A stretch of DNA of 64,000 bases, taken from positions 2,314,035 through 2,378,034 of the forward strand of contig AGIF02000001.1 of NCBI GenBank assembly GCA_000227505.4. Direction: 5' to 3'. The translations under genes and the position numbers were made by a program. Origin of the DNA: a gamma proteobacterium HIMB55. GTDB taxonomy: Bacteria > Pseudomonadota > Gammaproteobacteria > Pseudomonadales > Halieaceae. Shown in pieces: positions 1 to 64,000 of this stretch (positions are counted from its first letter, which is position 1; each line of letters opens with the position of its first letter). Under the pieces are notes generated by a model, which was given only the letters and a program-made list of their open reading frames with translations, did not search any database and was not told the origin of the DNA.

Positions 1-41
1 GCTTCGCTGTGCAATCCGATTTCGAGACCCGCGCTCACGGT

Positions 42-764
42 TTAGGCCAGTTTAAATTCAGCCATAGCCTCGTAATGCCCCTGCATGCGCGATGCCAGCG
101 CTTGGTCGACTGGGTCCAGCAAAGGTGCTTCGGTCGAGGGCGCTGCGAAACTTGTCGACGCCTCGACCACACCATACCAGTGCGGTGCCCATACGCCATC
201 GCTTGAGCGGGTGCCAGCCGGCCAATGAGTCATTGCACCGTCGATCCATGGCACCCCAAGCACTTCACACAATATTCGCAAAACGCCTTCGGGGTTCGCG
301 AGCACATCCGCGCTGTCCAAAACGGGTGGTCGCTCGCCCACAATTGCGGATACCTCGTCATAAAGCTCTCGCTGACGAACAATGCCAATATCATCCTCGG
401 TGACCGACGGCATCTTTTGACGATAGGAGGCAATCACTCGAGCGGGTGAGCGAATAAGAAAGACATGCTTTGCCTCGCTGACCCAGCTGAGATCGATCCC
501 GCGAGGCATGTGGTGCGTCATGTGTTTTTCGTATTGAAGCGAGTGATTTTGCGCAGCGCGCAAATGCGCCTCAACGCCCTCGCGAGTCCGCGGCTGACTG
601 GCAATAACTGCGTCTCGCATCGGATGCTGCGCACCTGACTCGAGTAGATAGCAACCATAAAACGGTTCATCAAACACGCAGCAATCAGGGCGCGATTCCC
701 AGGCACGCATCATTGCGGTTGATATGTTTCTGGGGCCAGACCAGCCCGCGATCCGAATGGTCAT
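42..764 (-). CDS. Small sulfotransferase-like P-loop protein (Sulfotransfer_5 type)
   Basis: A 240-residue soluble protein with no signal peptide. The N-terminal segment reads as a sulfotransferase 5'-phosphosulfate loop (GWSGPRNISTAMM, residues 8-20), followed by a conserved DEPFY (about 32-36). A later IRSPARVIASY resembles the 3'-phosphate (PAPS) binding segment. This matches the family I know from proteins often annotated as branched-chain-aminotransferase-like; the acceptor substrate is unknown. The ATG lies 1 nt beyond the stop of the upstream class IV aminotransferase, so the two are almost certainly translated together. A paralogue occurs at 11212-11955. Sulfotransferase fold: fairly sure. 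Actual sulfotransfer: inferred. Confidence 0.8.
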   Translation of the reverse strand: MTIRIAGWSGPRNISTAMMRAWESRPDCCVFDEPFYGCYLLESGAQHPMRDAVIASQPRTREGVEAHLRAAQNHSLQYEKHMTHHMPRGIDLSWVSEAKHVFLIRSPARVIASYRQKMPSVTEDDIGIVRQRELYDEVSAIVGERPPVLDSADVLANPEGVLRILCEVLGVPWIDGAMTHWPAGTRSSDGVWAPHWYGVVEASTSFAAPSTEAPLLDPVDQALASRMQGHYEAMAEFKLA

Positions 765-765
765 C

Positions 766-1698
766 TCAGCGACTGCGGTTGCCTGCTAGCTGGCTCTCTG
801 ATGCAACGAGTTCCTTGTAGAGCCCCTGAAGTCGATCAACCATTGGCCCGCGCTGTGTGTGAGTGAGCGTTCGCCCATCCACCTCGAAGACCGGCGTAAG
901 GCCCGCGAAGGTTCCCGTCACAAAGGCTTCGTCTGCACCGTAAACCTGCATGAGAGAAAAGTTCTTCTCGTAGACGGGAATACCGTTGGCTTTACAGACG
1001 TTGATCACGTTCCGACGCGTAATGCCGTCTAGGCAGTAATCACCCGACGATGTCCAAACTTCGCCGTCCCTTACGATAAAAAAGTGCGTCGAGTTACAGG
1101 TTGCAACATGACCGTGAGGGTCGAGCATAAGTGCCTCGTCGTAACCAGCCTTGGCCGCCTGGATGCACCCGAAAATGCAATTCAATTTCGAGTGGCTGTT
1201 GATCCGCGGATCTTGAACGTCGGCATAACCCCGGCGCGTATAGACGGTGTAGAGCCGAACGCCCCGATCGTTCAGACTGGGATCTGGTTCCTTATATTCA
1301 GGAATGATGACAATGGTTGGACCACCAATGGTGACCGCAGGATCCTGATACGGCGTGGATTTAACACCGCGAGTCACCATGAGTCTGATGTGAACATGGT
1401 CAGTCATGTCGTTTGCCGCGAGGGTGTCAAACAATCGTATAGCGAGCGCGTCTTGTGTGATTTCCATGTCAAGGTCGAGCGCTTTCGCACCTTCCCAAAG
1501 CCGCTTTAAATGCGTGTCGAGAAACGGAATGGCGCCGTCGTGTACGCGTAGACCTTCCCAAATGCCGTCTCCAAGAATGAAACCACTGTCAAAAACAGAG
1601 ACGGTCGCTTGCTCTCGTGGGACGAGATCGCCATTGATATTGATCAAAATAGATTGGTTGCGAACATCGGGGGCGTATGTGTGAGTGCTATTGGCCAT
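766..1698 (-). CDS. Class IV PLP aminotransferase (branched-chain/D-amino-acid type)
   Basis: A 310-residue fold-type IV aminotransferase, expected to move an amino group between a branched-chain (or D-) amino acid and a 2-oxo acid with PLP. Visible family features are the N-terminal NGDLVPREQATVSVFDSG segment, the PLP-lysine neighbourhood NSHSKLNC, the EALMLDPHGHVATC strand and a C-terminal FVTGTFAGLTPV. The reading frame is open to 1821, but I start at the ATG at 1698 because AGGAG sits 7 nt upstream and the family homology begins just after it. The gene is coupled (1-nt gap) to the small sulfotransferase-like gene. Whether it is IlvE proper or a specialised paralogue cannot be decided from sequence alone. 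Confidence 0.85.
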   Translation of the reverse strand: MANSTHTYAPDVRNQSILININGDLVPREQATVSVFDSGFILGDGIWEGLRVHDGAIPFLDTHLKRLWEGAKALDLDMEITQDALAIRLFDTLAANDMTDHVHIRLMVTRGVKSTPYQDPAVTIGGPTIVIIPEYKEPDPSLNDRGVRLYTVYTRRGYADVQDPRINSHSKLNCIFGCIQAAKAGYDEALMLDPHGHVATCNSTHFFIVRDGEVWTSSGDYCLDGITRRNVINVCKANGIPVYEKNFSLMQVYGADEAFVTGTFAGLTPVFEVDGRTLTHTQRGPMVDRLQGLYKELVASESQLAGNRSR

Positions 1699-2002
1699 GC
1701 CGTTACTCCTAAAGCGATCCTGAAAGTCTGCTGATAGCGCCTCTCGATAGCAACAAAATATCGATGACGGCATAACAAAAATGAACGAAAAATCTGACGA
1801 ATTGGCGCGCCTTGAAAACAAGGCTTAGTGGGTCCGAAAAGCTTGATTCAGGCCGATCTCCGGCAGGTAACCATAGTTCATCCCGTCGAAAGTCCCAGTC
1901 GTCGAATTTAACTCACTCCGCCGGGAAGCCCTATGAGATAACAAGCTCGGATTTCTCCCACTATTTTAATTTTAATACCGAGATCAGTAACAGGATTTAA
2001 TT
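1699..2002. other. Divergent intergenic region
   Basis: About 300 nt between the divergent aminotransferase and FAS1 lipoprotein genes. It must hold both promoters and both ribosome-binding sites: AGGAG for the aminotransferase and AGGA about 7 nt before the FAS1 ATG. The part nearest the FAS1 gene becomes AT-rich around 1960-1980. I checked by eye for riboswitch cores (cyclic-di-GMP, cobalamin) and found nothing convincing. Confidence 0.6.
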
Positions 2003-5000
2003 ATGAATTCCATGACACGGATCATATCCCGCGCGCTAGCAGTGAGCCTGCTAGTTTTAGTAGCGGCGTGTTCAGACAGCTCTGACGGCATCCTCTACAA
2101 AGATGACCTGCCAACAGCCGCTGCGCCTGAAGCACCCGCACCCGCTCCCGGCCCTGGCAACATTGTAGAAGTTGCTACCGAAGCTGGTGATTTCCCAACC
2201 TTGCTTGCCGCGGTAGAAGCAGCGGGTCTGGTCGATGCACTCTCTGACGACAGTGCCTCGCTCACTGTGTTTGCGCCTACAGAAGCCGCTTTTGCAGCAC
2301 TCCCAGAAGGCGCACTGGATTCGCTATTAGCGGATCCTGATGCACTCGCGGGTGTACTGACCTATCACGTTCTGGGCAGTGCGGTGACTGTTAACCAAGC
2401 CGCTGATCTCGCAGGCTCCACCGTTGAAACGCTCAACGGCGGAAAAGTAGCGATCACCGTTCGTGACGATGACTATGTCTACATCAACCTCGCGCAGGTT
2501 GTGTCATACGACATCGAAGCGTCCAACGGCATCATTCACGTCATCGATGCGGTTTTGCTACCGCCCGATCTGACGCCGTCTGAAATGACAATTGCTGAGA
2601 TTGCGTCATCAAACGAAGACTTTGAAACACTGGTCGCTGCTGCGACTGCTGCGAATCTCGTTGGTACGTTGAATGATCCTGAAGCATCACTCACCGTGTT
2701 TGCGCCAACCGATGCTGCTTTTGAAGCGCTCGGCGAGTCGACGCTAAACTACTTGCTCAACAACCTCGATGACCTCGAGAGCACCCTGCTCTACCACGTC
2801 GTTGCAGGCGCGGGCCTGTCTTCGATCGATGCGATTGCTGCAACGGGCAGCTCAATCGAAATGGCCAACGGTGATGAGGCAATGATCTCGCTCGGCGATT
2901 CAGGCCTCATGATCAACATGTCGAACATCGTCACAACAGACATCGTTGCGTCGAACGGCATCATCCACGTGATCGATACCGTTCTTGATGCGCCCAGCGT
3001 TGAAGCTGCGCCACTAGCCGTAACGCTTTCGGCGAATGGTGGTTTCTCAACATTGTCTGGCTTGATTGAGGACGCAGGTCTCACCGAGACATTGATGGAT
3101 CCCAATGCGAACGTAACCGTATTTGCGCCTACCGACGACGCCTTTGCTCAGATGAAGCGACTTGGCGTCTTCACCAAGTTGTCTGGCAGCGTAACAGCTG
3201 ACTTCACGACAGGTGCGTTCGACGGTTCAGGCGCTATTGCAGACGCTGAAACAGAGACCTACACCTTCCCAACAGGGGCGCAGGACTGGGCTGGCTTTGC
3301 TAACAACGCCGACATCTATCCGCTCTCTTTCTCAGAAGGTGGCAGCATTACCTTCACAGCGTCTGCGGCTACACCGACTAACGTTCGGTTCCGCTTCGAG
3401 GCGAACCCTTATCCAAATACAGAGCCTTCTTACAACACTGAAAACGTGTTGGTAGATAGCGCTGAGGCTAAGGAGTACACCATTGAAATCCCATCGCAGG
3501 GTGATCAAACGTTCAACTCGTTCCTCATGTACGTTGTTGAGCGCGATCAGCCCGTTATGGTGACTAATGTTGTCGTCAATGCAGGTCCTGCAGAAGAGCC
3601 TGTTGACGAAGATCTTGTAAACCTCCTCACCTATCACGTTTACGGTGACACGGTGCTCGCTGCGGATGCAGTTGCACTTGCGGGTAACTCAATCGAGATG
3701 CTCAACGGTGAGACGGCAGCACTGTCTGTTGACGGTGATGGCAACCTACTCATTAACGACGCTCGTGTAACCACTGCTGACATCGTAACCAGCAATGGTG
3801 TTATCCATGCGATTAACAAGGTGCTATCACTTCCTGGTGACGCAACATCTATGGTCGCCGACTTCACCACTGGTGCATTTGATGGCTCAGGTGCGATTGC
3901 AGATGCTGAAACCGAGACCTACACCTTCCCAACGGGTGCGCAGGACTGGGCTGGCTTTGCTAACAACGCCGACATCTACCCTCTCTCTTTCCCAGAGGGT
4001 GGCAGCATTACCTTCACAGCGTCTGCGGCTACACCGACTAACGTTCGGTTCCGCTTTGAGGCAAACCCTTATCCAAACACAGAACCGTCGTATGACACCG
4101 AGTACGTGTTGATCGACAGCGCTGAAGCGAAGGAATACACGATTGAAATCCCATCGCAGGGTGATCAAACCTTCAACTCGTTCCTCATGTACGTTGTGGA
4201 GCGCGATCAGCCCGTCATGGTGACGAATGTTGTCATTACATCTGGCACCGTCGAAGAGCCAGAGCCAGCTCCAGAGACAGGTGGTTCAATTGTCTTCTCC
4301 GGTGTGTTCGGCGGATCAGTTGTGGACCTTGAGACAAACACCTACACCGTGCCTGCGGGTTCTGAGGCTTGGGCAGGCTTTGCTAACGAGGACACAACGG
4401 TTTATCCGTTCACGTTTGCTGACGGTGGCCACATCACCTTCACTGCGTCAGCGGCTACACCGACTAATATCCGGTTCCGCTTCGAGAAAGCACCTTACCC
4501 AGATACAGAGCCAGCGTTTGATACTGCGGTAGTGCTTATCGATAGCAGCACGCCTAAGGAATACACCGTGGAATTTGATTCACAGGGTGACAACACGTTC
4601 AGCTCGTTCCTGATGTACATCAGCGAGCAGGACAGCCCTGTTGTTCTGACGGATGTCACAGTGAACCAAGGTGCTGCCGCAGCGGCGGGTGGTTCAATTG
4701 TCTTCTCCGGTGTGTTCGGCGGATCAGTTGTGGACCTTGAGACAAACACCTATACCGTGCCTGCGGGTTCTGAGGCTTGGGCAGGCTTTGCTAACGAGGA
4801 CACAACGGTTTATCCGTTTGAATTTGCGAACGGAGGTTCGATCACCTTTACTGCGTCAGCGGCAGCAACAACAACAGTGCGGTTTAGGTTTGAAAAGAAC
4901 CCCTATCCCGATACGGAGCCATCGTTTGATACCTCCACGGTAACAATCGACAGCGACACCGCAACGGAATACACCGTGGAATTTGATTCACAGGGTGCAA

Positions 5001-5083
5001 ATACCTTCAGCTCGTTCCTGTTCTACATCACCGAGCAGGACAGTCCAGTTGTTATGACAGATGTCGTGGTAACGGCTAATTAA
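2003..5083 (+). CDS. Multidomain FAS1 (fasciclin) lipoprotein with four C-terminal beta-rich modules
   Basis: A 1026-residue secreted lipoprotein. The signal peptide ends in a lipobox with Cys23 (VAAC), followed by a Pro/Ala linker. FAS1-1 covers about 52-190 and FAS1-2 about 195-332; both show the H1-type TVFAPT and the H2-type YHV and NGIIHVID motifs. A third FAS1 starts near 338 but is interrupted after FAPTDDAFAQM by a roughly 130-residue module (399-528), then resumes at LLTYHV and ends near 616. The same module follows at 619-748, and two diverged copies lie at about 760-890 and 896-1026. The modules are rich in Thr, Ser and aromatics (AGFAN, ITFTASAA, RFRFE, PYPxTEP) and look like beta-sandwiches, perhaps carbohydrate-binding modules such as those attached to marine glycoside hydrolases; that resemblance is from memory. 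Likely role: surface adhesion or glycan binding. Transcription probably ends at the hairpin at 5101. Confidence 0.88.
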   Translation: MNSMTRIISRALAVSLLVLVAACSDSSDGILYKDDLPTAAAPEAPAPAPGPGNIVEVATEAGDFPTLLAAVEAAGLVDALSDDSASLTVFAPTEAAFAALPEGALDSLLADPDALAGVLTYHVLGSAVTVNQAADLAGSTVETLNGGKVAITVRDDDYVYINLAQVVSYDIEASNGIIHVIDAVLLPPDLTPSEMTIAEIASSNEDFETLVAAATAANLVGTLNDPEASLTVFAPTDAAFEALGESTLNYLLNNLDDLESTLLYHVVAGAGLSSIDAIAATGSSIEMANGDEAMISLGDSGLMINMSNIVTTDIVASNGIIHVIDTVLDAPSVEAAPLAVTLSANGGFSTLSGLIEDAGLTETLMDPNANVTVFAPTDDAFAQMKRLGVFTKLSGSVTADFTTGAFDGSGAIADAETETYTFPTGAQDWAGFANNADIYPLSFSEGGSITFTASAATPTNVRFRFEANPYPNTEPSYNTENVLVDSAEAKEYTIEIPSQGDQTFNSFLMYVVERDQPVMVTNVVVNAGPAEEPVDEDLVNLLTYHVYGDTVLAADAVALAGNSIEMLNGETAALSVDGDGNLLINDARVTTADIVTSNGVIHAINKVLSLPGDATSMVADFTTGAFDGSGAIADAETETYTFPTGAQDWAGFANNADIYPLSFPEGGSITFTASAATPTNVRFRFEANPYPNTEPSYDTEYVLIDSAEAKEYTIEIPSQGDQTFNSFLMYVVERDQPVMVTNVVITSGTVEEPEPAPETGGSIVFSGVFGGSVVDLETNTYTVPAGSEAWAGFANEDTTVYPFTFADGGHITFTASAATPTNIRFRFEKAPYPDTEPAFDTAVVLIDSSTPKEYTVEFDSQGDNTFSSFLMYISEQDSPVVLTDVTVNQGAAAAAGGSIVFSGVFGGSVVDLETNTYTVPAGSEAWAGFANEDTTVYPFEFANGGSITFTASAAATTTVRFRFEKNPYPDTEPSFDTSTVTIDSDTATEYTVEFDSQGANTFSSFLFYITEQDSPVVMTDVVVTAN
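3197..3586 (+). repeat. Intragenic duplicated module, copy A (inside FAS1-3)
   Basis: A 390-bp segment encoding residues 399-528, repeated exactly 660 bp downstream at 3857-4246 with no length difference. By eye the two copies are about nine-tenths identical, with one more diverged patch around 3421-3470. This copy splits a FAS1 domain. Direct tandem-type duplication is seen in the sequence; the direction of copying is unknown. Confidence 0.9.
3857..4246 (+). repeat. Intragenic duplicated module, copy B
   Basis: Second copy of the 390-bp module, encoding residues 619-748 directly after the end of the third FAS1 domain. It is offset by 660 bp from copy A and the same length. The protein segments differ at only a few positions, for example Asn/Asp and Val/Ile changes after PNTEPSY. 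Confidence 0.9.
4280..4410 (+). repeat. 131-bp near-perfect direct repeat, copy 1
   Basis: Start of the third C-terminal module. These 131 bp recur at 4688-4818 with a single synonymous difference (tac/tat). The rest of the two modules is more diverged. Such a sharp block of identity within otherwise diverged modules suggests recent duplication or gene conversion. Confidence 0.92.
4688..4818 (+). repeat. 131-bp near-perfect direct repeat, copy 2
   Basis: Start of the fourth and last module of the FAS1 lipoprotein, offset 408 bp from copy 1. Identity drops sharply after position 4818, where the third module has THF-type and the fourth EF-type coding. Confidence 0.92.
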
Positions 5084-5100
5084 TCAGTAAAGCTCAACGC

Positions 5101-5128
5101 AAGGCGGCCAATGGCCGCCTTTTTTTTG
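5101..5128 (+). terminator. Rho-independent terminator after the FAS1 gene
   Basis: A stem aaggcggcc / ggccgcctt with a 3-nt loop, followed by an uninterrupted run of T, 17 nt after the FAS1 stop codon. A canonical intrinsic terminator. Confidence 0.92.
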
Positions 5129-5236
5129 CCTGTACCTTTCACTTCCTCAACCATTTACTGGTGACAACCGAGGCTTTCATCTACGCTGAGATACTCGATC
5201 CCGTGAACTCCATCAAATAAGAAAAGGCATCACAAA

Positions 5237-5824
5237 ATGAAGTCCACAATCATCATCTTGTTTACGTATGCAGCCTTTTGGTTTTGGTACACGCCCTCAG
5301 GCGGACCACTGACGAACGAGGAAATCCGCTTTTACCTCGATCAGATTGACTCGGACGAGGGCCGCGCGCAGGTTGAGGCCTTTGCTAGAGAAGACACCGG
5401 TCGCTCGTTTTACATGCTCAACGCGCTGGACCTCGATGAGTCACCAGGATCCGTTGAGGGTGCACCTACAGGGGCTGACGGGCAGCAACTTATGGACCTT
5501 TATATGGAACACATGCTCCCCGCACTGTTAGCGCGAGCCAGCCACCCCGCGTTCTTTGGTACAGCTGTTGGCAAGAGCATTGAAGTTGTTGGTGTCGAAA
5601 ATGCAGAAACCTGGGATACAGGCGCCCTGGTACGATATCGAAGTCGCAAGGATTTACTCGATATTGTGACTAACCCTGACTTTCGTGGTCGACACCATTT
5701 CAAGGTCGCTGCCCTAGAAAAAACGATTGCCTACCCAATCGAAACCCCGTTTAACCCAGGCGATCCACGCCTCCTATTTGGGCTGATTGCCGCGCTTTTG
5801 ATATCCCTTTCAATAAGGCGGTGA
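5237..5824 (+). CDS. Small membrane-anchored protein, dimeric alpha/beta-barrel-like
   Basis: A 195-residue protein of unknown function. A hydrophobic N-terminal segment (about 3-18) and a hydrophobic C-terminal segment (about 178-192, ending in basic residues) suggest two membrane anchors with the middle part outside the cytoplasm. The middle contains a RYRSRKDLLDIVTNPDFRGRH stretch that resembles the second half of DUF1330/dimeric alpha+beta barrel proteins, which gives only a fold hint. It begins after a strong terminator, so it has its own promoter. I cannot assign a reaction. Confidence 0.7.
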   Translation: MKSTIIILFTYAAFWFWYTPSGGPLTNEEIRFYLDQIDSDEGRAQVEAFAREDTGRSFYMLNALDLDESPGSVEGAPTGADGQQLMDLYMEHMLPALLARASHPAFFGTAVGKSIEVVGVENAETWDTGALVRYRSRKDLLDIVTNPDFRGRHHFKVAALEKTIAYPIETPFNPGDPRLLFGLIAALLISLSIRR

Positions 5825-5894
5825 GGACACTGGACAGTCTCAAATAACGCGATACGATATGGCATAACTTGTGCCAAAACCTGAGATGAGAATT

Positions 5895-6965
5895 ATGAAA
5901 AAGCGCTACGTCCTCTTCCTTATCATTCTCGTTATCGTCGCCGGCGGCTACAGTCAGCGCGATACTCTGGTGACGCGCTTGCTGCAGACCGGCATCGATC
6001 GACAGTTCGCCTCATCAACCATCGAATCCTTAGGCGATGGACTCCACGTCGCCTTATGCGGAGCAGGCTCACCACTCCCCGCACCTAAGGCATCGGGGCC
6101 TTGTGTTGCTGTCATCGCTAATGGCGAGCTGTATGTCGTTGATGTCGGCACTGATAGCCCTCGCAACTTGGCGCGTATGGGATGGGCTGCTTCAGCGCTT
6201 GAAGGTGTTTTCATTACGCACTTCCACTCTGATCATATCGATGGACTCGGCGAGCTAATGACACTTCGCTGGGCAGGTGGCAGCTTTGAATCGCCACTCC
6301 CCGTTTACGGTCCAACGGGCATTGAGCGTGTCGTCGGCGGCTTCAATGAGGCGTACGCGCAAGATTTTATCTATCGCCAAGCGCACCACGGTGATTCGGT
6401 CGCACCGCTAAAAGCTGCGGGCGGCTCCCCCAAGCCATTTACAAAACCTGCCAAAGGTCAAACGGCGACGCTGGTCGATAAAGGCGACCTGAAAATTGAA
6501 GCTTTCTCAGTGACTCACACACCTGTTGAACCCGCAGTTGGGTACCGATTTACCTACAAAGGTCGAACCGTGGTCATTACGGGCGACACCATCAAGGACC
6601 AAAATATTGTCCAAATGTCTCGCGGTGTGGACCTGCTTGTTCATGAAGCGCTCGCAGATAATCTCGTCGGGCTCATCAACGAAGGCGCAAGACGCAACAA
6701 CCTGACAAATATGATGAAGATCACTCACGACATCCCCGACTATCACGCAACACCAATGGATGCTGCGGAGACGGCAGCGGAAGCAGGGGTCGGTCATTTG
6801 CTCTACTACCACATTGTCCCAGCGCTTCTCGTTCCTGGTCAGGAGCCCCTCTTCCTGAATGGCGCAGAGGATGTCTTTGAAGATTTCACCATCGGCTACG
6901 ATGGCGTTGCCTTTAGCCTTCCGGCCAATAGCGATGAGATCATCCAAATCAGTGACGGGCTATAA
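5895..6965 (+). CDS. MBL-fold metallohydrolase with N-terminal membrane anchor/signal (RNase Z/arylsulfatase-like)
   Basis: A metallo-beta-lactamase-fold hydrolase of about 356 residues. A basic then hydrophobic N-terminus (KKRYVLFLIILVIVAGG) indicates export or membrane anchoring. The zinc-binding motif THFHSDHIDG is complete. Further ligands are visible in VTHTPVEPAVG, the Asp of ITGDT and a late His in YYHIVP. The order resembles the RNase Z/arylsulfatase-like branch, but an exported enzyme is more likely to cut a small ester than tRNA. The frame is open from 5871; I prefer the ATG at 5895, which has GAGATGAG just upstream and places the signal sequence at the extreme N-terminus. ATGs at 5886 and 5871 are alternatives. 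Confidence 0.82.
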   Translation: MKKRYVLFLIILVIVAGGYSQRDTLVTRLLQTGIDRQFASSTIESLGDGLHVALCGAGSPLPAPKASGPCVAVIANGELYVVDVGTDSPRNLARMGWAASALEGVFITHFHSDHIDGLGELMTLRWAGGSFESPLPVYGPTGIERVVGGFNEAYAQDFIYRQAHHGDSVAPLKAAGGSPKPFTKPAKGQTATLVDKGDLKIEAFSVTHTPVEPAVGYRFTYKGRTVVITGDTIKDQNIVQMSRGVDLLVHEALADNLVGLINEGARRNNLTNMMKITHDIPDYHATPMDAAETAAEAGVGHLLYYHIVPALLVPGQEPLFLNGAEDVFEDFTIGYDGVAFSLPANSDEIIQISDGL

Positions 6966-7064
6966 CCACCGTCAACGTGAATAAATAAAAGAATCGCCTT
7001 CACAAGAAGAGCAAAGAAGTTAACAGTGGGAGCGGATAACAATAACAAACCATAGAGGATCGAC

Positions 7065-7475
7065 ATGACGCATTCACACCCCGCGATCAAAGCTCATCTT
7101 ACGTCGATTAATTGCGCTCAGAACGGCGAGAAAGAAAACTGGCTTGCGCTGTTTGCAGAAGATGCGATCTTGCATGACCCTGTGGGGCCATCACCGCATG
7201 ACCCCACGGGTGAAGGTTTCCGTGGGAAGGAACGACTGGAGGCTTTTTGGGATACGATGATAGGTCCGAGCAATACCCAAATTGTCTCGCACCAACAAAT
7301 TGCGTCGGGGCCTAATGATTGCGCCTGCATTGCCACTGCCACCAACACATTGAGTGACGATCTGAGTATCAAAATCGAGATGGTTGTCGCTTACCGCGTT
7401 GACGATGCGGGGCTAATCACATCCCTACAGGCATTCTGGGACCAAGAGGCGATTGCGAAACAACTTGGCTTGTAA
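7065..7475 (+). CDS. NTF2-like/SnoaL-like nuclear transport factor 2 family protein
   Basis: A 136-residue cytoplasmic protein with the layout of the SnoaL/NTF2-like superfamily: an N-terminal helix, WLALFAEDAILHDPVG (a typical segment after the first helices), an F(R/W)GKE-type loop (GFRGKERLEAFW) and a final strand pair with a buried aromatic (LQAFWDQEAI). Members are ketosteroid-isomerase-like enzymes, cyclases or binding proteins. No substrate can be named. GAGG lies 8 nt before the ATG. It sits upstream of two acyl-CoA dehydrogenases on the same strand, so a role in lipid or steroid-like degradation is possible but inferred. Confidence 0.8.
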   Translation: MTHSHPAIKAHLTSINCAQNGEKENWLALFAEDAILHDPVGPSPHDPTGEGFRGKERLEAFWDTMIGPSNTQIVSHQQIASGPNDCACIATATNTLSDDLSIKIEMVVAYRVDDAGLITSLQAFWDQEAIAKQLGL

Positions 7476-7594
7476 CTAGGGCCACGAAACACGCAAGCAA
7501 GACCATGCATCCATAACAAAAACCGCAGTGTTTCTCACAACCGGATTCGGTTAGCATCACTGCGCAAAAGAAAAAGTAAATCGAGGGCAGGAAA

Positions 7595-8770
7595 ATGGAA
7601 AACCTTGAACAATTTCGAGCCGACACACGCGAGTGGCTAGAGGCCAATTGTCCAGAAGATATGCGCCAACCGATGCGGTCCGATGAGGATCAGTGCTGGG
7701 GTGGCAGAAACTGGGTATTCAAAAGCGAAGGCCAGAAACTTTGGCTCGAGCGTATGGCAGCAAAAGGCTGGACGGCACCACGGTGGCCTGCGGAATATGG
7801 CGGCGGCGGTCTCTCTGGCCCCGAAGCGAAAATCTTAGGAGAAGAAATGGCGCGCATCGGTGCACGACGCCCGCTCAGCAGCTTTGGTCTGGATATGCTT
7901 GGCCCAGCACTTCTGCTCTACGCGACAGAAGAGCAAAAGCAGCAATACATCCCCGATATCATCAACGGCAAAATCCGCTGGTGTCAGGGCTACAGTGAGC
8001 CCAACGCCGGCTCTGACTTGGCCAGTCTGCGCACAAAAGCCGAGGATATGGGTGATCACTACCTGATCAACGGCTCGAAAGTCTGGACGTCTTATGCGGA
8101 TAAAGCTGACTGGATTTTCTGCTTGGTTCGCACAGATTTTGACTGTCCCAAGCACGAAGGGATTAGCTTCTTGCTGTTTGATATGACCACTGAAGGCGTC
8201 AGCACAAAGCCAATCAAACTGATCAGCGGTACCTCGCCCTTCTGTGAAACCTTCTTCGATAACGTGCAAGTACCCAAGACACAATTGGTCGGCACGCTAA
8301 ACAAGGGCTGGGAAATCGCTAAATACCTGCTTACACACGAGCGTGCCATGATCGGCGGCTTTGGTTTGGCGGGTGGCGGCATGAAGGGCATGGGCCAAAT
8401 GGCAGCAGCAAAGCGCGGCACCAAAGACGGCCGTCTTCGCGATGCATCGTTGCGGGCAGAAGCAAGCGCCTTTGAAATCGATGAAATGGCGTTCGGTCTT
8501 ACCATCGAGCGCATCACCGATGAGACGAAGGCAGGCCAAGGAACGGGAGCGTCTTCGTCAATTCTTAAGATGTACGGCACCGAGCTCAACAAGCTACGTC
8601 AGGAATTATTCATGGCCATCGGTGCAACCGATGCGCTGAACTTCGATACCGATAGCAAAGGCGCGCTGGTAAGAAGTTGGCTTCGAAGTAAGGCCAACTC
8701 TATCGAAGGCGGCACCACTGAAGTGCAGCTCAATATTATTGCCAAACGCATTCTTGGCTTACCAGCGTAG
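7595..8770 (+). CDS. Acyl-CoA dehydrogenase, subunit 1 of a pair
   Basis: A 391-residue flavoprotein of the acyl-CoA dehydrogenase family, expected to introduce an alpha,beta double bond in an acyl-CoA and pass electrons to ETF. Visible are the FAD/substrate-loop signature QGYSEPNAGSDLASL, VWTSYADKADW in the middle beta domain, and the C-terminal EGGTTEVQLNIIAKRILG helix that ends most members. The start ATG follows GGCAGG. The next gene encodes a second, divergent acyl-CoA dehydrogenase 11 nt downstream. Such pairs are known to form alpha2beta2 enzymes acting on bulky substrates (FadE pairs of steroid degradation, pimeloyl-CoA dehydrogenase). A heterotetramer here is an inference. Confidence 0.9.
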   Translation: MENLEQFRADTREWLEANCPEDMRQPMRSDEDQCWGGRNWVFKSEGQKLWLERMAAKGWTAPRWPAEYGGGGLSGPEAKILGEEMARIGARRPLSSFGLDMLGPALLLYATEEQKQQYIPDIINGKIRWCQGYSEPNAGSDLASLRTKAEDMGDHYLINGSKVWTSYADKADWIFCLVRTDFDCPKHEGISFLLFDMTTEGVSTKPIKLISGTSPFCETFFDNVQVPKTQLVGTLNKGWEIAKYLLTHERAMIGGFGLAGGGMKGMGQMAAAKRGTKDGRLRDASLRAEASAFEIDEMAFGLTIERITDETKAGQGTGASSSILKMYGTELNKLRQELFMAIGATDALNFDTDSKGALVRSWLRSKANSIEGGTTEVQLNIIAKRILGLPA

Positions 8771-8781
8771 GGGGAAACAAC

Positions 8782-9897
8782 GTGGTAATGATCCTAAGTG
8801 AGGAGCAGCAGCTCCTCAAAGACTCGGCAAAAGCATTCCTATCAGAGAGTGCGCCGATTTCCGCACTGCGCGCGATGCGCGACGCGGGCGACGACCACAT
8901 GCCAGAACTATGGTCAAAAATGAGCGAGATGGGTTGGCCTGGGATTGTGATTCCAGACGCCTACTCTGGTCTCGAATTCGGCTATGTGGGTGCAGGTGTT
9001 GTCCTTGAAGAGATGGGTCGCACGCTAGCGCTATCACCCTTCCTCAGTTCGGCCGTTGTCGCAGCAAGCTTGATTAACCAGCTTGGTTCGGAACAGCAGA
9101 AAGAAAAGTATCTGCCCAGCATTGCAACGGGTGAGCTCACGGCCGTGCTCGCGGCTGACGAATCTGGGTTCTTCGATCTCGATGGCATCGCAACGTCGGC
9201 CACGGCGAATGATGGTGGTTACACCCTCTCGGGAAGTAAGCGAGGGGTTATCGACGGCCACAATGCAGACCTTTTCCTGATCGTCACAAACGGTGACGAG
9301 GGCATGAGCGTCTTCGCTGTCGAGAAAGAGGCGGCAGGTATCTCCTGCGAGACACGTTTGATTGTCGACAGCCAAAGAGCCGCCGATATCACGCTCGATA
9401 GTGTCGCTGTCTCTTCGGACGCTCTAATGGGTACGCTGGGTGGTGCATCCGAGGCGCTCGAATTCACCATCGACGTTGCAGCGGCTTGCTCTGCAGCGGA
9501 GATGTTAGGTATTTCTATCGAGACCTTCGAGCGTACCGTCGGCTACCTGAAAGAGCGCGAGCAGTTTGGCAGCAAGATTGGTACTTTCCAGGGCCTTCAG
9601 CACCGCGCAGCACAGTTGTTTGCTGAAATCGAAGTCAGCAAGTCGGCGGTACTCGCTGCCTTGCAGGCACTCGATGAGAACAGCGAGAAGCGTTCTGTTC
9701 TAGCAAGCATGGCGAAAGCAAAGTGCGCGAAAGTTGTACGTAACGCCACCGAAGAAGGCGTTCAAATGCACGGTGGTATCGGCATGACCGACGAGTTTGA
9801 TATCGGCTTCTTTATGAAGCGTGCAGCGGTATGCCGTCAGGCTTACGGCGACTACCACTATCACGCCGATCGCTTCGCGAATTTGCGAGGCTACTAA
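8782..9897 (+). CDS. Acyl-CoA dehydrogenase, subunit 2 of a pair
   Basis: A 371-residue member of the acyl-CoA dehydrogenase family, more divergent than its upstream neighbour. The N-terminal alpha domain (LSEEQQLLKDSAKAFL) and C-terminal domain (REQFGSKIGTFQGLQHRAA, HGGIGMTDEFDIGFF) are clear. The usual EPGAGSD substrate loop is replaced by AADESGFFDLDGIA, as is common in the partner subunit of heteromeric enzymes. I keep the GTG at 8782, 5-8 nt after GGGG; an ATG at 8788 is the alternative. The gene ends just before a strong terminator. Confidence 0.88.
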   Translation: MVMILSEEQQLLKDSAKAFLSESAPISALRAMRDAGDDHMPELWSKMSEMGWPGIVIPDAYSGLEFGYVGAGVVLEEMGRTLALSPFLSSAVVAASLINQLGSEQQKEKYLPSIATGELTAVLAADESGFFDLDGIATSATANDGGYTLSGSKRGVIDGHNADLFLIVTNGDEGMSVFAVEKEAAGISCETRLIVDSQRAADITLDSVAVSSDALMGTLGGASEALEFTIDVAAACSAAEMLGISIETFERTVGYLKEREQFGSKIGTFQGLQHRAAQLFAEIEVSKSAVLAALQALDENSEKRSVLASMAKAKCAKVVRNATEEGVQMHGGIGMTDEFDIGFFMKRAAVCRQAYGDYHYHADRFANLRGY

Positions 9898-9919
9898 CGC
9901 TTTAATCATAAAACACAAA

Positions 9920-9944
9920 ACCCGCGCTTGCCGCGGGTTTTTTT
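9920..9944 (+). terminator. Rho-independent terminator after the acyl-CoA dehydrogenase pair
   Basis: Perfect 7-bp stem acccgcg / cgcgggt with a CTTGC loop and seven Ts, 23 nt after the stop codon. It sits between convergent genes. Confidence 0.92.
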
Positions 9945-9982
9945 ATGCCTTTTCGATTTCCTACGTCTACCCTGTCAGGCAA

Positions 9983-11038
9983 TCAGCGCGTCGATGCAAA
10001 CAGTGCTTGCTCCTCATCGTTCATTTCGGCAGGAATCGACTCGAACAGCGGTGTAGATAAATATCGCTCACCGGTATCGGGGAGCATGACCAAGATGACT
10101 GAGCCCTCGGGCGCACTCTCTGCGACTTCAATCGCCGTCAGTAAGGTTGATCCGCCGGATACACCCGTCAGAATTCCCTCGTTTGCGGCTAAGTGCTGAG
10201 CCATCGCCATACCCTTTGTACCATCAACCGGTCTCACCTCATCAAAGAAGGCACGATCGATACCTTCTTGTAGCACCTTTGGAATAAAGTCCGGCGTCCA
10301 GCCCTGAATCACGTGCGGCTCCCACGCAGGGTGGCTACCCTTGGGTGAGTCGTCATCATTACGCTCTTGCGCGACGCCTGAACCGATAAGCGTGGCGTTG
10401 TGAGGCTCCGACAAGACGATCGTGCAGTCGGGACGCTCGGCTCTTAGGACACGCGCAACACCGGTAACCGTTCCGCCCGTACCATAGCCCGTTACCCAGT
10501 AGTCGAGCGACGTGTCTTTAAAGTCGGCCAGAATCTCGCGGGCCGTTGTTGATTCGTGGATATCAGCATTTGCCGCGTTTTCAAACTGCCGCGCAAAGAA
10601 CCAACCGTTGTCCTCAGCGAGTTTCTTCGCCGCGTTGTACATACCGATGCCACGCTCTTCCTTCGGGGTTAACACCACCTTGGCACCCAAGAATCGCATA
10701 AGCCTTCGGCGCTCAATCGAGAAACTCTCGGCCATGGTAATAACCAATGGGTAGCCTTTGGCGGCACAGACCATCGCAAGCCCAATACCGGTGTTACCCG
10801 ACGTTGCCTCGACCACGGTTTGACCCGGCTTCAAAGTGCCGTCGCGCTCTGCGGCTTCGATAATATTCAACGCCAATCGGTCTTTTACCGAGGCAAGCGG
10901 GTTGAAGGACTCAACCTTTACGTACATTGACACATGCGACGGCCCGGTCCGATTGAGTCGCACACAGGGCGTGTCACCCACCGTCTCGACGATAGAGTTA
11001 TAGCGCACACCGCGGCCGCTCGTTGAATAAATAGTCAT
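9983..11038 (-). CDS. cysK: Cysteine synthase (O-acetylserine sulfhydrylase), PLP-dependent
   Basis: A 351-residue fold-type II PLP enzyme that makes L-cysteine from O-acetylserine and sulfide. The PLP lysine is in NPLASVKDR (Lys52). The substrate loop EATSGNTGIGLA, the phosphate loop GYGTGGTVTG and the C-terminal SGGST and PDTGERYLST are all intact, so it looks active. The frame is open to 11080; the ATG at 11038 is chosen because GGGAGA lies about 8 nt upstream. The spacing around GSHPAWEPHVIQGW includes a short insertion of the kind seen in CysK-like proteins. CBS-like or CysM-like specificity is not excluded. Confidence 0.9.
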   Translation of the reverse strand: MTIYSTSGRGVRYNSIVETVGDTPCVRLNRTGPSHVSMYVKVESFNPLASVKDRLALNIIEAAERDGTLKPGQTVVEATSGNTGIGLAMVCAAKGYPLVITMAESFSIERRRLMRFLGAKVVLTPKEERGIGMYNAAKKLAEDNGWFFARQFENAANADIHESTTAREILADFKDTSLDYWVTGYGTGGTVTGVARVLRAERPDCTIVLSEPHNATLIGSGVAQERNDDDSPKGSHPAWEPHVIQGWTPDFIPKVLQEGIDRAFFDEVRPVDGTKGMAMAQHLAANEGILTGVSGGSTLLTAIEVAESAPEGSVILVMLPDTGERYLSTPLFESIPAEMNDEEQALFASTR

Positions 11039-11211
11039 CGATAGATCTCCCAAATCGCCCCCAATTCGTTGCGAACCCACCTGTCGATGTCGACAGTCAG
11101 GTCGCCACTGAGGAAGTCACCCTTATGATGTACTTACCGTGCCATGCTCTGTAGGTAGACACAATGGCGAGCTTCGCCCGCTCAGGATTGCCCAAGCGAT
11201 GAAGCTAAGCT

Positions 11212-11955
11212 TCAAGCTGGCGATAATCTGTATTGGTAAAGACGATCGTAGTGCGGCTTCATGCGTCGATGCACTTGCCTCACTCGATCGGGTAAGTTGT
11301 CTAACTCGACATACTTACGCTTTTGAGCAACCAGCCCTGTGGACTGTGCAAGGTTGGCGTGGAAGGAGCCGCCGTCCCACCAACTGTGTGCGCTGGGATC
11401 GCCACCGGGCTCCCAACTGAGCGCCTCGGGTAAGAACGGAATACCTACAGACTCACAGAAAGCCCGTGTCATTGCCTCGGGCTGCTCAAGTAAGTCATCG
11501 CTATCGATAACAGGCGGTGGTGCGCCATTGATCGCAGTGAGTAAATCGAACAGTGCACGTTGCTCCGGAAAGCCCACCTCAAGCTCATCAAAATCGTTCC
11601 ACTGATGATAGAGCGAGGTCAGTGTTTTGGCCGGATCACGAATCAAAAAAGCATGTGTGAATTGACCCAAGAATTCTGGTGTCCACATATGACTGATGTA
11701 ATGAGGAAAGTCTTTGAGAAACACTGGGCCCTGTTGTGCGCGGGACTCTATGTCTTCCCAAACACTATCTAGGGTGAGACCCGGGGTCGTCTTCTCCCCT
11801 TCTGAAAACCGTGGCCAAAGAGGGGCTTCCCCTTGATACCAAGCCTCGCCAAAAGGCTCATGCAGACAGTCCAAGTCTCCGCGCTGTCGCATCATCCACT
11901 CAAACGCCGTCGATGTAGATCGCGGCACTGCCCAAAGCGCGACGATTTTATTCAT
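11212..11955 (-). CDS. Small sulfotransferase-like P-loop protein, second copy
   Basis: A 247-residue paralogue of the protein at 42-764. It shares the N-terminal WAVPRSTSTAFEWM loop, the HEPFGEAW box, the FLIRDPAKTLTSLYHQW 3'-phosphate segment and a VIDSDDLLEQPEA strand. There is no signal peptide. Its start codon overlaps the stop of the upstream AMDase-like gene by 4 nt (ATGA), which implies translational coupling. The acceptor is unknown. The fact that each copy is coupled to a different enzyme of amino-acid or acid metabolism suggests small-molecule rather than protein substrates; that is inference. Confidence 0.8.
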   Translation of the reverse strand: MNKIVALWAVPRSTSTAFEWMMRQRGDLDCLHEPFGEAWYQGEAPLWPRFSEGEKTTPGLTLDSVWEDIESRAQQGPVFLKDFPHYISHMWTPEFLGQFTHAFLIRDPAKTLTSLYHQWNDFDELEVGFPEQRALFDLLTAINGAPPPVIDSDDLLEQPEAMTRAFCESVGIPFLPEALSWEPGGDPSAHSWWDGGSFHANLAQSTGLVAQKRKYVELDNLPDRVRQVHRRMKPHYDRLYQYRLSPA

Positions 11956-12791
11956 GACTTTTCTCCAAGCGACGACAAAAGCTGACCCTGAGCAATTTCA
12001 GGAGTAATGCCTAGCGTTTTAAAGACCCGCCAATACAACGCCGTATCGTGACCAATCACCGGTCTTCCCAGACGGCCCTCAAGTGCCTCGGTATGATGGA
12101 CCGGTCGCTGCGCTAGTCCATCGGAAGGGCGCCGGTAGTTGCTCATACCATTGATGAGATAGGCATCGACATGCGGGGCTTTATCAGCGACATAATCAAA
12201 AGAGTCCCAGAGCAGGGACTCATCGAAGCACCAGACGCAGCGGTCGACATCAGTCTGTGCGTTGAACCACCCTTGATCGACAAAATTACCTGCCCAAACC
12301 ACATCAAAGCCTGCCTCTTGCAGGAAGCCAACCGTGCCTTGATACCAGCTTCGATCGTGATAGCAGGCGTTGAGCGCCACCTTTTCGACGTTTTGATCGC
12401 GCAGCGCTTCAACCATCGCGTAACCTGCCATATGAAACGGTGTCTCGTACCGATCACTCAACATGGCGCAGTGGTCTCTAATGCCCTCCACGCCTAGACC
12501 ACTCGCGTGCACCCAATTCGAACCCACCTGCGCACATACATCAGCGCCGTTGTTCGCCATGCACTCCACAAACTCTTCCAATAAACCAAAGTTCTTCTGC
12601 CGCTGGTCTAACTTATGGGTGTAATCGGGTACGTGAAGCATACGTCCGTGAACACCGACAGTCCTCGGTGCCATCCGCAGAAAATCTGAAGGCGCTGCGT
12701 CGAAATCGTGTGGGGGAGCGGTAAACCCCACTTGATGGGGAAACAGCTTCACTGAGCTGTCTTTCCACTTCGCAGGTTTCTCATAAGCCAT
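11952..12791 (-). CDS. Arylmalonate decarboxylase / maleate isomerase-like protein
   Basis: A 279-residue protein resembling the Asp/Glu racemase superfamily branch that includes maleate cis-trans isomerase and arylmalonate decarboxylase. It has a GVHGRMLHVPDY N-terminal loop, an alternating alpha/beta layout, YAMVEALRDQNVEKVAL like the family's RALGVKRVAL strand-helix, and a C-terminal GHDTALYWRVFKTLGI like NQALAWHALRLAGI. At the two positions where these enzymes normally carry catalytic cysteines I read QVGSNWVHASG and YLINGMSNYRR, so neither cysteine appears to be in place. Chemistry may therefore differ or be lost. AAGGA lies about 10 nt before the ATG. It is followed by the coupled small sulfotransferase. 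Confidence 0.65.
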   Translation of the reverse strand: MAYEKPAKWKDSSVKLFPHQVGFTAPPHDFDAAPSDFLRMAPRTVGVHGRMLHVPDYTHKLDQRQKNFGLLEEFVECMANNGADVCAQVGSNWVHASGLGVEGIRDHCAMLSDRYETPFHMAGYAMVEALRDQNVEKVALNACYHDRSWYQGTVGFLQEAGFDVVWAGNFVDQGWFNAQTDVDRCVWCFDESLLWDSFDYVADKAPHVDAYLINGMSNYRRPSDGLAQRPVHHTEALEGRLGRPVIGHDTALYWRVFKTLGITPEIAQGQLLSSLGEKS

Positions 12792-13103
12792 GAGACGACA
12801 TTCCTTTTCTTATTAGTCCGTCTTCTGAGCGCTTTTTACACACCGATACTCAAAGACATATTCGCGAGAGGAGTGTGCGCGCGGGAGGCGCGCCATGCAA
12901 TAAGTCCACGGCAATTCGCTGCACCAGAAAAGGCGGCTTAAGAAATGAACTATCAACACACCGCTAACCGACTCACCTAAGTAATTTTATCCAACCCACC
13001 TTTACCTAAAGGACAGCGCCTCAGCGAGGTTGGAATTCTGAATAAGCGCGGAAACCCAATGTTTTTAAGTATTTTGCTGCAATACCTCCAGCCGCAAGCA
13101 GGG
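12792..13103. other. Intergenic region upstream of the csoR operon
   Basis: More than 300 nt between the divergent AMDase-like gene and csoR. The left end holds the ribosome-binding site of the AMDase-like gene. I see no credible coding frame, terminator or RNA in the middle part; the only strong signal is the double operator at 13104-13147. Confidence 0.6.
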
Positions 13104-13147
13104 ATACCCCCCAGGGGTATTTGACGAATAATACCCCCCAGGGGTAT
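13104..13147 (+). promoter_or_regulatory. Double CsoR operator overlapping the csoR promoter
   Basis: Two identical 17-bp palindromes, ATACCCCCCAGGGGTAT, at 13104-13120 and 13131-13147, 27 bp centre to centre. G/C-tract palindromes of this form are the known operator type of CsoR/RcnR-family repressors. A TTGACG -35-like element (13121-13126) lies between them and a tatatt -10-like element (13145-13150) overlaps the end of the second, so repressor on the sites would block RNA polymerase. The gene just downstream encodes a CsoR, so autoregulation is very likely. Confidence 0.92.
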
Positions 13148-13170
13148 ATTGAACGTATAGGAGGTATTTC

Positions 13171-13443
13171 GTGAAACAAGAAACCAGAGATAACGTTGAT
13201 CGCCGACTCGCCCGCATTGAAGGGCAAGTCAAAGCTTTGCGCCGAATGGTAGGTGAGGACCGGTACTGCATCGATATCGCAAGACAGGTGCAAGCTGCAC
13301 GCGCTGCGCTCTCCAGCCTCGAGTCGATCATTCTCGATGACCACATTGCCACCTGCGTTCAACATGCGCTTGAAGGCGACAACCTCAGTGATCGCGAAGC
13401 TAAGATCGATGAACTCATCAAGGTAATGCGAGGCAAAAAATGA
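13171..13443 (+). CDS. csoR: CsoR-family copper-sensing repressor
   Basis: A 90-residue all-helical repressor. The metal site is readable: Cys33, His58 and Cys62, with the same 25- and 4-residue spacing as the Cys36/His61/Cys65 Cu(I) ligands of Mycobacterium CsoR. This separates it from RcnR (Ni/Co; His-Cys-His-His) and from FrmR or CstR. The N-terminal RRLARIEGQVKALRRMV helix is the family signature. GTG start with AGGAGGT 6 nt upstream. It heads a four-gene operon and overlaps the next gene by ATGA. Cu(I) binding should release it from the double operator and induce the operon. Confidence 0.93.
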   Translation: MKQETRDNVDRRLARIEGQVKALRRMVGEDRYCIDIARQVQAARAALSSLESIILDDHIATCVQHALEGDNLSDREAKIDELIKVMRGKK

Positions 13444-14090
13444 AAATTCGCCTTGCGAGTTTGTTACTCGGTTTCGCTGCGATCACAGTGAGCGCCGGTG
13501 CACTCGCACGCCCAGTTTCCTATGCAGGAGGCTGGACACTGATCGAAACCTCAAGTCGGGCCTCGAGCGCAGCACTGCTTCATTACACACCCGCCTACAA
13601 CTATTCCGTTGGTGCGCGTTACGAGTGGATGCGAGGTGCTGATATCCGAATGCAAGTAATCCAACCGACTTACCTTGCAAAACGTTGGTTTGGAAAAAAC
13701 TACCAAGCCAATCTCTATCTCACCGGTGGTGTCGGTCGTGCCGAACGAACGCGCGGCCAGCGCTCGATAACAGAGACGGCGAGTTTCGCAGGGGTAATGG
13801 CTGACTGGGAGACACGCTCTCTGTTCGCGAGCTATGAGATGCGCGCGGCTGATCTGGGGCAACTCGGAAATCAAACCATGCACGCAGCGCGTGTCGGGTG
13901 GGCACCTTACGAGGGCGACACCGGTGACCTGCACACTTGGCTCATGGTCGAAGTCGATCGACGAGAACATCTCGAGGAAGCTACTACCGTTACGCCACTC
14001 ATCCGTTTTTTCAAAGGTCCGGCTTTACTAGAGGTGGGTTACAACCTCAGCGATTCGAAGCCGCTGTTAAATTTCACCTACCGTTTTTAG
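13440..14090 (+). CDS. Predicted outer-membrane beta-barrel protein of the metal operon
   Basis: A 216-residue exported protein: a signal peptide (about 1-23, cleaved near ALA-RP) followed by alternating strands with many aromatic residues, ending in TYRF. A terminal Phe is the usual outer-membrane assembly signal. I do not recognise a named family. It overlaps csoR by 4 nt (ATGA) and is followed by a His-rich metal-binding protein, so it is probably expressed on copper stress and may help metal leave or be handled in the outer membrane. Confidence 0.78.
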   Translation: MKIRLASLLLGFAAITVSAGALARPVSYAGGWTLIETSSRASSAALLHYTPAYNYSVGARYEWMRGADIRMQVIQPTYLAKRWFGKNYQANLYLTGGVGRAERTRGQRSITETASFAGVMADWETRSLFASYEMRAADLGQLGNQTMHAARVGWAPYEGDTGDLHTWLMVEVDRREHLEEATTVTPLIRFFKGPALLEVGYNLSDSKPLLNFTYRF

Positions 14091-14102
14091 AGGCGAATTT
14101 CT

Positions 14103-14618
14103 ATGAACACGGCATTTTTAAACTCTTTGACCTTGGTAGCTGCACTGGCCTTACCGGTGTCGGCATTCGCTGACCACAGCAACGAGGGACCGGATCATCA
14201 CGCTATGTCTGGCATGCAGCATGGTGATCATGATCATGGTCATGAACACGCGCATCAGCATGAAGACGCTGGCCATGACAGGCACGGGGATCATGAAGAA
14301 CACGACCATGGCGCAATGAGCATGGCGGCAACCATTACCCAGACTGATGACGTGGCCGCGGCACTTGCTGCAGGTGGTGCACCTGTAGTCGTCGATGTTC
14401 TCGGCGTTGTCTGCGATTTCTGTGCTACCGCCATGAATAAAATCTTTGGCAAGCGCGACGAGGTCGCCGCGGTTTACGTCGATCTGGATAAGAAGACCTT
14501 GAGTTTGGTTATCGGTGAAGGCGACGCGCTTACCGACAAGCAAATTGAAAAACTTGCCAAGAAAGCAGGCTACCGCATTGCGGCCATCCGCCGTGGCAGT
14601 GAGGCGCTTGGCGGATGA
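14103..14618 (+). CDS. Periplasmic His-rich protein with a C-terminal HMA-like domain
   Basis: A 171-residue protein: signal peptide (1-23, AFA-D), then a His/Asp/Glu-rich stretch with 15 histidines between residues 25 and 69, then a heavy-metal-associated-like ferredoxin fold from about 94 to 165. The HMA loop reads VVCDFCATAM with Cys104 and Cys107 (CxxC). The His stretch should buffer Cu or other divalent ions and the CxxC should carry Cu(I) or Hg(II). It resembles a MerP-like chaperone with an added metal sponge. It overlaps the next gene by ATGA. Confidence 0.85.
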   Translation: MNTAFLNSLTLVAALALPVSAFADHSNEGPDHHAMSGMQHGDHDHGHEHAHQHEDAGHDRHGDHEEHDHGAMSMAATITQTDDVAAALAAGGAPVVVDVLGVVCDFCATAMNKIFGKRDEVAAVYVDLDKKTLSLVIGEGDALTDKQIEKLAKKAGYRIAAIRRGSEALGG

Positions 14619-14998
14619 ATCCGATCGATCGTAGGTCACTGATTGGCCCGACGCTGTCGTTATTCGCAAGCACGTCGACGCTACTATGTTGCGCGCTACC
14701 CGCACTCCTGATTACGGTCGGTGCGGGTGCCGTGATGGCCGGTCTCACCGCCGCTGTTCCCGGAATCATGTGGCTATCTGTAAATAAAGGGCCTCTTTTC
14801 ATTGCGTCAGGGGCGCTGCTGAGCGCGTCTGCCTTGATGCAGTGGCGAGCAAGAAACGCCCCCTGCCCTTCAGACCCTGAACAAGCGGCAGCCTGCAACG
14901 CGCTGAGAGTTCTGAGCCGCCGGATACTGATTGGCTCCTCCTCGGTGTATGCCACAGGCGTATTCTTCGCCTATCTTTGGCCTCTTATCTATCTTTAA
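14615..14998 (+). CDS. MerT-like inner-membrane metal transport protein
   Basis: A 127-residue protein with about three membrane segments (13-45, 55-75, 100-125). The vicinal pair Cys25-Cys26 in the first segment (TLLCCALPALLITVGAG) and a loop with two further cysteines (CPSDPEQAAAC) match the layout of MerT-type mercuric transporters, which take ions from MerP. Here the operon is under a copper-type CsoR, so the physiological ion may be copper. Last gene of the csoR operon. Confidence 0.75.
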   Translation: MNPIDRRSLIGPTLSLFASTSTLLCCALPALLITVGAGAVMAGLTAAVPGIMWLSVNKGPLFIASGALLSASALMQWRARNAPCPSDPEQAAACNALRVLSRRILIGSSSVYATGVFFAYLWPLIYL

Positions 14999-15229
14999 TC
15001 GCACACCCTCGAAAGTGGCCCTTTAAGTTCACTCACTCAACAAGCACTTACTCTCAGGTTGTGACATCGTTGAAGAACTCACCTTATGCACGACTGGTTA
15101 TGCACGGCTGGCGGGGGGACATTGTCGGCCTGAGCATCGAGATCCATGGGCGAAATGGCAATTAGAGGATCGGCCTAGATTAGTAATAACAGCAAAGAAG
15201 GAGGAACGCAGAAAGAAAACCAGGGAGTT

Positions 15230-15928
15230 CTACGCTTTTGAGTTAGTGCGCCGTGGGATCAGGACATAAAGCACAATACCCGCGATCGCGGTCAACAAGG
15301 CGAGCAGTGAGAACAGCTTCAGTAGCCAAGTCCCAATGTCATCGCGATCGTCGTAATCCATGATGTGGAGCATCCAAAGAAAATCCCAGGCTCGCCACGC
15401 AGTATTTCTAATCGCCACAATATCGCCAGATCGGGGGTCAACATAAACCTTCAATGAAGGCTCATCGACATCATAGGCGCGCCACAACGGTAGCTGCCGC
15501 CCCCGATACTCCGCCGCTTCTGATGCTGTTGTTACCCATTCGGTGACATCTGCAGCGATATCGGTCTTATCCCAGACGACCGATATTGCCTGCTCTGAAG
15601 TGAGTGGCTCTACCGGCACACCTTTAGGGGTAAGCCAGTTGGTTGCGCCTGTTTTACTGTCGACCACCCCAACAACAAGCTCGCCTTTGAGTCTCGGCTT
15701 AACGGTGAGTTGCGAGGTTGCAGTGACAGGCAAGTCGAATAGGGATAAATCGATCGCCTGCGTCGGCAACGCCAGACGATGCGGCTCTCCACGAACTTCC
15801 TTGATATCGATAAACGCAAAATAGACACCGCTGACGGTCCATAGCAAAAGCTGAACCGCGGTGATGATCGCTAGACGCCGATGCCAGACCCGGAGGCGTC
15901 GCTGCCATAGAAGCGAACCGGACTTCAT
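15230..15928 (-). CDS. PepSY-type membrane protein
   Basis: A 232-residue protein with one membrane segment near the N-terminus (about 19-40, preceded by an Arg-rich RRLRVWHRRL), a large periplasmic part (40-195) containing PepSY-like features (KVYVDPRSGDIVAIRNTAWR) and a second membrane segment near the C-terminus (about 203-226). It looks like a half-size relative of the PepSY-TM proteins often found with siderophore or metal receptors. It converges on the csoR operon. Function unknown; a link to metal reduction or uptake is only contextual. Confidence 0.8.
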   Translation of the reverse strand: MKSGSLLWQRRLRVWHRRLAIITAVQLLLWTVSGVYFAFIDIKEVRGEPHRLALPTQAIDLSLFDLPVTATSQLTVKPRLKGELVVGVVDSKTGATNWLTPKGVPVEPLTSEQAISVVWDKTDIAADVTEWVTTASEAAEYRGRQLPLWRAYDVDEPSLKVYVDPRSGDIVAIRNTAWRAWDFLWMLHIMDYDDRDDIGTWLLKLFSLLALLTAIAGIVLYVLIPRRTNSKA

Positions 15929-15997
15929 ATGAATCCTCGCCGCGGGCTGTGAAGATGGCTGTGCAGAAGACTGTAAAGAGGACTTTGCATCATAAGA

Positions 15998-16020
15998 AAG
16001 GGAGCGCGAAGCTCCCTCTG
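15998..16020 (-). terminator. Rho-independent terminator after the HD-domain gene
   Basis: A 7-bp stem agggagc / gctccct with a 5-nt loop, located 20 nt past the stop of the minus-strand HD gene and followed on that strand by a broken T run (TTTCTT). Confidence 0.7.
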
Positions 16021-16037
16021 ATATCGCAGAATATCAA

Positions 16038-16640
16038 TCAATCTTGAAAGGCTGTGGACGTCTCAGACTTATACAGCGACTGCTTGGGCTTTTCGAACAC
16101 GCGCTGAATCATAGGCTCGAAGAACGACAGTGGATAGGTCTCTGCTTCGGGGTCAAAAGCGGGGGCATCGTATTTCTCGATGAACTCGAGCGTTTGCTCG
16201 TACATCGGATGATCCTTGTAGGTCTCGCGCATATTCTTGTCGAGGCCAAGGTACTCAAAGAAGTAGTAGCCCTGAAAGATTGCATGATGCTTGACCATCC
16301 AATAGTTCGCTTCACTCACATAGGGCTGGAGTAGAACGGCGGCAATATCCGCGTGGTTTGCTGGGCCAAGGGTATCGCCAATGTCGTGCAGCAGAGCACA
16401 GACAACGTATTCTTCGTCTTTACCATCTTTATGAGCAAGCGTTGCTGTCTGCAAGCAGTGCGTCAGACGATCTACGGGGAAGCCTCCGCAGTCACCCTCG
16501 AGTAGCAGCAAATGATCGATGATTCGTTGATAGAGTGTTTTAGAAAACTCTTGCACTTCGGCACCAATGATCATCCAGTCATCCGCGGTGCCATCCTTCA
16601 TGTGGTGGAACTTTGCCCGTTCAGGTACTGCTGTATTCAT
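16038..16640 (-). CDS. HD-domain metalloprotein (PhnZ/MIOX-like)
   Basis: A 200-residue cytoplasmic HD-superfamily protein. The metal-binding set is visible as His61 (RLTHCLQTA), His85-Asp86 (ALLHDIGD), His96 and His118/119 (VKHHAIFQGYYF). The order and the extra histidines recall the diiron oxygenases PhnZ (2-amino-1-hydroxyethylphosphonate cleavage) and MIOX rather than simple phosphohydrolases. No phosphonate gene is nearby, so the substrate is open. It is monocistronic, with its own terminator, and divergent from the DUF885 gene. Confidence 0.78.
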   Translation of the reverse strand: MNTAVPERAKFHHMKDGTADDWMIIGAEVQEFSKTLYQRIIDHLLLLEGDCGGFPVDRLTHCLQTATLAHKDGKDEEYVVCALLHDIGDTLGPANHADIAAVLLQPYVSEANYWMVKHHAIFQGYYFFEYLGLDKNMRETYKDHPMYEQTLEFIEKYDAPAFDPEAETYPLSFFEPMIQRVFEKPKQSLYKSETSTAFQD

Positions 16641-16781
16641 TTTTTATTCTCCAAGTTGCCAGTATCGCGTTGAAGCACTACAAATCGTATTTGATGGTGT
16701 TAGATTAGCGCGCATTGTCGCGTTGCGCATCATTCATGCGACAACGAACTCACTCGATCACTATTTCAAGGCGAACACTTC

Positions 16782-18629
16782 ATGTCTTTATTGCCGAAAT
16801 CCCTGCTTCAGATCTCAACACTCGTTCTCATTTTTGCGTTGGGTCTTGCCGGCTGCTCCAATGAAAAAGCGGCTGAACCCGATGCGCCTTTATCACTGAC
16901 TGAATGGCTGGACGCAGAGTACGAAGAGCAACTGATGCGTTCACCTATGAATCTCACCTATCTCGGCCGCAGCGAGCGCAAAGACGAATTAGATGAATTC
17001 ACGCTGGAGTCTTATCAGGCAGATCTTGCATGGCAAGCAACATCGGTAGCCGAGATGGAGAGTCGCTTTGACCGAGCCGAGCTATCAGAGCCAGAACAGC
17101 TTTCTTACGACCTCTGGAAGTACAGCTATGAGCAGTCAGCTTCAGGAGAAGCCTACTTTTACAGCGGCCTTGTTTTCGACCAAATGAATGGTATTCATTC
17201 TTTTGTACCGACCTTTCTTATCAACTTCCACACTGTGGAGAACGTCTCGGATTTTGAAGCTCTGGTGGCGCGCTTGAATCTCATCAAGCCCCGAATGATG
17301 GATGCCTTAGATATCGCGCGCGAATCGTCAAAACGCGGTGTGGTATCCCCTTACTTCGCGATGGATGGTGTTGCCGACCAGTCACGAAAAATCATCTCAG
17401 GCCAACCTTTTGATGCTGAAGCGGAGACTGACAGCGCGATTTGGGCAGACGTACAACGAAAGCTCGCTGGGCTTTTAGAAAATGAGTTGCTCACCGAGGA
17501 CGAGGCCAATGCATTGCAAGCTGAGGCGAAAGACGCCCTGCTCTCGTCATTTGGTCCTGCGTACGAAGCTATTATTACCTGGGCTGAAGAGGAGCGTCTC
17601 TCATCGCCTGAGGTAGCAACCGGCATCGGCGCGCAGGAAGGTGGTGACGCTTACTACGCGCACTTGCTCGCCCAACAGACAACAACGGATCTAAGCGCTG
17701 ACGAGATCCATACTATTGGCCTCAACGAGGTTGCCCGGTTACGCAAAGAGATGCTCGGCATCATGGACGAGGTCGAATTCAAAGGAGACCTGCAAGCGTT
17801 CTTCGAAGAGGTTCGAAGTGGCGAGTGGAATTACTATCCGGACACTGACGAAGGCCGTCAGGCTTATATCGACGATGCGACAGCCGCCATCGACAACCTA
17901 AAAGTATTACTTCCCGAGTATTTTGGTCTCCTGCCAAAAGCTGACCTTATTGTGAAGCGGGTAGAAGCCTTCCGTGAGCGTGATGGCGCAGCACAACATT
18001 ACTACGCGGGAACACCGGATGGATCACGCCCCGGCATCTACTACGCGCACCTATCAGATATGACCGCCATGCCAAAAAATCAGCTGGAGGTCATTGCCTA
18101 TCACGAAGGGTTGCCCGGTCACCATATGCAGATCTCCATTGCGCAAGAGCTCGAAGGTGTGCCTCAGTTCCAAACGCAGCTCGGTTTTACAGCTTACGCT
18201 GAGGGCTGGGGCTTATACTCAGAAAAACTCGCCAGCGAAATGCCTGGCACTTACGCTGATGCCTATCAAAAGTTCGGGCGATTGAGCAGTGAGATCTGGC
18301 GGGCAATTCGTCTTGTGGTTGATACCGGCCTGCACTCGAAAGGCTGGACCGAGCAAGAGGCGATCGACTACTTCATGGCCAACTCACCAGAGCCTTATGA
18401 GAGTGTGCGCTCCGAGGTGCGCCGCTACATCGTCATGCCTGGGCAAGCGACCTCGTACAAGATTGGCATGATCAAGATTCTGGAATTGCGATCGACCGCC
18501 ATCGAAGCGCTTGGGGATGACTTCGATATCCGTGGCTTCCACGACACGGTGCTGGGTGCAGGCTCGCTGCCGCTCGACTTGCTGGAGCGACGTGTCATGC
18601 AGTGGATTGAGACAGTTAAAGCGGGCTGA
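16782..18629 (+). CDS. DUF885-family lipoprotein, putative metallopeptidase
   Basis: A 615-residue secreted lipoprotein: signal peptide with lipobox LAGC (Cys25), then an all-helical DUF885 body. The conserved metal-site motif HEGLPGHHMQ is present (His441, Glu442, His447/448), followed by the family GFTAYAEGWGLYSEKLA. These proteins resemble thermolysin-like or carboxypeptidase-type zinc enzymes and are abundant in marine gammaproteobacteria; their substrates are poorly known. It probably acts in the periplasm on peptides. Confidence 0.88.
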   Translation: MSLLPKSLLQISTLVLIFALGLAGCSNEKAAEPDAPLSLTEWLDAEYEEQLMRSPMNLTYLGRSERKDELDEFTLESYQADLAWQATSVAEMESRFDRAELSEPEQLSYDLWKYSYEQSASGEAYFYSGLVFDQMNGIHSFVPTFLINFHTVENVSDFEALVARLNLIKPRMMDALDIARESSKRGVVSPYFAMDGVADQSRKIISGQPFDAEAETDSAIWADVQRKLAGLLENELLTEDEANALQAEAKDALLSSFGPAYEAIITWAEEERLSSPEVATGIGAQEGGDAYYAHLLAQQTTTDLSADEIHTIGLNEVARLRKEMLGIMDEVEFKGDLQAFFEEVRSGEWNYYPDTDEGRQAYIDDATAAIDNLKVLLPEYFGLLPKADLIVKRVEAFRERDGAAQHYYAGTPDGSRPGIYYAHLSDMTAMPKNQLEVIAYHEGLPGHHMQISIAQELEGVPQFQTQLGFTAYAEGWGLYSEKLASEMPGTYADAYQKFGRLSSEIWRAIRLVVDTGLHSKGWTEQEAIDYFMANSPEPYESVRSEVRRYIVMPGQATSYKIGMIKILELRSTAIEALGDDFDIRGFHDTVLGAGSLPLDLLERRVMQWIETVKAG

Positions 18630-18654
18630 GAATAAGCAGCCCGATGGTCTGGCC

Positions 18655-19410
18655 TCAGGCGGCTGCCTGAGTCCGGATCATTTGCGATCCCTCGAGCTCC
18701 TCAAGTGCCGCACGGTACTTCGAGGGTGGTGTGAAACCGAGCTCCTCTCGCACTTTGGCTAGTGGCTCGTGAAGCCGGTCTTCCCATCGGGTAAACAACA
18801 TCCACTCTGCAGACTGGCCGATCTCTCGTCCTTCTTTAACGAGTGTTTTGAGATCTAGCTCAGGGTTCTCTTTTTGGCCCTTGGTTCGACCCATGAAAAT
18901 AATGAAATCGATACCGCGAGATGGCGTCTGAGTTGTCATAAACGACAGCAGGCAAAGCTCACCTAACGTATCCCGACCGTAGCCGGTCATCACGTGCTGC
19001 AGGTCATGAATATCCCGAAGGCGATCACCTAGCCAGCGCTCGTGACGCCCAATTTTTTCAAACCTAGGCGCTTCTTCACTCGAGGCAATCAAGCCATCAG
19101 CTGATAAGCCTTCACGATGCACGAAGTCGTAATAAGCGCGGCCAATGCTGCCTTCGGGCATCGCTAAAAGCGCCTCGCGGTCGTTGAGTGCCGTAACAAT
19201 ATTCGGCTGCTCCTGAAGGAGACGCATGCCCCGGTCGTCCGCACGCATGCGCATCAGCGCTCTACCGAGAGAGTTGCCGCGGAGGGCCTCCAAAATCTTG
19301 AAAACCTGGCCCGTGTCATCGGGGTCTCGAAGCAAGCGAGAGATCGCGAGGCCCGCCTGAATCGGTTTAATGCGGTTTTGTTCGTACCATCGAGAAAATG
19401 CACGCAACAT
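18655..19410 (-). CDS. coq4: COQ4-family ubiquinone biosynthesis protein
   Basis: A 251-residue protein of the COQ4 family. The diagnostic metal motif HDxxH-x11-E is complete: His135, Asp136, His139, Glu151 (HDLQHVMTGYGRDTLGE). The downstream SFMTTQTPSRGI and the C-terminal PLAKVREELGFTPP are also typical. Eukaryotic COQ4 takes part in the C1 decarboxylation/hydroxylation stage of coenzyme Q synthesis; the bacterial role is likely similar. No other ubi gene is in the window. It is last in a row of four minus-strand genes with gaps of roughly 60-120 nt. Confidence 0.9.
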   Translation of the reverse strand: MLRAFSRWYEQNRIKPIQAGLAISRLLRDPDDTGQVFKILEALRGNSLGRALMRMRADDRGMRLLQEQPNIVTALNDREALLAMPEGSIGRAYYDFVHREGLSADGLIASSEEAPRFEKIGRHERWLGDRLRDIHDLQHVMTGYGRDTLGELCLLSFMTTQTPSRGIDFIIFMGRTKGQKENPELDLKTLVKEGREIGQSAEWMLFTRWEDRLHEPLAKVREELGFTPPSKYRAALEELEGSQMIRTQAAA

Positions 19411-19530
19411 AAGAATTTTATGCCTAAAAGAATATTCGTTTCGCAGAGAGTAACAAATTTAGATCAATTATCCCTAGCGCCGAAGGCCGCCACGGTCTCG
19501 CGTGCGATTCTATGAAAATAGGGCGAGTGG

Positions 19531-20991
19531 CTAGAATACGAGAGGAACGGCGAGCGTGGCGAGCAGCGTCAGAACCACTAGCGCAACGAGGTTCATAAAA
19601 AACCCCGCGCGTACCATTTCAGGAATCGTGAGAACACCGGTGGAAAAAACAATGGCATTGGGCGGTGTGGCTACCGGCAACATAAAGGCGCAGCTAGCAG
19701 CCAATGTTACCGGTACGCAGAGGACCAGCGGCTCGATGCCGGATTGTGCGGCGATGGCTGCGATGACCGGGAGGAAGGTAGCGGTTGTTGCCAAGTTACT
19801 TGTGAGCTCTGTTAGAAAGACCACCAAACCTGCAGCCGCCACGATGAGAACCAGAGTACCGAGGTTGGCCACGGGTAGCAGTGACTCGCCCAACCACACC
19901 GCGAGGCCAGAACCTGAGACTTGGGCGGCGAGAGCTAGCCCTCCACCAAACAGGATCAAGACACCCCATGGCAGACGCGCAACATCGTCCCAATCCATAA
20001 GACGGGAAGCTGAACCTTTCTCCGAGGGAATGACATATAACAACAGCGCTGCCGCCATTACGATACCGGCGTCACTGAGCCCCTCTAGCCCAGACACCGT
20101 ATTGAGCCATTTCCTCGACATCCAGAGCGCAACAACCATAAGAAAAAGCAAACCGACGCGCCACTCGGGAACCGACATGACACCCATCTCAGTGCGCATA
20201 TCTCGGATGACCTCGGCCGCTTCTGGACTCGCCGGTATATCGACGCGAAAAGCGACTCGCGTAAGGACAAGCCAACCGAGAGGCAATAAAACCAGAGCCA
20301 GTGGAAGGCCAATCAGCATCCAATCGAAAAATGCGATTTGTCTGCCGTAGGTTTCTTCGACAAATCCGGCCAATAGCACGTTTGGCGGTGTTCCAATAAT
20401 CGTAGACATGCCTCCAACAGTCGTGGCGTAGGCGAGGGCAAGTAACAAAGCCACTTGAAAGCGACGTTTGTCAGCGTCGGAAACGCCTGCCGATTTCTCA
20501 GCCACCATCGCGGCTACTGATGCAGCAATCGGCAGTAGCATCATGGCCGTTGACGTATTCGTCATCCACATAGAGAGAAGCGCTGCCGCCAACATAAAGC
20601 CCAAGATCAGTTTCCGCCCGTCAGTCCCTGTTTTCGAGAGGACCGTGAGCGCAATACGGCGATGCAACGACCACTTCTCAACGGCGAGTGCTAGCACAAA
20701 GGCACCCATAAAGAGGAAGATCGTCGGATGCGCATAGCTCTGAGCAACGGCTTTAACCGGCATGACTTGTAAAATCGGGAAGCTAACCAGCGGAATGAAC
20801 GCTGTTGCGGCGACAGGAATCGCCTCAGTCGACCACCAAGTCGCCATCCAAATACCGACTCCGGCGACCAACCAGGCCTCGCGTGACATCGTTTCCTGAG
20901 AACTGCTTGTCAGCAACATCAGAAAAAAGACGATCGGTCCTGTCCACAGACCTATCTGTTTTACTAGCGGATGTTCTCTTTCGGTCATCAC
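19531..20991 (-). CDS. DASS/SLC13-family sodium-coupled anion transporter
   Basis: A 486-residue inner-membrane protein with about a dozen hydrophobic segments. The DASS signature SNLATTATFLPVIAA is near residue 395, and the N-terminal half carries the matching inverted-repeat motif TNTSTAMMLLPIA. The family imports dicarboxylates, citrate, sulfate or similar anions with Na+. The exact substrate cannot be read from sequence. A second in-frame ATG one codon later is equally possible. The gene lies in a minus-strand series with NhaC and the beta-propeller lipoprotein upstream. Confidence 0.88.
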   Translation of the reverse strand: MMTEREHPLVKQIGLWTGPIVFFLMLLTSSSQETMSREAWLVAGVGIWMATWWSTEAIPVAATAFIPLVSFPILQVMPVKAVAQSYAHPTIFLFMGAFVLALAVEKWSLHRRIALTVLSKTGTDGRKLILGFMLAAALLSMWMTNTSTAMMLLPIAASVAAMVAEKSAGVSDADKRRFQVALLLALAYATTVGGMSTIIGTPPNVLLAGFVEETYGRQIAFFDWMLIGLPLALVLLPLGWLVLTRVAFRVDIPASPEAAEVIRDMRTEMGVMSVPEWRVGLLFLMVVALWMSRKWLNTVSGLEGLSDAGIVMAAALLLYVIPSEKGSASRLMDWDDVARLPWGVLILFGGGLALAAQVSGSGLAVWLGESLLPVANLGTLVLIVAAAGLVVFLTELTSNLATTATFLPVIAAIAAQSGIEPLVLCVPVTLAASCAFMLPVATPPNAIVFSTGVLTIPEMVRAGFFMNLVALVVLTLLATLAVPLVF

Positions 20992-21048
20992 ACCAATCTC
21001 CCGGTTTTCGTAAGAGATCTAATCACTAACTTTTTACCTTGCCTCTGA

Positions 21049-23058
21049 TCAAGGCCTAAGCGCACTAACCGCCTCGGGGTTCGACCAAAAGCCACCCAAT
21101 AAGTCTGCTTGGGAGATTACGTACAAAGCCTCGCTATCGAGGATGACCCGCGTATCACCGTCCACCGAGTAAGGTTCGAGCGTCACCTCCCCCACAGGCA
21201 CCACCGCCGCCTCTTCAGGCGAATTCTTATTGGCTATTTCGAACAGAGCAATGCGGTCTGTCTGCACGTACTCATCCTCAATTAGGCCGCTCGCAGCGTA
21301 AGGAACCGTGAGTCGATCGGTCTCTGCTCCTGCCAGGTAGGTAAAGGCGTAACGGTTGTACTGCGCGGGACTATAACTCCAATCCATATCCTCACCGAGC
21401 TCGACCAGCCCTTGTGACGTCGGTGAAGTCACATCGCTAATGTTGTACAACTCGAGCTTAGGAAAGAAACGATCGCTAGAACCCAAGCCGAGCAGTAAAT
21501 CGTCTGACACCTCGTGCAGCAGATCTGAGAATCCCGGCACCTCTAGCTCTCCAACAATTGAAGGCTGGGTCGGGTCTGAGAGATCGATAACATACAAAGG
21601 ATCTATTCGCTCAAAGGTCACCATGTAGGCGCGATCACCCATGAAGCGAACGCCGTAGAGATCCTCATTGGGCTTTCCAATCCGCGCCTCAGCGTCATCC
21701 CCCAATGATCCCAGAACGTCGAGCTCGGGTGCGTTATCAGCCGGAGAAAGTGTGAACAAGCGATGCGTGAACGCATCCTCGGGATCGCCTGTCCACTCAG
21801 TAGTCACGAGTCGCAGCACGCCACCAGACTCGCTAATACGAAAATCTGCATTACCGCCACTGTAAAGCTCGCCTTCGACCGACTCTGAACCCAGGTAATC
21901 GAAACTGTCGCGGGCCAAAAGATGAACCAACGTGCTCCGCAGCTCCAGATCCCAGCGAACATGGGTCAGAGCTATGAATGTGCTACCCATGTACACGCCT
22001 GACACGGGCTCAAAAGTACAAGCCGCTCGTAAAATCTCACCTGTCTCAGCCGACAGGGCGAGGAAAGTCGTCAAAGTTGAATCGCTTGGCGCTGGCTCTG
22101 CCAAAGGGTGCTCGGGGTCTGCTCGGTAACAACTGTCGAGTGTTAACGGTTCTACGACTTCACCGTCGATACGAACCTCTGGAAGAATATCAGTGTCCGT
22201 AGCCTCGGCGAGCAGGGCTTCGTTATTGGCAACTTCTTCTTCAGTTTGTGGGTAACTCACCAAGCCTTCTATACTCGGCGCGTGACGCGAAATAACAAAG
22301 ATCTCATTTCCCGCACGCCGAGAGGCGACCAATGCGCCCTCTACCGTCACTGTGTTGGTCAGTTCAGGGTTCTCAACATCTGTTAGGTCGTAGTTGAGCA
22401 GTGACACCTGCTCGTCGAGCCAACCGTCAGAGGTTGTTAACTGCTCACCAAAAGCACCCCACCACGCTGTAGATAGCAATACCTGAAGCCGCGACTCTGA
22501 CAGATACATACCTTCTGCAGTCTGGCCCTCTTCCAGGGTAATGACGCCCGCCGGTGTCGCCGACCCCGAACTTGGATCAGTCTGATAAAGGGCTATTTCG
22601 GTCTCTCCTACGCCCCCCGATGGCGGTGGCAAGGCATCCGAGGCAACACGTGGCTCCACGACAAAGCAGCAACCACTGCGGCTCGGTGCTATCGCAAGTG
22701 TCGAGCCGTTGTATTTGACGATATCGTATTCGTCGACGTCACTCTCAAGGGTGTAAGTCGTCGAAAAGCCACCGCTGTCAGAGGAAATATCAGCAACGGG
22801 TGCGGCCTCAAAAACGGGACCACCGGTGGCGCTCCGCGTCATGCCAATTCGTGTCAGTTTTGCGGTGTAATCGGCGAGACCTGAACCTTCAGTTTCACCG
22901 TCGGTCTCACTGTTGACCCAAAGTCCTGTGGGCGGCGGTGGTGGCGAAACAACGATAGGTGGTGGATTACTGGTAGACCCTCCGCCTCCGCCGCCACAGG
23001 CATTGACTAGCGAAAGGAGGACCAGACTTATCAGTAACTTGAAAATCTGCACTGTCAA
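21049..23058 (-). CDS. Secreted beta-propeller domain lipoprotein
   Basis: A 669-residue exported protein. The N-terminus has a signal peptide with a lipobox-like LVNAC (Cys21), a run of six glycines and a proline-rich linker. The rest matches the secreted beta-propeller family distantly related to WD-40: DEYDIVKYNGSTLAI, the EQLTTSDGWL region, RFMGDRAYMVTFERIDPLYVIDLSDP and a late VLDSEALYVIS. These proteins are surface-anchored and their function is unknown; protein binding is a guess. The spacing to the DASS gene is 57 nt. Confidence 0.85.
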   Translation of the reverse strand: MTVQIFKLLISLVLLSLVNACGGGGGGSTSNPPPIVVSPPPPPTGLWVNSETDGETEGSGLADYTAKLTRIGMTRSATGGPVFEAAPVADISSDSGGFSTTYTLESDVDEYDIVKYNGSTLAIAPSRSGCCFVVEPRVASDALPPPSGGVGETEIALYQTDPSSGSATPAGVITLEEGQTAEGMYLSESRLQVLLSTAWWGAFGEQLTTSDGWLDEQVSLLNYDLTDVENPELTNTVTVEGALVASRRAGNEIFVISRHAPSIEGLVSYPQTEEEVANNEALLAEATDTDILPEVRIDGEVVEPLTLDSCYRADPEHPLAEPAPSDSTLTTFLALSAETGEILRAACTFEPVSGVYMGSTFIALTHVRWDLELRSTLVHLLARDSFDYLGSESVEGELYSGGNADFRISESGGVLRLVTTEWTGDPEDAFTHRLFTLSPADNAPELDVLGSLGDDAEARIGKPNEDLYGVRFMGDRAYMVTFERIDPLYVIDLSDPTQPSIVGELEVPGFSDLLHEVSDDLLLGLGSSDRFFPKLELYNISDVTSPTSQGLVELGEDMDWSYSPAQYNRYAFTYLAGAETDRLTVPYAASGLIEDEYVQTDRIALFEIANKNSPEEAAVVPVGEVTLEPYSVDGDTRVILDSEALYVISQADLLGGFWSNPEAVSALRP

Positions 23059-23153
23059 ACCCCCAATAGTTTTTATTGGCTAAATCATCAAAATGGGCAA
23101 CGACATCTGCTCCCCACTCACGAAAGCGAAACTGCCCACGTGTAAAGAGCGCT

Positions 23154-24545
23154 CTAATTAAGCCACTCTGCAAAAGCACCTAAAAGCTCAACGACCTCTG
23201 GCGCAACAAAAAAGCAGATTGCCGCAATACATGCAGACAAAATCGCGTAAGGAAGCTGGGTAATCGCGTGTTGATAGGTGTCGCAACCTGCGCCTTGCGC
23301 TGACAGCACCGTCGAGTCCGAGTAGAAGCAAGCGTGACTGCCGAAGCCGCTGGCCGATAACAAGGCACCGATCACTAGTGGAACACTCACACCGTAGGCC
23401 TCAGCCAAAGGGAAAGCAACGGGCATGGCGATCGCGATGACACCCCAGTTTGATCCCGTTGCGAAAGACACGGCAGACATGGTGATAAAGATGATTACCG
23501 GTAGCCATGTTGCCGTCATGTAAGGCTTCACCGCTTGAATGACATAGTCTGTAAGTCCAATCCGGTCGTTTGCTTCGACGAAGACAAAAAGCGCGAGCAA
23601 CATAGCTAGCACGGGCACCATGATTTTGATGCCGTTCGTACAGGTATCGAAAAGCTCAGAAAGAGGCATGATTCTTAAGGACGCGTAGTAGGCCACCGTG
23701 ACGATGATTCCAGCGATGACACCGCGCAGTAAGTCGACACTGGGCGAGAGCGACAAGACAGGAAAGATCGTGAAGTAGAGAAGCGCTGCAATGGGAATGA
23801 AGAACGTCCCCGCTCCCCCCGAACCAAATTCCATTTCATTCGATGGATCTTCTGAGATACCCAACTCGCCCGTTTCCTCGGCGAGCGCTTCAGCTTTAGC
23901 CATAGCGCCAAGCCGAGGGATGATACCCATTACGACCAGCGGCACCACAAGCACTGCGATGATTGGGTAAAACATATAGGGAATCGACTCGATAAAGAGA
24001 GACAAGCCTTGTCCATCAGCGGCAACAGCATTTTTCTCCAGAAGGCCTGCAAAGTAGGCGCCCCAGCTAGATATGGGTATCAGGAGACACAACGGTGCCG
24101 CTGTTGAATCAACAACGTAGGCAAGCATGGCGCGAGAAGTTTTGAAACGGTCGGTTACCGCTTTCATGGTTGCACCAACGGTCAGGGAGTTGAGGTAATC
24201 GTCCAGAAAGATCACCAGACCCAGCACCCAAGTTGTCAGCAGGCTCTGCCGCTTATTTTGAAGACGAGCGAGCAATAGCCGGCCAAAGGCCATCGAGCCA
24301 CCGCTACGCACAAGAAGCGCAATGAAAACGCCATAGAGGGCACACACCAAAATAATCCAAGCGATGTCTTCATCGCGGAGAACGGATAGGGAAACTTCAG
24401 CAAGAGTCGCAACAAAACCAACACCGTCCATGATGAGAAAGGCGAAAATGGCACCGGCAATAACAGACTCCAGCGTTCGCCTTGTTTTGATAGCCAGTGC
24501 TAAGACCAGCGCTGTTGGCAGCAAGCTGACAATTCCGTATTCCAT
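23154..24545 (-). CDS. NhaC-family Na+/H+ antiporter
   Basis: A 463-residue inner-membrane protein with about 11-12 segments. Family landmarks include FLDDYLNSLTVGATMKAV and TGSNWGVIAIAMPVAFPLAEAYG, plus SHACFYSDSTVLSAQGAGC near the end. Members exchange Na+ for H+ or move organic acids or amino acids. The frame opens with a TTG at 24554; I use the ATG at 24545, with AGGGGG and GGGGG upstream. Sodium export fits a marine host. First gene of the minus-strand series towards coq4. Confidence 0.88.
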   Translation of the reverse strand: MEYGIVSLLPTALVLALAIKTRRTLESVIAGAIFAFLIMDGVGFVATLAEVSLSVLRDEDIAWIILVCALYGVFIALLVRSGGSMAFGRLLLARLQNKRQSLLTTWVLGLVIFLDDYLNSLTVGATMKAVTDRFKTSRAMLAYVVDSTAAPLCLLIPISSWGAYFAGLLEKNAVAADGQGLSLFIESIPYMFYPIIAVLVVPLVVMGIIPRLGAMAKAEALAEETGELGISEDPSNEMEFGSGGAGTFFIPIAALLYFTIFPVLSLSPSVDLLRGVIAGIIVTVAYYASLRIMPLSELFDTCTNGIKIMVPVLAMLLALFVFVEANDRIGLTDYVIQAVKPYMTATWLPVIIFITMSAVSFATGSNWGVIAIAMPVAFPLAEAYGVSVPLVIGALLSASGFGSHACFYSDSTVLSAQGAGCDTYQHAITQLPYAILSACIAAICFFVAPEVVELLGAFAEWLN

Positions 24546-24675
24546 TGCCCCCAAACGCCCCCTGTGGAAATCGATAGATAATGAGTCTACATGGCGGAAG
24601 CGTAAAAATTCACCTTAGCTTGAGTTTTTTGGTGCGAACCTCCATCCTCGCGCGTCACTCAAGCTCGACGTACAG

Positions 24676-25701
24676 GTGCACGCTCTGAACACACCGAAGA
24701 ACAGTCAAACCCGGATTGCCGTCATCGGCGGTGGCTCTTGGGGAACGACGCTAGCTTCACTGGTAAGTCGTAACGCGAGAGTGACGCTTTGGGCGCGTGA
24801 TGAGACAGTTGTCAGCGAGATAAATGCGGCGCACACCCACGAGCGTTATCTCAGCGGTTTAGAACTAAACCCGCTTCTTGTTGCCACGACGGATCTCAAC
24901 GAGGCACTCGAGGGTGCCCATGCGGTTCTCGTTGCGATTCCCTCACACACTTTCCGAAGCGTTTTCGAACGCGTTGCTCCGCTTGTCCCCAACAACGTGC
25001 CGATTATCAGCATGACAAAGGGACTCGAAGCGAGCACCCAAAAGCGCATGACTGAGGTGATAAGCGACTACTGTCCTCAGCACCCAGTTGGTGTCATCAC
25101 AGGACCGAACCTCGCGAAGGAAATTCTGGAAGGTAAAGCTGCAGCAAGTGTCTTGGCGCTGGATGATCCGTCAGCTCAATGGTTGCAGCCGATATTGAAC
25201 GTTGGACTCTTCCGGACCTACCACAACAGCGACGTGGTTGGCTGTGAGCTCGGTGGGATCCTCAAAAACATCATTGCGATTGCCGTGGGGCTCGGCGATG
25301 GCCTAGGCGCAGGCGATAATACAAGAGCCGCGCTGATTACTCGCGGTTTAGCCGAAGTCACTCGATTGGGAACGGCTATTGGTGGACGGGCTGAAACCTT
25401 CGCAGGTCTGGCAGGCATGGGCGATATGATTGCAACCTGTAACAGTCCGCAGAGCCGAAACCGATACGTAGGTCTAGAATTAGCCAAAGGTAAATCGGTC
25501 GAAGAAATTACCAGTGCTATGAACATGGTGGCCGAAGGCGTAAAAAGCGCACCTACCGTTGTGTCACTCGCCAACAAGTTCGATGTTGAAGTACCTATTT
25601 GCACTGAAATCCATCGAATCCTCGAGGGTAAGGCCGACGCTACGCGAGTTTATCGCGGTCTTCTCCGTGTTGTTGCTGGCGCTGAATCAGAGCCGGGTTG
25701 A
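24676..25701 (+). CDS. gpsA: Glycerol-3-phosphate dehydrogenase [NAD(P)+]
   Basis: A 341-residue cytoplasmic enzyme reducing dihydroxyacetone phosphate to sn-glycerol 3-phosphate for phospholipid synthesis. The NAD-binding GGGSWGTTLA is close to the N-terminus; TGPNLAKEI, the catalytic Lys in GGILKNIIAIAVG and GLAGMGDMIATC are all present. GTG start without a strong ribosome-binding site. Expressed separately from the divergent NhaC gene. Length and motifs are normal for the family. Confidence 0.94.
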   Translation: MHALNTPKNSQTRIAVIGGGSWGTTLASLVSRNARVTLWARDETVVSEINAAHTHERYLSGLELNPLLVATTDLNEALEGAHAVLVAIPSHTFRSVFERVAPLVPNNVPIISMTKGLEASTQKRMTEVISDYCPQHPVGVITGPNLAKEILEGKAAASVLALDDPSAQWLQPILNVGLFRTYHNSDVVGCELGGILKNIIAIAVGLGDGLGAGDNTRAALITRGLAEVTRLGTAIGGRAETFAGLAGMGDMIATCNSPQSRNRYVGLELAKGKSVEEITSAMNMVAEGVKSAPTVVSLANKFDVEVPICTEIHRILEGKADATRVYRGLLRVVAGAESEPG

Positions 25702-25789
25702 CCTTAAGCTCGTTCCTTCTGATTGTTTCATTGTTCGCAAGATCGTTTTCATGATTAGTCGACTGATACCTGCTTGGAGCTTTTAAGAC

Positions 25790-26608
25790 ATGCGCCTTCT
25801 CAATATTGCCGCTGGATCTATTCTTATCTGTCTTTTAGGGGCGTGCAGCACCAGCCCTACGGGCAGAAGCCAATTCCTTATCGTCTCGCCCGAGTCTGCT
25901 ATTCAGCAATCACGAAGCGCCTATCGTCAGGCAGTAGAGGCTATTCGAGAAGAGGACCAGATTTCTCAAGATCGATTGCTAGAAGCACGCATCCGGCGTG
26001 TTGCAGGTAGAGTGGTAACGGCTGCCGTAAGAGATTTTCCGCGCTCAGCCAACTGGGACTGGAGCGTCCTCATCGTTGAAGAAGACGAGACGGTCAACGC
26101 TTGGTGCATGGCGGGTGGACGCATGGCGGTCTACACCGGCTTGTTTAAACAGCTCAAACTCACGGACGCCGAGTTTGCGCAAATCATGGGGCATGAAATT
26201 TCGCACGCGCTGGCAAATCACACCGCCGAGCGCATGTCGCGCGCAATGGCTATTCAGCTGGGCATGATCGCCGTGAGTGCGGCAACCGATGGCAGCCAAA
26301 GTGCGGGCCAGGGGGCAGAGCTGCTAGCACAGGTTGCGCTCGAATTACCCAATAGTCGGACAGCGGAGACCGAGGCGGATCGACTCGGTATGCGGTTGGC
26401 AACGCTTGCAGGCTACGACCCCGAGGCAGCCGTCACGCTGTGGCAAAAAATGTCTGAACTCGGCGAAAAGCGCCCACCGGAGTTTTTAAGTACACACCCC
26501 GCCCCCAACGACCGACAAGCGCGACTAAACGCTATGATTGCTTCAATGAGGTCGCTGAATCCGACGGGCAGCAAGCTGCCCGCCACGGAGATCACTATCG
26601 TCAATTAA
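25790..26608 (+). CDS. M48-family metallopeptidase lipoprotein
   Basis: A 272-residue lipoprotein: signal peptide with lipobox LLGAC (Cys19), then an M48 peptidase domain with HEISH (His135, Glu136, His139) and the downstream Glu in AETEADRLG. The PNDRQARLNAM end is typical of the LoiP/YcaL-like outer-membrane quality-control proteases. Probably anchored in the outer membrane facing the periplasm. The last 4 nt overlap the convergent BCCT gene. Confidence 0.92.
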   Translation: MRLLNIAAGSILICLLGACSTSPTGRSQFLIVSPESAIQQSRSAYRQAVEAIREEDQISQDRLLEARIRRVAGRVVTAAVRDFPRSANWDWSVLIVEEDETVNAWCMAGGRMAVYTGLFKQLKLTDAEFAQIMGHEISHALANHTAERMSRAMAIQLGMIAVSAATDGSQSAGQGAELLAQVALELPNSRTAETEADRLGMRLATLAGYDPEAAVTLWQKMSELGEKRPPEFLSTHPAPNDRQARLNAMIASMRSLNPTGSKLPATEITIVN

Positions 26609-28560
26609 GTACGGCGGTGCTGCTCAAACTGTGAAAGCACATCTGCGATGACCTGTGTTTCGGTTAAGCCCCACAAGCAATAGCCAGCAGAACCCGAAGC
26701 TAGGTGCACCTCTGTTACGGAAGTAGAGCCTTCCACAGGAAGCGATACCTCTTCACCAACGGTATCAGCAGAGGCATCAGCACTCTGCGGCGCCAGTCTC
26801 ACCGTGTAGGTAAAAACTGACTCCTCGTCACACGCGGTGCTCAACACAACGGAGCCATCGCTACCGGTGTTATCAATCACTTCGGCGGGCACTCCGTTTT
26901 TGCTGAGCTCAGAGGCAAAGGCCGACAGTGCCGGCAGCACTGTGTCACGCTGAAATTGAACAACGGTGTTATCCGAGGGCGCCTTCAATAGAGCCCCGAG
27001 GCGAGACTGCCAATCAACATCTGCATCGGTATCAAAGCTTGTGGGCGCTTTCCCGAAGCTCGATTGCATATCGGACTGGAGTGATCGCTGAAGGCCCCAC
27101 AGCGCCCCCAATAATATGAGTGAGAACGGCAGAGCACTGGCAATCGTCGCGGTCTGCAGCGCGCCCAAGCCGCCATTAATCAAAAGCGTAGCCGAAATCG
27201 CAGCGATAATTCCCGCCCACAAAACACGCTGGAAAACTGGTGTTTCGTCGACGCCGCCCGAGGCCATCATGTTGAGCACCAAGGCTCCGCTGTCTGCCGA
27301 TGTAACGAAGAAGATGACAATCATTACCAGGCTCAAGAGCGAGAGATAGAACGTACCCGGCAAGTAGTCGAGAAATAGGAAGAGACCCAATGGCTGGTCA
27401 TTCGCGACGGCCTCGCCAAACGCTGCCTCACCTGCATGAATTAACTCGATAGCGCTGCCACCAAACACATTCATCCAGAGCACGACAAACAAGGTGGGTA
27501 CTACCATTACCCCAATCAAGAACTCACGAATCGTTCGACCACGAGAGATACGCGCAATGAAGATGCCGACAAAAGGTGCCCAGCTAATCCACCAGCCCCA
27601 GTAGAAAATGGTCCAACCACCCAGCCATTCGGTGTCCTGGTAGGTAAAGAGATTGGTTGAGGTGGTAATCAAGTTGGCGACGTAGAAGCCAAAGTTCTCA
27701 AGCGTGCCCCCAAGAATCAAGGCAGTCGGTCCGATAAGCAGTACAAAGCACAAAAGCGCTATAGCAAGGAACGAGTTAATCTCCGAGAGCCGTTTGATAC
27801 CGCTGTCCAAACCCAGTGCAACAGACACGGCGGCCATCGCCATAATGGCAATGGTAATACCGAGCTTCAGACCGCCCGACTCGGGCACATCAAATAGATA
27901 GTTGAGCCCAGTGCTGAGCTGCTCAACTCCCAACCCTAAGCTGGTCGAGATACCAAAGGTCGTGCAAACAATGGCAAACACATCGATGGCCGCGCCAAGA
28001 GGGCCATAAATGCGATCGCCCAGAATAGGATAGAAGGCAGATCGTAAGGTCAGTGGCAGACCGCGCCTGAACGAGAAATAAGCCAACACCAGGGCCATAA
28101 GGGCATAGACTGACCAGGCGTTGAACCCCCAGTGGAGCATCGTCAAATTCACCGCTTGGTTCTCTCCACCAACAGCGGCTCCTGCACCGACAGGTGGTCT
28201 TAGGTAATGCACGACGGGTTCCGCCACGCCGTAAAACATCAGCCCAATGCCAACACCGGCAGCAAACAGCATGGATAGCCAAGAGAACAGGCTGTAGTCA
28301 GGCGAGGAGTTGTCAGGACCCAACCGAATATTACCTACGCGAGAAAACGCCAGCACACCTGAGGTGAGGAGCAATATCGCCATCACGAGTCCATAAAACC
28401 AACTCGCATTCTCCACAATGGTCGCCTGCAAAGCGCCAAAGGCCGAACTACTGGCATCTGGAAAGAGAAGAACAACACCTACAGTGCTTAGCAAAAAAAC
28501 AATTGAAGGCAGAAAGACGGCGCGGTCAACAACAAAGCCGCGATCGGACAAACTCGACAT
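26605..28560 (-). CDS. BCCT-family betaine/choline/carnitine transporter
   Basis: A 651-residue transporter with 12 hydrophobic segments. The BCCT core is clear: GVGIGLMFYGVAEP, HWGFNAWSVYALMAL, and the GWTIFYWGWWISWAPFVGIFIARISRGRT signature region. These import compatible solutes such as glycine betaine, choline or DMSP with Na+ or H+. A C-terminal cytoplasmic tail of about 150 residues may be regulatory. The frame opens to 28647; the ATG at 28560 is chosen as it places the first membrane segment at the usual distance. Confidence 0.9.
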   Translation of the reverse strand: MSSLSDRGFVVDRAVFLPSIVFLLSTVGVVLLFPDASSSAFGALQATIVENASWFYGLVMAILLLTSGVLAFSRVGNIRLGPDNSSPDYSLFSWLSMLFAAGVGIGLMFYGVAEPVVHYLRPPVGAGAAVGGENQAVNLTMLHWGFNAWSVYALMALVLAYFSFRRGLPLTLRSAFYPILGDRIYGPLGAAIDVFAIVCTTFGISTSLGLGVEQLSTGLNYLFDVPESGGLKLGITIAIMAMAAVSVALGLDSGIKRLSEINSFLAIALLCFVLLIGPTALILGGTLENFGFYVANLITTSTNLFTYQDTEWLGGWTIFYWGWWISWAPFVGIFIARISRGRTIREFLIGVMVVPTLFVVLWMNVFGGSAIELIHAGEAAFGEAVANDQPLGLFLFLDYLPGTFYLSLLSLVMIVIFFVTSADSGALVLNMMASGGVDETPVFQRVLWAGIIAAISATLLINGGLGALQTATIASALPFSLILLGALWGLQRSLQSDMQSSFGKAPTSFDTDADVDWQSRLGALLKAPSDNTVVQFQRDTVLPALSAFASELSKNGVPAEVIDNTGSDGSVVLSTACDEESVFTYTVRLAPQSADASADTVGEEVSLPVEGSTSVTEVHLASGSAGYCLWGLTETQVIADVLSQFEQHRRT

Positions 28561-28784
28561 GAAAAAGCTCTTATTAGTATGAGCCCAAAGTGTAACAGCA
28601 TCTGCGCTTATCGACTTAGTACGAAAAATCAAAAGAGTAAAAAGCATTTGTGCTGTGAATTAATCACAAAAATATATAAAAATATTATATGAATCAATTA
28701 TTTATATTGTTTTTGGTATGGGGTGGATGAGCGAAATACTTTGAGCTAGAATCGCTGCACCACTCTAATAAATGGAAGATCTCT
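28561..28784. promoter_or_regulatory. AT-rich divergent promoter region between BCCT and TBDR
   Basis: An unusually AT-rich run (about 28660-28720, containing aatatataaaaatattatatg) lies between the divergent BCCT and TBDR genes. It would serve as an easily melted promoter or UP-element area and could bind nucleoid proteins. No exact boxes can be assigned. GGAAGA precedes the TBDR start. Confidence 0.5.
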
Positions 28785-31640
28785 ATGTTTCGTTCGAAGC
28801 CCAATGGCAAGCGCCCACTATCGCTTGCTGTAGCAGCCGCTATTACGCCTGTTTTGGCGTCAACCGCGCTTGCTCAAAACCCACAGTTAGAAGAGGTTGT
28901 GGTAACTGCGACTAAGCGCGCTGAAAACCTCCAAGACGTACCTATTTCAGTGAACGCGCTGTCTGGAGACGCAATGCGTTCACAGAACATCCTCACGTTC
29001 GATGACTATGTAGAGTTTCTACCTAACGTCGTGAGTGCAGGTGTTGGCCCAGGCCAGAAAGAAATTTACATTCGTGGCTCAGCTTCTGAGCAGTCGTCAA
29101 TCACCGTTGCACCTGCGCAGGGCTCAGCACCTGGCGTTGCACTTTACTTCGACGAAATGCCCGTTTCATTCGGCGCGAGAAACCTCGACGTATACGCAGC
29201 TGACTTGGAGCGTATCGAGGTATTGTCTGGCCCGCAGGGCACGCTGTTCGGCGCGAGTTCGCAGTCAGGTAACATGCGTCTGATCACGAATAAGCCAAAC
29301 CAAGACGAGTTCGAAGCAAGCCTCGACTTTGGGATGAGCAATACGCAGGGCGGCGCAGCTAGCAACAATGTTGAAGCCATGATCAACCTGCCACTGACAG
29401 ACAAGTTGGCAGTACGTTTCGTTGGCTATAGCGACAACCAGGGTGGTTGGATCGACAACCAGCAGGCGACGTTTACGCCAAGCGGCGAAGTTATCGACCG
29501 TAACAACTCCGCTGGTTACGGCCCGTTCTTTAGCGACTTCCCGCTGACAACAATTCGTTCGGTAACAAACACTGACGTCGTTGCAGATGATTGGAACGAA
29601 GCGACATATAACGGCTACCGCGTAGGCGTTGCCTATGACATCAATGATGACTGGAGCATGTTGGTCACTCGTATGTCGCAGGAAATCGACGTCGAAGGTT
29701 CCTTCTTGATCGACCCAAGCTTGGGTGACTCCAAATCAGAGAAGTACATTCCTGAAAGCAACGTTGATGAGTTCGACATCACAACATGGACTCTCGAAGG
29801 CCGTATCGCAAACCTCGACGTGGTTTATACCGGCGGTTACATCGATCGTGAAGTCGACGCACTAATCGACTACACCCACTACAACAACGGTGGTGGCTAC
29901 ATCACTTACTACCTCTGTAGCGGCAACATCTACTCGGGTGACAAAGCCAATGCACGTAACACCTGTTTCGACCCTACGAAGCAGTACGCTGATGCGTCGA
30001 CTAACGAGCGTACAACGCACGAATTCCGTGTCAGTAGCGATCCTGACGAGCGTTTGCGTTGGATGGCAGGCGTCTACACCAGTGACGTAGACACAACGCA
30101 CATTGGTGAGTTCCAGTACCTGTCTACAAACGATGCGTTCAGCGAGCACATTGTTAACTACTTCGGCTCCGGTGCGCCTTTCCAAGTGGGTAATACCACT
30201 ATCCCGAACACACCCGGAACCAACACAGACGGTCCAAGAAGCCCATTGACAACGTTCTACAATGACTTCACGCGGACAGAAGAAGAGACTGCGTTCTTCG
30301 GTGAGGTTCAGTTCGATCTTAACGATCGTTTGACAGCGTCATTGAGTGCACGTCGCTACAGCCTGAAGTCTCAGCTTCAGGGTGCGTCTAACTTCTCGTT
30401 CGGTTGCCGTTACGGCGCGCCGTTCACTGACCGCGACACACCTGCGGGTGCTGGTTTCGGCAACGCAGAAGTCACACCGGATGGTCGTTGCAACTCAAAC
30501 GCCTTCAGTAATGACGTTTCATCACGTCTCCTGACTCTAGGTGACTACGCAGCAAACGGTAACGATGACACTATCCTGAGAGCGACAAGCCCTAATGGCG
30601 CGCGTGATATGTTCCGTGGTGGTGGTAGCAATGCGGCGACGCTTGCTGCAATCCAGAACGGCAACCTAGATATCAGCGCCATTTCTGAGGATGGTTCAAC
30701 GCGCGAAGAAGACACCATTGTCCGCTTCTCACTGAACTTCAACCTGACCGATGATGTGATGCTTTACGGTATCTACTCAGAGGGCTACCGCCCAGCAACG
30801 CAAAACCGTAACGCCGGCCAGCTTGCAGCTAACCAGAGCGGTGTATACGAAGGTTATGTTGTACCAGCGGTAGCGGTAACGGACACACTCGAAAACATCG
30901 AATTCGGTATGAAGGGTGAGTTCCTCGATCGCACATTGCGATTGAACGCCAGCTTCTACATGACTGACATCACTGACCTTCAGGTTTCACGTTTTGACCC
31001 ATCAAACGTTGCCTTCTTGGTCTTCATGGAGAACGTTGGTGATGCGGAGTCAAACGGTGTTGATCTTGACTTCCAGTGGGCGCCTACAAACAACCTGATC
31101 ATTTCAGGTGCGGCGAGTTTCCTGGATACAAAGATCACTCGATTGAACCCTCAGCTTGAAGGTGTTGCTGTACCAGTGGGCTCTGAGCTACCACTCGCAC
31201 CAAGCTTCTCGGGTAATATCCGTGCTCGTTATGACTTCGAGCTTCCCAATATGGGTGCTAACGGCTACTTCACCGGTGCGGTTACATACCGTGGCGAGTC
31301 TGTAGCGGGCATCGTGGGTAGTGCGGCGTTCATGAACGACACAGGTATCCTCGCCTACGGCCGTGACTCTGGTCTTGGTCAGCAGGACGAAGGTGGCACA
31401 TTTGGTACTGTTGCAGACCGCAACGGTGCATTGCCCTCGAACTCACGTTTCGTGAACGAGGCAGCCACTATGGTGAACGTTGCTGCAGGTATTGAGAAAG
31501 ACAACTGGCTCGCTGAGCTGTATGTCCGCAATATCACAAGCGAAGAAGGTGCGATCGTGCAGACAGCGGGTAAGTTCTCGCCGGAAGCAACGGTTAACCG
31601 TCCTCGCACCGTGGGCCTGAGACTGTCTTATCGCTTCTGA
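28785..31640 (+). CDS. TonB-dependent outer-membrane receptor, paired with a TPR-sulfotransferase
   Basis: A 951-residue TBDR. Signal peptide cleaved near ALAQ, then a plug domain starting with the TonB box-like EEVVVTATKRAENLQDVPISV and including IYIRGSASEQ and LSGPQGTLFGASSQSGNMR. The barrel ends with RPRTVGLRLSYRF, with the C-terminal Phe. The type is that of the large CirA-like group of sphingomonads and marine gammaproteobacteria, whose ligands are mostly unknown. An extracellular segment near residues 363-388 is Tyr- and Gly-rich and has a Cys pair further on (Cys near 379 and 396). Followed by a terminator and then a TPR-sulfotransferase. Confidence 0.93.
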   Translation: MFRSKPNGKRPLSLAVAAAITPVLASTALAQNPQLEEVVVTATKRAENLQDVPISVNALSGDAMRSQNILTFDDYVEFLPNVVSAGVGPGQKEIYIRGSASEQSSITVAPAQGSAPGVALYFDEMPVSFGARNLDVYAADLERIEVLSGPQGTLFGASSQSGNMRLITNKPNQDEFEASLDFGMSNTQGGAASNNVEAMINLPLTDKLAVRFVGYSDNQGGWIDNQQATFTPSGEVIDRNNSAGYGPFFSDFPLTTIRSVTNTDVVADDWNEATYNGYRVGVAYDINDDWSMLVTRMSQEIDVEGSFLIDPSLGDSKSEKYIPESNVDEFDITTWTLEGRIANLDVVYTGGYIDREVDALIDYTHYNNGGGYITYYLCSGNIYSGDKANARNTCFDPTKQYADASTNERTTHEFRVSSDPDERLRWMAGVYTSDVDTTHIGEFQYLSTNDAFSEHIVNYFGSGAPFQVGNTTIPNTPGTNTDGPRSPLTTFYNDFTRTEEETAFFGEVQFDLNDRLTASLSARRYSLKSQLQGASNFSFGCRYGAPFTDRDTPAGAGFGNAEVTPDGRCNSNAFSNDVSSRLLTLGDYAANGNDDTILRATSPNGARDMFRGGGSNAATLAAIQNGNLDISAISEDGSTREEDTIVRFSLNFNLTDDVMLYGIYSEGYRPATQNRNAGQLAANQSGVYEGYVVPAVAVTDTLENIEFGMKGEFLDRTLRLNASFYMTDITDLQVSRFDPSNVAFLVFMENVGDAESNGVDLDFQWAPTNNLIISGAASFLDTKITRLNPQLEGVAVPVGSELPLAPSFSGNIRARYDFELPNMGANGYFTGAVTYRGESVAGIVGSAAFMNDTGILAYGRDSGLGQQDEGGTFGTVADRNGALPSNSRFVNEAATMVNVAAGIEKDNWLAELYVRNITSEEGAIVQTAGKFSPEATVNRPRTVGLRLSYRF

Positions 31641-31666
31641 TTAGATACCGAAGCGTAGTACCCTCA

Positions 31667-31695
31667 AAGGGCGGACAATTGTCCGCCCTTTTTTA
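31667..31695 (+). terminator. Strong Rho-independent terminator after the TBDR
   Basis: A perfect 24-bp palindrome (aagggcggacaa and its complement) followed by Ts. It would separate most TBDR transcription from the TPR-sulfotransferase gene starting 26 nt later, unless read-through is used. Confidence 0.92.
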
Positions 31696-31720
31696 TTTCC
31701 GAAAGAAAGATGTGACTTAA

Positions 31721-33718
31721 GTGATTGCAGAATCGATACAAAAAGCCCGAGTGGCTATGAGCAAGCGTAACTTCGATGAAGCGAGGTCTTTGCTCGACGA
31801 GGCTCTATCCGCAGAGGCGGAAAACTTTGAAGCCAAGTACACCCTTGCTGTGCTCAATCGTGCAGAGGGACAAATCGACCAGGCTAAAGCGTTGCTAAAA
31901 GCGCTTGTTGAAGAGAAGCCAGACTTTGGCCGTGGCTTCCAAGAGCTGGGTCTTTGTGAGCTCGCACTTAAACAAGAGCCTGCGGCGATAAGCGCGTTTG
32001 AGCGCGCCGTTGAAGTTGACGGATCACTCATCGAAAGCTGGAAATTTTTAGCAGCAGCGTACCGACGTAAGGGCGACTCGCGGGCCGAGCAAGCAGTGAT
32101 GCAGGTTGAGTTTTTGGCCTCGCTCCCCCAAGAGCTGCGAACGGTGATTAGCTATCTTGCCGCCAATCGGTTGGGTGACGCTGAGCGTCTCTGTCGCTAC
32201 TTCATGCAGCAAAACAAAACGCATGTTGAAGGTATGCGGCTGATGGCTGAGATAGCCACACGCACAGGGGTATTTGACGATGCTGAGTTTTTGCTGGAAA
32301 CCGTCATGGAACTCGCGCCTGATCATATCGAGGCTGAAGTTCAGCTGGCACACGTGCTTCTCAGGCGGCAGCGTTTCCACAAAGCGCATAAGCGTGTGAA
32401 GGCCATCTACGAAAGAGACAAAAACCCATCTTCGCAAGTTCAGGCGCTCTACGCGTCCGTATGTTTTGGTGTCGGTGAAAACGACGAGGCCATCAAAACC
32501 TACCAAGAAATGATTCGCGTTTCACCCAATGATCCGCAACTTAGGGTATCGCTGGCGCACATCTACAACGCCACGGGCGAATCTCCGAAAGCAGTCGATT
32601 TATTCAAGCAAGCCTATGGCTTAAAACCTGATTTTGGCGACGCATTCTGGAGCCTGGCGAATACCAAGTCTTATCGCTTTACAGGAGCAGAGCTGGCCGC
32701 CATGACGGAGTGCGTCAACGCGCCTTCTACGCCACAAATTGATAAAACACAGATGCAATTTGCGCTAGGTAAGGCATACGAAGACAGTAAAGATTACGAC
32801 ACTGCCTTTAGCCATTACCAAGCGGGCAACACTCTAAAGCGCGAGACTTCGAACCACAGTAAAGAGCAGCTTGATATTCGAATTTCAACGCAGCTCGATG
32901 TATGCACTGCCGAGCTATTCGAGCGCCTAAAGGATGTGGGGCACAATGCGCCCGATCCCATCTTCATTTTGGGGCTACCTCGGGCGGGGTCGACGCTACT
33001 TGAGCAAATTCTTGCATCACATTCGAAAGTCGATGGCACGATGGAGCTGCATGACATTCTCGACCTCGCAAAGCGTCTGCGAGGCCGAGATAAAGCGAGC
33101 GATCCCAGTCCTCGCTATCCGCGCATCCTGGAGGAGCTACCGACTGAACGGTTTGCGCAGTTTGGCCAGCAATTCATTGAGGATACACGCGCCTACCGAG
33201 GGACCGCGCCGTATTTCATCGACAAGATGCCCAATAACTTTTTCCATATCGGCTTGATCAAGCTGATTCTTCCAAACGCAAAGGTGATCGACGCACGGCG
33301 CCACCCCATGGCCTGCTGTTTTAGCGGGTACAAGCAGTTATTTGGTGAGGGCCAAGAGTTCTCGTGCGGGCTGGAGGAAATCGGGAATTACTATCGCCAG
33401 TATGTTGATTTAATGAATCACTGGGATGAAGTTTTGCCTGGTTTTGTTCTGCGAGTTCAACACGAAGACGTCATCGCTGACCTCGAGGGGCAGGTCCGGC
33501 GAATACTCGATTTTTGTGGCTTAGAGTTTGAGGAGTCCTGCGTTGAGTTTCATAAAACAAAGCGCACCGTTCGAACCCCAAGTGCGGAACAGGTACGGCA
33601 GCCAATCAATAAATCAGGTGTGGATCAGTGGTGTAATTTCGAGTCTCACTTAGACCCTCTGAAACACGCACTCGGTCCTGACATTCTTGAGGCCTACGGA
33701 ATAACCCCACCTGCATGA
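31721..33718 (+). CDS. TPR-repeat sulfotransferase
   Basis: A 665-residue cytoplasmic protein. Residues about 1-370 are tandem TPR helices (repeated A/L-rich pairs such as YTLAVLNRAEGQIDQAKALL). The C-terminal part (about 412-640) is a sulfotransferase: 5'-phosphosulfate loop GLPRAGSTLLEQ with Arg421, DKMPNNFFHIGLI, and the 3'-phosphate site ARRHPMACCFSGYKQLF. The domain order resembles bacterial TPR-sulfotransferases of the Sulfotransfer_3 group, related in fold to tyrosylprotein sulfotransferase. TPRs suggest a protein or peptide partner. GTG start is likely; an ATG 12 codons in is possible. It overlaps the next sulfotransferase gene by 4 nt. Confidence 0.9.
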   Translation: MIAESIQKARVAMSKRNFDEARSLLDEALSAEAENFEAKYTLAVLNRAEGQIDQAKALLKALVEEKPDFGRGFQELGLCELALKQEPAAISAFERAVEVDGSLIESWKFLAAAYRRKGDSRAEQAVMQVEFLASLPQELRTVISYLAANRLGDAERLCRYFMQQNKTHVEGMRLMAEIATRTGVFDDAEFLLETVMELAPDHIEAEVQLAHVLLRRQRFHKAHKRVKAIYERDKNPSSQVQALYASVCFGVGENDEAIKTYQEMIRVSPNDPQLRVSLAHIYNATGESPKAVDLFKQAYGLKPDFGDAFWSLANTKSYRFTGAELAAMTECVNAPSTPQIDKTQMQFALGKAYEDSKDYDTAFSHYQAGNTLKRETSNHSKEQLDIRISTQLDVCTAELFERLKDVGHNAPDPIFILGLPRAGSTLLEQILASHSKVDGTMELHDILDLAKRLRGRDKASDPSPRYPRILEELPTERFAQFGQQFIEDTRAYRGTAPYFIDKMPNNFFHIGLIKLILPNAKVIDARRHPMACCFSGYKQLFGEGQEFSCGLEEIGNYYRQYVDLMNHWDEVLPGFVLRVQHEDVIADLEGQVRRILDFCGLEFEESCVEFHKTKRTVRTPSAEQVRQPINKSGVDQWCNFESHLDPLKHALGPDILEAYGITPPA

Positions 33719-34341
33719 TCTTTTCGTCGAGCAGAAAGTTCGTTTTCTTTGCCGTCCCTAAAACAGGGACTCACTCAGTGAGAGAACAACTCCGCCCTTT
33801 ACTGGCGGAGGGCGATTGGGAACAACAACTGCTGACGGGGAGGATGCTAAGCCCACTCAAACCACTTGCGGAGATAGGTCACGGCCACATTTCATATGTA
33901 CAACTGGCCTCAATCGTTGGCGAACATTCCGTGCGAGACATGCACTGCTTCGCGTTTGTTCGTCACCCAATCGACCGATTCATGTCGGCCTGCGCCTTCC
34001 TCGCGCGAACGGATCCAAGTTACAACGACGACCCTATTGCCTGGTCGCAACGCGCATTTTCGCGCCCCCAATTTCGCAGCCGTGTGCTCATTCGACCACA
34101 GACTGAGATGCTGACCGACACTCATGGGGAGCTGGCGATGTCGTATATAGGTCGTTACGAGTCTCTCCAAACCGACTTAAATGCGGTTTTAGAGCACCTA
34201 GGGGCACCCAATGCAGAGCTTTCTCAACGGAACGTCACCCAAAACCAAAAACCACTCCTCACCGGTTCTTCGGCGTTTATCGAAGAGCTAAAAGACTTTT
34301 ATGAAGCGGACTTCAGGCTGCTGGGCTACGACCGGGACTGA
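33715..34341 (+). CDS. Short sulfotransferase-family protein
   Basis: A 208-residue protein of the Sulfotransfer_2 type: phosphosulfate loop FFAVPKTGTHSVREQL (residues 11-26) and the CFAFVRHPIDRFMSACAF 3'-phosphate segment. The body is short, so the acceptor may be small or the partner TPR protein may supply the specificity. Start overlaps the preceding stop by ATGA, so both sulfotransferases are made together. The 3' end overlaps the convergent hydroxylase gene by 29 nt. Confidence 0.85.
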   Translation: MIFSSSRKFVFFAVPKTGTHSVREQLRPLLAEGDWEQQLLTGRMLSPLKPLAEIGHGHISYVQLASIVGEHSVRDMHCFAFVRHPIDRFMSACAFLARTDPSYNDDPIAWSQRAFSRPQFRSRVLIRPQTEMLTDTHGELAMSYIGRYESLQTDLNAVLEHLGAPNAELSQRNVTQNQKPLLTGSSAFIEELKDFYEADFRLLGYDRD

Positions 34342-35281
34342 ACTCCGCTACACGCCGTGGTCGTAGAGCCGCTGCGAGAATACGCTGGTTGATGATGGGG
34401 TTGATACCCACTTTATTTGACTCAGTTACGAGCACTCTAGGATTCGGTAGCAGCTGACCCGCTGTTCGCTCCAACACCTTTCGATACTCTGGAAAAGCGA
34501 CCTCCGTAAATCCATGAAGACTCCAAATCTCTCGCCAGTCGTGCACAAGATCGAGGAGTAAATGACGGTACTGGCGCATGATACTTGGATCGTTTTCAAT
34601 ATTAGCCTCGCAGTCCTGCAGCACCTGTTCGACGATCGCCAACATCTCGCCAGGCGCCATAACAGGTGCGACCGGAAATTGTTCGGTCCGCAAGGCAAAT
34701 TGCTCGCCGTCTCCTGGCAACACGTGAATAGGTGACATCGTCTCCGCTTCACGAACCGTCTGCCAAAATCTCGAGGAGCCCGCGAGGTCAATCACCAGAT
34801 GCACACGTCGCACATCGCTTGCGTTGACTACTCGGTGGCGCCGCCAAGAGTCGAACAACCAACTCTCTCCCGCACCCATATGCACAGATTCTTCACCGCA
34901 ATAAAAAACGACGCCTGGGTCAGTGATGATCGGCACATGAATGCGAACGCGACTCACCCAGTGATAGTTAAAATCGACGTGCTCCGCGACCTCTGCGCCG
35001 GGCTCGAGGCGCATAAGCCGCGATCTAGCAACCACCTCATTGAATGAAGAGACCACCTGACTCAAGTAAGGCGAAGAGGTCAGCGCTTTAGTGGCTTTCA
35101 TTGCGCCATCGAACGCATGGTTCATTTCACCGTTCACGGAAACGAGGGGAACCGCCGAATTACCTGGCAAGCCAGATGGGTGCGCCAGCCAAAAATCGTT
35201 AGGCAAACCTGCCACCTCATTACTGAGTGCAGCAACGTCAAAACGCCAGGGTAATTTCAAAAATGGCTGGTTAAATTCCAT
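34313..35281 (-). CDS. Aspartyl/asparaginyl beta-hydroxylase-like 2OG-Fe(II) oxygenase
   Basis: A 322-residue protein with an Asp/Asn hydroxylase-type cupin in its N-terminal half. Iron ligands can be read as His101-x-Asp103 (EVAEHVDFNYHW) and a distal His (His149 or His161 in SWRRHRVVNASDVRRVHLVIDL). RVRIHVPI is the usual strand after the ligand pair. The family hydroxylates Asp/Asn side chains or free amino acids; the target here is unknown. The C-terminal third is not recognised. Two starts are possible (35299 and 35281), neither with a good ribosome-binding site. It sits tail to tail with two sulfotransferases. Confidence 0.8.
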   Translation of the reverse strand: MEFNQPFLKLPWRFDVAALSNEVAGLPNDFWLAHPSGLPGNSAVPLVSVNGEMNHAFDGAMKATKALTSSPYLSQVVSSFNEVVARSRLMRLEPGAEVAEHVDFNYHWVSRVRIHVPIITDPGVVFYCGEESVHMGAGESWLFDSWRRHRVVNASDVRRVHLVIDLAGSSRFWQTVREAETMSPIHVLPGDGEQFALRTEQFPVAPVMAPGEMLAIVEQVLQDCEANIENDPSIMRQYRHLLLDLVHDWREIWSLHGFTEVAFPEYRKVLERTAGQLLPNPRVLVTESNKVGINPIINQRILAAALRPRRVAEFSPGRSPAA

Positions 35282-35399
35282 GTGTGAATTACGCCACATT
35301 TACTCTGAATATGACAGATTGCAGTCGAATTGAATTGAATGCTTAGGGCTCAAAGCATTACCATACGCGCCCTCACTTCCACCGCAATAGCAGGCTCGC

Positions 35400-35879
35400 A
35401 TGTCAACGGCAGAACTCCCAGATCACGTACTTGTAGCGCTCCGCCGAATTATTCGTGCAACGGACCTACACTCGCGGAAATTGGGAAAGAAAACCGGGCT
35501 TACCACGCCTCAACTCGTCATTATTCAAGCAGTGGGTAGCCTGAAGGATCCAACCGTCTCCGATATCGCGAAGGCCGTCAGTCTCAGCTTGGCAACAGTG
35601 ACCACGATTTTAAACAGGCTAGAGCGGAACGGCGTCGTTAATCGCGCCCGCTCAGCTGTCGACCGGCGACGCGTTATTGTGACGCTTACAGAGGAAGGCC
35701 AGACGCTTCGCGGGTCTGCACCCAAACCACTTCAGGACAGCTTTGTCGCCAAATTCAGTCGGCTAGAAACGTGGGAGCAACATTCAATTGTTGCGGCACT
35801 CGAGCGCGTTGCGACAATGATGGACGCAGATGAGCTCGATGCAGCGCCGCTACTGGCGAGCGGTGATGAGGTGCTTTAA
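35400..35879 (+). CDS. MarR-family transcriptional regulator
   Basis: A 159-residue winged-helix regulator: SDIAKAVSLSLATVTTILNRLERNGVV is the recognition helix region and RSAVDRRRVIVTLTEEGQ the wing, both typical. An effector pocket cannot be predicted. The last 4 nt overlap the end of the convergent valine-type operon, so it may control that operon, but this is contextual. Confidence 0.9.
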   Translation: MSTAELPDHVLVALRRIIRATDLHSRKLGKKTGLTTPQLVIIQAVGSLKDPTVSDIAKAVSLSLATVTTILNRLERNGVVNRARSAVDRRRVIVTLTEEGQTLRGSAPKPLQDSFVAKFSRLETWEQHSIVAALERVATMMDADELDAAPLLASGDEVL

Positions 35880-36775
35880 CCGAGTGATTTAGTCAGAGAC
35901 TTCATAACGATCGAGAAGTCGTCTCTTCCTAGGCCTTGCTCCTGAAGCGTCCGGTAAACGTCAACAGCGCGCTTACCGAACTCAGCGTCAATACCTGACT
36001 GCTCCGCGAGCTCATTCGCAAGCCCTAAATCCTTAGCCATGAGATCAACCATAAAGCCAGGCTTGTAGTCGTTACCCGCTGGCGCGCCTTGCATGACGCC
36101 GGGCCAAGGGTTGTAAACTTGAAGCGACCAGTTATTGCCCGAACTCGCTTTCATAATCTCAGATTGGACAGCTGGATCGAGCCCATTTGCCGCACCAATT
36201 GCCAAGGCCTCGCAGGTGCCAATCATGTGAATGGCGAGCAACATATTATTTGCTGCCTTTGCCACCTGGCCCGCCCCATCGGGTCCTGCATGGAAAATTT
36301 TCTCTTCGTTGCCCATGCCCTTGAGGACTTCTTTCGCTCTCACGAAGGCTTCGTCCGTCCCGCCACACATAAAGGCAAGGGTGCCTGCCTGAGCCGCGGC
36401 AACACCGCCAGAGACGGGCGTATCCATAAACGCAAGATTTGCAGCACGAGCTGCCTCGTGAAGCTCACGCGCTGTGGCGGCATCAATGGTGCTGGCATCA
36501 AGCACGAGCGTTCCCGCAGGCAGCATTGAAAACACGCCGTCATCACCCATCATGACCGACTTCACGTGCTTGCCCGCTGGTAGCATCGAAAAGACAACGT
36601 CAGCCCCTGAGGCGGCATCAACCGCAGAGGTGGCCGCTGTGGCACCCGCCGCTACAACATCGGAAAGCGCCGCCTCAGAGAGATCAAACGCCGATACGGA
36701 CCAACCTGCTTTGAGCAGGTTTTTAGCCATCGGCCCGCCCATATTTCCAAGGCCTATGAATGCAATGCTTGGCAT
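35876..36775 (-). CDS. mmsB: 3-hydroxyisobutyrate dehydrogenase
   Basis: A 299-residue NAD-dependent beta-hydroxyacid dehydrogenase converting 3-hydroxyisobutyrate to methylmalonate semialdehyde in valine degradation. The signature FIGLGNMGGPMAKNLLKAGW, DTPVSGGVAAAQAGTL and the catalytic Lys in GAGQVAKAANNMLL are intact. The frame is open to a TTG at 36787; the ATG at 36775, preceded by GGGGGGAG, is the start. Last gene of a four-gene operon, 36 nt after the hydrolase. Confidence 0.93.
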   Translation of the reverse strand: MPSIAFIGLGNMGGPMAKNLLKAGWSVSAFDLSEAALSDVVAAGATAATSAVDAASGADVVFSMLPAGKHVKSVMMGDDGVFSMLPAGTLVLDASTIDAATARELHEAARAANLAFMDTPVSGGVAAAQAGTLAFMCGGTDEAFVRAKEVLKGMGNEEKIFHAGPDGAGQVAKAANNMLLAIHMIGTCEALAIGAANGLDPAVQSEIMKASSGNNWSLQVYNPWPGVMQGAPAGNDYKPGFMVDLMAKDLGLANELAEQSGIDAEFGKRAVDVYRTLQEQGLGRDDFSIVMKSLTKSLG

Positions 36776-36811
36776 GGCTCCCCCCAATCTATTTTTGTTA
36801 GTTCGTCATTA

Positions 36812-37918
36812 CTACCAGGGATAGAACATATCTGGAGCGCCTTCTGGCTCCTGAAAAAACGATTCAAGAACATCTGCGGGAACATCATGAACCGACGCGT
36901 ATTGCCATTTGGGCTGTCTGTCCTTGTCCACCAAGAGAGCGCGAACACCCTCAGCAAACTCTGGGTCCCGCATGATGTTGGCGCCCAATCTGAGCTCTGT
37001 ATCGAACACTTCTTTTAGCGAGTAGTTCACCGACTCGTTCAGCTGGCGGAAGATCCAGGCCGCTGCCAGCTTGGAACCATGCGCAAATCCATCACGTGCT
37101 TTTTGCAACCAAGCGTTATCGCCATCGTAGGCCAGTAACCGATCAGAAATCTCACCCAAGTCATCTCCTGCCATGAGCGCATCGATCTCAGGCATCAACG
37201 GCTCAACCACGCCTGCAGGCATATCCGCTGTTGGCGCCATTCCCAGAATACCGTCCACAATCGCTGTGTTGGACTCTGGGTCTGTCGTCCACTCTGCCGC
37301 TACGAGCGCCGCCATCACATCGTGCCGCTGCTCATGCGCGAGGAAGACATCACCGAGGTTAGCAAACAGCGCATCCGCCGCATTGATGTGCGCAGACGTG
37401 AGAGACAAGAAACGACCAATCATGCCAGGCGTACGGTTTAAGAAATAGCTACCGCCGACATCAGGGAAAAGCGCGATGGTAATTTCGGGCATACCGATAC
37501 GTGTTCGTTCGCTCACAACACGGTGGCTGCAGCCCGCCATAACACCCATACCGCCACCCATCACAACGCCGTGGCCCCAGCAAATTACGGGCTTAGGATA
37601 TGTGAACAGCACATAATTCATCTGGTATTCACGTGCGAAAAAGTTCTCCGCGTAGGTACACGGCCCACCCGGGTTTTCGATCGATGAGCGGCGCAATTCA
37701 TGCACGTCACCACCGGCGCAGAAGGCTTTCTCACCCTCGCCGTCGATGTATACAGCGGCAATGGAATCGTCCTCGGCCCACTCAAGAAGCTTACCGAGCA
37801 TAATTTCGATCATCTCAGCATCGAGAGAGTTAAGGATTCGAGGCACATTCAAGGTCAATCGACCTACGCGTCGATCGCCCTCGCCCAAGGTTGAAACAAT
37901 TACTACATCGTCACTCAT
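36812..37918 (-). CDS. 3-hydroxyisobutyryl-CoA hydrolase (enoyl-CoA hydratase/isomerase family)
   Basis: A 368-residue protein of the HIBCH branch of the crotonase superfamily, releasing 3-hydroxyisobutyrate from its CoA ester in valine breakdown. The oxyanion-hole and active-site regions FCAGGDVHELRRS, GHGVVMGGGMGVMAGCSHRV and PEITIALFPDVGGSYFLNR are characteristic. The C-terminal extension (FFQEPEGAPDMFYPW) is common for HIBCH-like proteins. ATG at 37918 overlaps the stop of the hydratase by ATGA; a GTG at 37930 is less likely. Confidence 0.92.
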   Translation of the reverse strand: MSDDVVIVSTLGEGDRRVGRLTLNVPRILNSLDAEMIEIMLGKLLEWAEDDSIAAVYIDGEGEKAFCAGGDVHELRRSSIENPGGPCTYAENFFAREYQMNYVLFTYPKPVICWGHGVVMGGGMGVMAGCSHRVVSERTRIGMPEITIALFPDVGGSYFLNRTPGMIGRFLSLTSAHINAADALFANLGDVFLAHEQRHDVMAALVAAEWTTDPESNTAIVDGILGMAPTADMPAGVVEPLMPEIDALMAGDDLGEISDRLLAYDGDNAWLQKARDGFAHGSKLAAAWIFRQLNESVNYSLKEVFDTELRLGANIMRDPEFAEGVRALLVDKDRQPKWQYASVHDVPADVLESFFQEPEGAPDMFYPW

Positions 37919-38703
37919 CGGTTTTTCCACTCTGGTGTTCGTTTTTCTAAAAAGGCGTTCACGCCTTCCCTTTGATCTTCGGTTGAGAACAACGCGACGA
38001 ACTCATCGCGCTCTGCCACCAACCCGGCGCTAATCGATATGTCTCGAGCCGAATGAATAAGCCTTTTACAGGCGGCGATCGATGTTGGACTTTGATCCGC
38101 CGCACGTTTTGCCAAATCAATCGCCGCTGAGAGCGATGCACCCTGCTCGACTACTTCCTCAACAAGACCGAGCGTCAATGCCTTTTCAGCAGATACTCGC
38201 TCGCCGCAGAGAATCATGCGCTTTGCCCAACCCTCGCCAACAAGCTGTGCTAAGCGCTGCGTACCACCGGCACAAGGCAGCAATCCAACCCGAGCCTCAG
38301 GTAAGGCAAGTGCTGCGTGCGACTCGGCGATGCGAATGTCACAAGCCAAAGCCACTTCCAGCCCACCACCCATGGCGTAACCGTTAATGGCCGCGATTGA
38401 TACACCACGGTAATCCGCGAGCGTCTCGAAGGCAGCGCCAAACGCATCACCCATCGCACCTGCAGCAACGGGATCACCACTGGCAAATTGATTCAAGTCA
38501 GCACCTGCTGAAAAAAACTTCTCCCCTTGCCCCGTGATGACCAGCGCCCGAACGTCAGCCATCGCATTGAGATTGGTAACAACTGCCTCAAGTGCGGGGA
38601 GGCTCTCAAGATCCCAAGTATTGGCTGCAGGGTTGTTTATAGTGACCGTGGCAATGCCATCTTCGATGGCAACCAATACCTTCTCGCTGGGACTGACTCT
38701 CAT
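37915..38703 (-). CDS. Enoyl-CoA hydratase (methacrylyl-CoA hydratase role)
   Basis: A 262-residue crotonase-family protein. Oxyanion loop residues are visible at FFSAGADLNQF and AMGGGLEVALACDIRI, and the general acid/base region at LPEARVGLLPCAGGTQRL, so both catalytic glutamates appear conserved. In this operon it would hydrate methacrylyl-CoA to 3-hydroxyisobutyryl-CoA. It overlaps both neighbours by 4 nt. Confidence 0.9.
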   Translation of the reverse strand: MRVSPSEKVLVAIEDGIATVTINNPAANTWDLESLPALEAVVTNLNAMADVRALVITGQGEKFFSAGADLNQFASGDPVAAGAMGDAFGAAFETLADYRGVSIAAINGYAMGGGLEVALACDIRIAESHAALALPEARVGLLPCAGGTQRLAQLVGEGWAKRMILCGERVSAEKALTLGLVEEVVEQGASLSAAIDLAKRAADQSPTSIAACKRLIHSARDISISAGLVAERDEFVALFSTEDQREGVNAFLEKRTPEWKNR

Positions 38704-39866
38704 TGAATTACCTCCAGCGCGCCATCCATTAGCGCTTGTCGTGAAATGATGACCCGCATGATTTCGTTGGTTCCCTCAAGAATTTGGTGCACGCGCGTAT
38801 CACGAACATAGCGCTCCATCGGATACTCGCGGATGTAACCGTAGCCTCCGAATAGTTGCAATGCGTCGTTACAGATCTTGAAACCCGCATCCGTTGCGAA
38901 GCGTTTGGCCATGGCGCAATACGTTGGGGCGCTAGCGTCTTTGTTATCGAGTTTGCTGGCGGCCAACCGAATCATCTGTCGTGCTGCAACCAACTCGGTA
39001 AGCATGTCGGCAATCTGGAATTGCGTGTGCTGAAACCCCGCAATGGTTGAATCGAACTGTTTGCGGTCCTGTACATAGGCTGTGGCATCGACAATCGCTT
39101 GTTGGGCTGTGCCCACTGAGCACGTTGCAATGTTGATACGTCCACCGTCGAGCCCTTCCATTGCGATGGAGAATCCCTGCCCCTCCTCACCCAAACGGTT
39201 GGCAGCAGGCACACAGACGTCATCAAAACTTATTTGACGGGTGGGCTGTGCATTCCACCCCATCTTGTGTTCTTTCTTGCCGTAGCTGATGCCCTCAAGG
39301 TCAGCTGGCACTAAAAACGCAGTTATCCCTCGAGCGCCCGAATCACCCGTTCTCGCCATCACTACAAGCACGTCGGTATCACCCGCACCCGAGATAAACA
39401 CCTTGCTTCCCGAGATGCGATACACATCACCATCGCGCTTAGCCGAAGTTCGGAGCGACGCCGCATCAGAACCGGCTCCCGGCTCGGTTAAACAGTAAGA
39501 CGCGAGCTTCTCCCCAGAAACGAGCGCAGGACACCACTCATCGATCACCGACTGCTGGCAGTATTTGCCAATCATCGCCGTCGCCATGTTGTGAATAGTC
39601 AAAAAGGCTGCTGTGGTGGTACATCCCCGTGCCAGCTCTTCCACGATCAGGCTCGCATCAAGTCGCGACATGCCGAGACCGCCCGCTTGCTCGGGCGTAT
39701 ACATACCCATGAAGCCAAGGTCACCGGCGGCTTTCAGTGCAGCTTTGGGAAAAATTGATTCCTCATCCCATTGCGCCGCATGCGGACGAAACTCCGACTG
39801 CGCAAATTCTCGCGCACTCGCCGCATACGCCCGCTGCTCTTCGCTTAATTCGAAATCCATAGCCAT
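38700..39866 (-). CDS. Acyl-CoA dehydrogenase (isobutyryl-CoA dehydrogenase-like)
   Basis: A 388-residue FAD enzyme. CLTEPGAGSDAASLRTSA and VFISGAGDTD match the short/branched-chain group; GGYGYIREYPMERYVRDTRVHQILEGTNEIMR is the standard C-terminal signature, including the Glu of IL-EGTNE. With its operon partners it should oxidise isobutyryl-CoA to methacrylyl-CoA. The frame runs upstream to 40082, but GAGAG precedes the ATG at 39866, where family homology begins (MAMDFELSEEQR). First gene of the operon. Confidence 0.93.
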   Translation of the reverse strand: MAMDFELSEEQRAYAASAREFAQSEFRPHAAQWDEESIFPKAALKAAGDLGFMGMYTPEQAGGLGMSRLDASLIVEELARGCTTTAAFLTIHNMATAMIGKYCQQSVIDEWCPALVSGEKLASYCLTEPGAGSDAASLRTSAKRDGDVYRISGSKVFISGAGDTDVLVVMARTGDSGARGITAFLVPADLEGISYGKKEHKMGWNAQPTRQISFDDVCVPAANRLGEEGQGFSIAMEGLDGGRINIATCSVGTAQQAIVDATAYVQDRKQFDSTIAGFQHTQFQIADMLTELVAARQMIRLAASKLDNKDASAPTYCAMAKRFATDAGFKICNDALQLFGGYGYIREYPMERYVRDTRVHQILEGTNEIMRVIISRQALMDGALEVIQ

Positions 39867-40113
39867 TGATCTCTCGTGCTTCTGAGGTCGGTAGTCTAAT
39901 CCATGAACACACATGGCAGGGATACCTTTATGCCAACTCGGCGTCACAGGTTGCTGGTCGACGGTCTCACCGTCCATTAATTCAAAAAATTTGCAATCTT
40001 CTCCCGACCGCTCCGCGGATGGAGTTCGCGATTGCAACGCACGGTGGTATTGTCTGTTTAAGCCTGTAAGCTCGCAAAACAATACGATTTTTATTCATTG
40101 AAAATAACAACAA

Positions 40114-40938
40114 ATGTCTAAGCTCGAAGACACTACCGTCGCTTTTGCACACACCATCGAAAAGTTGGGGACAGAAGAGTTCATACCCGCTCTTGCCGAT
40201 ACCTTATGTGCTTTTGCGGACGCCGACGATGCTACTGTCATCGTCTACGGCTACGAGGAAATGCCGTCGGTCGCCTTTGCCCGGCCCCTCAAAGGAAAGT
40301 ATGAAAGCACCCTGAGCACTTATTTAACCGGCCCCTTCTTACTCGATCCGTTTTACAGGGCAGCAGCGTATGACGAACACTTTGGGGTGTTTCGCCTCGC
40401 AGACCTTGCCCCCGCCAGCTTCCGAATGTCTGAGTACTACAAGAACTGGTATCGAACTTGTGGCTACGAGGATGAATGCGGACTCTTGGTAAAATTGTCC
40501 AAAGACAACTTCCTCAACATTTCGATTGGTCTCACGGATGGGGGGGCGCGGTTCAAGAAAAAGCATGCCAGGGCGCTATCAGATGTTTACGCGATAACGA
40601 GCGCGCTTTGCCGCAAACACTTCGACGACATTCTCAAAGCCAAAGCACCTACGATGCGGGAGCGGATGCACCGATCATTGGCAGCGTTTGGCGCGAGCAT
40701 GCTTACCAAGCGCGAACGGCAGACAGTAGAGCTCGTTTTACTCGGTCACAACACGCGTCTCATCGCCGAAAAATTAGGTATCTCCGTCGAGACGGTCAAA
40801 CTGCACCGAAAACACGCCTACGCAAAGCTCGATATCAGCTCACAAGCCGAGTTATTTTTTCTGTTTATGGAAGCCCTTTCACACTGGTCAGGTGACCCCG
40901 ATACTGATCCCCTTATCTCTTATATGGGGAGTAACTAA
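40114..40938 (+). CDS. LuxR-type transcriptional regulator
   Basis: A 274-residue regulator with a C-terminal LuxR helix-turn-helix (about 198-255: LTKRERQTVELVLLGHNTRLIAEKLG, then SVETVKLHRKHAYAKL). The N-terminal 180 residues are a sensory domain without an obvious autoinducer-binding signature (no matching WxxYD pattern). It ends 2 nt before the TPR-sulfotransferase start codon, so it is co-transcribed with it and is the likely regulator of the sulfotransferase/TBDR module. No luxI-type synthase is in the window, which suits an orphan sensor. Confidence 0.88.
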   Translation: MSKLEDTTVAFAHTIEKLGTEEFIPALADTLCAFADADDATVIVYGYEEMPSVAFARPLKGKYESTLSTYLTGPFLLDPFYRAAAYDEHFGVFRLADLAPASFRMSEYYKNWYRTCGYEDECGLLVKLSKDNFLNISIGLTDGGARFKKKHARALSDVYAITSALCRKHFDDILKAKAPTMRERMHRSLAAFGASMLTKRERQTVELVLLGHNTRLIAEKLGISVETVKLHRKHAYAKLDISSQAELFFLFMEALSHWSGDPDTDPLISYMGSN

Positions 40939-40940
40939 GC

Positions 40941-42503
40941 GTGGCAAACCTGTCACTGGCTGATGGTTTCGCTGCGTTGAATCGCGGCGACCTCGCGACT
41001 GCAGGCGAGGCCTGCAAACAAGCGCTTAGCGATAATGCGCAACACGTGCCAGCACACTTCCTCGTTGGCCTCGTTGCCCTTGAGGGACAACAACGACGGG
41101 TTGCTCACGATGCATTTAAGTCGGTGGTTAAGCTCGACCGAAACCACGCTGCAGCATGGGCGCACTTAGCAAAGTTAAACGTCGGCGAGGGCCGGATAGC
41201 GGCGGCAGAATCAGCGTTGAAAGAGGTTCGACGGATTCAGCCTAACGACCCTATGGTGATTGAGCTGACCGGCACAGTGCTCAATTCGCTCGGAGAGTAC
41301 GAAGCTGCGGAGCTCTTTTTTGAGCGCGCGCATCAGATGGTGCCCAATAATCCCTCAACATTGATGAACCTCGGCAATGTGCGAGTGTTTTTAGGAAAGA
41401 TCGACGATGCGGTAGGCCTGTTCAAGCAAGCGATTGCCCTCGAGCCCAATAGCGCGCAGTGCCACTGGGGGCTTGCCAACTCAGAGAAAGCCAAGAGTCG
41501 AGAGCATATCGATCAAATGCAGGGCTTGATCGAAACCGGACGTCAGTCAAAACGGTCGCAAGGCTTTCTGCATTACGCTATCGGCAAAGAGAGTGAAGAC
41601 CTAGGCGATTGGCCATCGGCGTTTTCAGCCTTTAGTCAGGGCGCAAAAGCCCGGCGTGAAACCGTTGAATTTAATGAAGCCGACGAAACTGCCATGTTTG
41701 AAGCTATCAAAGCCACTTACACGGCAGACTGGCTAACGGCGCGTCCATCCGGCGTGAGAGATCCTTCACCCATATTTGTGCTGGGTCAGCCGCGAACGGG
41801 TACTACGCTCATCGAGCGCGTGATTACCAGCCACTCCCAAGTACTCTCAGCGGGTGAGCTGCAGCAATTTGGTCTCGCCGTTCGTCGCGCGTCGAGACAT
41901 AACGACCCTAAGCGCTTCTCTAGGGATCTGTTCCTAGCCGCAGCAGAGGTCGACCCCGCTGAAATCGGACAAATGTATCTCCGCTCTACCGCCAAACAAC
42001 GTGCGAAGAAGCCCTTTTTCGTCGACAAATTGCCGGTTAATTATCTCAATGTGCCTCTGATTCTAGCCGCACTGCCAAATGCCAAAATTGTCCACCTTGT
42101 GAGAGGACCAATGGACGCCTGCTTTGCGAGTTTCAAGCAACTGTTTGCCGATGCATATCTGCATTCCTACGATCAAAGCGAGATGGCAAGACACCACGCA
42201 CGGTATCGTGACCTCATGGCACATTTTCATGCGGAGTTCCCAGGAAGAATCATCGATGTGAGCTACGAGGATGCGGCAAGAGATCTTGAGCCCAATGCCC
42301 GCAGGTTGATTGCTGCATTGGGACTCGAATGGGAAGACGCCTGCCTGAACTTCCACGAGAGTAGCTCAGGGGTAGCGACCGCAAGCTCAGTACAGGTTAG
42401 AGAACCCGCACACACGCGCTCTATCGGACGCTGGCGTCGCTACGAGACCGAGCTTGCACCGATGGTTGCAGAGCTAGAGCGGCTGGGGGTTCCCTTAGAT
42501 TAG
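40941..42503 (+). CDS. TPR-repeat sulfotransferase, second copy
   Basis: A 520-residue paralogue of the protein at 31721-33718 with fewer TPRs (about residues 1-240). The sulfotransferase part begins near 277 with VLGQPRTGTTLIERV (Arg285 in the phosphosulfate loop), continues with FFVDKLPVNYLNVPLIL and the 3'-phosphate-type LVRGPMDACFASFKQLF, and ends with an SVQVREP segment like the SAEQVRQP of the other copy. GTG start, 2 nt after the LuxR gene. The TBDR starts 132 nt downstream. Likely partner: a protein or peptide, possibly the neighbouring TBDR (inference). Confidence 0.9.
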   Translation: MANLSLADGFAALNRGDLATAGEACKQALSDNAQHVPAHFLVGLVALEGQQRRVAHDAFKSVVKLDRNHAAAWAHLAKLNVGEGRIAAAESALKEVRRIQPNDPMVIELTGTVLNSLGEYEAAELFFERAHQMVPNNPSTLMNLGNVRVFLGKIDDAVGLFKQAIALEPNSAQCHWGLANSEKAKSREHIDQMQGLIETGRQSKRSQGFLHYAIGKESEDLGDWPSAFSAFSQGAKARRETVEFNEADETAMFEAIKATYTADWLTARPSGVRDPSPIFVLGQPRTGTTLIERVITSHSQVLSAGELQQFGLAVRRASRHNDPKRFSRDLFLAAAEVDPAEIGQMYLRSTAKQRAKKPFFVDKLPVNYLNVPLILAALPNAKIVHLVRGPMDACFASFKQLFADAYLHSYDQSEMARHHARYRDLMAHFHAEFPGRIIDVSYEDAARDLEPNARRLIAALGLEWEDACLNFHESSSGVATASSVQVREPAHTRSIGRWRRYETELAPMVAELERLGVPLD

Positions 42504-42634
42504 CGCCGGAGTATACTAGTTGGTGATGTAATCAAAGCGCCGACGTCTAGGCCACACGACAGACGACAAAACACAAACAAAAAACCGAGCGATTTCTCCG
42601 TTTTCACCGCTCAGCGCCACCCGAGGAAACCACT

Positions 42635-45013
42635 ATGTCAAAAGTTTTTGGCACAAAACCCAATACAAAGCTCGTACTGCCCCTAGCGGTATCGGCAGCG
42701 CTTATCAGCACAGGACCCGTAGTCGCACAAACACTTGAAGAAGTGATTGTTGTGGCCACCAAACGTGAGCAGGGGGTTATGGATGTACCTCTGGCAATCA
42801 CCGCGCTATCAGGTGACTTCATCGAGGATACTAACCTTAACGATGTGAAGGATCTTATTTCCTACACGCCAGGTGTTAGCGGCAACTCTCAAGATTCCTA
42901 CATCGACGCGGTGAGCATTCGCGGTGTTCGCACACAGGACTTCGGTGTTGGTGGCGATCCATCTTCAGCATTTTTCAAAAACGACCTCTACGAGGGACGA
43001 AACGGTTCAGCGGTAACAAGTCTGTTCGACGTTGAGCGTGCCGAGATTTTGCGTGGTCCTCAAGGCTTCCTGTTCGGCCGTAACTCGATCGGCGGTGCTT
43101 TCAGTGTGCACACGCGCAAAGCAGAAATCGGCTCTAACGATGCCTTTATTGATTTCGACTTCGGACAACGCGAGCACGCGGTTTTCGAAGGTGCGGTGAA
43201 CATCCCGATTAACGATAGTTTTGCGATGCGTTTGGCAGGCTATAGCTCGCACGAGGAAGGCTTCGCCAAAAACGTATTTTCGGGCCGAGATGAAATCGAC
43301 CACAGCAAGAAAGCGATTCGATGGTCGACGCGATATGAATCAGACGCACTATCCATCGACACTGTGGTCGACTGGGAAGACCGAAAGCAATCCGGTTCAA
43401 TGTACCGCGCCATCGATAAAGGCGACATTTGGGATGCCCTGGATGGCTACATTGTTGATGACACAACCATCAACGGGAACAACCAACAAATCGACTCTGA
43501 CCTCGAAGGCGGTGACGCTGATATTGGCGATTTGCTGACGATCGGTGTCTTCATTGACTACGATTTAGGCTTTGCAACACTGACTTCAAACACCGGTTAT
43601 AAAGACCACGACTACTACTATTCGGAAGATTATGACGGCACGTCGCTGAATATTAATAATTTCCAATTCGAGCAATCCGGCCAGTACTTCCAGCAAGAAC
43701 TGCGCCTCACTAGTAATGATGACGGTCCGTTGAGCTGGTACACCGGTGTCTCCTACTACGACGAAGACCTCGATGCTGAGTTCACCGCTATTGGCTCTGA
43801 AGATCTCATGTGCCAGTACTACCTGAACTATTACGCCGAGTACTACGGCTATGAGTTCTACAGCGGTTGTTCTGACTACTACACCGACTTCTACCCAAGT
43901 GCAGACGGCAACCTTGTGGAAACGGGTATGCTCAAAGGCAAGTACTCAGGCTGGGCCGCTTATCTGAATCTTGACTATCAAGTGACAGATGAGCTCGTCG
44001 CCTCGGTAGGTGTTCGTTACACCAAGGACGACAAAGACTTTGGCATCTTAGTGCCCGAGCCTGAGAGCTACTTGGGTCCCTACTTCACCTACGGCTTTGC
44101 AACTGCCGAGTACATCGAAGACTCTAAGTCTTGGAGCGATACAACGGCGCGCTTTGCTGTGACGTGGACGCCAAATGATGGCGCCATGTTCTTCGCTAAT
44201 TACACACAAGGCTTCAAGTCAGGTGGCTTTGGTAGTTTCTGGATCGAAGACGCTAACGGAAACCCACCTGCCTATGAGACGGGTATCACGCAGGGAGACG
44301 GCTATTTACCCGGCTCCTTCCGTCCGGAGCAAATGGACTCCTACGAGATCGGCTTCAAGACGAGCTATCTCGACGGTGCGGGTAACTTCGACCTCACCGC
44401 GTTTATGTATGACTACACTGACGCGCAGGTCATTAGCTACGTAGACGTCGATTTCGAAGACGACGGAGTCGTCGACGCGTTCTCTGGGCGAGTGCTTAAC
44501 GTTGGTCAGACCGACGGTATGGGCGTTGAAGCTTCAACCACTGTCGCAGTGAACGAATACACGACTCTTTACCTATCACTGGGCTACCTCAATACCGAGG
44601 CAACAGGCCTTGAAGAGATTTGCAGTCTCGATGGGCCCGGTGGCGAAGGCACTGGTTGTGAAGGAAGCCGCGTCTTCTGGGCTCCAAAGCTAACGGGTGC
44701 GGGCAAGGTAGACGTCGACGTTCCGGTAAACGGTGGCACCATCGCATCGAGCTTCGAAGTGTCTTACGAAAGCGAGCGTGGTGGCAGCTGGGAAGGCTAT
44801 CGTGAGGGCATGATTGGCTCATACGCAGTCGCAAACCTGCGTGTTGGCTATGAGTCTGACAATAACTGGTACGTGCAGGCCTACGCCGAGAACTTGTTCA
44901 ACGAGTTTACGTGGGACGGCTACAACGCCAACGGCGGTATTCTGCCTTCGCACTTCTTTGGACCAATGCGCCCAAGAACGATCGGCATCCGCACTGGTAT
45001 TAGCTGGGACTAA
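42635..45013 (+). CDS. TonB-dependent receptor with a Tyr-rich acidic loop
   Basis: A 792-residue TBDR. Signal peptide ends near VVAQ; the plug starts EEVIVVATKREQGVMDVP and includes VSIRGVRTQDFG and ILRGPQGFLFGRNSIGGAF; the barrel ends RTIGIRTGISWD. The extracellular region has two unusual tyrosine clusters: residues 322-334 (DHDYYYSEDYD) and 393-420, where 11 of 28 residues are Tyr interspersed with Glu/Asp and two Cys (393 and 412). Such acidic Tyr clusters are what tyrosine sulfotransferases modify in other organisms. The last residue is Asp, not the common aromatic. Its ligand is unknown. GAGGAAA precedes the start. Confidence 0.92.
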   Translation: MSKVFGTKPNTKLVLPLAVSAALISTGPVVAQTLEEVIVVATKREQGVMDVPLAITALSGDFIEDTNLNDVKDLISYTPGVSGNSQDSYIDAVSIRGVRTQDFGVGGDPSSAFFKNDLYEGRNGSAVTSLFDVERAEILRGPQGFLFGRNSIGGAFSVHTRKAEIGSNDAFIDFDFGQREHAVFEGAVNIPINDSFAMRLAGYSSHEEGFAKNVFSGRDEIDHSKKAIRWSTRYESDALSIDTVVDWEDRKQSGSMYRAIDKGDIWDALDGYIVDDTTINGNNQQIDSDLEGGDADIGDLLTIGVFIDYDLGFATLTSNTGYKDHDYYYSEDYDGTSLNINNFQFEQSGQYFQQELRLTSNDDGPLSWYTGVSYYDEDLDAEFTAIGSEDLMCQYYLNYYAEYYGYEFYSGCSDYYTDFYPSADGNLVETGMLKGKYSGWAAYLNLDYQVTDELVASVGVRYTKDDKDFGILVPEPESYLGPYFTYGFATAEYIEDSKSWSDTTARFAVTWTPNDGAMFFANYTQGFKSGGFGSFWIEDANGNPPAYETGITQGDGYLPGSFRPEQMDSYEIGFKTSYLDGAGNFDLTAFMYDYTDAQVISYVDVDFEDDGVVDAFSGRVLNVGQTDGMGVEASTTVAVNEYTTLYLSLGYLNTEATGLEEICSLDGPGGEGTGCEGSRVFWAPKLTGAGKVDVDVPVNGGTIASSFEVSYESERGGSWEGYREGMIGSYAVANLRVGYESDNNWYVQAYAENLFNEFTWDGYNANGGILPSHFFGPMRPRTIGIRTGISWD

Positions 45014-45027
45014 ACCCGCTTTTACGC

Positions 45028-45603
45028 CTATGAATCGGCCAGCAATCCCTCGCGGTGCGCTGGCCGAGACGTTTCTGGGGACAGCCAAATGGCGATAAAC
45101 AGCGGCGCAAAGTCCGGATCCTCGATCGCCCCCAGCCACTCGCCATTGAAATAAAAGCGGCTGACGCCTGCAGCGTCGACATCGAAAGTGATGGTGTCAC
45201 CCTTACTTACGTCTGGCCATATGGCTTCCAAGTACTCAACCCAGCCCGACTGGCGCTCATCGGTGAAGCCTAAGTGCTCCCACTCCTTGGTTGTTTGGCT
45301 AGCCAAGACAGCGCCAGCAATAGTGCGGGCGTAAGTAAGCTCGTAGCGAAAGGATTTCGTCGGATCCTGCCACTCACCGCTTTCAGTGAAGAGTGCCGAA
45401 TCAAATACCTTAAACACCATCACTCTGAGAGACGATCTACCGATCTCCTTCAGAGGAGGAAGCGCATCGAAAGCGATAAAATACGACGGGGCTGCAGCGT
45501 TCCCACTTGCTGACGCAGCGTCCTGAGCTAACTCATCAGCCTGCGCTGAAACAGCGATACCTGCTGTCAAAGACACTAAAAGCGCGAAGATTTGTACTGT
45601 CAT
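45028..45603 (-). CDS. Chalcone isomerase-like exported protein
   Basis: A 191-residue protein with signal peptide (about 1-22, ending ADE). The body matches the chalcone-isomerase-like family: ALPPLKEIGRSSLRVMVFKVFDSALF near the start and the conserved FIAIWLSPETSRPAHREGLL at the end. In bacteria these proteins are not flavonoid enzymes; they are periplasmic proteins of unknown function, possibly lipid or fatty-acid binding. Overlaps the upstream DUF2878 gene by 4 nt and is convergent with the TBDR. Confidence 0.88.
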   Translation of the reverse strand: MTVQIFALLVSLTAGIAVSAQADELAQDAASASGNAAAPSYFIAFDALPPLKEIGRSSLRVMVFKVFDSALFTESGEWQDPTKSFRYELTYARTIAGAVLASQTTKEWEHLGFTDERQSGWVEYLEAIWPDVSKGDTITFDVDAAGVSRFYFNGEWLGAIEDPDFAPLFIAIWLSPETSRPAHREGLLADS

Positions 45604-46094
45604 ACCGCATGCTTTTGATACTGACTAAAGCGAACCATCAAAGGCAGCATGATCATCCAAAGCGGCACAAGGAGAATCATAGTATTCACCTCGCCAAGAG
45701 GAAGCGTCACCGCACCAAACTTCTGGCCTGCCAGATAGTTCAGTGGCGCGACGGCACCTAGGACGACGGGACGCCACCAGCTCTCTCCCAGAAATGCCAT
45801 TGCACGGGGCAGCGCCGTGGGGAAAACACACCACAAGCACACCATCCAAATTGGAAACATTTGATCCCCGAAATTGAAGACACCCAACAAAGTCAGTGCA
45901 ACATCGACACCCAAACCCAGAGCCAGGCATGGTAGGACGCGGCGTAACTCAAGCCGCAAATCAGTGACCGCCCAATAGTGGAAGGCCATGAGGGCAAAGG
46001 TCAATAAAAGCCAATCATCGCGGCCTAGCACACAACTAAACCACGTCGTTTGGAACCAAACGGCGTTAAACCAGGATTTTTCTACGATATTCAT
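45600..46094 (-). CDS. DUF2878-family inner-membrane protein
   Basis: A 164-residue integral membrane protein with about five hydrophobic segments and many Trp residues. The spacing and the FGDQMFPIWMVCLWCVFPTALP region fit DUF2878, a family commonly found next to the chalcone-isomerase-like protein in gammaproteobacteria. Function unknown. ATGA overlap with that neighbour argues for a joint envelope role. Confidence 0.82.
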   Translation of the reverse strand: MNIVEKSWFNAVWFQTTWFSCVLGRDDWLLLTFALMAFHYWAVTDLRLELRRVLPCLALGLGVDVALTLLGVFNFGDQMFPIWMVCLWCVFPTALPRAMAFLGESWWRPVVLGAVAPLNYLAGQKFGAVTLPLGEVNTMILLVPLWMIMLPLMVRFSQYQKHAV

Positions 46095-46134
46095 GCTGCT
46101 GATACGACAGACTCAGCACTTAAGATCTCGCGTC

Positions 46135-47502
46135 TTAACTGACACCGTAAAATTGTGCGGTTTTATCGAGGGCAGAAGCCAAACTGGACACCAGCGCATC
46201 TGCTTCTTCGGTAGAAGTAACGAAAGGCGGCGACATGATCATAGCGTCGCCAGTCTGGCGCACCATTAAACCGCTTTCGATCGCCCGATCACGACAATAA
46301 ACAGCCGCCCCCGACTCGGGAGCAAGGCGCTCTCTCGAACCTTTGTCACGCACGAGCTCAACCGCAGCCACAAGACCCTTGGAGCGAACCTGACCGACAA
46401 TAGGGTGGTCAGCAAGACCTTGAAGCGCATTGGAAAAGTGCGGTGCCAACACTGACTTTGATTGCTCCAAAATATTGGTGTTCTCCAGAACATCCATGGT
46501 AGCTAAGCCCGCAGCACAAGATGCAGGGTGCCCAGAATACGTCAGACCATGGGCGAACTCGCCACCGTGGCCGAGTAGCACGTCGGCCACTTTGTCACTC
46601 ACCAAGCAACCACCCAATGGCATGTAGCCATTGGTGACTGCTTTCGCAAACGTAATCAAGTCGGGCTTCGTACCGTAAGTTTGGAAACCAAATAAGTTAC
46701 CGGTCCGTCCAAAGCCGCAAATGACCTCATCAGAAATGAAAAGGATGTCTCGCTCGTCGAGAATTTTCTGAACAGCAGGCCAATAGGTATCGGGTGGGAT
46801 AATGACGCCGCCAGCACCCTGAATAGGCTCAGCAATGAATGCCGCTACCTTGTCCTCTCCGAGTTCATCGATTTTCTTGGCAAGCTCGTTGGCTGCCCAC
46901 AAACCGAACTCGTCTGAACTCATATCACCACCCAGCTCGAACCAGTGGGGCTGCTCAATATGCCTGATGTAGTCCAAACCCTGGGTTTGCTCGTGCATTG
47001 CACTCATACCACCTAGCGAGCCGGCAGCAATTGTGCTCCCGTGATAAGCGTTCTTGCGGCTGATGATCAGACGCTTCTCTGGCTTGCCGAGAAGCTGGTA
47101 ATACCGATGCACAAACTTGATCTGTGTATCGTTCGCCTCAGATCCCGAGTTAGTAAAGAAAACTTTGTTGAAATGCGCAGGGGCCATACTTGTGAGTCGC
47201 GAAGCTAACTCCACCGCTGGCTGATTCGAGCATTTGAAAAAATTATTGTAGAACGGCAGCTCCATCAACTGGTCTGCAACCGCCTGCTTGATCCCATCTT
47301 GGCTGTAACCGAGACTGCAACACCAAAGCCCCGACATGGCGTCCTGAATTTTGTTGCCGTCGGAGTCGTAAATGTAAATATGTTCTGCCCGACTAACGAT
47401 CCGACCACCGTTTTCAGCGTAATCACGAAAGTCTGTGAACGGATGTAGGTGATGTTGCTGATCAAGTTGTCGCAACTGATTCGTTTCTAAGGTGGCATTC
47501 AC
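46135..47502 (-). CDS. Class III aminotransferase (omega-aminotransferase)
   Basis: A 455-residue fold-type I PLP enzyme. Typical are [32 protein letters not shown] (phosphate-binding), [13 protein letters not shown], the Asp in [15 protein letters not shown] and the PLP-lysine in [17 protein letters not shown]. Usual reaction: amino transfer from an omega-amino acid or amine to pyruvate, for example beta-alanine or taurine-type substrates. Specificity unassigned. Its promoter faces the divergent MBL gene in the 111-nt intergenic stretch. Confidence 0.92.
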
Positions 47503-47613
47503 GGTATGATCTCCAAGTAATGCCTATATTTTCCACAAGCTTTCACAAGGGCGCCGTACCCCGACAGGGTAAGAGCATGGTGGTAGCGCCCTCAATTACA
47601 GGAACACCCGCGC

Positions 47614-48702
47614 ATGATGGTCAATGAAGAGTACCGAGGTCTGGTTTATCCCTGGGGCCGAAAAAGCCCAATGGGCTATGGCGAGCCACTCGAAGTAGCG
47701 CCTGGCGTTTGGTGGGTCCGATTCGAAATGCCCGGTGGGCTCGACCACATCAACATCTGGCTGCTCGAGGAAGAGGGCGGTTGGACTGTTGTCGATACCT
47801 GCATGAAGCTCGATAGCGCTAAGGCGCAGTGGGAGCAGTTATTTGATGGCTTTATGCAAGGCAAACCTATTTTGCGTGTTATTTGCACTCACCTTCATCC
47901 AGATCATATCGGCCTCGCTGGCTGGCTTTGCGAACGCTTTGATTGCGAAGTGTGGATGACACGGAGCGAGTACCTGAACGGAAGCTTACTCCTGAGTTAC
48001 ACCTCGGAAGAGATCCCGAAAACTGCCCTCACTTTTTACAAACGTGCTGGATTTAGTGACGAGCTGATGTCGAGCTATCAGCAGCGCTTCGGTACATTTG
48101 GCAAGATGTCTGAGCCCTTGCCGCACAGCTATCGCCGCATTGTTGACCTCGAAACCATCAATATCGGTGATCACTACTGGCAAGTGGTTATTGGCCAAGG
48201 ACACTCGCCAGAGCACGCCTGCTTATATTGCCCAGGGCTAAAACTTATTATCGCGGGCGATCAGATTCTTCCCAGAATTACGCCCAACGTTTCAGTCTTC
48301 CCCACAGAGCCAGAGGGAAACCCTCTCGAGTATTGGTTGTCCTCAAATACGCGACTGCTCGACATCCTGCCTGAGGACTTGTTGGTACTGCCGGCGCACC
48401 AGTCGCCGTTCAAGGGCGCCCGAACGCGGCTTAATCAAATCATCGACAGCCACCGGCAGTCGTTGGCCCGGCTGTACAATCATTTAAGCGAACCCAAGAC
48501 GGTGCCCGAGTGCTTTACACCTTTGTTTAACCGGGTGCTAAAGGAGCATGAGGTGCATTTGGCTACTGGCGAAACAGTTGCTCACCTCAACTATCTTGTT
48601 CAGCGAGGTAACGTTAATCGCGAGATCAACTCAGATGGGTTGTATACTTACCGCGCTGATCCGAACTCGCAATTTATCCACGCAGATGACGTCGCTGCTT
48701 AA
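47614..48702 (+). CDS. MBL-fold metallohydrolase (GloB/beta-lactamase-like)
   Basis: A 362-residue cytoplasmic metallohydrolase. The zinc motif ICTHLHPDHIGLAGW and the later His (GQGHSPEHACLYC) and Asp (IIAGDQIL) are all present. The long C-terminal helical part is like that of GloB-family/AtsK-unrelated hydrolases in acyl-CoA gene clusters; the substrate is unknown. Two consecutive ATGs begin the protein. It overlaps the next gene by 17 nt, so the two are coupled. Confidence 0.88.
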   Translation: MMVNEEYRGLVYPWGRKSPMGYGEPLEVAPGVWWVRFEMPGGLDHINIWLLEEEGGWTVVDTCMKLDSAKAQWEQLFDGFMQGKPILRVICTHLHPDHIGLAGWLCERFDCEVWMTRSEYLNGSLLLSYTSEEIPKTALTFYKRAGFSDELMSSYQQRFGTFGKMSEPLPHSYRRIVDLETINIGDHYWQVVIGQGHSPEHACLYCPGLKLIIAGDQILPRITPNVSVFPTEPEGNPLEYWLSSNTRLLDILPEDLLVLPAHQSPFKGARTRLNQIIDSHRQSLARLYNHLSEPKTVPECFTPLFNRVLKEHEVHLATGETVAHLNYLVQRGNVNREINSDGLYTYRADPNSQFIHADDVAA

Positions 48703-49588
48703 TACATTAATCGCAAAATTTGCACGATCCTTTTACCTGCGCCGTCACAACAAGGCGTGGGAGGGTTTGCCACAAATAAAACTGCCGGTTAGTAATCTCT
48801 GCGTCGAGCTGGACGGCCGCCAAGTAAGTCTGCGCATGTATCACGGCAAAGCCGACAAACCCATGGTGATCTATGCCCATGGCGGAGGTTGGGTGGTGGG
48901 CAACTTAGATACGCACGACCGATTTTGCCGTGCGCTTACTCTCGAAAGTGGCTGCAGCTTAATCTCGATCGATTACCGCCTCGCACCCGAATATCAATTC
49001 CCCGCTGCACATGACGATTGTTTGGAGGCAAGCCGGTGGGTGATCGATAACCTAGACAACCTAGCACCCAACAACGGGATGTTTATTCTCGCGGGCGACA
49101 GCGCAGGCGGCAATATCGCGATTGCATCAACGCTCGCGTTACAACACCAATACGGGATGGCAGGCTGCCTTGCCATATACCCAGCCACACAGCACTACAT
49201 CAGCGACCTGCCGTCTTACACCGAGCACGCAAAGTCTGGGCTGGTACCGGCGCGGAATATGCGTTGGTGCTGCGATGCCTACCTTGGCAATCTTGCCCCT
49301 GCAGACCCAGTGCTGGAGCGCGTTTTTCCCGGGCGCAGAACATCGCTGAATGACTTCCCAAGAACTTTAATAATCACCGCGGAGCGAGACCCGATCCGTG
49401 ACGACGGCGCGCGCTTTGCTGTGAAGCTCCATCGCGCAGGTTGCAAAGTGATGTACAAACACCTCGAGACAGCTAGCCACGGCTTCGTCTGCTCAGAAGG
49501 AGACTCGGGTGACTTCCAAAGGGCGGTAAGCCTTGCCAGCCAATGGCTGGCAACACCACTTATTCTGAAATCGCCTCAAGAAGATTGA
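48686..49588 (+). CDS. Alpha/beta hydrolase, HSL family (esterase/lipase)
   Basis: A roughly 300-residue carboxylesterase-like enzyme of the hormone-sensitive-lipase group. Oxyanion motif HGGGWVVGN, nucleophile motif GDSAGGN, Asp in TAERDPIRDDG and His in ASHGFV form a full catalytic set. The frame opens at 48548, but homology begins at the ATG at 48686, which lies inside the end of the MBL gene. The 3' end overlaps the convergent alcohol dehydrogenase by 29 nt. Confidence 0.9.
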   Translation: MTSLLNTLIAKFARSFYLRRHNKAWEGLPQIKLPVSNLCVELDGRQVSLRMYHGKADKPMVIYAHGGGWVVGNLDTHDRFCRALTLESGCSLISIDYRLAPEYQFPAAHDDCLEASRWVIDNLDNLAPNNGMFILAGDSAGGNIAIASTLALQHQYGMAGCLAIYPATQHYISDLPSYTEHAKSGLVPARNMRWCCDAYLGNLAPADPVLERVFPGRRTSLNDFPRTLIITAERDPIRDDGARFAVKLHRAGCKVMYKHLETASHGFVCSEGDSGDFQRAVSLASQWLATPLILKSPQED

Positions 49589-50768
49589 GGATTTCAGACT
49601 TCTCAAGCTGTCTTGGACAGAAGTAGCCATCACCCTCATCCATGGCAGCTTCAGCAATGATGTCGAACTTCTCGCGCTTTATTCGCGCGTCGGTTGGCGC
49701 AATACCCACGTCGGAGATCAACTTCTCTACCTCCGCAATAAAGGCGCGAGCACGTGTTTCTGGGTGGCCGGAGTCCGACACACCTGTCGCCACAGCAAGC
49801 TCTGCCAAGCGTTCAACCGCTGTCTCTCCGTAAAGCGTCAGCACGTGCGGTAGAACAATCGCATTTGCGTGCCCATGTGGGATACCAAAATTTGCCCCCA
49901 ACTGGTGCGCAATTGCGTGAACATTGCCGACGTTGACCTGATTAATAGCAACACCTGCGTTGTAGGCGGCAAGTGCCATACCCTCTCGGGCGTCCATATT
50001 TCCAGGATCTTCACAGGCCTGACGAAGCCAGCGGAAAACACCCTGTACTGAAATACGTCCCATCTCGGTTCGATTGCCCCGCTCCCATGTGGAGATGTAG
50101 GCCTCGATGCCGTGGGTCAGCGCATCGATACCCGTTGCGGCCGTAATAGGCTTTGGCAATCCAACCATCAGGCAGGCATCAAGCGCGACAGCTGCAGGGT
50201 GGATCGATGACCCCGAGATGATTTCTTTTTTGTGTGTCGACTGGTTGGTGATGACAGCACCCATTGTTGCTTCACTGCCTGTACCCGAAGTGGTTGGGAT
50301 AACAAATAAGGGGGCAGCTTCTTCAGGCGCTTTACCAAAGCCAGCCCAGGTCGTCATGTCATCCCCAGTATTGTGCTTGGTTAAAGCAATGACCTTTGCA
50401 CAGTCAATGGACGAACCACCGCCCACAGCAATAATTGCGGTGGCGCCCGATTCGCGCAGGATACGCGCGCCCGCTTCCACGTGACCGTAGGTGGGGTCAG
50501 GATCCACTTGGTCATACCAGCTGAGGGTGACACCCTCGCGGTTAAGGCCAGCGACGGCCTCATCAGCCAGCCCTAAATCACGCAAAGCCTTGTCAGTCAC
50601 CACCAATACAGAGGTATGGCCCAACTCGATAATCCGTTCGCACAACCGCGCGCAACTGGCCTTACCGACAAAAGCCATGTACTGCCCTGATGGCTCACCC
50701 GCAACGAGCTTCGCCATCACATAGATCAGGCGGTTTTTTATTTTTCTGAGAAACATTGGTTTAGCCAT
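49560..50768 (-). CDS. Iron-containing (group III) alcohol dehydrogenase
   Basis: A 402-residue NAD(P)-dependent dehydrogenase. VGGGSSIDCAKVIAL and IPTTSGTGSEATMGAVI are the cofactor regions, and AIAHQLGANFGIPHGHANAIVLPHVL contains the metal-binding histidines of the family. It should interconvert a primary alcohol or hydroxyacid and its aldehyde. Substrate unassigned. Alone on its strand. Confidence 0.92.
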   Translation of the reverse strand: MAKPMFLRKIKNRLIYVMAKLVAGEPSGQYMAFVGKASCARLCERIIELGHTSVLVVTDKALRDLGLADEAVAGLNREGVTLSWYDQVDPDPTYGHVEAGARILRESGATAIIAVGGGSSIDCAKVIALTKHNTGDDMTTWAGFGKAPEEAAPLFVIPTTSGTGSEATMGAVITNQSTHKKEIISGSSIHPAAVALDACLMVGLPKPITAATGIDALTHGIEAYISTWERGNRTEMGRISVQGVFRWLRQACEDPGNMDAREGMALAAYNAGVAINQVNVGNVHAIAHQLGANFGIPHGHANAIVLPHVLTLYGETAVERLAELAVATGVSDSGHPETRARAFIAEVEKLISDVGIAPTDARIKREKFDIIAEAAMDEGDGYFCPRQLEKSEILNLLEAISE

Positions 50769-50870
50769 GATGTGCCCCTAGTTTTGCGACGAGCTGCCGA
50801 TTACGGCTATGCTCGTCAAATCTCTTTTAATTTGTGCCAACAGTAACCTCAGGAATGCGTTTGCGCCACC

Positions 50871-51845
50871 ATGACATATCACTTTATACATATTGAAGAC
50901 CCCGAGACGTTAAGCATCCAGGAAGGTGAAGACCTGACTTGCGGTGCAGACGAAGTTGTTATTGATGTCGCCTATGCAGGCATCAACCGCGCAGATGTAT
51001 TGCAGCGCATGGGTTTCTACCCGCCACCCCCTGACGCCAGTCCTGTCATGGGGCTAGAGGTTTCCGGCTCTGTAAGAGTTGCGGGTAAAGACAGTGGCTT
51101 CTCCGTGGGTGAGCGCGTGTGTGCGCTCGTGCACGGCGGCGGCTATGCAACACAAGCCATCGCAAAAGCAGCCTGCACCATGCGTATCCCTGAGAGCGTG
51201 GATGACTTAACCGCGGCTTGTCTGCCTGAGGCCTTCCTCACCGTCTGGTACAACGTGATCGTTCGCGCTTCGTTGAAAGCCGGAGAAACATTGCTGGTCC
51301 ACGGAGGTGTCAGTGGCATCGGAAACATCGCCGTACAGCTGGCAAAGGCGATGAACTGCAGAGTCATCGCGACCGCCGGAACGTCCGCAAAGTGCGAGAC
51401 CCTCAAAAATCTCGGCGCTGATGTCTGCCTAAACTACAGCGAATCCACCCTGACAGAGCAATGTCAGGCGCAAGGCGTCATGGGCGAGGTCGACGTGGTG
51501 CTCGACATGGTTGGCGGGGACTTTGAGCAATTCAATCTCGAGTGCCTAGCCGTTGACGGTCGTATTGCCTGTATCGGCCTCATGCGCGGCGGCCAATCCA
51601 CGATAGACCTCACTCAATTGCTGATGAAGCGTGCAACGCTTACGGGCAGCACGTTACGCAGGCTGACGCCGTCAGAAAAAGCGCGATGCTTTGAGGAAGT
51701 TAACGCCCATATGATGCCGCTCGTTGCCACTGGCGCCATGAGTCCACTTGTCGACCGATCCTTCGATCTGGCTCAAGCTTTGGAAGCGCAAACCTACATG
51801 GCTTCGGGCAGTCACGCAGGCAAACTCTTGCTCAAATGCGGCTAG
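50871..51845 (+). CDS. NAD(P)H:quinone oxidoreductase, PIG3-type
   Basis: A 324-residue zinc-free medium-chain reductase. GINRADVLQRMGFYPPPP and GLEVSGSV are typical of the PIG3/quinone oxidoreductase subgroup, and VHGGVSGIGNIAVQLAKAM is the nucleotide-binding glycine motif. Likely role: reduction of quinones or enone-type compounds using NADPH. Monocistronic, opposite to the alcohol dehydrogenase. Confidence 0.92.
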   Translation: MTYHFIHIEDPETLSIQEGEDLTCGADEVVIDVAYAGINRADVLQRMGFYPPPPDASPVMGLEVSGSVRVAGKDSGFSVGERVCALVHGGGYATQAIAKAACTMRIPESVDDLTAACLPEAFLTVWYNVIVRASLKAGETLLVHGGVSGIGNIAVQLAKAMNCRVIATAGTSAKCETLKNLGADVCLNYSESTLTEQCQAQGVMGEVDVVLDMVGGDFEQFNLECLAVDGRIACIGLMRGGQSTIDLTQLLMKRATLTGSTLRRLTPSEKARCFEEVNAHMMPLVATGAMSPLVDRSFDLAQALEAQTYMASGSHAGKLLLKCG

Positions 51846-52074
51846 CCGACAAGTAATAGCAAGCGCCTAAAGAGCAACCCGTAGACCAAAAGCCAAAAGA
51901 CAAAAACCAGCAGGAAGTTAGAGAACTTGAACCGGGGAACTTGAATATATGTGGCCCACTCACTGGGTTACCTGCACCGAAGTCGCGGCGTGTGAACTGA
52001 CATCGCTCATGCGCCCTTAGAGTTCTCGCCAAGGGGCGCAATGAAAAAGCTCGACTCAGCTATCCGCTGGGTCG

Positions 52075-52539
52075 TCAGAAACTGCGGTCTGGGCTGTTTG
52101 CGAATGTTGCGAAAATGAGTCCTGACACGACACCGGTGGCAACATGCGCAATCAGGCCACCGAGCGTTCTACCCGAGGCCACAAGCACCCCACTAAGCCC
52201 CATAGCGGTGTCAAAAGCGATGTACAGCAGAAGTAGTGACAGCGCTCCCGCAACGGCGAATACCATGCGTCGGCTGGCCAAGCTTGAATCAGGCAACTGG
52301 CTGCTCTTGGCTAAGAAGCGATGGACCAGCAAGAAGATTACCGTGTGTAGCCCCACGTAAATCGGCAAGTAGGTACCAGCAAGACCGGTCCACTCGGTGG
52401 CGGTCATATGGATCCGATCACCCAGACCTACCTCAATCCCAAAGCCAACGAGCGTTGCGGCACTCACCGTAGAATTAATAATGACACTCAAAGTGTAGCC
52501 AACGGTTGCGGCAACGATAGCAATGATTAATGAGCGCAT
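52075..52539 (-). CDS. Four-segment inner-membrane protein, unknown function
   Basis: A 154-residue hydrophobic protein with about four membrane segments (4-36, 54-75, 88-110, 120-147). I do not recognise the family. AGG precedes the ATG. It is divergent from the aldose dehydrogenase gene and followed by about 230 nt without a clear gene up to the quinone oxidoreductase end. Confidence 0.6.
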   Translation of the reverse strand: MRSLIIAIVAATVGYTLSVIINSTVSAATLVGFGIEVGLGDRIHMTATEWTGLAGTYLPIYVGLHTVIFLLVHRFLAKSSQLPDSSLASRRMVFAVAGALSLLLLYIAFDTAMGLSGVLVASGRTLGGLIAHVATGVVSGLIFATFANSPDRSF

Positions 52540-52616
52540 AACTTAAACCTTCCAACTCCACATGGCTGGGCATGTTGCGCTATAGTCGAGCCACGATCCA
52601 GCACAGGTTAACCAGC

Positions 52617-53705
52617 ATGCTTCTTCGCTCGCTCAAAACGTCGGCTTATATCCTTTCTGCAGCACTTTTTTGTCAGGCGGCACAGGCTGATATCGAGATA
52701 CAAACGATTGCTGAGGGCTTTGACACCCCTTGGTCAATCGCTGAACTTCCCAACAGCGAAGGCTTTCTGGTTACGGAGCGACCCGGAGGTCTGCACCGCG
52801 TATCAAGCTCAGGAGAAACCGAAGCGATTAGTGGTGTACCCGCAGTCTTTGCCAAACGACAGGGGGGGTTGTTCGACGTCGTCCTGCACCCTGATTTCGA
52901 AACGAACAATGCTCTATTCCTCGCTTATGCAGCAGGCTCGGAGGAGAGCAATCGAACTACCGTGGCTAGAGCTAAGTTAGACGGCAACGCGCTAACCGAT
53001 CTAAAGGTCATCTTTGAAGTAACCCCCAATAAGAAGGGCGGTGGTCACTTTGGCGGCCGTATGGCGTTTCTCGCAGACGGGACGCTTTTGCTATCCGTGG
53101 GCGAGGGCTACATTCTCAGAGAAGATGCGCAGAAAAAAGAGAGTCAGCTAGGAAAGCTACTCCGCATGACTGAAATGGGCGAAGCACCTACAGATAACCC
53201 TTTTTCTGATGCACCTTACGTTTACAGTTACGGGCATAGAAACCCACAGGGACTGATTGTTGATGCGCCAACGCAGACCATTTGGATGACTGAGCACGGC
53301 CCCAAAGGGGGTGACGAGCTCAATAAAATTACCGCGGGCAGAAACTATGGTTGGCCTGCGATTACCTATGGTGTCGATTACTCAGGCGCAATCATCTCGC
53401 CATTCACCGAGGCGCCCGGTATGGAGCAACCCGTAACCTATTGGGTACCCAGCATCGCCACCTCAGGCTTGGCTCTATATACCAGTGATGCCATGCCTGA
53501 TCTAAAAGGGCAGCTGCTGGTAGGTGGTCTGAAAGCCAAAAAAGTGGTCGCCGTCGACGTGTCGGGAACGGAGGCAAGTGTTAGCGAGCCATTCCCCGAG
53601 CTCGAGGGAAGAATCCGTGACGTGCGGGCACTTACAGACGGCTCTATCGCTGTTATTGATGAAGCGGCTGGCAAAATCGTTCGCATCAGCGCAGGTGCAG
53701 ACTAA
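52617..53705 (+). CDS. Periplasmic PQQ-type aldose/sorbosone dehydrogenase (YliI-like)
   Basis: A 362-residue exported protein with signal peptide (about 1-24, QADIEI after the cleavage). The six-bladed propeller shows FDTPWSIAELPN, RPGGLHRV, QGGLFDVVLHPDF, YSYGHRNPQGL and WMTEHGPKGGDELN, the normal pattern of soluble glucose/sorbosone dehydrogenases; PQQ is the expected cofactor. The frame opens at 52572, but the signal sequence starts at the ATG at 52617. The last 20 nt overlap the convergent RNase J-like gene. Confidence 0.9.
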   Translation: MLLRSLKTSAYILSAALFCQAAQADIEIQTIAEGFDTPWSIAELPNSEGFLVTERPGGLHRVSSSGETEAISGVPAVFAKRQGGLFDVVLHPDFETNNALFLAYAAGSEESNRTTVARAKLDGNALTDLKVIFEVTPNKKGGGHFGGRMAFLADGTLLLSVGEGYILREDAQKKESQLGKLLRMTEMGEAPTDNPFSDAPYVYSYGHRNPQGLIVDAPTQTIWMTEHGPKGGDELNKITAGRNYGWPAITYGVDYSGAIISPFTEAPGMEQPVTYWVPSIATSGLALYTSDAMPDLKGQLLVGGLKAKKVVAVDVSGTEASVSEPFPELEGRIRDVRALTDGSIAVIDEAAGKIVRISAGAD

Positions 53706-55236
53706 AACCTAGCGCCACTTCACGAGAACTGTTTATGGTTTTCAGTGCTTCGTCACTTAAGGCTCTTTCCCGCTGAGGGCTCTTTCCCGCTGAGGGCTCT
53801 TTCCCGCTGAGGGCTCTTTCCCGCTGAGGGCTGTCTTTGGCTGAGGGCTCTCTTTGGCTGAGGGCTCTAACCGGTAACCTTCTCCAATTTTTCGCCCTCT
53901 CGTCCACTTGAAGACGCCCAGCGGGCGCCCAGCGACGCCGTACGCCGGGCGAGGGGGAGATATAAAACAGGTCACCGTTTTGGCCCGTAAGTGTGAGTGG
54001 CACGCCACAGCGCTGGGCAACGTTGGCATTCGCTTTCATATGACGTTGTTCGCCATGGACGGGAATGCAAACACTCGGCTTAATCACTTCGTATAGATCC
54101 GCCAACTCGTCCTCACACGGGTGGCCCGACGCGTGTAGCGTCGCACTCACTTCGTCCGCATGGATAACGCTAACGCCTCGGTCTTTCAGCCCAGTGATCA
54201 AACGGTGCACCGCCTCCTCATTCCCTGGGATCGTCTTTGACGAGAAGATAACCGTATCGCCCTCACCCAGTGACATATGAGGGTGGGTGTCCATCATCAG
54301 TCGATGCAGTGCAGCACCGATTTCGCCCTGGGTACCGGTTGCCACAGCCAGTACTTCCTCTTCAGGCAGATAACCCAAGTGCTCAGCCTCAATGATCGGC
54401 ACTTTCGGTTCGAAGACGCCGGCATTCTTCGCCGACCGAACCATGATATCGAGCGACCGCCCTAAAAGTCCGACGCGACGATCTGATACATAGGCTGCTC
54501 GGAAAATACTTTGGACACGCGCCACATTGCTGGCAAAGCAAGCGACAACTACCCGTCCTTTGAGTGAGGTAATTAACTTCACTAGGGCGTCGCCCACCTC
54601 TCCCTCGGTGGGCGATCGACCAGGCTTAGTTGCGTTGGTCGAGTCGCAAATCACAGCGTCGATACCTTTATCGCCAATGGCTTTCCACTGACTGGGGGAC
54701 CAACCACTACCAATCACAGGGCGAGTATCGATTTTCCAATCCGCCGTATGGAGGATCCGGCAATCGTCTGTCTCAATCAGAAGAGCGCAGGTCTCCGGTG
54801 TTGAATGCGTAATTGGCAGCCAGGTGACGCTAAATTGACCAATAACGTGCGTATCTCCGGGCATCACTTCGATAAGCGGCTCGGGAGGCGGCGCTCGCCG
54901 CCAAGCCGCTTTTTTGCGCAGTACCGCCGCCGCAAAGGGCGTTGCGTAAACGGGGCATTGCAACTCCTGCCATAAATACGGAACTGCGCCGAAATGATCC
55001 TCGTGAGCGTGGGTAATAATCAGTCCGTCGAGCGAATCGCGCTGACTTGCGATGAAGGTCGGGTCAGGCATTTGAATTGCTGGACGGCCTTGCGAGTCGG
55101 CGAGCCCCTGCTCGAAGGTAATCCCACAGTCGACCATTAAATAACGGTCTCCGTGTGAGAAAAGATTCATGTTCATACCGATCTCGCCGCAGCCGCCGAG
55201 TGGTAAAAACGCTGTCTTTGACGGTGGCTTTGTCAA
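53686..55236 (-). CDS. RNase J-like MBL/beta-CASP hydrolase with repeat-derived tail
   Basis: A 516-residue MBL protein of the RNase J-like branch. The N-terminus FLPLGGCGEIGMNMNLF, zinc motif ITHAHEDHFGAVPYLW, PITHSTPETCALLI, and the beta-CASP part with VACFASNVARVQSI and PVHGEQRHM are typical, so RNA 5'-exonuclease/endonuclease activity is plausible. After about residue 456 the protein becomes a low-complexity tail (RALSGKEPSAGKSPQ-like), encoded by a 17-bp tandem repeat, and then an apparently random end that runs into the aldose dehydrogenase gene. The natural C-terminus seems replaced or extended. Confidence 0.88.
   Translation of the reverse strand: MTKPPSKTAFLPLGGCGEIGMNMNLFSHGDRYLMVDCGITFEQGLADSQGRPAIQMPDPTFIASQRDSLDGLIITHAHEDHFGAVPYLWQELQCPVYATPFAAAVLRKKAAWRRAPPPEPLIEVMPGDTHVIGQFSVTWLPITHSTPETCALLIETDDCRILHTADWKIDTRPVIGSGWSPSQWKAIGDKGIDAVICDSTNATKPGRSPTEGEVGDALVKLITSLKGRVVVACFASNVARVQSIFRAAYVSDRRVGLLGRSLDIMVRSAKNAGVFEPKVPIIEAEHLGYLPEEEVLAVATGTQGEIGAALHRLMMDTHPHMSLGEGDTVIFSSKTIPGNEEAVHRLITGLKDRGVSVIHADEVSATLHASGHPCEDELADLYEVIKPSVCIPVHGEQRHMKANANVAQRCGVPLTLTGQNGDLFYISPSPGVRRRWAPAGRLQVDERAKNWRRLPVRALSQREPSAKDSPQRERALSGKEPSAGKSPQRERALSDEALKTINSSREVALGFSLHLR
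53760..53868 (+). repeat. 17-bp tandem repeat in the 3' end of the RNase J-like gene
   Basis: Unit gggctctttcccgctga; four near-identical copies (53760-53827; the first base of the first differs), two variant copies with gtctttggctga or ctctttggctga (53828-53861) and a partial seventh (53862-53868). Because 17 is not a multiple of three, three units give a 17-residue protein period, and the array is open in all three minus-strand frames. Confidence 0.95.
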
Positions 55237-55273
55237 CGCGAAATGCTTACTGGGAAAGGCTCAGAAGCCGTGG

Positions 55274-56395
55274 CTACCAACTATAGCCAACTCGCAGGTT
55301 ATATGACTGATCCACCGCATCTTTTCCTGCCGCGGCCGCGCCGTCGTAATCGATGGAAAACTCAGCCGCTGCTTCCAGCCCAAAGAAAAAGGGGAAACCA
55401 AGTCCAACTGTTGTATCGAGAATAAGGCTGTTGTCATCGCTGATATTTAAGATACCAACATGTGTGAGGTACAGACGGGAGTCCCCTCCCAACACCATGC
55501 TCTCGCCGGTAAAGTTCCAGTTTGCGCCGTAATACTCGGTATCCTCGGCGTTATAGAAATCTGTATCCACACGCACGAAACCTAATTCACCGTCGAGTTT
55601 GCCCCAAGAACCATTGAATAACTTTCGCCCGTAGTAAGGCCCGATGTAGCTTCGCAGCCGAATATCGGTAAATTCGTCGGCCTCAACTGATGCGTTCACC
55701 CCAAGGTAGTGTTTGGTCCAATCCTTTAGGTAGTAATCGTATTTGCCAATGATTTGCCAGTTGTCGGCTGAAGGCTTACTCACTCGCTCAAAGGAACCGT
55801 CACCCGAGGCCGAGGGTACAGTCACAATAGCGGTGTCCCGCTCAGCATTGGCTCTCAATGTAATTCGGTCACGAGTGCTGTCGAATTGCGTGTTTACAGC
55901 AATATCCAATTGATCCGCATCCGTGTTGCCTCGCGCTACCGTTAACGCGACTGAAGCCAAACCCTGCCATGCGTAGCCCTGCCCCATTTCCCACGGCTCG
56001 GGGTTAAGCTTGTCCACATCAGATAGTTTGACTATTTCGCCATCAGAAAGTGCGAGCAGCCCACTGGTAACAAGAAAAGGCGCTGCCTCAACTTTTCGGC
56101 CGTCTTTGAGCAACAAGGTAGCAATACTGAGGTCTTCGGCTGACGCCTCGATATCTTTAATCAAGCTCGACTCGATGGAGAGCTCGCGGTTAAAGCTGGT
56201 ATTTAACGTTACGGCGTCACTACGGTAGCTAACGATGTCACCGACAATGATAGAGCCATCAAAAAGTAGTACTCGAGACTGACTGAGCGCACTGGCCTGC
56301 ATAGGCCATGCGGATGCGATCAGAGCGATCGCAAGCAAAACAGGCAATAGCGACCAATCAGCAGATCGATCACGGTTCCAAGGTATAATAGACAT
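55274..56395 (-). CDS. DUF481-type outer-membrane protein
   Basis: A roughly 373-residue exported protein. N-terminal signal peptide (membrane segment about 16-35 ending QASA), a small N-terminal domain repeating VLLFDGSIIVGDIVSYRSDAV and LLLKDGRKVEAAPF, then a barrel with the DUF481 pattern (GLASVALTVARGNTDADQLDIAVN, LKDWTKHYLGVNASVEADEF, YIGPYYGRKLF) and C-terminal YSW. DUF481 proteins (YdiY-like) are outer-membrane proteins, some salt-induced. An ATG at 56419 is possible; the one at 56395 is preceded by GAAG and chosen. Confidence 0.85.
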   Translation of the reverse strand: MSIIPWNRDRSADWSLLPVLLAIALIASAWPMQASALSQSRVLLFDGSIIVGDIVSYRSDAVTLNTSFNRELSIESSLIKDIEASAEDLSIATLLLKDGRKVEAAPFLVTSGLLALSDGEIVKLSDVDKLNPEPWEMGQGYAWQGLASVALTVARGNTDADQLDIAVNTQFDSTRDRITLRANAERDTAIVTVPSASGDGSFERVSKPSADNWQIIGKYDYYLKDWTKHYLGVNASVEADEFTDIRLRSYIGPYYGRKLFNGSWGKLDGELGFVRVDTDFYNAEDTEYYGANWNFTGESMVLGGDSRLYLTHVGILNISDDNSLILDTTVGLGFPFFFGLEAAAEFSIDYDGAAAAGKDAVDQSYNLRVGYSW

Positions 56396-56476
56396 TGAGC
56401 AGTTCTTCGTTGAGCGCATCGGTAGGTTGCATTCGGCGACCCTCTTTCACGGAATAAAGGGCGAGTCAGGCAAGAT

Positions 56477-57832
56477 ATGAACAATGATAACAGTTGCGAT
56501 TTATTTGTCATCGGTGCGGGCTCTGGAGGCGTGCGCGCTGCACGCATTTCTGCAGGTCTCGGCGCCAAAGTCATCGTCGCCGAAGGACTGTATCTTGGTG
56601 GCACCTGCGTAAATGTAGGCTGTGTACCCAAAAAGCTCTACGTTTACGGAAGTGAATTCGGCAAGGCGTTTAAAGACGCCGAGGGCTTTGGCTGGACAGT
56701 TAACGGTACGTCGTTTGATTGGCCAACACTGCGCGATAATAAGACACGGGAAATCAGCCGGCTCAACAGCATTTACGACCGACTGCTTGAAGGTTCAGGT
56801 GCACAGGTTATAAGTGGTATGGCCACACTGATTGATGCGCACACGGTTGAAGTAAACGGGACGCAGTATCACGCAAAGAAAATTTTGCTTGCGACAGGAT
56901 CCTGGCCGACAAAACCGGAGTTTCCGGGTAATGAGCTTGCCATTACATCTAACGAAATCTTCGACCTTGATTCCTTTCCACAGCGGTTATTGGTCGTGGG
57001 TGGTGGTTATATCGCGACCGAGTTTGCCTGCATCTTCAATGGATTGGGCGCCCAGGTCACACAGCTTTACCGCGGCGACCTGTTCATGCGCGGCTTTGAT
57101 AACGATGTTCGAGTATTTGCTGCTGAAGAAATCAGAAAGACAGGCGTCGATTTGAGATTCAACAGCAACATCGTCTCTCTCACGCAAACCCATGAAGGCC
57201 TAGAAGCTCAGCTTACCGACGGCTCAAGTATGGTGGTTGATGCTGTGCTCTGCGCCACCGGTCGCCACCCTAATATCGAAGGCTTGGGCTTGGAAAAAAC
57301 AGCGGTAACACTCGACGCTCGCGGCTATGTCAGTGCCGATGAACGCTTCCAAACCGACGAGCCATCAATTTTCGCGCTCGGCGATATGACGGGCGGTCCA
57401 CAATTGACACCCGTTGCTATTGAGCAAGCAATGGCCTTTGCGCAAACCCAATTCGGAGATGCTGAGAAGGTGATGGACTATGCGTTCATACCAACCGCGG
57501 TGTTCTGCCAGCCCAATATCGGCACGGTTGGCTTTACCGAGGAAGCGTGTGAGGCCCGCGGAATCGATATTGATGTGTACCTGTCTGACTTTAAGCCAAT
57601 GAAGCACACGCTCAGTGGGCGAGACGAGCGCACTTTGATGAAGCTGATTGTCGACAAATCATCAGATCGCGTCATTGGGCTACACATGGTCGGCCCCGAT
57701 GCGGGCGAAATATGTCAGGGCATGGCGGTTGCTATGAAAGCAGGCGCGACCAAAGCAGACTTCGATAGCACCGTCGGCATTCACCCGACGGCTGCCGAGG
57801 AGTTCGTCACAATGAGAACAGCGCGCGGATGA
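56477..57832 (+). CDS. gor: Glutathione-disulfide reductase
   Basis: A 451-residue FAD/NADPH oxidoreductase reducing glutathione disulfide. FAD motif VIGAGSGGVRAA, redox pair Cys44/Cys49 (GGTCVNVGCVPKK), NADPH motif VVGGGYIATEFA, and the C-terminal HPTAAEEFVT with the active-site His-Glu pair are intact. Overlaps the TauE gene by 4 nt. Confidence 0.95.
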   Translation: MNNDNSCDLFVIGAGSGGVRAARISAGLGAKVIVAEGLYLGGTCVNVGCVPKKLYVYGSEFGKAFKDAEGFGWTVNGTSFDWPTLRDNKTREISRLNSIYDRLLEGSGAQVISGMATLIDAHTVEVNGTQYHAKKILLATGSWPTKPEFPGNELAITSNEIFDLDSFPQRLLVVGGGYIATEFACIFNGLGAQVTQLYRGDLFMRGFDNDVRVFAAEEIRKTGVDLRFNSNIVSLTQTHEGLEAQLTDGSSMVVDAVLCATGRHPNIEGLGLEKTAVTLDARGYVSADERFQTDEPSIFALGDMTGGPQLTPVAIEQAMAFAQTQFGDAEKVMDYAFIPTAVFCQPNIGTVGFTEEACEARGIDIDVYLSDFKPMKHTLSGRDERTLMKLIVDKSSDRVIGLHMVGPDAGEICQGMAVAMKAGATKADFDSTVGIHPTAAEEFVTMRTARG

Positions 57833-58581
57833 TGGATCTTGTTTGGTGGGAAATCGCGATACTCATCATCGCAGGCTTTGGTGCAGGCGTTGTTAACGTT
57901 ATGGCTGGAGGCGGCTCTATCTTAACCGTCCCTATTATGATGTTCTTGGGGATGCCAGGCCCCGTTGCTAATGGTACTAACCGCATCACGATCGTAGCGC
58001 ATAACGCATCAGCCATAGCGACTTACCTACGACATGGCGTGCCCCATGCAAAACTGTGCGCCACCCTAACCGCAGTTGCGATTCCTCCAGCACTACTCGG
58101 TGCTTGGCTCAGTACACGACTCAATAACGAGCAGTTTGAAGGCTTGCTAGCCTTTGTGATGGTGGCCGTTTTACTGCTTATGCAAGCCCCCCAAGGCAAG
58201 AAGAATGCATCAGCAGAGGATCAGCCCAAGAACCTTGCTCTGGGCCATGTGCTAATGGCGATGGCGGGGTTTTGGGGAGGCTTCATCCAAATTGGCATGG
58301 GCTTTGTCGTGCTACCAATCATGCATCGTGTCATGGGCCTTAGCCTCGTTAGCACGAACATCCTTAAGGTATTCATTATTTTCACCTACACCCTGCTCGC
58401 TATCTTTGTTTTTGCGGCGACCAGCGAGGTGCTTTGGGTTATCGGCGCAATTGCTGCGATTGGTAATGTGGCTGGTGGTATCGTCGGTGCGCGACTCACC
58501 CTAAGTCACGGCGAAGTACTCATAAGGCGCGTACTCACCGCGGCCATTATTGGCATGATCATTAAGCTGGTCTTTTTCTAA
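57829..58581 (+). CDS. TauE/SafE-family membrane transporter (sulfite exporter-like)
   Basis: A 250-residue membrane protein with about eight hydrophobic segments. It shows the family's two-half layout: GFGAGVVNVMAGGGSILTVPIM at the N-terminus and GFWGGFIQIGMGFVVLPIMHRV in the second half. The family exports sulfite, sulfoacetate or other small anions. ATGA overlap with glutathione reductase hints at a role around thiol or sulfur balance, but no substrate can be assigned. Confidence 0.88.
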   Translation: MMDLVWWEIAILIIAGFGAGVVNVMAGGGSILTVPIMMFLGMPGPVANGTNRITIVAHNASAIATYLRHGVPHAKLCATLTAVAIPPALLGAWLSTRLNNEQFEGLLAFVMVAVLLLMQAPQGKKNASAEDQPKNLALGHVLMAMAGFWGGFIQIGMGFVVLPIMHRVMGLSLVSTNILKVFIIFTYTLLAIFVFAATSEVLWVIGAIAAIGNVAGGIVGARLTLSHGEVLIRRVLTAAIIGMIIKLVFF

Positions 58582-58844
58582 GAGCGATTCGTTCTCGTAG
58601 CGACACGTTCTGACAGCAGTCGTTCTGTGAGCTTTCGGTCCTCGTTGTTCTTCAATGCAGGCACCGTGAACTCTCTCCGGTTTGGGTGCTGCATGCGCTA
58701 ATCGTTGTTTTGGTCTCGTAACACCTCGGTTAGCTGCTCTTTACGCAGATAACTCAGGATTCTGATGGTGTTCTTCTGATGACAGTTTCTCCTGCGAGTC
58801 GAGCATTGAACGCGGCGAAGACTCAACAACTTCGAACACTTAGC
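58582..58844. other. Intergenic region between convergent genes
   Basis: About 260 nt with no gene I can support. A 38-residue minus-strand frame (58578-58694) lacks a ribosome-binding site. No clear hairpin terminator is visible for either convergent gene. Confidence 0.5.
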
Positions 58845-59783
58845 TCACAGAGCAGCTGGTAGCGCCTCACCTCGCATACCCGAGACCAGATTACCCAACG
58901 CTAACTCGAACATCGCTCGTCTCGTTCGCTCAGTGGCACTGCCGACATGGGGCAGTAAAACGCATCCCGGCAAGGAATGGAAAACGCTGTCGAGGGGCAA
59001 GGGTTCTTCGCTGTAAACATCAAGACCCGCTCTTAACCTGCCAGAAGCTAACTCGTCAGCTAACGCCACCTCGTCGACAATGGCGCCTCGCGCAGTATTG
59101 ATCAGAATCGCCTTATCCTTCATCAAACCGAGTCGATCTCGGTTGATCAACGCTCGCGTCTCGTCAGTCAGTGCGATGTGGAGCGAGACGATGTCAGCGC
59201 ATGCCAAGAGGGTGTCAAGGTCCGTGAATTCAACACCTGCAACTTCTCGAGGCGAACGATTCCAAGCAATCACGCGACAACCAAAGCCAGCCAATCGTTC
59301 AGCAACCGCCTGCCCTATGGGGCCCATACCAACGAGCCCGACGGTGGATTTGCTTAAGTCAGTGCCCAGTAAAAGGTTTGGCTTCCATCCGTCACTCCAG
59401 GCGCCCTTGCGCACCAGCGAGTCACCTTCAGCGATGCGACGGCACACAGCCAACATCAACCCAATGGCCAAGTCTGCAGTGCTATCCGTGAGCACGCCGG
59501 GCGTGTGGCCAATCGCTATATTTCGCGACTTAGCGAATTCAACATCGATGTGGTCAACACCTACGGATACAGTAGAGATCACTTTTAAATGCGCCGCTTC
59601 GGACGGCGCCGCCTGATCGAGTGGGCGGGTTAATGTTGTCAGCACGCCCTCAACGTCGACTAACCATTCCGCGAGTGTCTCAGCGGGAATCGGGACTTCA
59701 CTCTCCCAAAAACGACAGTCGAACAGTTCACTGAGAAGACCCTTTGCGGCCTCAGGGATGGGGAAGGTGACTGCAACTTTCAT
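58845..59783 (-). CDS. D-2-hydroxyacid dehydrogenase (GhrB-type glyoxylate/hydroxypyruvate reductase)
   Basis: A 312-residue NAD(P)H-dependent dehydrogenase. Nucleotide motif GLVGMGPIGQAVAERLAG, catalytic Arg in INTARGAIVDE, Glu in DVYSEEPLP and His in LLPHVGSAT are all present. Likely substrates are glyoxylate or hydroxypyruvate. The start lies 1 nt beyond the MFS stop, so the two are coupled. Confidence 0.92.
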   Translation of the reverse strand: MKVAVTFPIPEAAKGLLSELFDCRFWESEVPIPAETLAEWLVDVEGVLTTLTRPLDQAAPSEAAHLKVISTVSVGVDHIDVEFAKSRNIAIGHTPGVLTDSTADLAIGLMLAVCRRIAEGDSLVRKGAWSDGWKPNLLLGTDLSKSTVGLVGMGPIGQAVAERLAGFGCRVIAWNRSPREVAGVEFTDLDTLLACADIVSLHIALTDETRALINRDRLGLMKDKAILINTARGAIVDEVALADELASGRLRAGLDVYSEEPLPLDSVFHSLPGCVLLPHVGSATERTRRAMFELALGNLVSGMRGEALPAAL

Positions 59784-59784
59784 A

Positions 59785-60984
59785 TCAGCTCAACTCCAAA
59801 CGCTTGAACTCTTTTGCGGCGGTAAATGACCAGAACACTAAAAATAACACCATCAGCCCACTGCCTAACCACGCCGTGTCAAAGCCCTCAGAGGACAACA
59901 ACCAGGCAGCAAAAAGTGGCCCAATGATTCTTCCTGCGGATGATGCAGAGGAGGTCAATCCCATCATTCTGCCGCGGTGATTCGGCTGCACAATCTCTGA
60001 TGCAATCGCGTTCAGTAGAGGAAGACAAACAGTGGATCCCGAGAAAGCAAAGAAAATCATCGCGGGCATCCATGTAGTTGCATCGCCTAGCGCGACAACA
60101 AACAACGACAGTGCAAAAACAACTGCACCAACCCGAAGTACATTTAAATGGCCAAAGACGCGGCTCAGTGTGGCAAGCAACCCGCCTTGCAAGGTAATCA
60201 TAGATACGCCCACAACGCCGAAGAAATAACCCACGTTTGAGGGTCCCCACTGATAAGCATCGGCCACCCAAAGTGGAAACAAGTAGATAATCGAACTCAC
60301 TGAGCAGGTGTGTGTCACGTACTGCATGAGTAACAACTTGTTCTTCCGCGGCGCCAGTACAGACGGTGGCGATTCATCCCTCGGGTCACCCACTTTCACC
60401 CCAGCGGGTTTCACCATCTGCGCTGGCAGCAACCAAAAGGCAAAAATGGCCGCAATAAACGACATAGCTGCCGCTGTGTAAAAAGGCAGTGCAAAGCTCT
60501 CTGAATCACCGGTCAACAAACCGCCAAGGACAGGACCTGCGATCAAGCCCAAGCCGAAAGCCGTACCCACCAGGCCCATGGCTTTCGCTCGCCGCTCGGG
60601 CGGACTGAGGTCAGCCATGAGTGCTGTCGCTACTGGCAAACTGCCAGCTGCCAACCCAGACAGGGCACGCCCTAAATAAACTTGAAACAGCGTATCTGAG
60701 AGTGCTGTCACAACGTAGGCGGCAGAACTCGCAAGAAGCGCAAGCACCAAGGCAAATCGTCGACCGGATCGATCGGACAAGCGCCCCCACAGCGGCGCAA
60801 TAACGGCAGCGCCTACGGCGTAGGTAATCATAATAAATGCGACGTCAGACGCGTCTCCACCCAAAGATGGCGCCATGAAAGGAAGAAGCGGTATTACCAG
60901 GCCAAAGCCGACTAGGTCGATAACAATGACCAAGAAAACAAACCAAATAAGCGGACTGTGTCGAGACGAATCACTCGATCGCAT
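59785..60984 (-). CDS. MFS transporter, DHA1/TetA-like
   Basis: A 399-residue protein with 12 expected membrane segments. The motif A loop is clear as LWGRLSDRSGRRFALV between segments 2 and 3, and GTAFGLGLIAGPVLGGLL is the motif C (antiporter) stretch, so drug/H+ or metabolite export is likely. GGAGCG precedes the ATG. Co-translated with the hydroxyacid dehydrogenase downstream. Confidence 0.9.
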   Translation of the reverse strand: MRSSDSSRHSPLIWFVFLVIVIDLVGFGLVIPLLPFMAPSLGGDASDVAFIMITYAVGAAVIAPLWGRLSDRSGRRFALVLALLASSAAYVVTALSDTLFQVYLGRALSGLAAGSLPVATALMADLSPPERRAKAMGLVGTAFGLGLIAGPVLGGLLTGDSESFALPFYTAAAMSFIAAIFAFWLLPAQMVKPAGVKVGDPRDESPPSVLAPRKNKLLLMQYVTHTCSVSSIIYLFPLWVADAYQWGPSNVGYFFGVVGVSMITLQGGLLATLSRVFGHLNVLRVGAVVFALSLFVVALGDATTWMPAMIFFAFSGSTVCLPLLNAIASEIVQPNHRGRMMGLTSSASSAGRIIGPLFAAWLLSSEGFDTAWLGSGLMVLFLVFWSFTAAKEFKRLELS

Positions 60985-61363
60985 CTGATTCGCGCTCCGC
61001 TGCAGTTAAGTGTCCACTGATACCACCGATTATGGTGTTGTCGATCTCGCGCACATGGCTCATTGCGATTATTTCAGAGAATAAGTGGATATGACCTCCG
61101 CCAAAAGTGTTGCGCGCATAAAACGTCTGTAACGCGCCAACAACACGCGGATCGATTACTTGTGCCGACAAAACAGCGAACGCAAATACCTGCGTTGACC
61201 GGCGCAACACATTGTAATTCAAAGCCTCGGATTGGCAATTAAACACCCGTCCCGCTCTACGTACCGATGGGTATCGATGCGCTTTGATGTCATAAGCTCT
61301 GTTGTGTTTTGTTAGAATTACCTTAGTATCGGCTTCAACCTTACGTGTACGGGTAGCGCCACC
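60985..61363. other. Divergent intergenic region upstream of the zinc-receptor locus
   Basis: About 380 nt. A 91-residue minus-strand frame overlaps it, but it has no recognisable homology and overlaps the MFS start, so I leave it out. The part before 61364 is AT-richer and must contain the promoter of the small exported protein. I looked for a Zur or Fur box and saw no convincing palindrome. Confidence 0.5.
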
Positions 61364-61630
61364 GTGAAATTTAGATTCTTGCTGTCAGCAATTATCGCCG
61401 CCTTCTTGGTGGTGGGTACGGCTGCGCACGAAGCTACCCACGATTATGCACCCGAGATTGGTCAGGAACTCGTCGATTGCCAGGGCTGTCATCTCCAGTC
61501 GAGTGAGGCGGAAGAGCTAGACCTTGAGTACTTCTTTTCCACGCAAACCACATACTTTCCAGCGTCAGCGCAAGCATTACGCCCCAACAGGTTTGGGCAT
61601 TACCGGAGTCGCGCGCCACCTAAGTTTTAA
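61364..61630 (+). CDS. Small exported protein (DUF2946-like) before the zinc TBDR
   Basis: An 88-residue protein: signal peptide (about 1-21), then His residues (HEATHD), a CQGCH, acidic residues and an end of RSRAPPKF. Small Cys/His-containing exported proteins of the DUF2946 type, often with an RAPP-like end, commonly precede metal-related TonB receptors; this one fits. CQGCH also matches the haem motif CxxCH, but the protein has no cytochrome fold. It ends 42 nt before the TBDR and is probably co-transcribed. A metal-sensing or delivery role is a guess. GTG start is chosen from the frame. Confidence 0.65.
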   Translation: MKFRFLLSAIIAAFLVVGTAAHEATHDYAPEIGQELVDCQGCHLQSSEAEELDLEYFFSTQTTYFPASAQALRPNRFGHYRSRAPPKF

Positions 61631-61672
61631 GTCAGAACAACCCGTCCGAACTTAAAATTTAGGAGTAATTCC

Positions 61673-63970
61673 ATGATGCGTTTTTCTACGCTCGCAGTGG
61701 CTGTCGCCATTGCCCCTCTTGCGTTTGCGCAAGATGAATCTATCGAGGAAGTGGTGGTCACTTCCTCACTTGTACACAGCAGCCTGACTGCAACCGCCTT
61801 CGTTGTGTCCGGTGACTCAATCGCAGAGTCCGGCTCACAAGCCATTGGCGAGCATCTCAGCACGCTTGCCGGTGTCTCTTCAAACAACTTCGGTCCTGCC
61901 GTGGGTCAGCCTGTCATTAGAGGTATGTCGGGGAATCGCGTGAAGCTTCTGCAAAACGGTCTGATTATCCGCGATGCCTCGGGTATTGGCCCCGACCACG
62001 CAAACGATGTTGATTTGAATAACGTTCAACAAATTGAGGTTGTCAGAGGTGCATCGGCACTTCTTTACAGCAATGGTGCGAGCGGCGGCATCATCAACAT
62101 TGTCGACAACACCATCGCGCGCAGTGATGTCGAGGAGGCCTCGGCCTATGTCGGTGCCGAATCACAGTCGGTAAACGATGGCAGTGGTTTCAGCGCAGGT
62201 GCAAGAGGCAATGTCGGTGGCTTCAATCTCAGCTACGACTACAGCGAATTTGACGCCGATAGTTTTGATATTCCACGTGGCTCTATTATCCACGACGAGG
62301 ACCACGAGGAAGAGCATGAAGAGCATGATGAAGATATGACCACGCTGGCTGATTCAGATTACGAGACCGAGGCACATCGGTTTGGTATCTCTCGAACCGG
62401 CGACTGGGGTTACGTTGGTGCGTCATACCAAGAGTTAAGTTCCACATACGGCATCCCCTTCCACGGCGAGCATGGTGGACACGAAGAAGAGCATGAAGGC
62501 GAGGAGCATGAAGGCGAGGACCACGAGGGTGAGGAGCACGAGGAGCACGGCGAGGAGCGTATTTTCTCGCAAACGGACTCCGAGATCTTAACGGTTGAAG
62601 GTCAGCTCAATCTGAACGGAAACTTACTCAAGAACGTTAGGTTTAGCGTTCGGGATACTGATTACCTACTGAGCGAAAATCACGCTGAAGGCGAGGAGCA
62701 TGAAGACGAGGAGCATGAAGACGAGGACCACGACGAGCATGGTCACTCTGAAGAGCCCACGTTTTTCAGCAACGAGTCCACTGAAGTCCAATTGGTCTTT
62801 GAGCTAGGCACTGACGAGGAACCACGCAAAATCGTTGTTAATCACGTCAGCGAAGAGGTTGCCGTACTGGGTGAAGAAGCTTTCATGGAGCCTGTGGATT
62901 CAACAGAGACAACCATTGGATTTTTTGCGGGCTTCAACACCGGTGGTTTCGATATTGATGTTGGCGCTCGATGGGACGACATCGAACGCGATGGCATCAT
63001 TCGTGAAATGCATCATGAAGAAGAGCATGAAGGCGAGCACGAAGAAGGTGAGGACCACGATGAAGGCGAACATCATGATGAGCACGGTGAGGAAGCGTTT
63101 GAACTAGAGCCCTTCACTTACAGTGACCAATCAGTAAGTGCAGCAGTGACTATTAGCCGTCAACTCAGCGACTCTCTCAACGCGTCGCTTAATCTTGGTG
63201 TGGTAAATCGCGCACCATCAGCGATGGAACTCTTCATGAACGGTGAACACCTCGCCGTCGCTCGCTACGAGCTCGGTGATGCCAACTTGGACAGTGAACG
63301 GTCCAACAACATTGACCTTGGTCTGAGTTATGCGACGGATGATTGGTTCGCCAACGTCTCGGTCTACCGAAACCGGGTCGATAACTACATCTATCTTCAA
63401 GATGAGATGGATGACGATCATGACCATGAAGAAGAACATGACGAGGACCACGAAGAAGATCATGAAGAGGGCCATGAGGAAGGCCACGATGAGCATGATC
63501 ATGAAGGGCTCTTAATGGCGAGCTACGTGCAGAACGACGCGACATTTAGTGGCTATGAAATCGAACTGGGTCGTCGCTTCGCGCTTGCCGGTGGTGAGCT
63601 CGAGGTCCGCTTACAACGCGACGAGGTAAATGCTGATTTCTCGGGTGGTGGTGATGTCCCACGTATTACCCCAGCCAGAAACGTACTGGCATTCGACTAC
63701 AGCCGTGGTATGACCAACGCCTTACTCGAAATCCAAGACACTGAGCGCCAGAGCGCTGTTGCCGATTTCGAGACAGCAACGGATGGCTTTACTTTGGTAA
63801 ATGCGCGCTTATCGCATAGCGTTGAACTGGGCGAGCGAGCAGTCCTCGTGATTAGCGCTTACGGAAGGAACCTCACCGATGAGGTGGCGCGTAACCATAC
63901 GTCCTTTGTTAAGAACGACGTGCCATTGGCTGGGAGAAACATCGGTATCCGAGCGCGTTTGTCGTTCTAA
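61673..63970 (+). CDS. TonB-dependent receptor with five His/Glu-rich inserts (ZnuD-like zinc receptor)
   Basis: A 765-residue TBDR with a short signal peptide (ending FAQ). The plug includes PVIRGMSGNRVKLLQNG and VEVVRGASALLYSNGASGGIINIV; the barrel ends in NIGIRARLSF. Five inserted stretches are strongly enriched in His, Glu and Asp, at about residues 207-222, 264-295, 337-361, 447-474 and 581-612. Known zinc receptor ZnuD carries a His-rich external loop; five separate ones is exceptional. Zinc (or another divalent metal) is therefore the likely ligand. AGGAG precedes the start; ATGs are consecutive. Confidence 0.93.
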   Translation: MMRFSTLAVAVAIAPLAFAQDESIEEVVVTSSLVHSSLTATAFVVSGDSIAESGSQAIGEHLSTLAGVSSNNFGPAVGQPVIRGMSGNRVKLLQNGLIIRDASGIGPDHANDVDLNNVQQIEVVRGASALLYSNGASGGIINIVDNTIARSDVEEASAYVGAESQSVNDGSGFSAGARGNVGGFNLSYDYSEFDADSFDIPRGSIIHDEDHEEEHEEHDEDMTTLADSDYETEAHRFGISRTGDWGYVGASYQELSSTYGIPFHGEHGGHEEEHEGEEHEGEDHEGEEHEEHGEERIFSQTDSEILTVEGQLNLNGNLLKNVRFSVRDTDYLLSENHAEGEEHEDEEHEDEDHDEHGHSEEPTFFSNESTEVQLVFELGTDEEPRKIVVNHVSEEVAVLGEEAFMEPVDSTETTIGFFAGFNTGGFDIDVGARWDDIERDGIIREMHHEEEHEGEHEEGEDHDEGEHHDEHGEEAFELEPFTYSDQSVSAAVTISRQLSDSLNASLNLGVVNRAPSAMELFMNGEHLAVARYELGDANLDSERSNNIDLGLSYATDDWFANVSVYRNRVDNYIYLQDEMDDDHDHEEEHDEDHEEDHEEGHEEGHDEHDHEGLLMASYVQNDATFSGYEIELGRRFALAGGELEVRLQRDEVNADFSGGGDVPRITPARNVLAFDYSRGMTNALLEIQDTERQSAVADFETATDGFTLVNARLSHSVELGERAVLVISAYGRNLTDEVARNHTSFVKNDVPLAGRNIGIRARLSF

Positions 63971-64000
63971 ATCAGCAACGCAAAACAGAAAGGGGTTACT

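Follow-up and report, generated by a model that had tools for sequence, protein, structure and literature searches.

We analyzed a window of 64,000 nt (the whole stretch of DNA under study) from the gamma proteobacterium HIMB55 (assembly GCA_000227505.4, contig AGIF02000001.1, positions 2,314,035 to 2,378,034), in which two sets of genes each place a TonB-dependent receptor (TBDR) beside a TPR-bearing sulfotransferase (TPR-ST). The features are as follows:

26605..28647, minus strand: BCCT-family (betaine/carnitine/choline) transporter, divergent from TBDR1 (Pfam BCCT, 1.3e-179)
28785..31640, plus strand: TBDR1, clade A receptor, 951 aa (Plug, 5.8e-14; TonB barrel, 7.4e-21)
29868..29978, plus strand: candidate sulfation loop of TBDR1, residues 362-398, DYTHYNNGGGYITYYLC...C (clade A conservation and model)
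31721..33718, plus strand: TPR-ST1 (Pfam Sulfotransfer_3, 9.3e-51, plus TPRs)
33715..34341, plus strand: accessory short sulfotransferase (Pfam Sulfotransfer_2, 3.2e-10), with a 4-nt overlap with the ST1 stop
34313..35299, minus strand: accessory Asp/Asn beta-hydroxylase-like 2OG oxygenase, tail-to-tail (Asp_Arg_Hydrox, 4.1e-15)
35400..35879, plus strand: MarR-family regulator (Pfam MarR, 5.6e-13)
40114..40938, plus strand: LuxR-type regulator of the second module (Pfam GerE, 9.3e-13), 2 nt ahead of TPR-ST2
40941..42503, plus strand: TPR-ST2 (Sulfotransfer_3, 3.1e-45, plus TPRs)
42635..45013, plus strand: TBDR2, clade B receptor, 792 aa (Pfam Plug and barrel)
43604..43639, plus strand: acidic Tyr motif of TBDR2, residues 324-335, DHDYYYSEDYDG (aligns with the TBDR1 loop)
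43805..43909, plus strand: second Tyr-rich, Cys-bearing segment of TBDR2, residues 391-425 (Tyr count)

The open reading frames and their Pfam domains agree with the initial annotation of the window in the position and order of all genes: it had described two TBDRs, each set with a paralogous TPR-sulfotransferase (28785-33718 and 40941-45013), and a LuxR regulator 2 nt ahead of the second sulfotransferase (40114-40938, followed by a start at 40941). For the hydroxylase-like gene, the first ATG gives an end at 35299, and the 35281 of that annotation matches the next ATG. TBDR1 carries an N-terminal signal peptide, as judged by eye. Receptor and enzyme genes are separated by 80 and 131 nt, and their order differs, the first module running TBDR-ST and the second LuxR-ST-TBDR, such that the two are not copies of one arrangement.

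Pairing of TPR-sulfotransferases with TonB-dependent receptors

The HIMB55 genome encodes four Sulfotransfer_3 genes, all three TPR-STs adjoining a TBDR and the sole non-TPR one not doing so; the third pair lies outside the window (L001, 4627-7122 and 7203-9215). Co-occurrence, which the initial annotation had suggested as a check, was strongly positive across six single-contig genomes of the family: 20/22 TPR-STs, comprising all matches to model A1 at E<=1e-30, directly adjoin a TBDR (17 of them codirectionally), compared with 1/31 examined other Sulfotransfer_3 genes, a family-matched control that rules out chance pairing. This control draws on the 32 such genes of the same genomes, with G027 756031 left out; adjacency was inspected directly in the DNA for 16 genes in G012 and G027 and for one each in G001 and G112, and was judged from the distance to listed TBDRs for the remainder.

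Among 80 GTDB loci, 76 show a same-strand TBDR at most 600 nt upstream of the TPR-ST, three are cut by a contig edge and one has none, giving 76/77 assessable loci as counted without overlap filtering of ORFs. The lone full-flank TPR-ST lacking a TBDR sits behind cysD-like and cysNC-like (PAPS-making) genes. The receptor gene and the enzyme gene lie close together (median distance 83.5 nt and at most 299 nt across 62 loci), leaving little room there for a precursor peptide. A TPR-ST match was found in 136/140 genomes searched of the family, and relatives together with a receptor also occur in alphaproteobacterial and other gammaproteobacterial genomes; Erythrobacter sp. NAP1, Neptunicella marina and Colwellia hornerae are among the cultured bacteria that carry the module. 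The association is thus confirmed as real and wider than the window.

The distances of STs and TBDRs correlate (r 0.91 for 16 pairs, with 0/5000 within-genome shuffles as high), and paralogous TPR-STs of one genome each retain their own TBDR.

Accessory genes are less regular. In 41/93 TPR-ST loci a BCCT-cluster gene occurs no more than seven ORFs away, 34 of them having it at gene offset -2 or +1, hinting at quaternary-ammonium ligands for the receptor. Genes for aldehyde dehydrogenase, GMC oxidoreductase and a dipeptidase are found nearby less often, and a sulfatase gene a single time. MarR-family regulators occur near 16/93 loci, in some conserved next to the accessory pair, and in 17/20 fetched loci the ST2 relative follows an ORF 274-290 aa long (or truncated by the contig end), a candidate counterpart of the LuxR-type regulator. 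Among the annotated recurring neighbour clusters (neighbours of at least 110 aa), we recognised no RiPP enzyme, lasso-type precursor or cyclase/protease; nor did annotated neighbour clusters hold polysaccharide genes, a RaxX-like peptide gene or a type I exporter.

The hydroxylase, which the initial annotation had made part of the system, is accessory to some loci and does not belong to the core: 15/93 TPR-ST loci have it or a relative nearby, 12 of these together with a short sulfotransferase, relatives of which are likewise near 15/93. Nevertheless, all five Asp_Arg_Hydrox genes found in four complete genomes lie in TBDR or TBDR-ST neighbourhoods. Residues H107, D109, H155 and R165, putative iron/2OG ligands, are invariant in 13 aligned sequences, a set that includes the window gene and counts one G058 gene twice.

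A TPST-like enzyme and a tyrosine-rich receptor loop

TPR-ST1 consists of a TPR superhelix (residues ~1-335) and a sulfotransferase domain (~411-629), in an AlphaFold2 model of mean pLDDT 92. The chain opens with TPR helices, and neither sequence nor model reveals a signal peptide or hydrophobic N-terminal segment. Searching the PDB with a catalytic-domain profile of 32 sequences ranked the TPSTs best (8w5z, 3.9e-14; 5wrj, 7.5e-14), followed by the polyketide-synthase sulfotransferase 4gox (1.9e-12), CurM (1.3e-10) and cytosolic SULTs (~1e-3), whereas the ST1 domain alone as query reverses this order, the polyketide sulfotransferases 4gox and CurM scoring 1.3e-6 and 6e-6 versus 6.4e-4 for the TPSTs. 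With the TPR-ST1 model, Foldseek returned TPST2/TPST1 at E values of 5e-8 to 1e-7 (TM by target 0.60-0.67), these being the only sulfotransferases among the best 50 matches listed. For the TPR half, OGT is the nearest solved structure and among the top Foldseek matches.

All 34 aligned STs share R421, E442, K502, R527 and S621 without variation. The PAPS-binding motifs are present, namely a PRAGSTLL-type 5'-PSB containing R421 and a 3'-PB containing R527 together with S535, conserved in at least 90% of the same STs, and in a profile alignment they coincide with the TPST motifs; an APS kinase gene is also present. The catalytic Glu of TPSTs lies between the two PAPS motifs of the enzyme. E442, located between the two motifs in 34/34 STs, aligns with the second Glu of the TPST GEET sequence, and PMC6637879 places the base of sulfotransferases, a His or a Glu, in this same interval.

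On the receptor side, the TBDR1 model (mean pLDDT 80) matches FyuA best (Foldseek, 7.5e-48). Between strands 344-362 and 399-417 lies a loop that strand counting in this AlphaFold2 model places on the extracellular side, modelled at low confidence (mean pLDDT per ten residues ~52-74). It carries the clade A pattern D-Y-x-x-Y…Y-x-C…C, of which D362, Y363, Y366, Y376, C378 and C394 are invariant in 34/34 aligned clade A TBDRs, and it accounts for seven of the 17 extracellular-loop positions at least 95% conserved. The pattern was found in 60/63 linked GTDB TBDRs and in 8/131 TBDRs of four genomes, all eight of which lie in a TPR-ST run. In clade B, a motif D-Y-x-Y-x-E-D-Y-D occupies the TBDR1 loop columns of the alignment, its core D-Y-x-Y-x-E-D-Y-D-G being present in 18/18 aligned receptors. 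Segment 391-425 of TBDR2 has 11 Tyr in 30 residues, the top value of 22 TBDRs in the genome, and its counterpart is Tyr-rich in 18/18 relatives, with a variable sequence.

TBDRs linked to STs scoring above 500 bits average 7.4 loop Tyr (12 receptors), versus 2.06 for 115 unlinked TBDRs, and a [DE]Y in the loop occurs in 11/12 versus 34/115, the ST-linked G112_3111154 having a loop without it. When the maximum per 30 aa was compared for nine residue types, Tyr stood out (p 3.5e-8; D 0.008, T 0.011, others >0.05); this and the same-loop comparison rule out a general loop composition as the source of the Tyr richness. The rule does not extend to all TPR-STs: four whose A1 scores are low (170-412 bits) adjoin receptors devoid of a Tyr cluster (at most 4-5 per 30 aa), and in three of these pairs the two genes are not codirectional. 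Five further linked TBDRs from two other genera reach eight Tyr per 30 aa in two cases and six in three, a level of six being attained also by 21/115 unlinked TBDRs. Tyr-dense receptors without an ST exist as well: G001_84304 has nine, and G001_2266426, G001_2508561 and G112_565820 have seven each.

In a FastTree phylogeny, clade B is set apart from clade A, among unlinked TBDRs. Two changes on the tree suffice for the clade A motif, which probably arose once, so that most statistics rest on two lineages; the independent-pairs test lacked the power to decide, and two of the genomes, G000 and G058, are closely related. By whole-ORF A3 scores, no clade A-like receptor was found in 20 loci from four genomes without a TPR-ST match, the best score there (412.6 bits) being close to that of the best unlinked TBDR (408), as against at least 715 for the eight motif-bearing TBDRs.

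Candidate sulfation of the receptor and alternative substrates

Based on these results, we consider it on balance probable that the main-group TPR-ST is a cytoplasmic, PAPS-using tyrosine-protein sulfotransferase that sulfates loop tyrosines of the adjoining receptor before export. The initial annotation had proposed a system modifying either the receptor or its cargo; this idea is partly supported, co-occurrence being strongly positive, and the TPST-like profile and fold, the conserved Tyr-rich loop and the short receptor-enzyme gap favour the receptor as substrate. Whereas the gene pairing, the domain families, the fold similarity, the conserved Tyr loop and its modelled extracellular position are observed, we infer the tyrosine acceptor, the receptor as substrate, the timing, the disulfide and the ligand, as follows. 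The TPR superhelix, similar to that of OGT, would bind the receptor while it is freshly synthesised and still unfolded, and the TPST-like domain would sulfate tyrosines of one loop ahead of Sec export. After outer-membrane assembly the loop would face outward, and the receptor would thereby present a patch that is both anionic and aromatic and that a disulfide probably closes. Given the BCCT carriers nearby, the likely role of this patch would be to recognise a cationic nutrient, perhaps a quaternary-ammonium one. At certain loci, the second sulfotransferase and the Asp/Asn-hydroxylase-like oxygenase may add further modification.

The enzyme could instead sulfate a secreted or imported peptide or metabolite, the Tyr loop forming an unmodified aromatic cage for a sulfated or quaternary-ammonium compound, which we regard as rather unlikely. 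Tyr/Trp cages bind quaternary amines, the frequent BCCT carriers make an imported quaternary-amine ligand plausible, and the conserved loop Tyr may serve ligand binding unmodified. The dehydrogenase, oxidoreductase, dipeptidase and sulfatase genes nearby point the same way, as do the ranking of polyketide sulfotransferases above TPSTs with ST1 alone and, in a list that PMC10040529 gives for Pontixanthobacter relatives, closely numbered gene clusters whose annotations are lasso peptide B2, sulfotransferase and aspartyl beta-hydroxylase. Against such a substrate, the catalytic domain is nearer to TPSTs both as a profile and as a fold, its fusion to TPRs suggests a protein substrate, the gap between the genes is short, and no RiPP enzyme was recognised among the annotated recurring neighbours of at least 110 aa.

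It seems improbable to us that the TPR-ST acts on a different part of the envelope (LPS, exopolysaccharide or another outer-membrane protein) and is linked to the TBDR by co-regulation only. Bacterial Sulfotransfer_2-type enzymes often act on polysaccharide, and a short enzyme of this type accompanies a minority of loci, but the paralogous TPR-STs each with their own TBDR, the co-divergence of the pairs and the annotated neighbour clusters free of polysaccharide genes argue otherwise. We find it very improbable that the association is neutral, the genes being inherited together as one ancestral operon and the Tyr loop being a family trait unrelated to the enzyme: a single origin of the clade A motif would be compatible with this, whereas clade B receptors, also next to a TPR-ST, carry another Tyr-acid motif at that loop, the loci fetched from ST-free genomes contain no clade A-like receptor, and two more pairs from two further genera reach eight Tyr per 30 aa.

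Extending the proposed receptor sulfation, we tentatively raise the possibility of a dedicated, widespread TBDR modification, in which sulfotyrosine clusters on one loop, hydroxylase-aided in some lineages, would form a sulfonated aromatic cage (like p-sulfonatocalixarene) for quaternary-ammonium nutrients, then imported by BCCT carriers. To our knowledge, TBDRs are not known to undergo side-chain sulfation, and a literature search, mostly of titles and abstract openings, returned no description of TBDR-sulfotransferase modules or receptor sulfation. If receptors are sulfated, their specificity would be set partly by a modification that is invisible to genome annotation and that would escape binding studies done with recombinant receptors. 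Such sulfation would represent a new way for bacteria to tune uptake and a parallel in bacteria to the sulfated receptors of animals, and TPR-guided tyrosine sulfotransferases would be of practical use. With one enzyme and one receptor, the genetic handle is ready.

Comparison with known systems

TPST1/TPST2 (5wri/5wrj, 3ap1 and tick 8w5z) are the closest solved matches to the TPR-ST catalytic domain by profile and, among the matches listed, by fold, sharing the PAPS motifs, the aligned Glu and a C-terminal S-x-x-Q-V-x-x-P stretch, albeit at ~20% identity to TPR-ST1 in Foldseek alignments and with polyketide sulfotransferases preferred when ST1 alone is the query. TPSTs are Golgi type II membrane proteins, whereas the TPR-ST is bacterial, fused to about nine TPR helix pairs, encoded beside one receptor and without a visible membrane anchor or signal peptide; given this N terminus, we describe it as working like a TPST and do not class it as one. 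RaxST of Xanthomonas is presented in PMC6637879 as a bacterial tyrosylprotein sulfotransferase that uses PAPS and was modelled on TPST2, and it serves as a precedent. RaxST-RaxX resembles the system proposed here in that PAPS is used to sulfate tyrosines of a protein product bound for export. It differs in its substrate, a small peptide that is secreted through a dedicated exporter, RaxAB (PMC6637879), whereas we saw no peptide gene beside the TPR-STs, which presumably act on an outer-membrane receptor. The TPR half has its top Foldseek matches in O-GlcNAc transferase and SPINDLY, which likewise fuse a TPR superhelix to a protein-modifying transferase, with a different catalytic domain and chemistry. 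The hydroxylase-like protein shares the Asp_Arg_Hydrox domain and the conserved His/Asp/Arg residues with the AspH family, from which its weak family score and its presence as an accessory in some loci only set it apart as a putative relative. Finally, TBDR1 has the same TonB-dependent receptor fold as FyuA, FptA and Fiu, from which the TBDRs described here differ by their conserved Tyr/Cys extracellular loop and neighbouring sulfotransferase.

Pairing of TPR sulfotransferases with TonB-dependent receptors

The initial annotation had described two modules of a TonB-dependent receptor (TBDR) and a TPR-bearing sulfotransferase (TPR-ST) that may modify the receptor or an imported compound; both proved to be present as described when genes and domains of the window were checked. 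The HIMB55 genome, a single contig of 2.74 Mb, holds a third pair outside the window.

Module 1: BCCT transporter (divergent), TBDR1, TPR-ST1, short Sulfotransfer_2 gene, convergent Asp/Asn-hydroxylase-like gene, MarR gene
Module 2, in order: LuxR-type regulator, TPR-ST2, TBDR2
Third pair, locus L001: 4627-7122, TBDR3; 7203-9215, TPR-ST3; then a BCCT gene

TPR-ST1 is 39% identical to TPR-ST3 and 31% to TPR-ST2 (shared part). Its relatives at 80-81% identity belong to two MAGs classified to phylum or class level, and the next best named relative (70%) to a Halieaceae MAG (locus L020).

The four Sulfotransfer_3 genes of this genome are the three TPR-STs, each adjoining a TBDR, and one non-TPR gene that does not adjoin one. 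We placed every TPR-ST model match (E<=1e-30), 22 in total, in HIMB55 and five further single-contig family genomes (its near relative G058, G112, G001, G012 and G027). For HIMB55, G058, G112 and G001, TBDRs were taken from Pfam Plug or barrel matches plus TBDR3, so that any receptor lacking such a match would go unnoticed. A TBDR was immediately adjacent to 20 of the 22, 17 of them codirectional, versus 1 of 31 other Sulfotransfer_3 genes (G027 1281233; 31 of 32 examined), which upholds the co-occurrence of receptor and enzyme. As to the remaining two, the TPR-ST at G112 116232 belongs to a same-strand run TBDR-sulfatase-FMN dehydrogenase-ST, and that at G012 108693 lies 2.3 kb from the nearest TBDR. 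At locus L131 of G112 (5254-8598), a sulfatase and an FMN-dependent dehydrogenase stand between a TBDR1-type (clade A) receptor and its TPR-ST.

Among the best 80 GTDB loci, which were picked by similarity to TPR-ST1-3 and therefore describe that subfamily, a same-strand TBDR lies at most 600 nt upstream in 76, a contig edge cuts 3, and 1 (L084) has none. The L084 enzyme, the sole one with full flanks and no upstream TBDR, directly follows two genes for making the sulfate donor PAPS, one cysD-like (PAPS_reduct family) and one cysNC-like (a fusion of GTPase and APS kinase); this stretch is 6945-11986 of the locus.

A tyrosine-rich receptor loop

Ranked by maximum Tyr per 30 residues, the three ST-linked receptors come 1, 2 and 3 (11, 10, 7) among the 22 TBDRs of HIMB55, the others having at most 6. 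Across 34 members of clade A (TBDR1 and TBDR3 with their relatives), D362, Y363, Y366, Y376, C378 and C394 (TBDR1 numbering) are invariant, and the TBDR1 model places them within or at an extracellular loop flanked by strands 344-362 and 399-417, the strands being counted back from the C terminus and the loop itself modelled at low confidence. This loop holds 7 of the 17 extracellular-loop positions that are at least 95% conserved. The regular expression [DE]Y..Y.{3,14}[YF].C matches 60 of 63 ST-adjacent GTDB TBDRs. In HIMB55, G058, G112 and G001 (the four genomes), it matches 7 of 15 ST-adjacent TBDRs versus 1 of 116 others, the lone one being the receptor of the TBDR-sulfatase-dehydrogenase-ST run.

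Clade B (TBDR2 relatives) is without this pattern; it carries D-Y-x-Y-x-E-D-Y-D-G in the same loop (18 of 18 rows, mostly close relatives) and a second segment rich in Tyr and Cys. Since a FastTree tree places clade B amid unlinked TBDRs (without adjoining TPR-ST) and away from clade A, Tyr richness next to a TPR-ST seems to have evolved two or more times.

In a joint alignment, the loop averages 7.4 Tyr in receptors whose linked ST scores above 500 bits (12 TBDRs, counting also the run member), 2.0 where the linked ST scores low (4 TBDRs) and 2.06 in the 115 unlinked receptors; [DE]Y occurred in 11/12, 2/4 and 34/115, respectively. In a stratified permutation of maximum Tyr per 30 residues, covering 15 adjacent and 116 other TBDRs from the four genomes, none of 20,000 rounds was as extreme, although p-values overstate independence because the TBDR rows are related. 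Five further linked TBDRs from two more genera have 8 (two) or 6 (three, one with the clade A pattern) Tyr per 30 residues; among unlinked TBDRs, 21/115 reach at least 6 and 1/115 at least 8.

Divergent TPR-STs beside TBDRs without the Tyr-rich loop:
G112: 799716, 997753, 1367485
G001: 3072052

Two of these four TBDRs have RDQTDLL in common in a related loop.

A TPR-ST match at E<=1e-30 is absent from 4 of 140 family genomes (three at least 96% complete, G016 83%). These were searched with the clade A receptor model, and the 20 loci examined among the matches listed held neither a clade A-like receptor (best whole-ORF score 412.6 bits) nor an ORF with the clade A motif. With the same model, the best unlinked TBDR of the other four genomes scored 408 bits and eight motif-bearing receptors at least 715. 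Distance matrices of STs and TBDRs correlate at r 0.91 (16 pairs), a value reached in 0 of 5000 within-genome shuffles.

The enzyme and its neighbours

The AlphaFold2 model of TPR-ST1 (mean pLDDT 92) shows about nine TPR helix pairs forming a superhelix, then the sulfotransferase domain. In Foldseek, O-GlcNAc transferase and SPINDLY top the list, and the sulfotransferases among the 50 best rows are TPST2, tick TPST and TPST1 only (alignments of 276-294 columns). Searched against the PDB, a profile built from 32 catalytic domains finds TPSTs first (3.9e-14), followed by 4gox, a polyketide-synthase sulfotransferase (1.9e-12), TPST2 entries (2e-11) and CurM (1.3e-10), with cytosolic SULTs only at about 1e-3. 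The TPR-STs conserve the residues of the PAPS site, the Lys, a C-terminal S-x-x-Q-V-x-x-P stretch and a Glu that aligns with the GEET of TPST, positions with functional roles in TPSTs. Neither signal peptide nor membrane segment was seen in TPR-ST1, so the enzyme should be cytoplasmic. PAPS is located in the cytoplasm, and an APS kinase gene is present.

Around 93 loci (77 from GTDB in which an ST was detected, and 16 STs from the four genomes), a BCCT transporter is found near 41 (offset -2 or +1 in 34), a short sulfotransferase near 15 and a hydroxylase-like gene near 15, both together in 12; of the three hydroxylase-only loci, two are module 2 and its ortholog, counting module 1's gene. All five Asp_Arg_Hydrox genes of the four genomes lie in TBDR or TBDR-ST neighbourhoods.

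Asp_Arg_Hydrox genes and related loci:
Two: module 1 and its ortholog
Two: after another TBDR (HIMB55, TPR-bearing; G058, placed by coordinates)
L011, HIMB55, 7219-13861: 1003-aa TBDR, TPR-Asp/Asn hydroxylase directly downstream, TPR-2OG-Fe(II) oxygenase divergent; coordinates indicate this arrangement in G058
L163, G112, 3330-12955, one strand: Asp/Asn hydroxylase (186 aa, 12395-12955) heading the run, then TPR-ST, TBDR, TPR-ST, TBDR

At locus L017 of HIMB55 (5560-12000), another TBDR is followed on the same strand by Trp_halogenase, SapC and Cupin_8 genes, which makes this a further type of TBDR neighbourhood with modification enzymes.

Receptor or ligand as possible sulfation target

The simplest account of the pairing, the domain families, the loop conservation, the modelled loop position and the joint absence in the four TPR-ST-free genomes checked is that the TPR-ST is a receptor-specific tyrosine sulfotransferase active before export. 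Here we infer that the receptor is the substrate, and likewise the acceptor residue, the order of events and the ligand class. Alternatively, the enzyme may be directed at the ligand and the loop be an unmodified aromatic cage; the BCCT neighbours are compatible with such an enzyme, and equally with receptor sulfation. Against receptor sulfation stand the four low-scoring TPR-STs adjoining TBDRs without Tyr clusters, the one linked TBDR from which [DE]Y is missing and the Tyr density of some unlinked TBDRs. The ST1 domain as a single query also prefers polyketide sulfotransferases (4gox 1.3e-6, CurM 6e-6, TPST1 6.4e-4), the 32-domain profile being the more sensitive test, and a tree-based sign test has no power.

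A literature search, mainly outside subscription journals, yielded no recognisable account of sulfated TonB receptors or of a TBDR-sulfotransferase module. Tyrosine sulfation itself is already known for TPSTs and for RaxST (PMC6637879).
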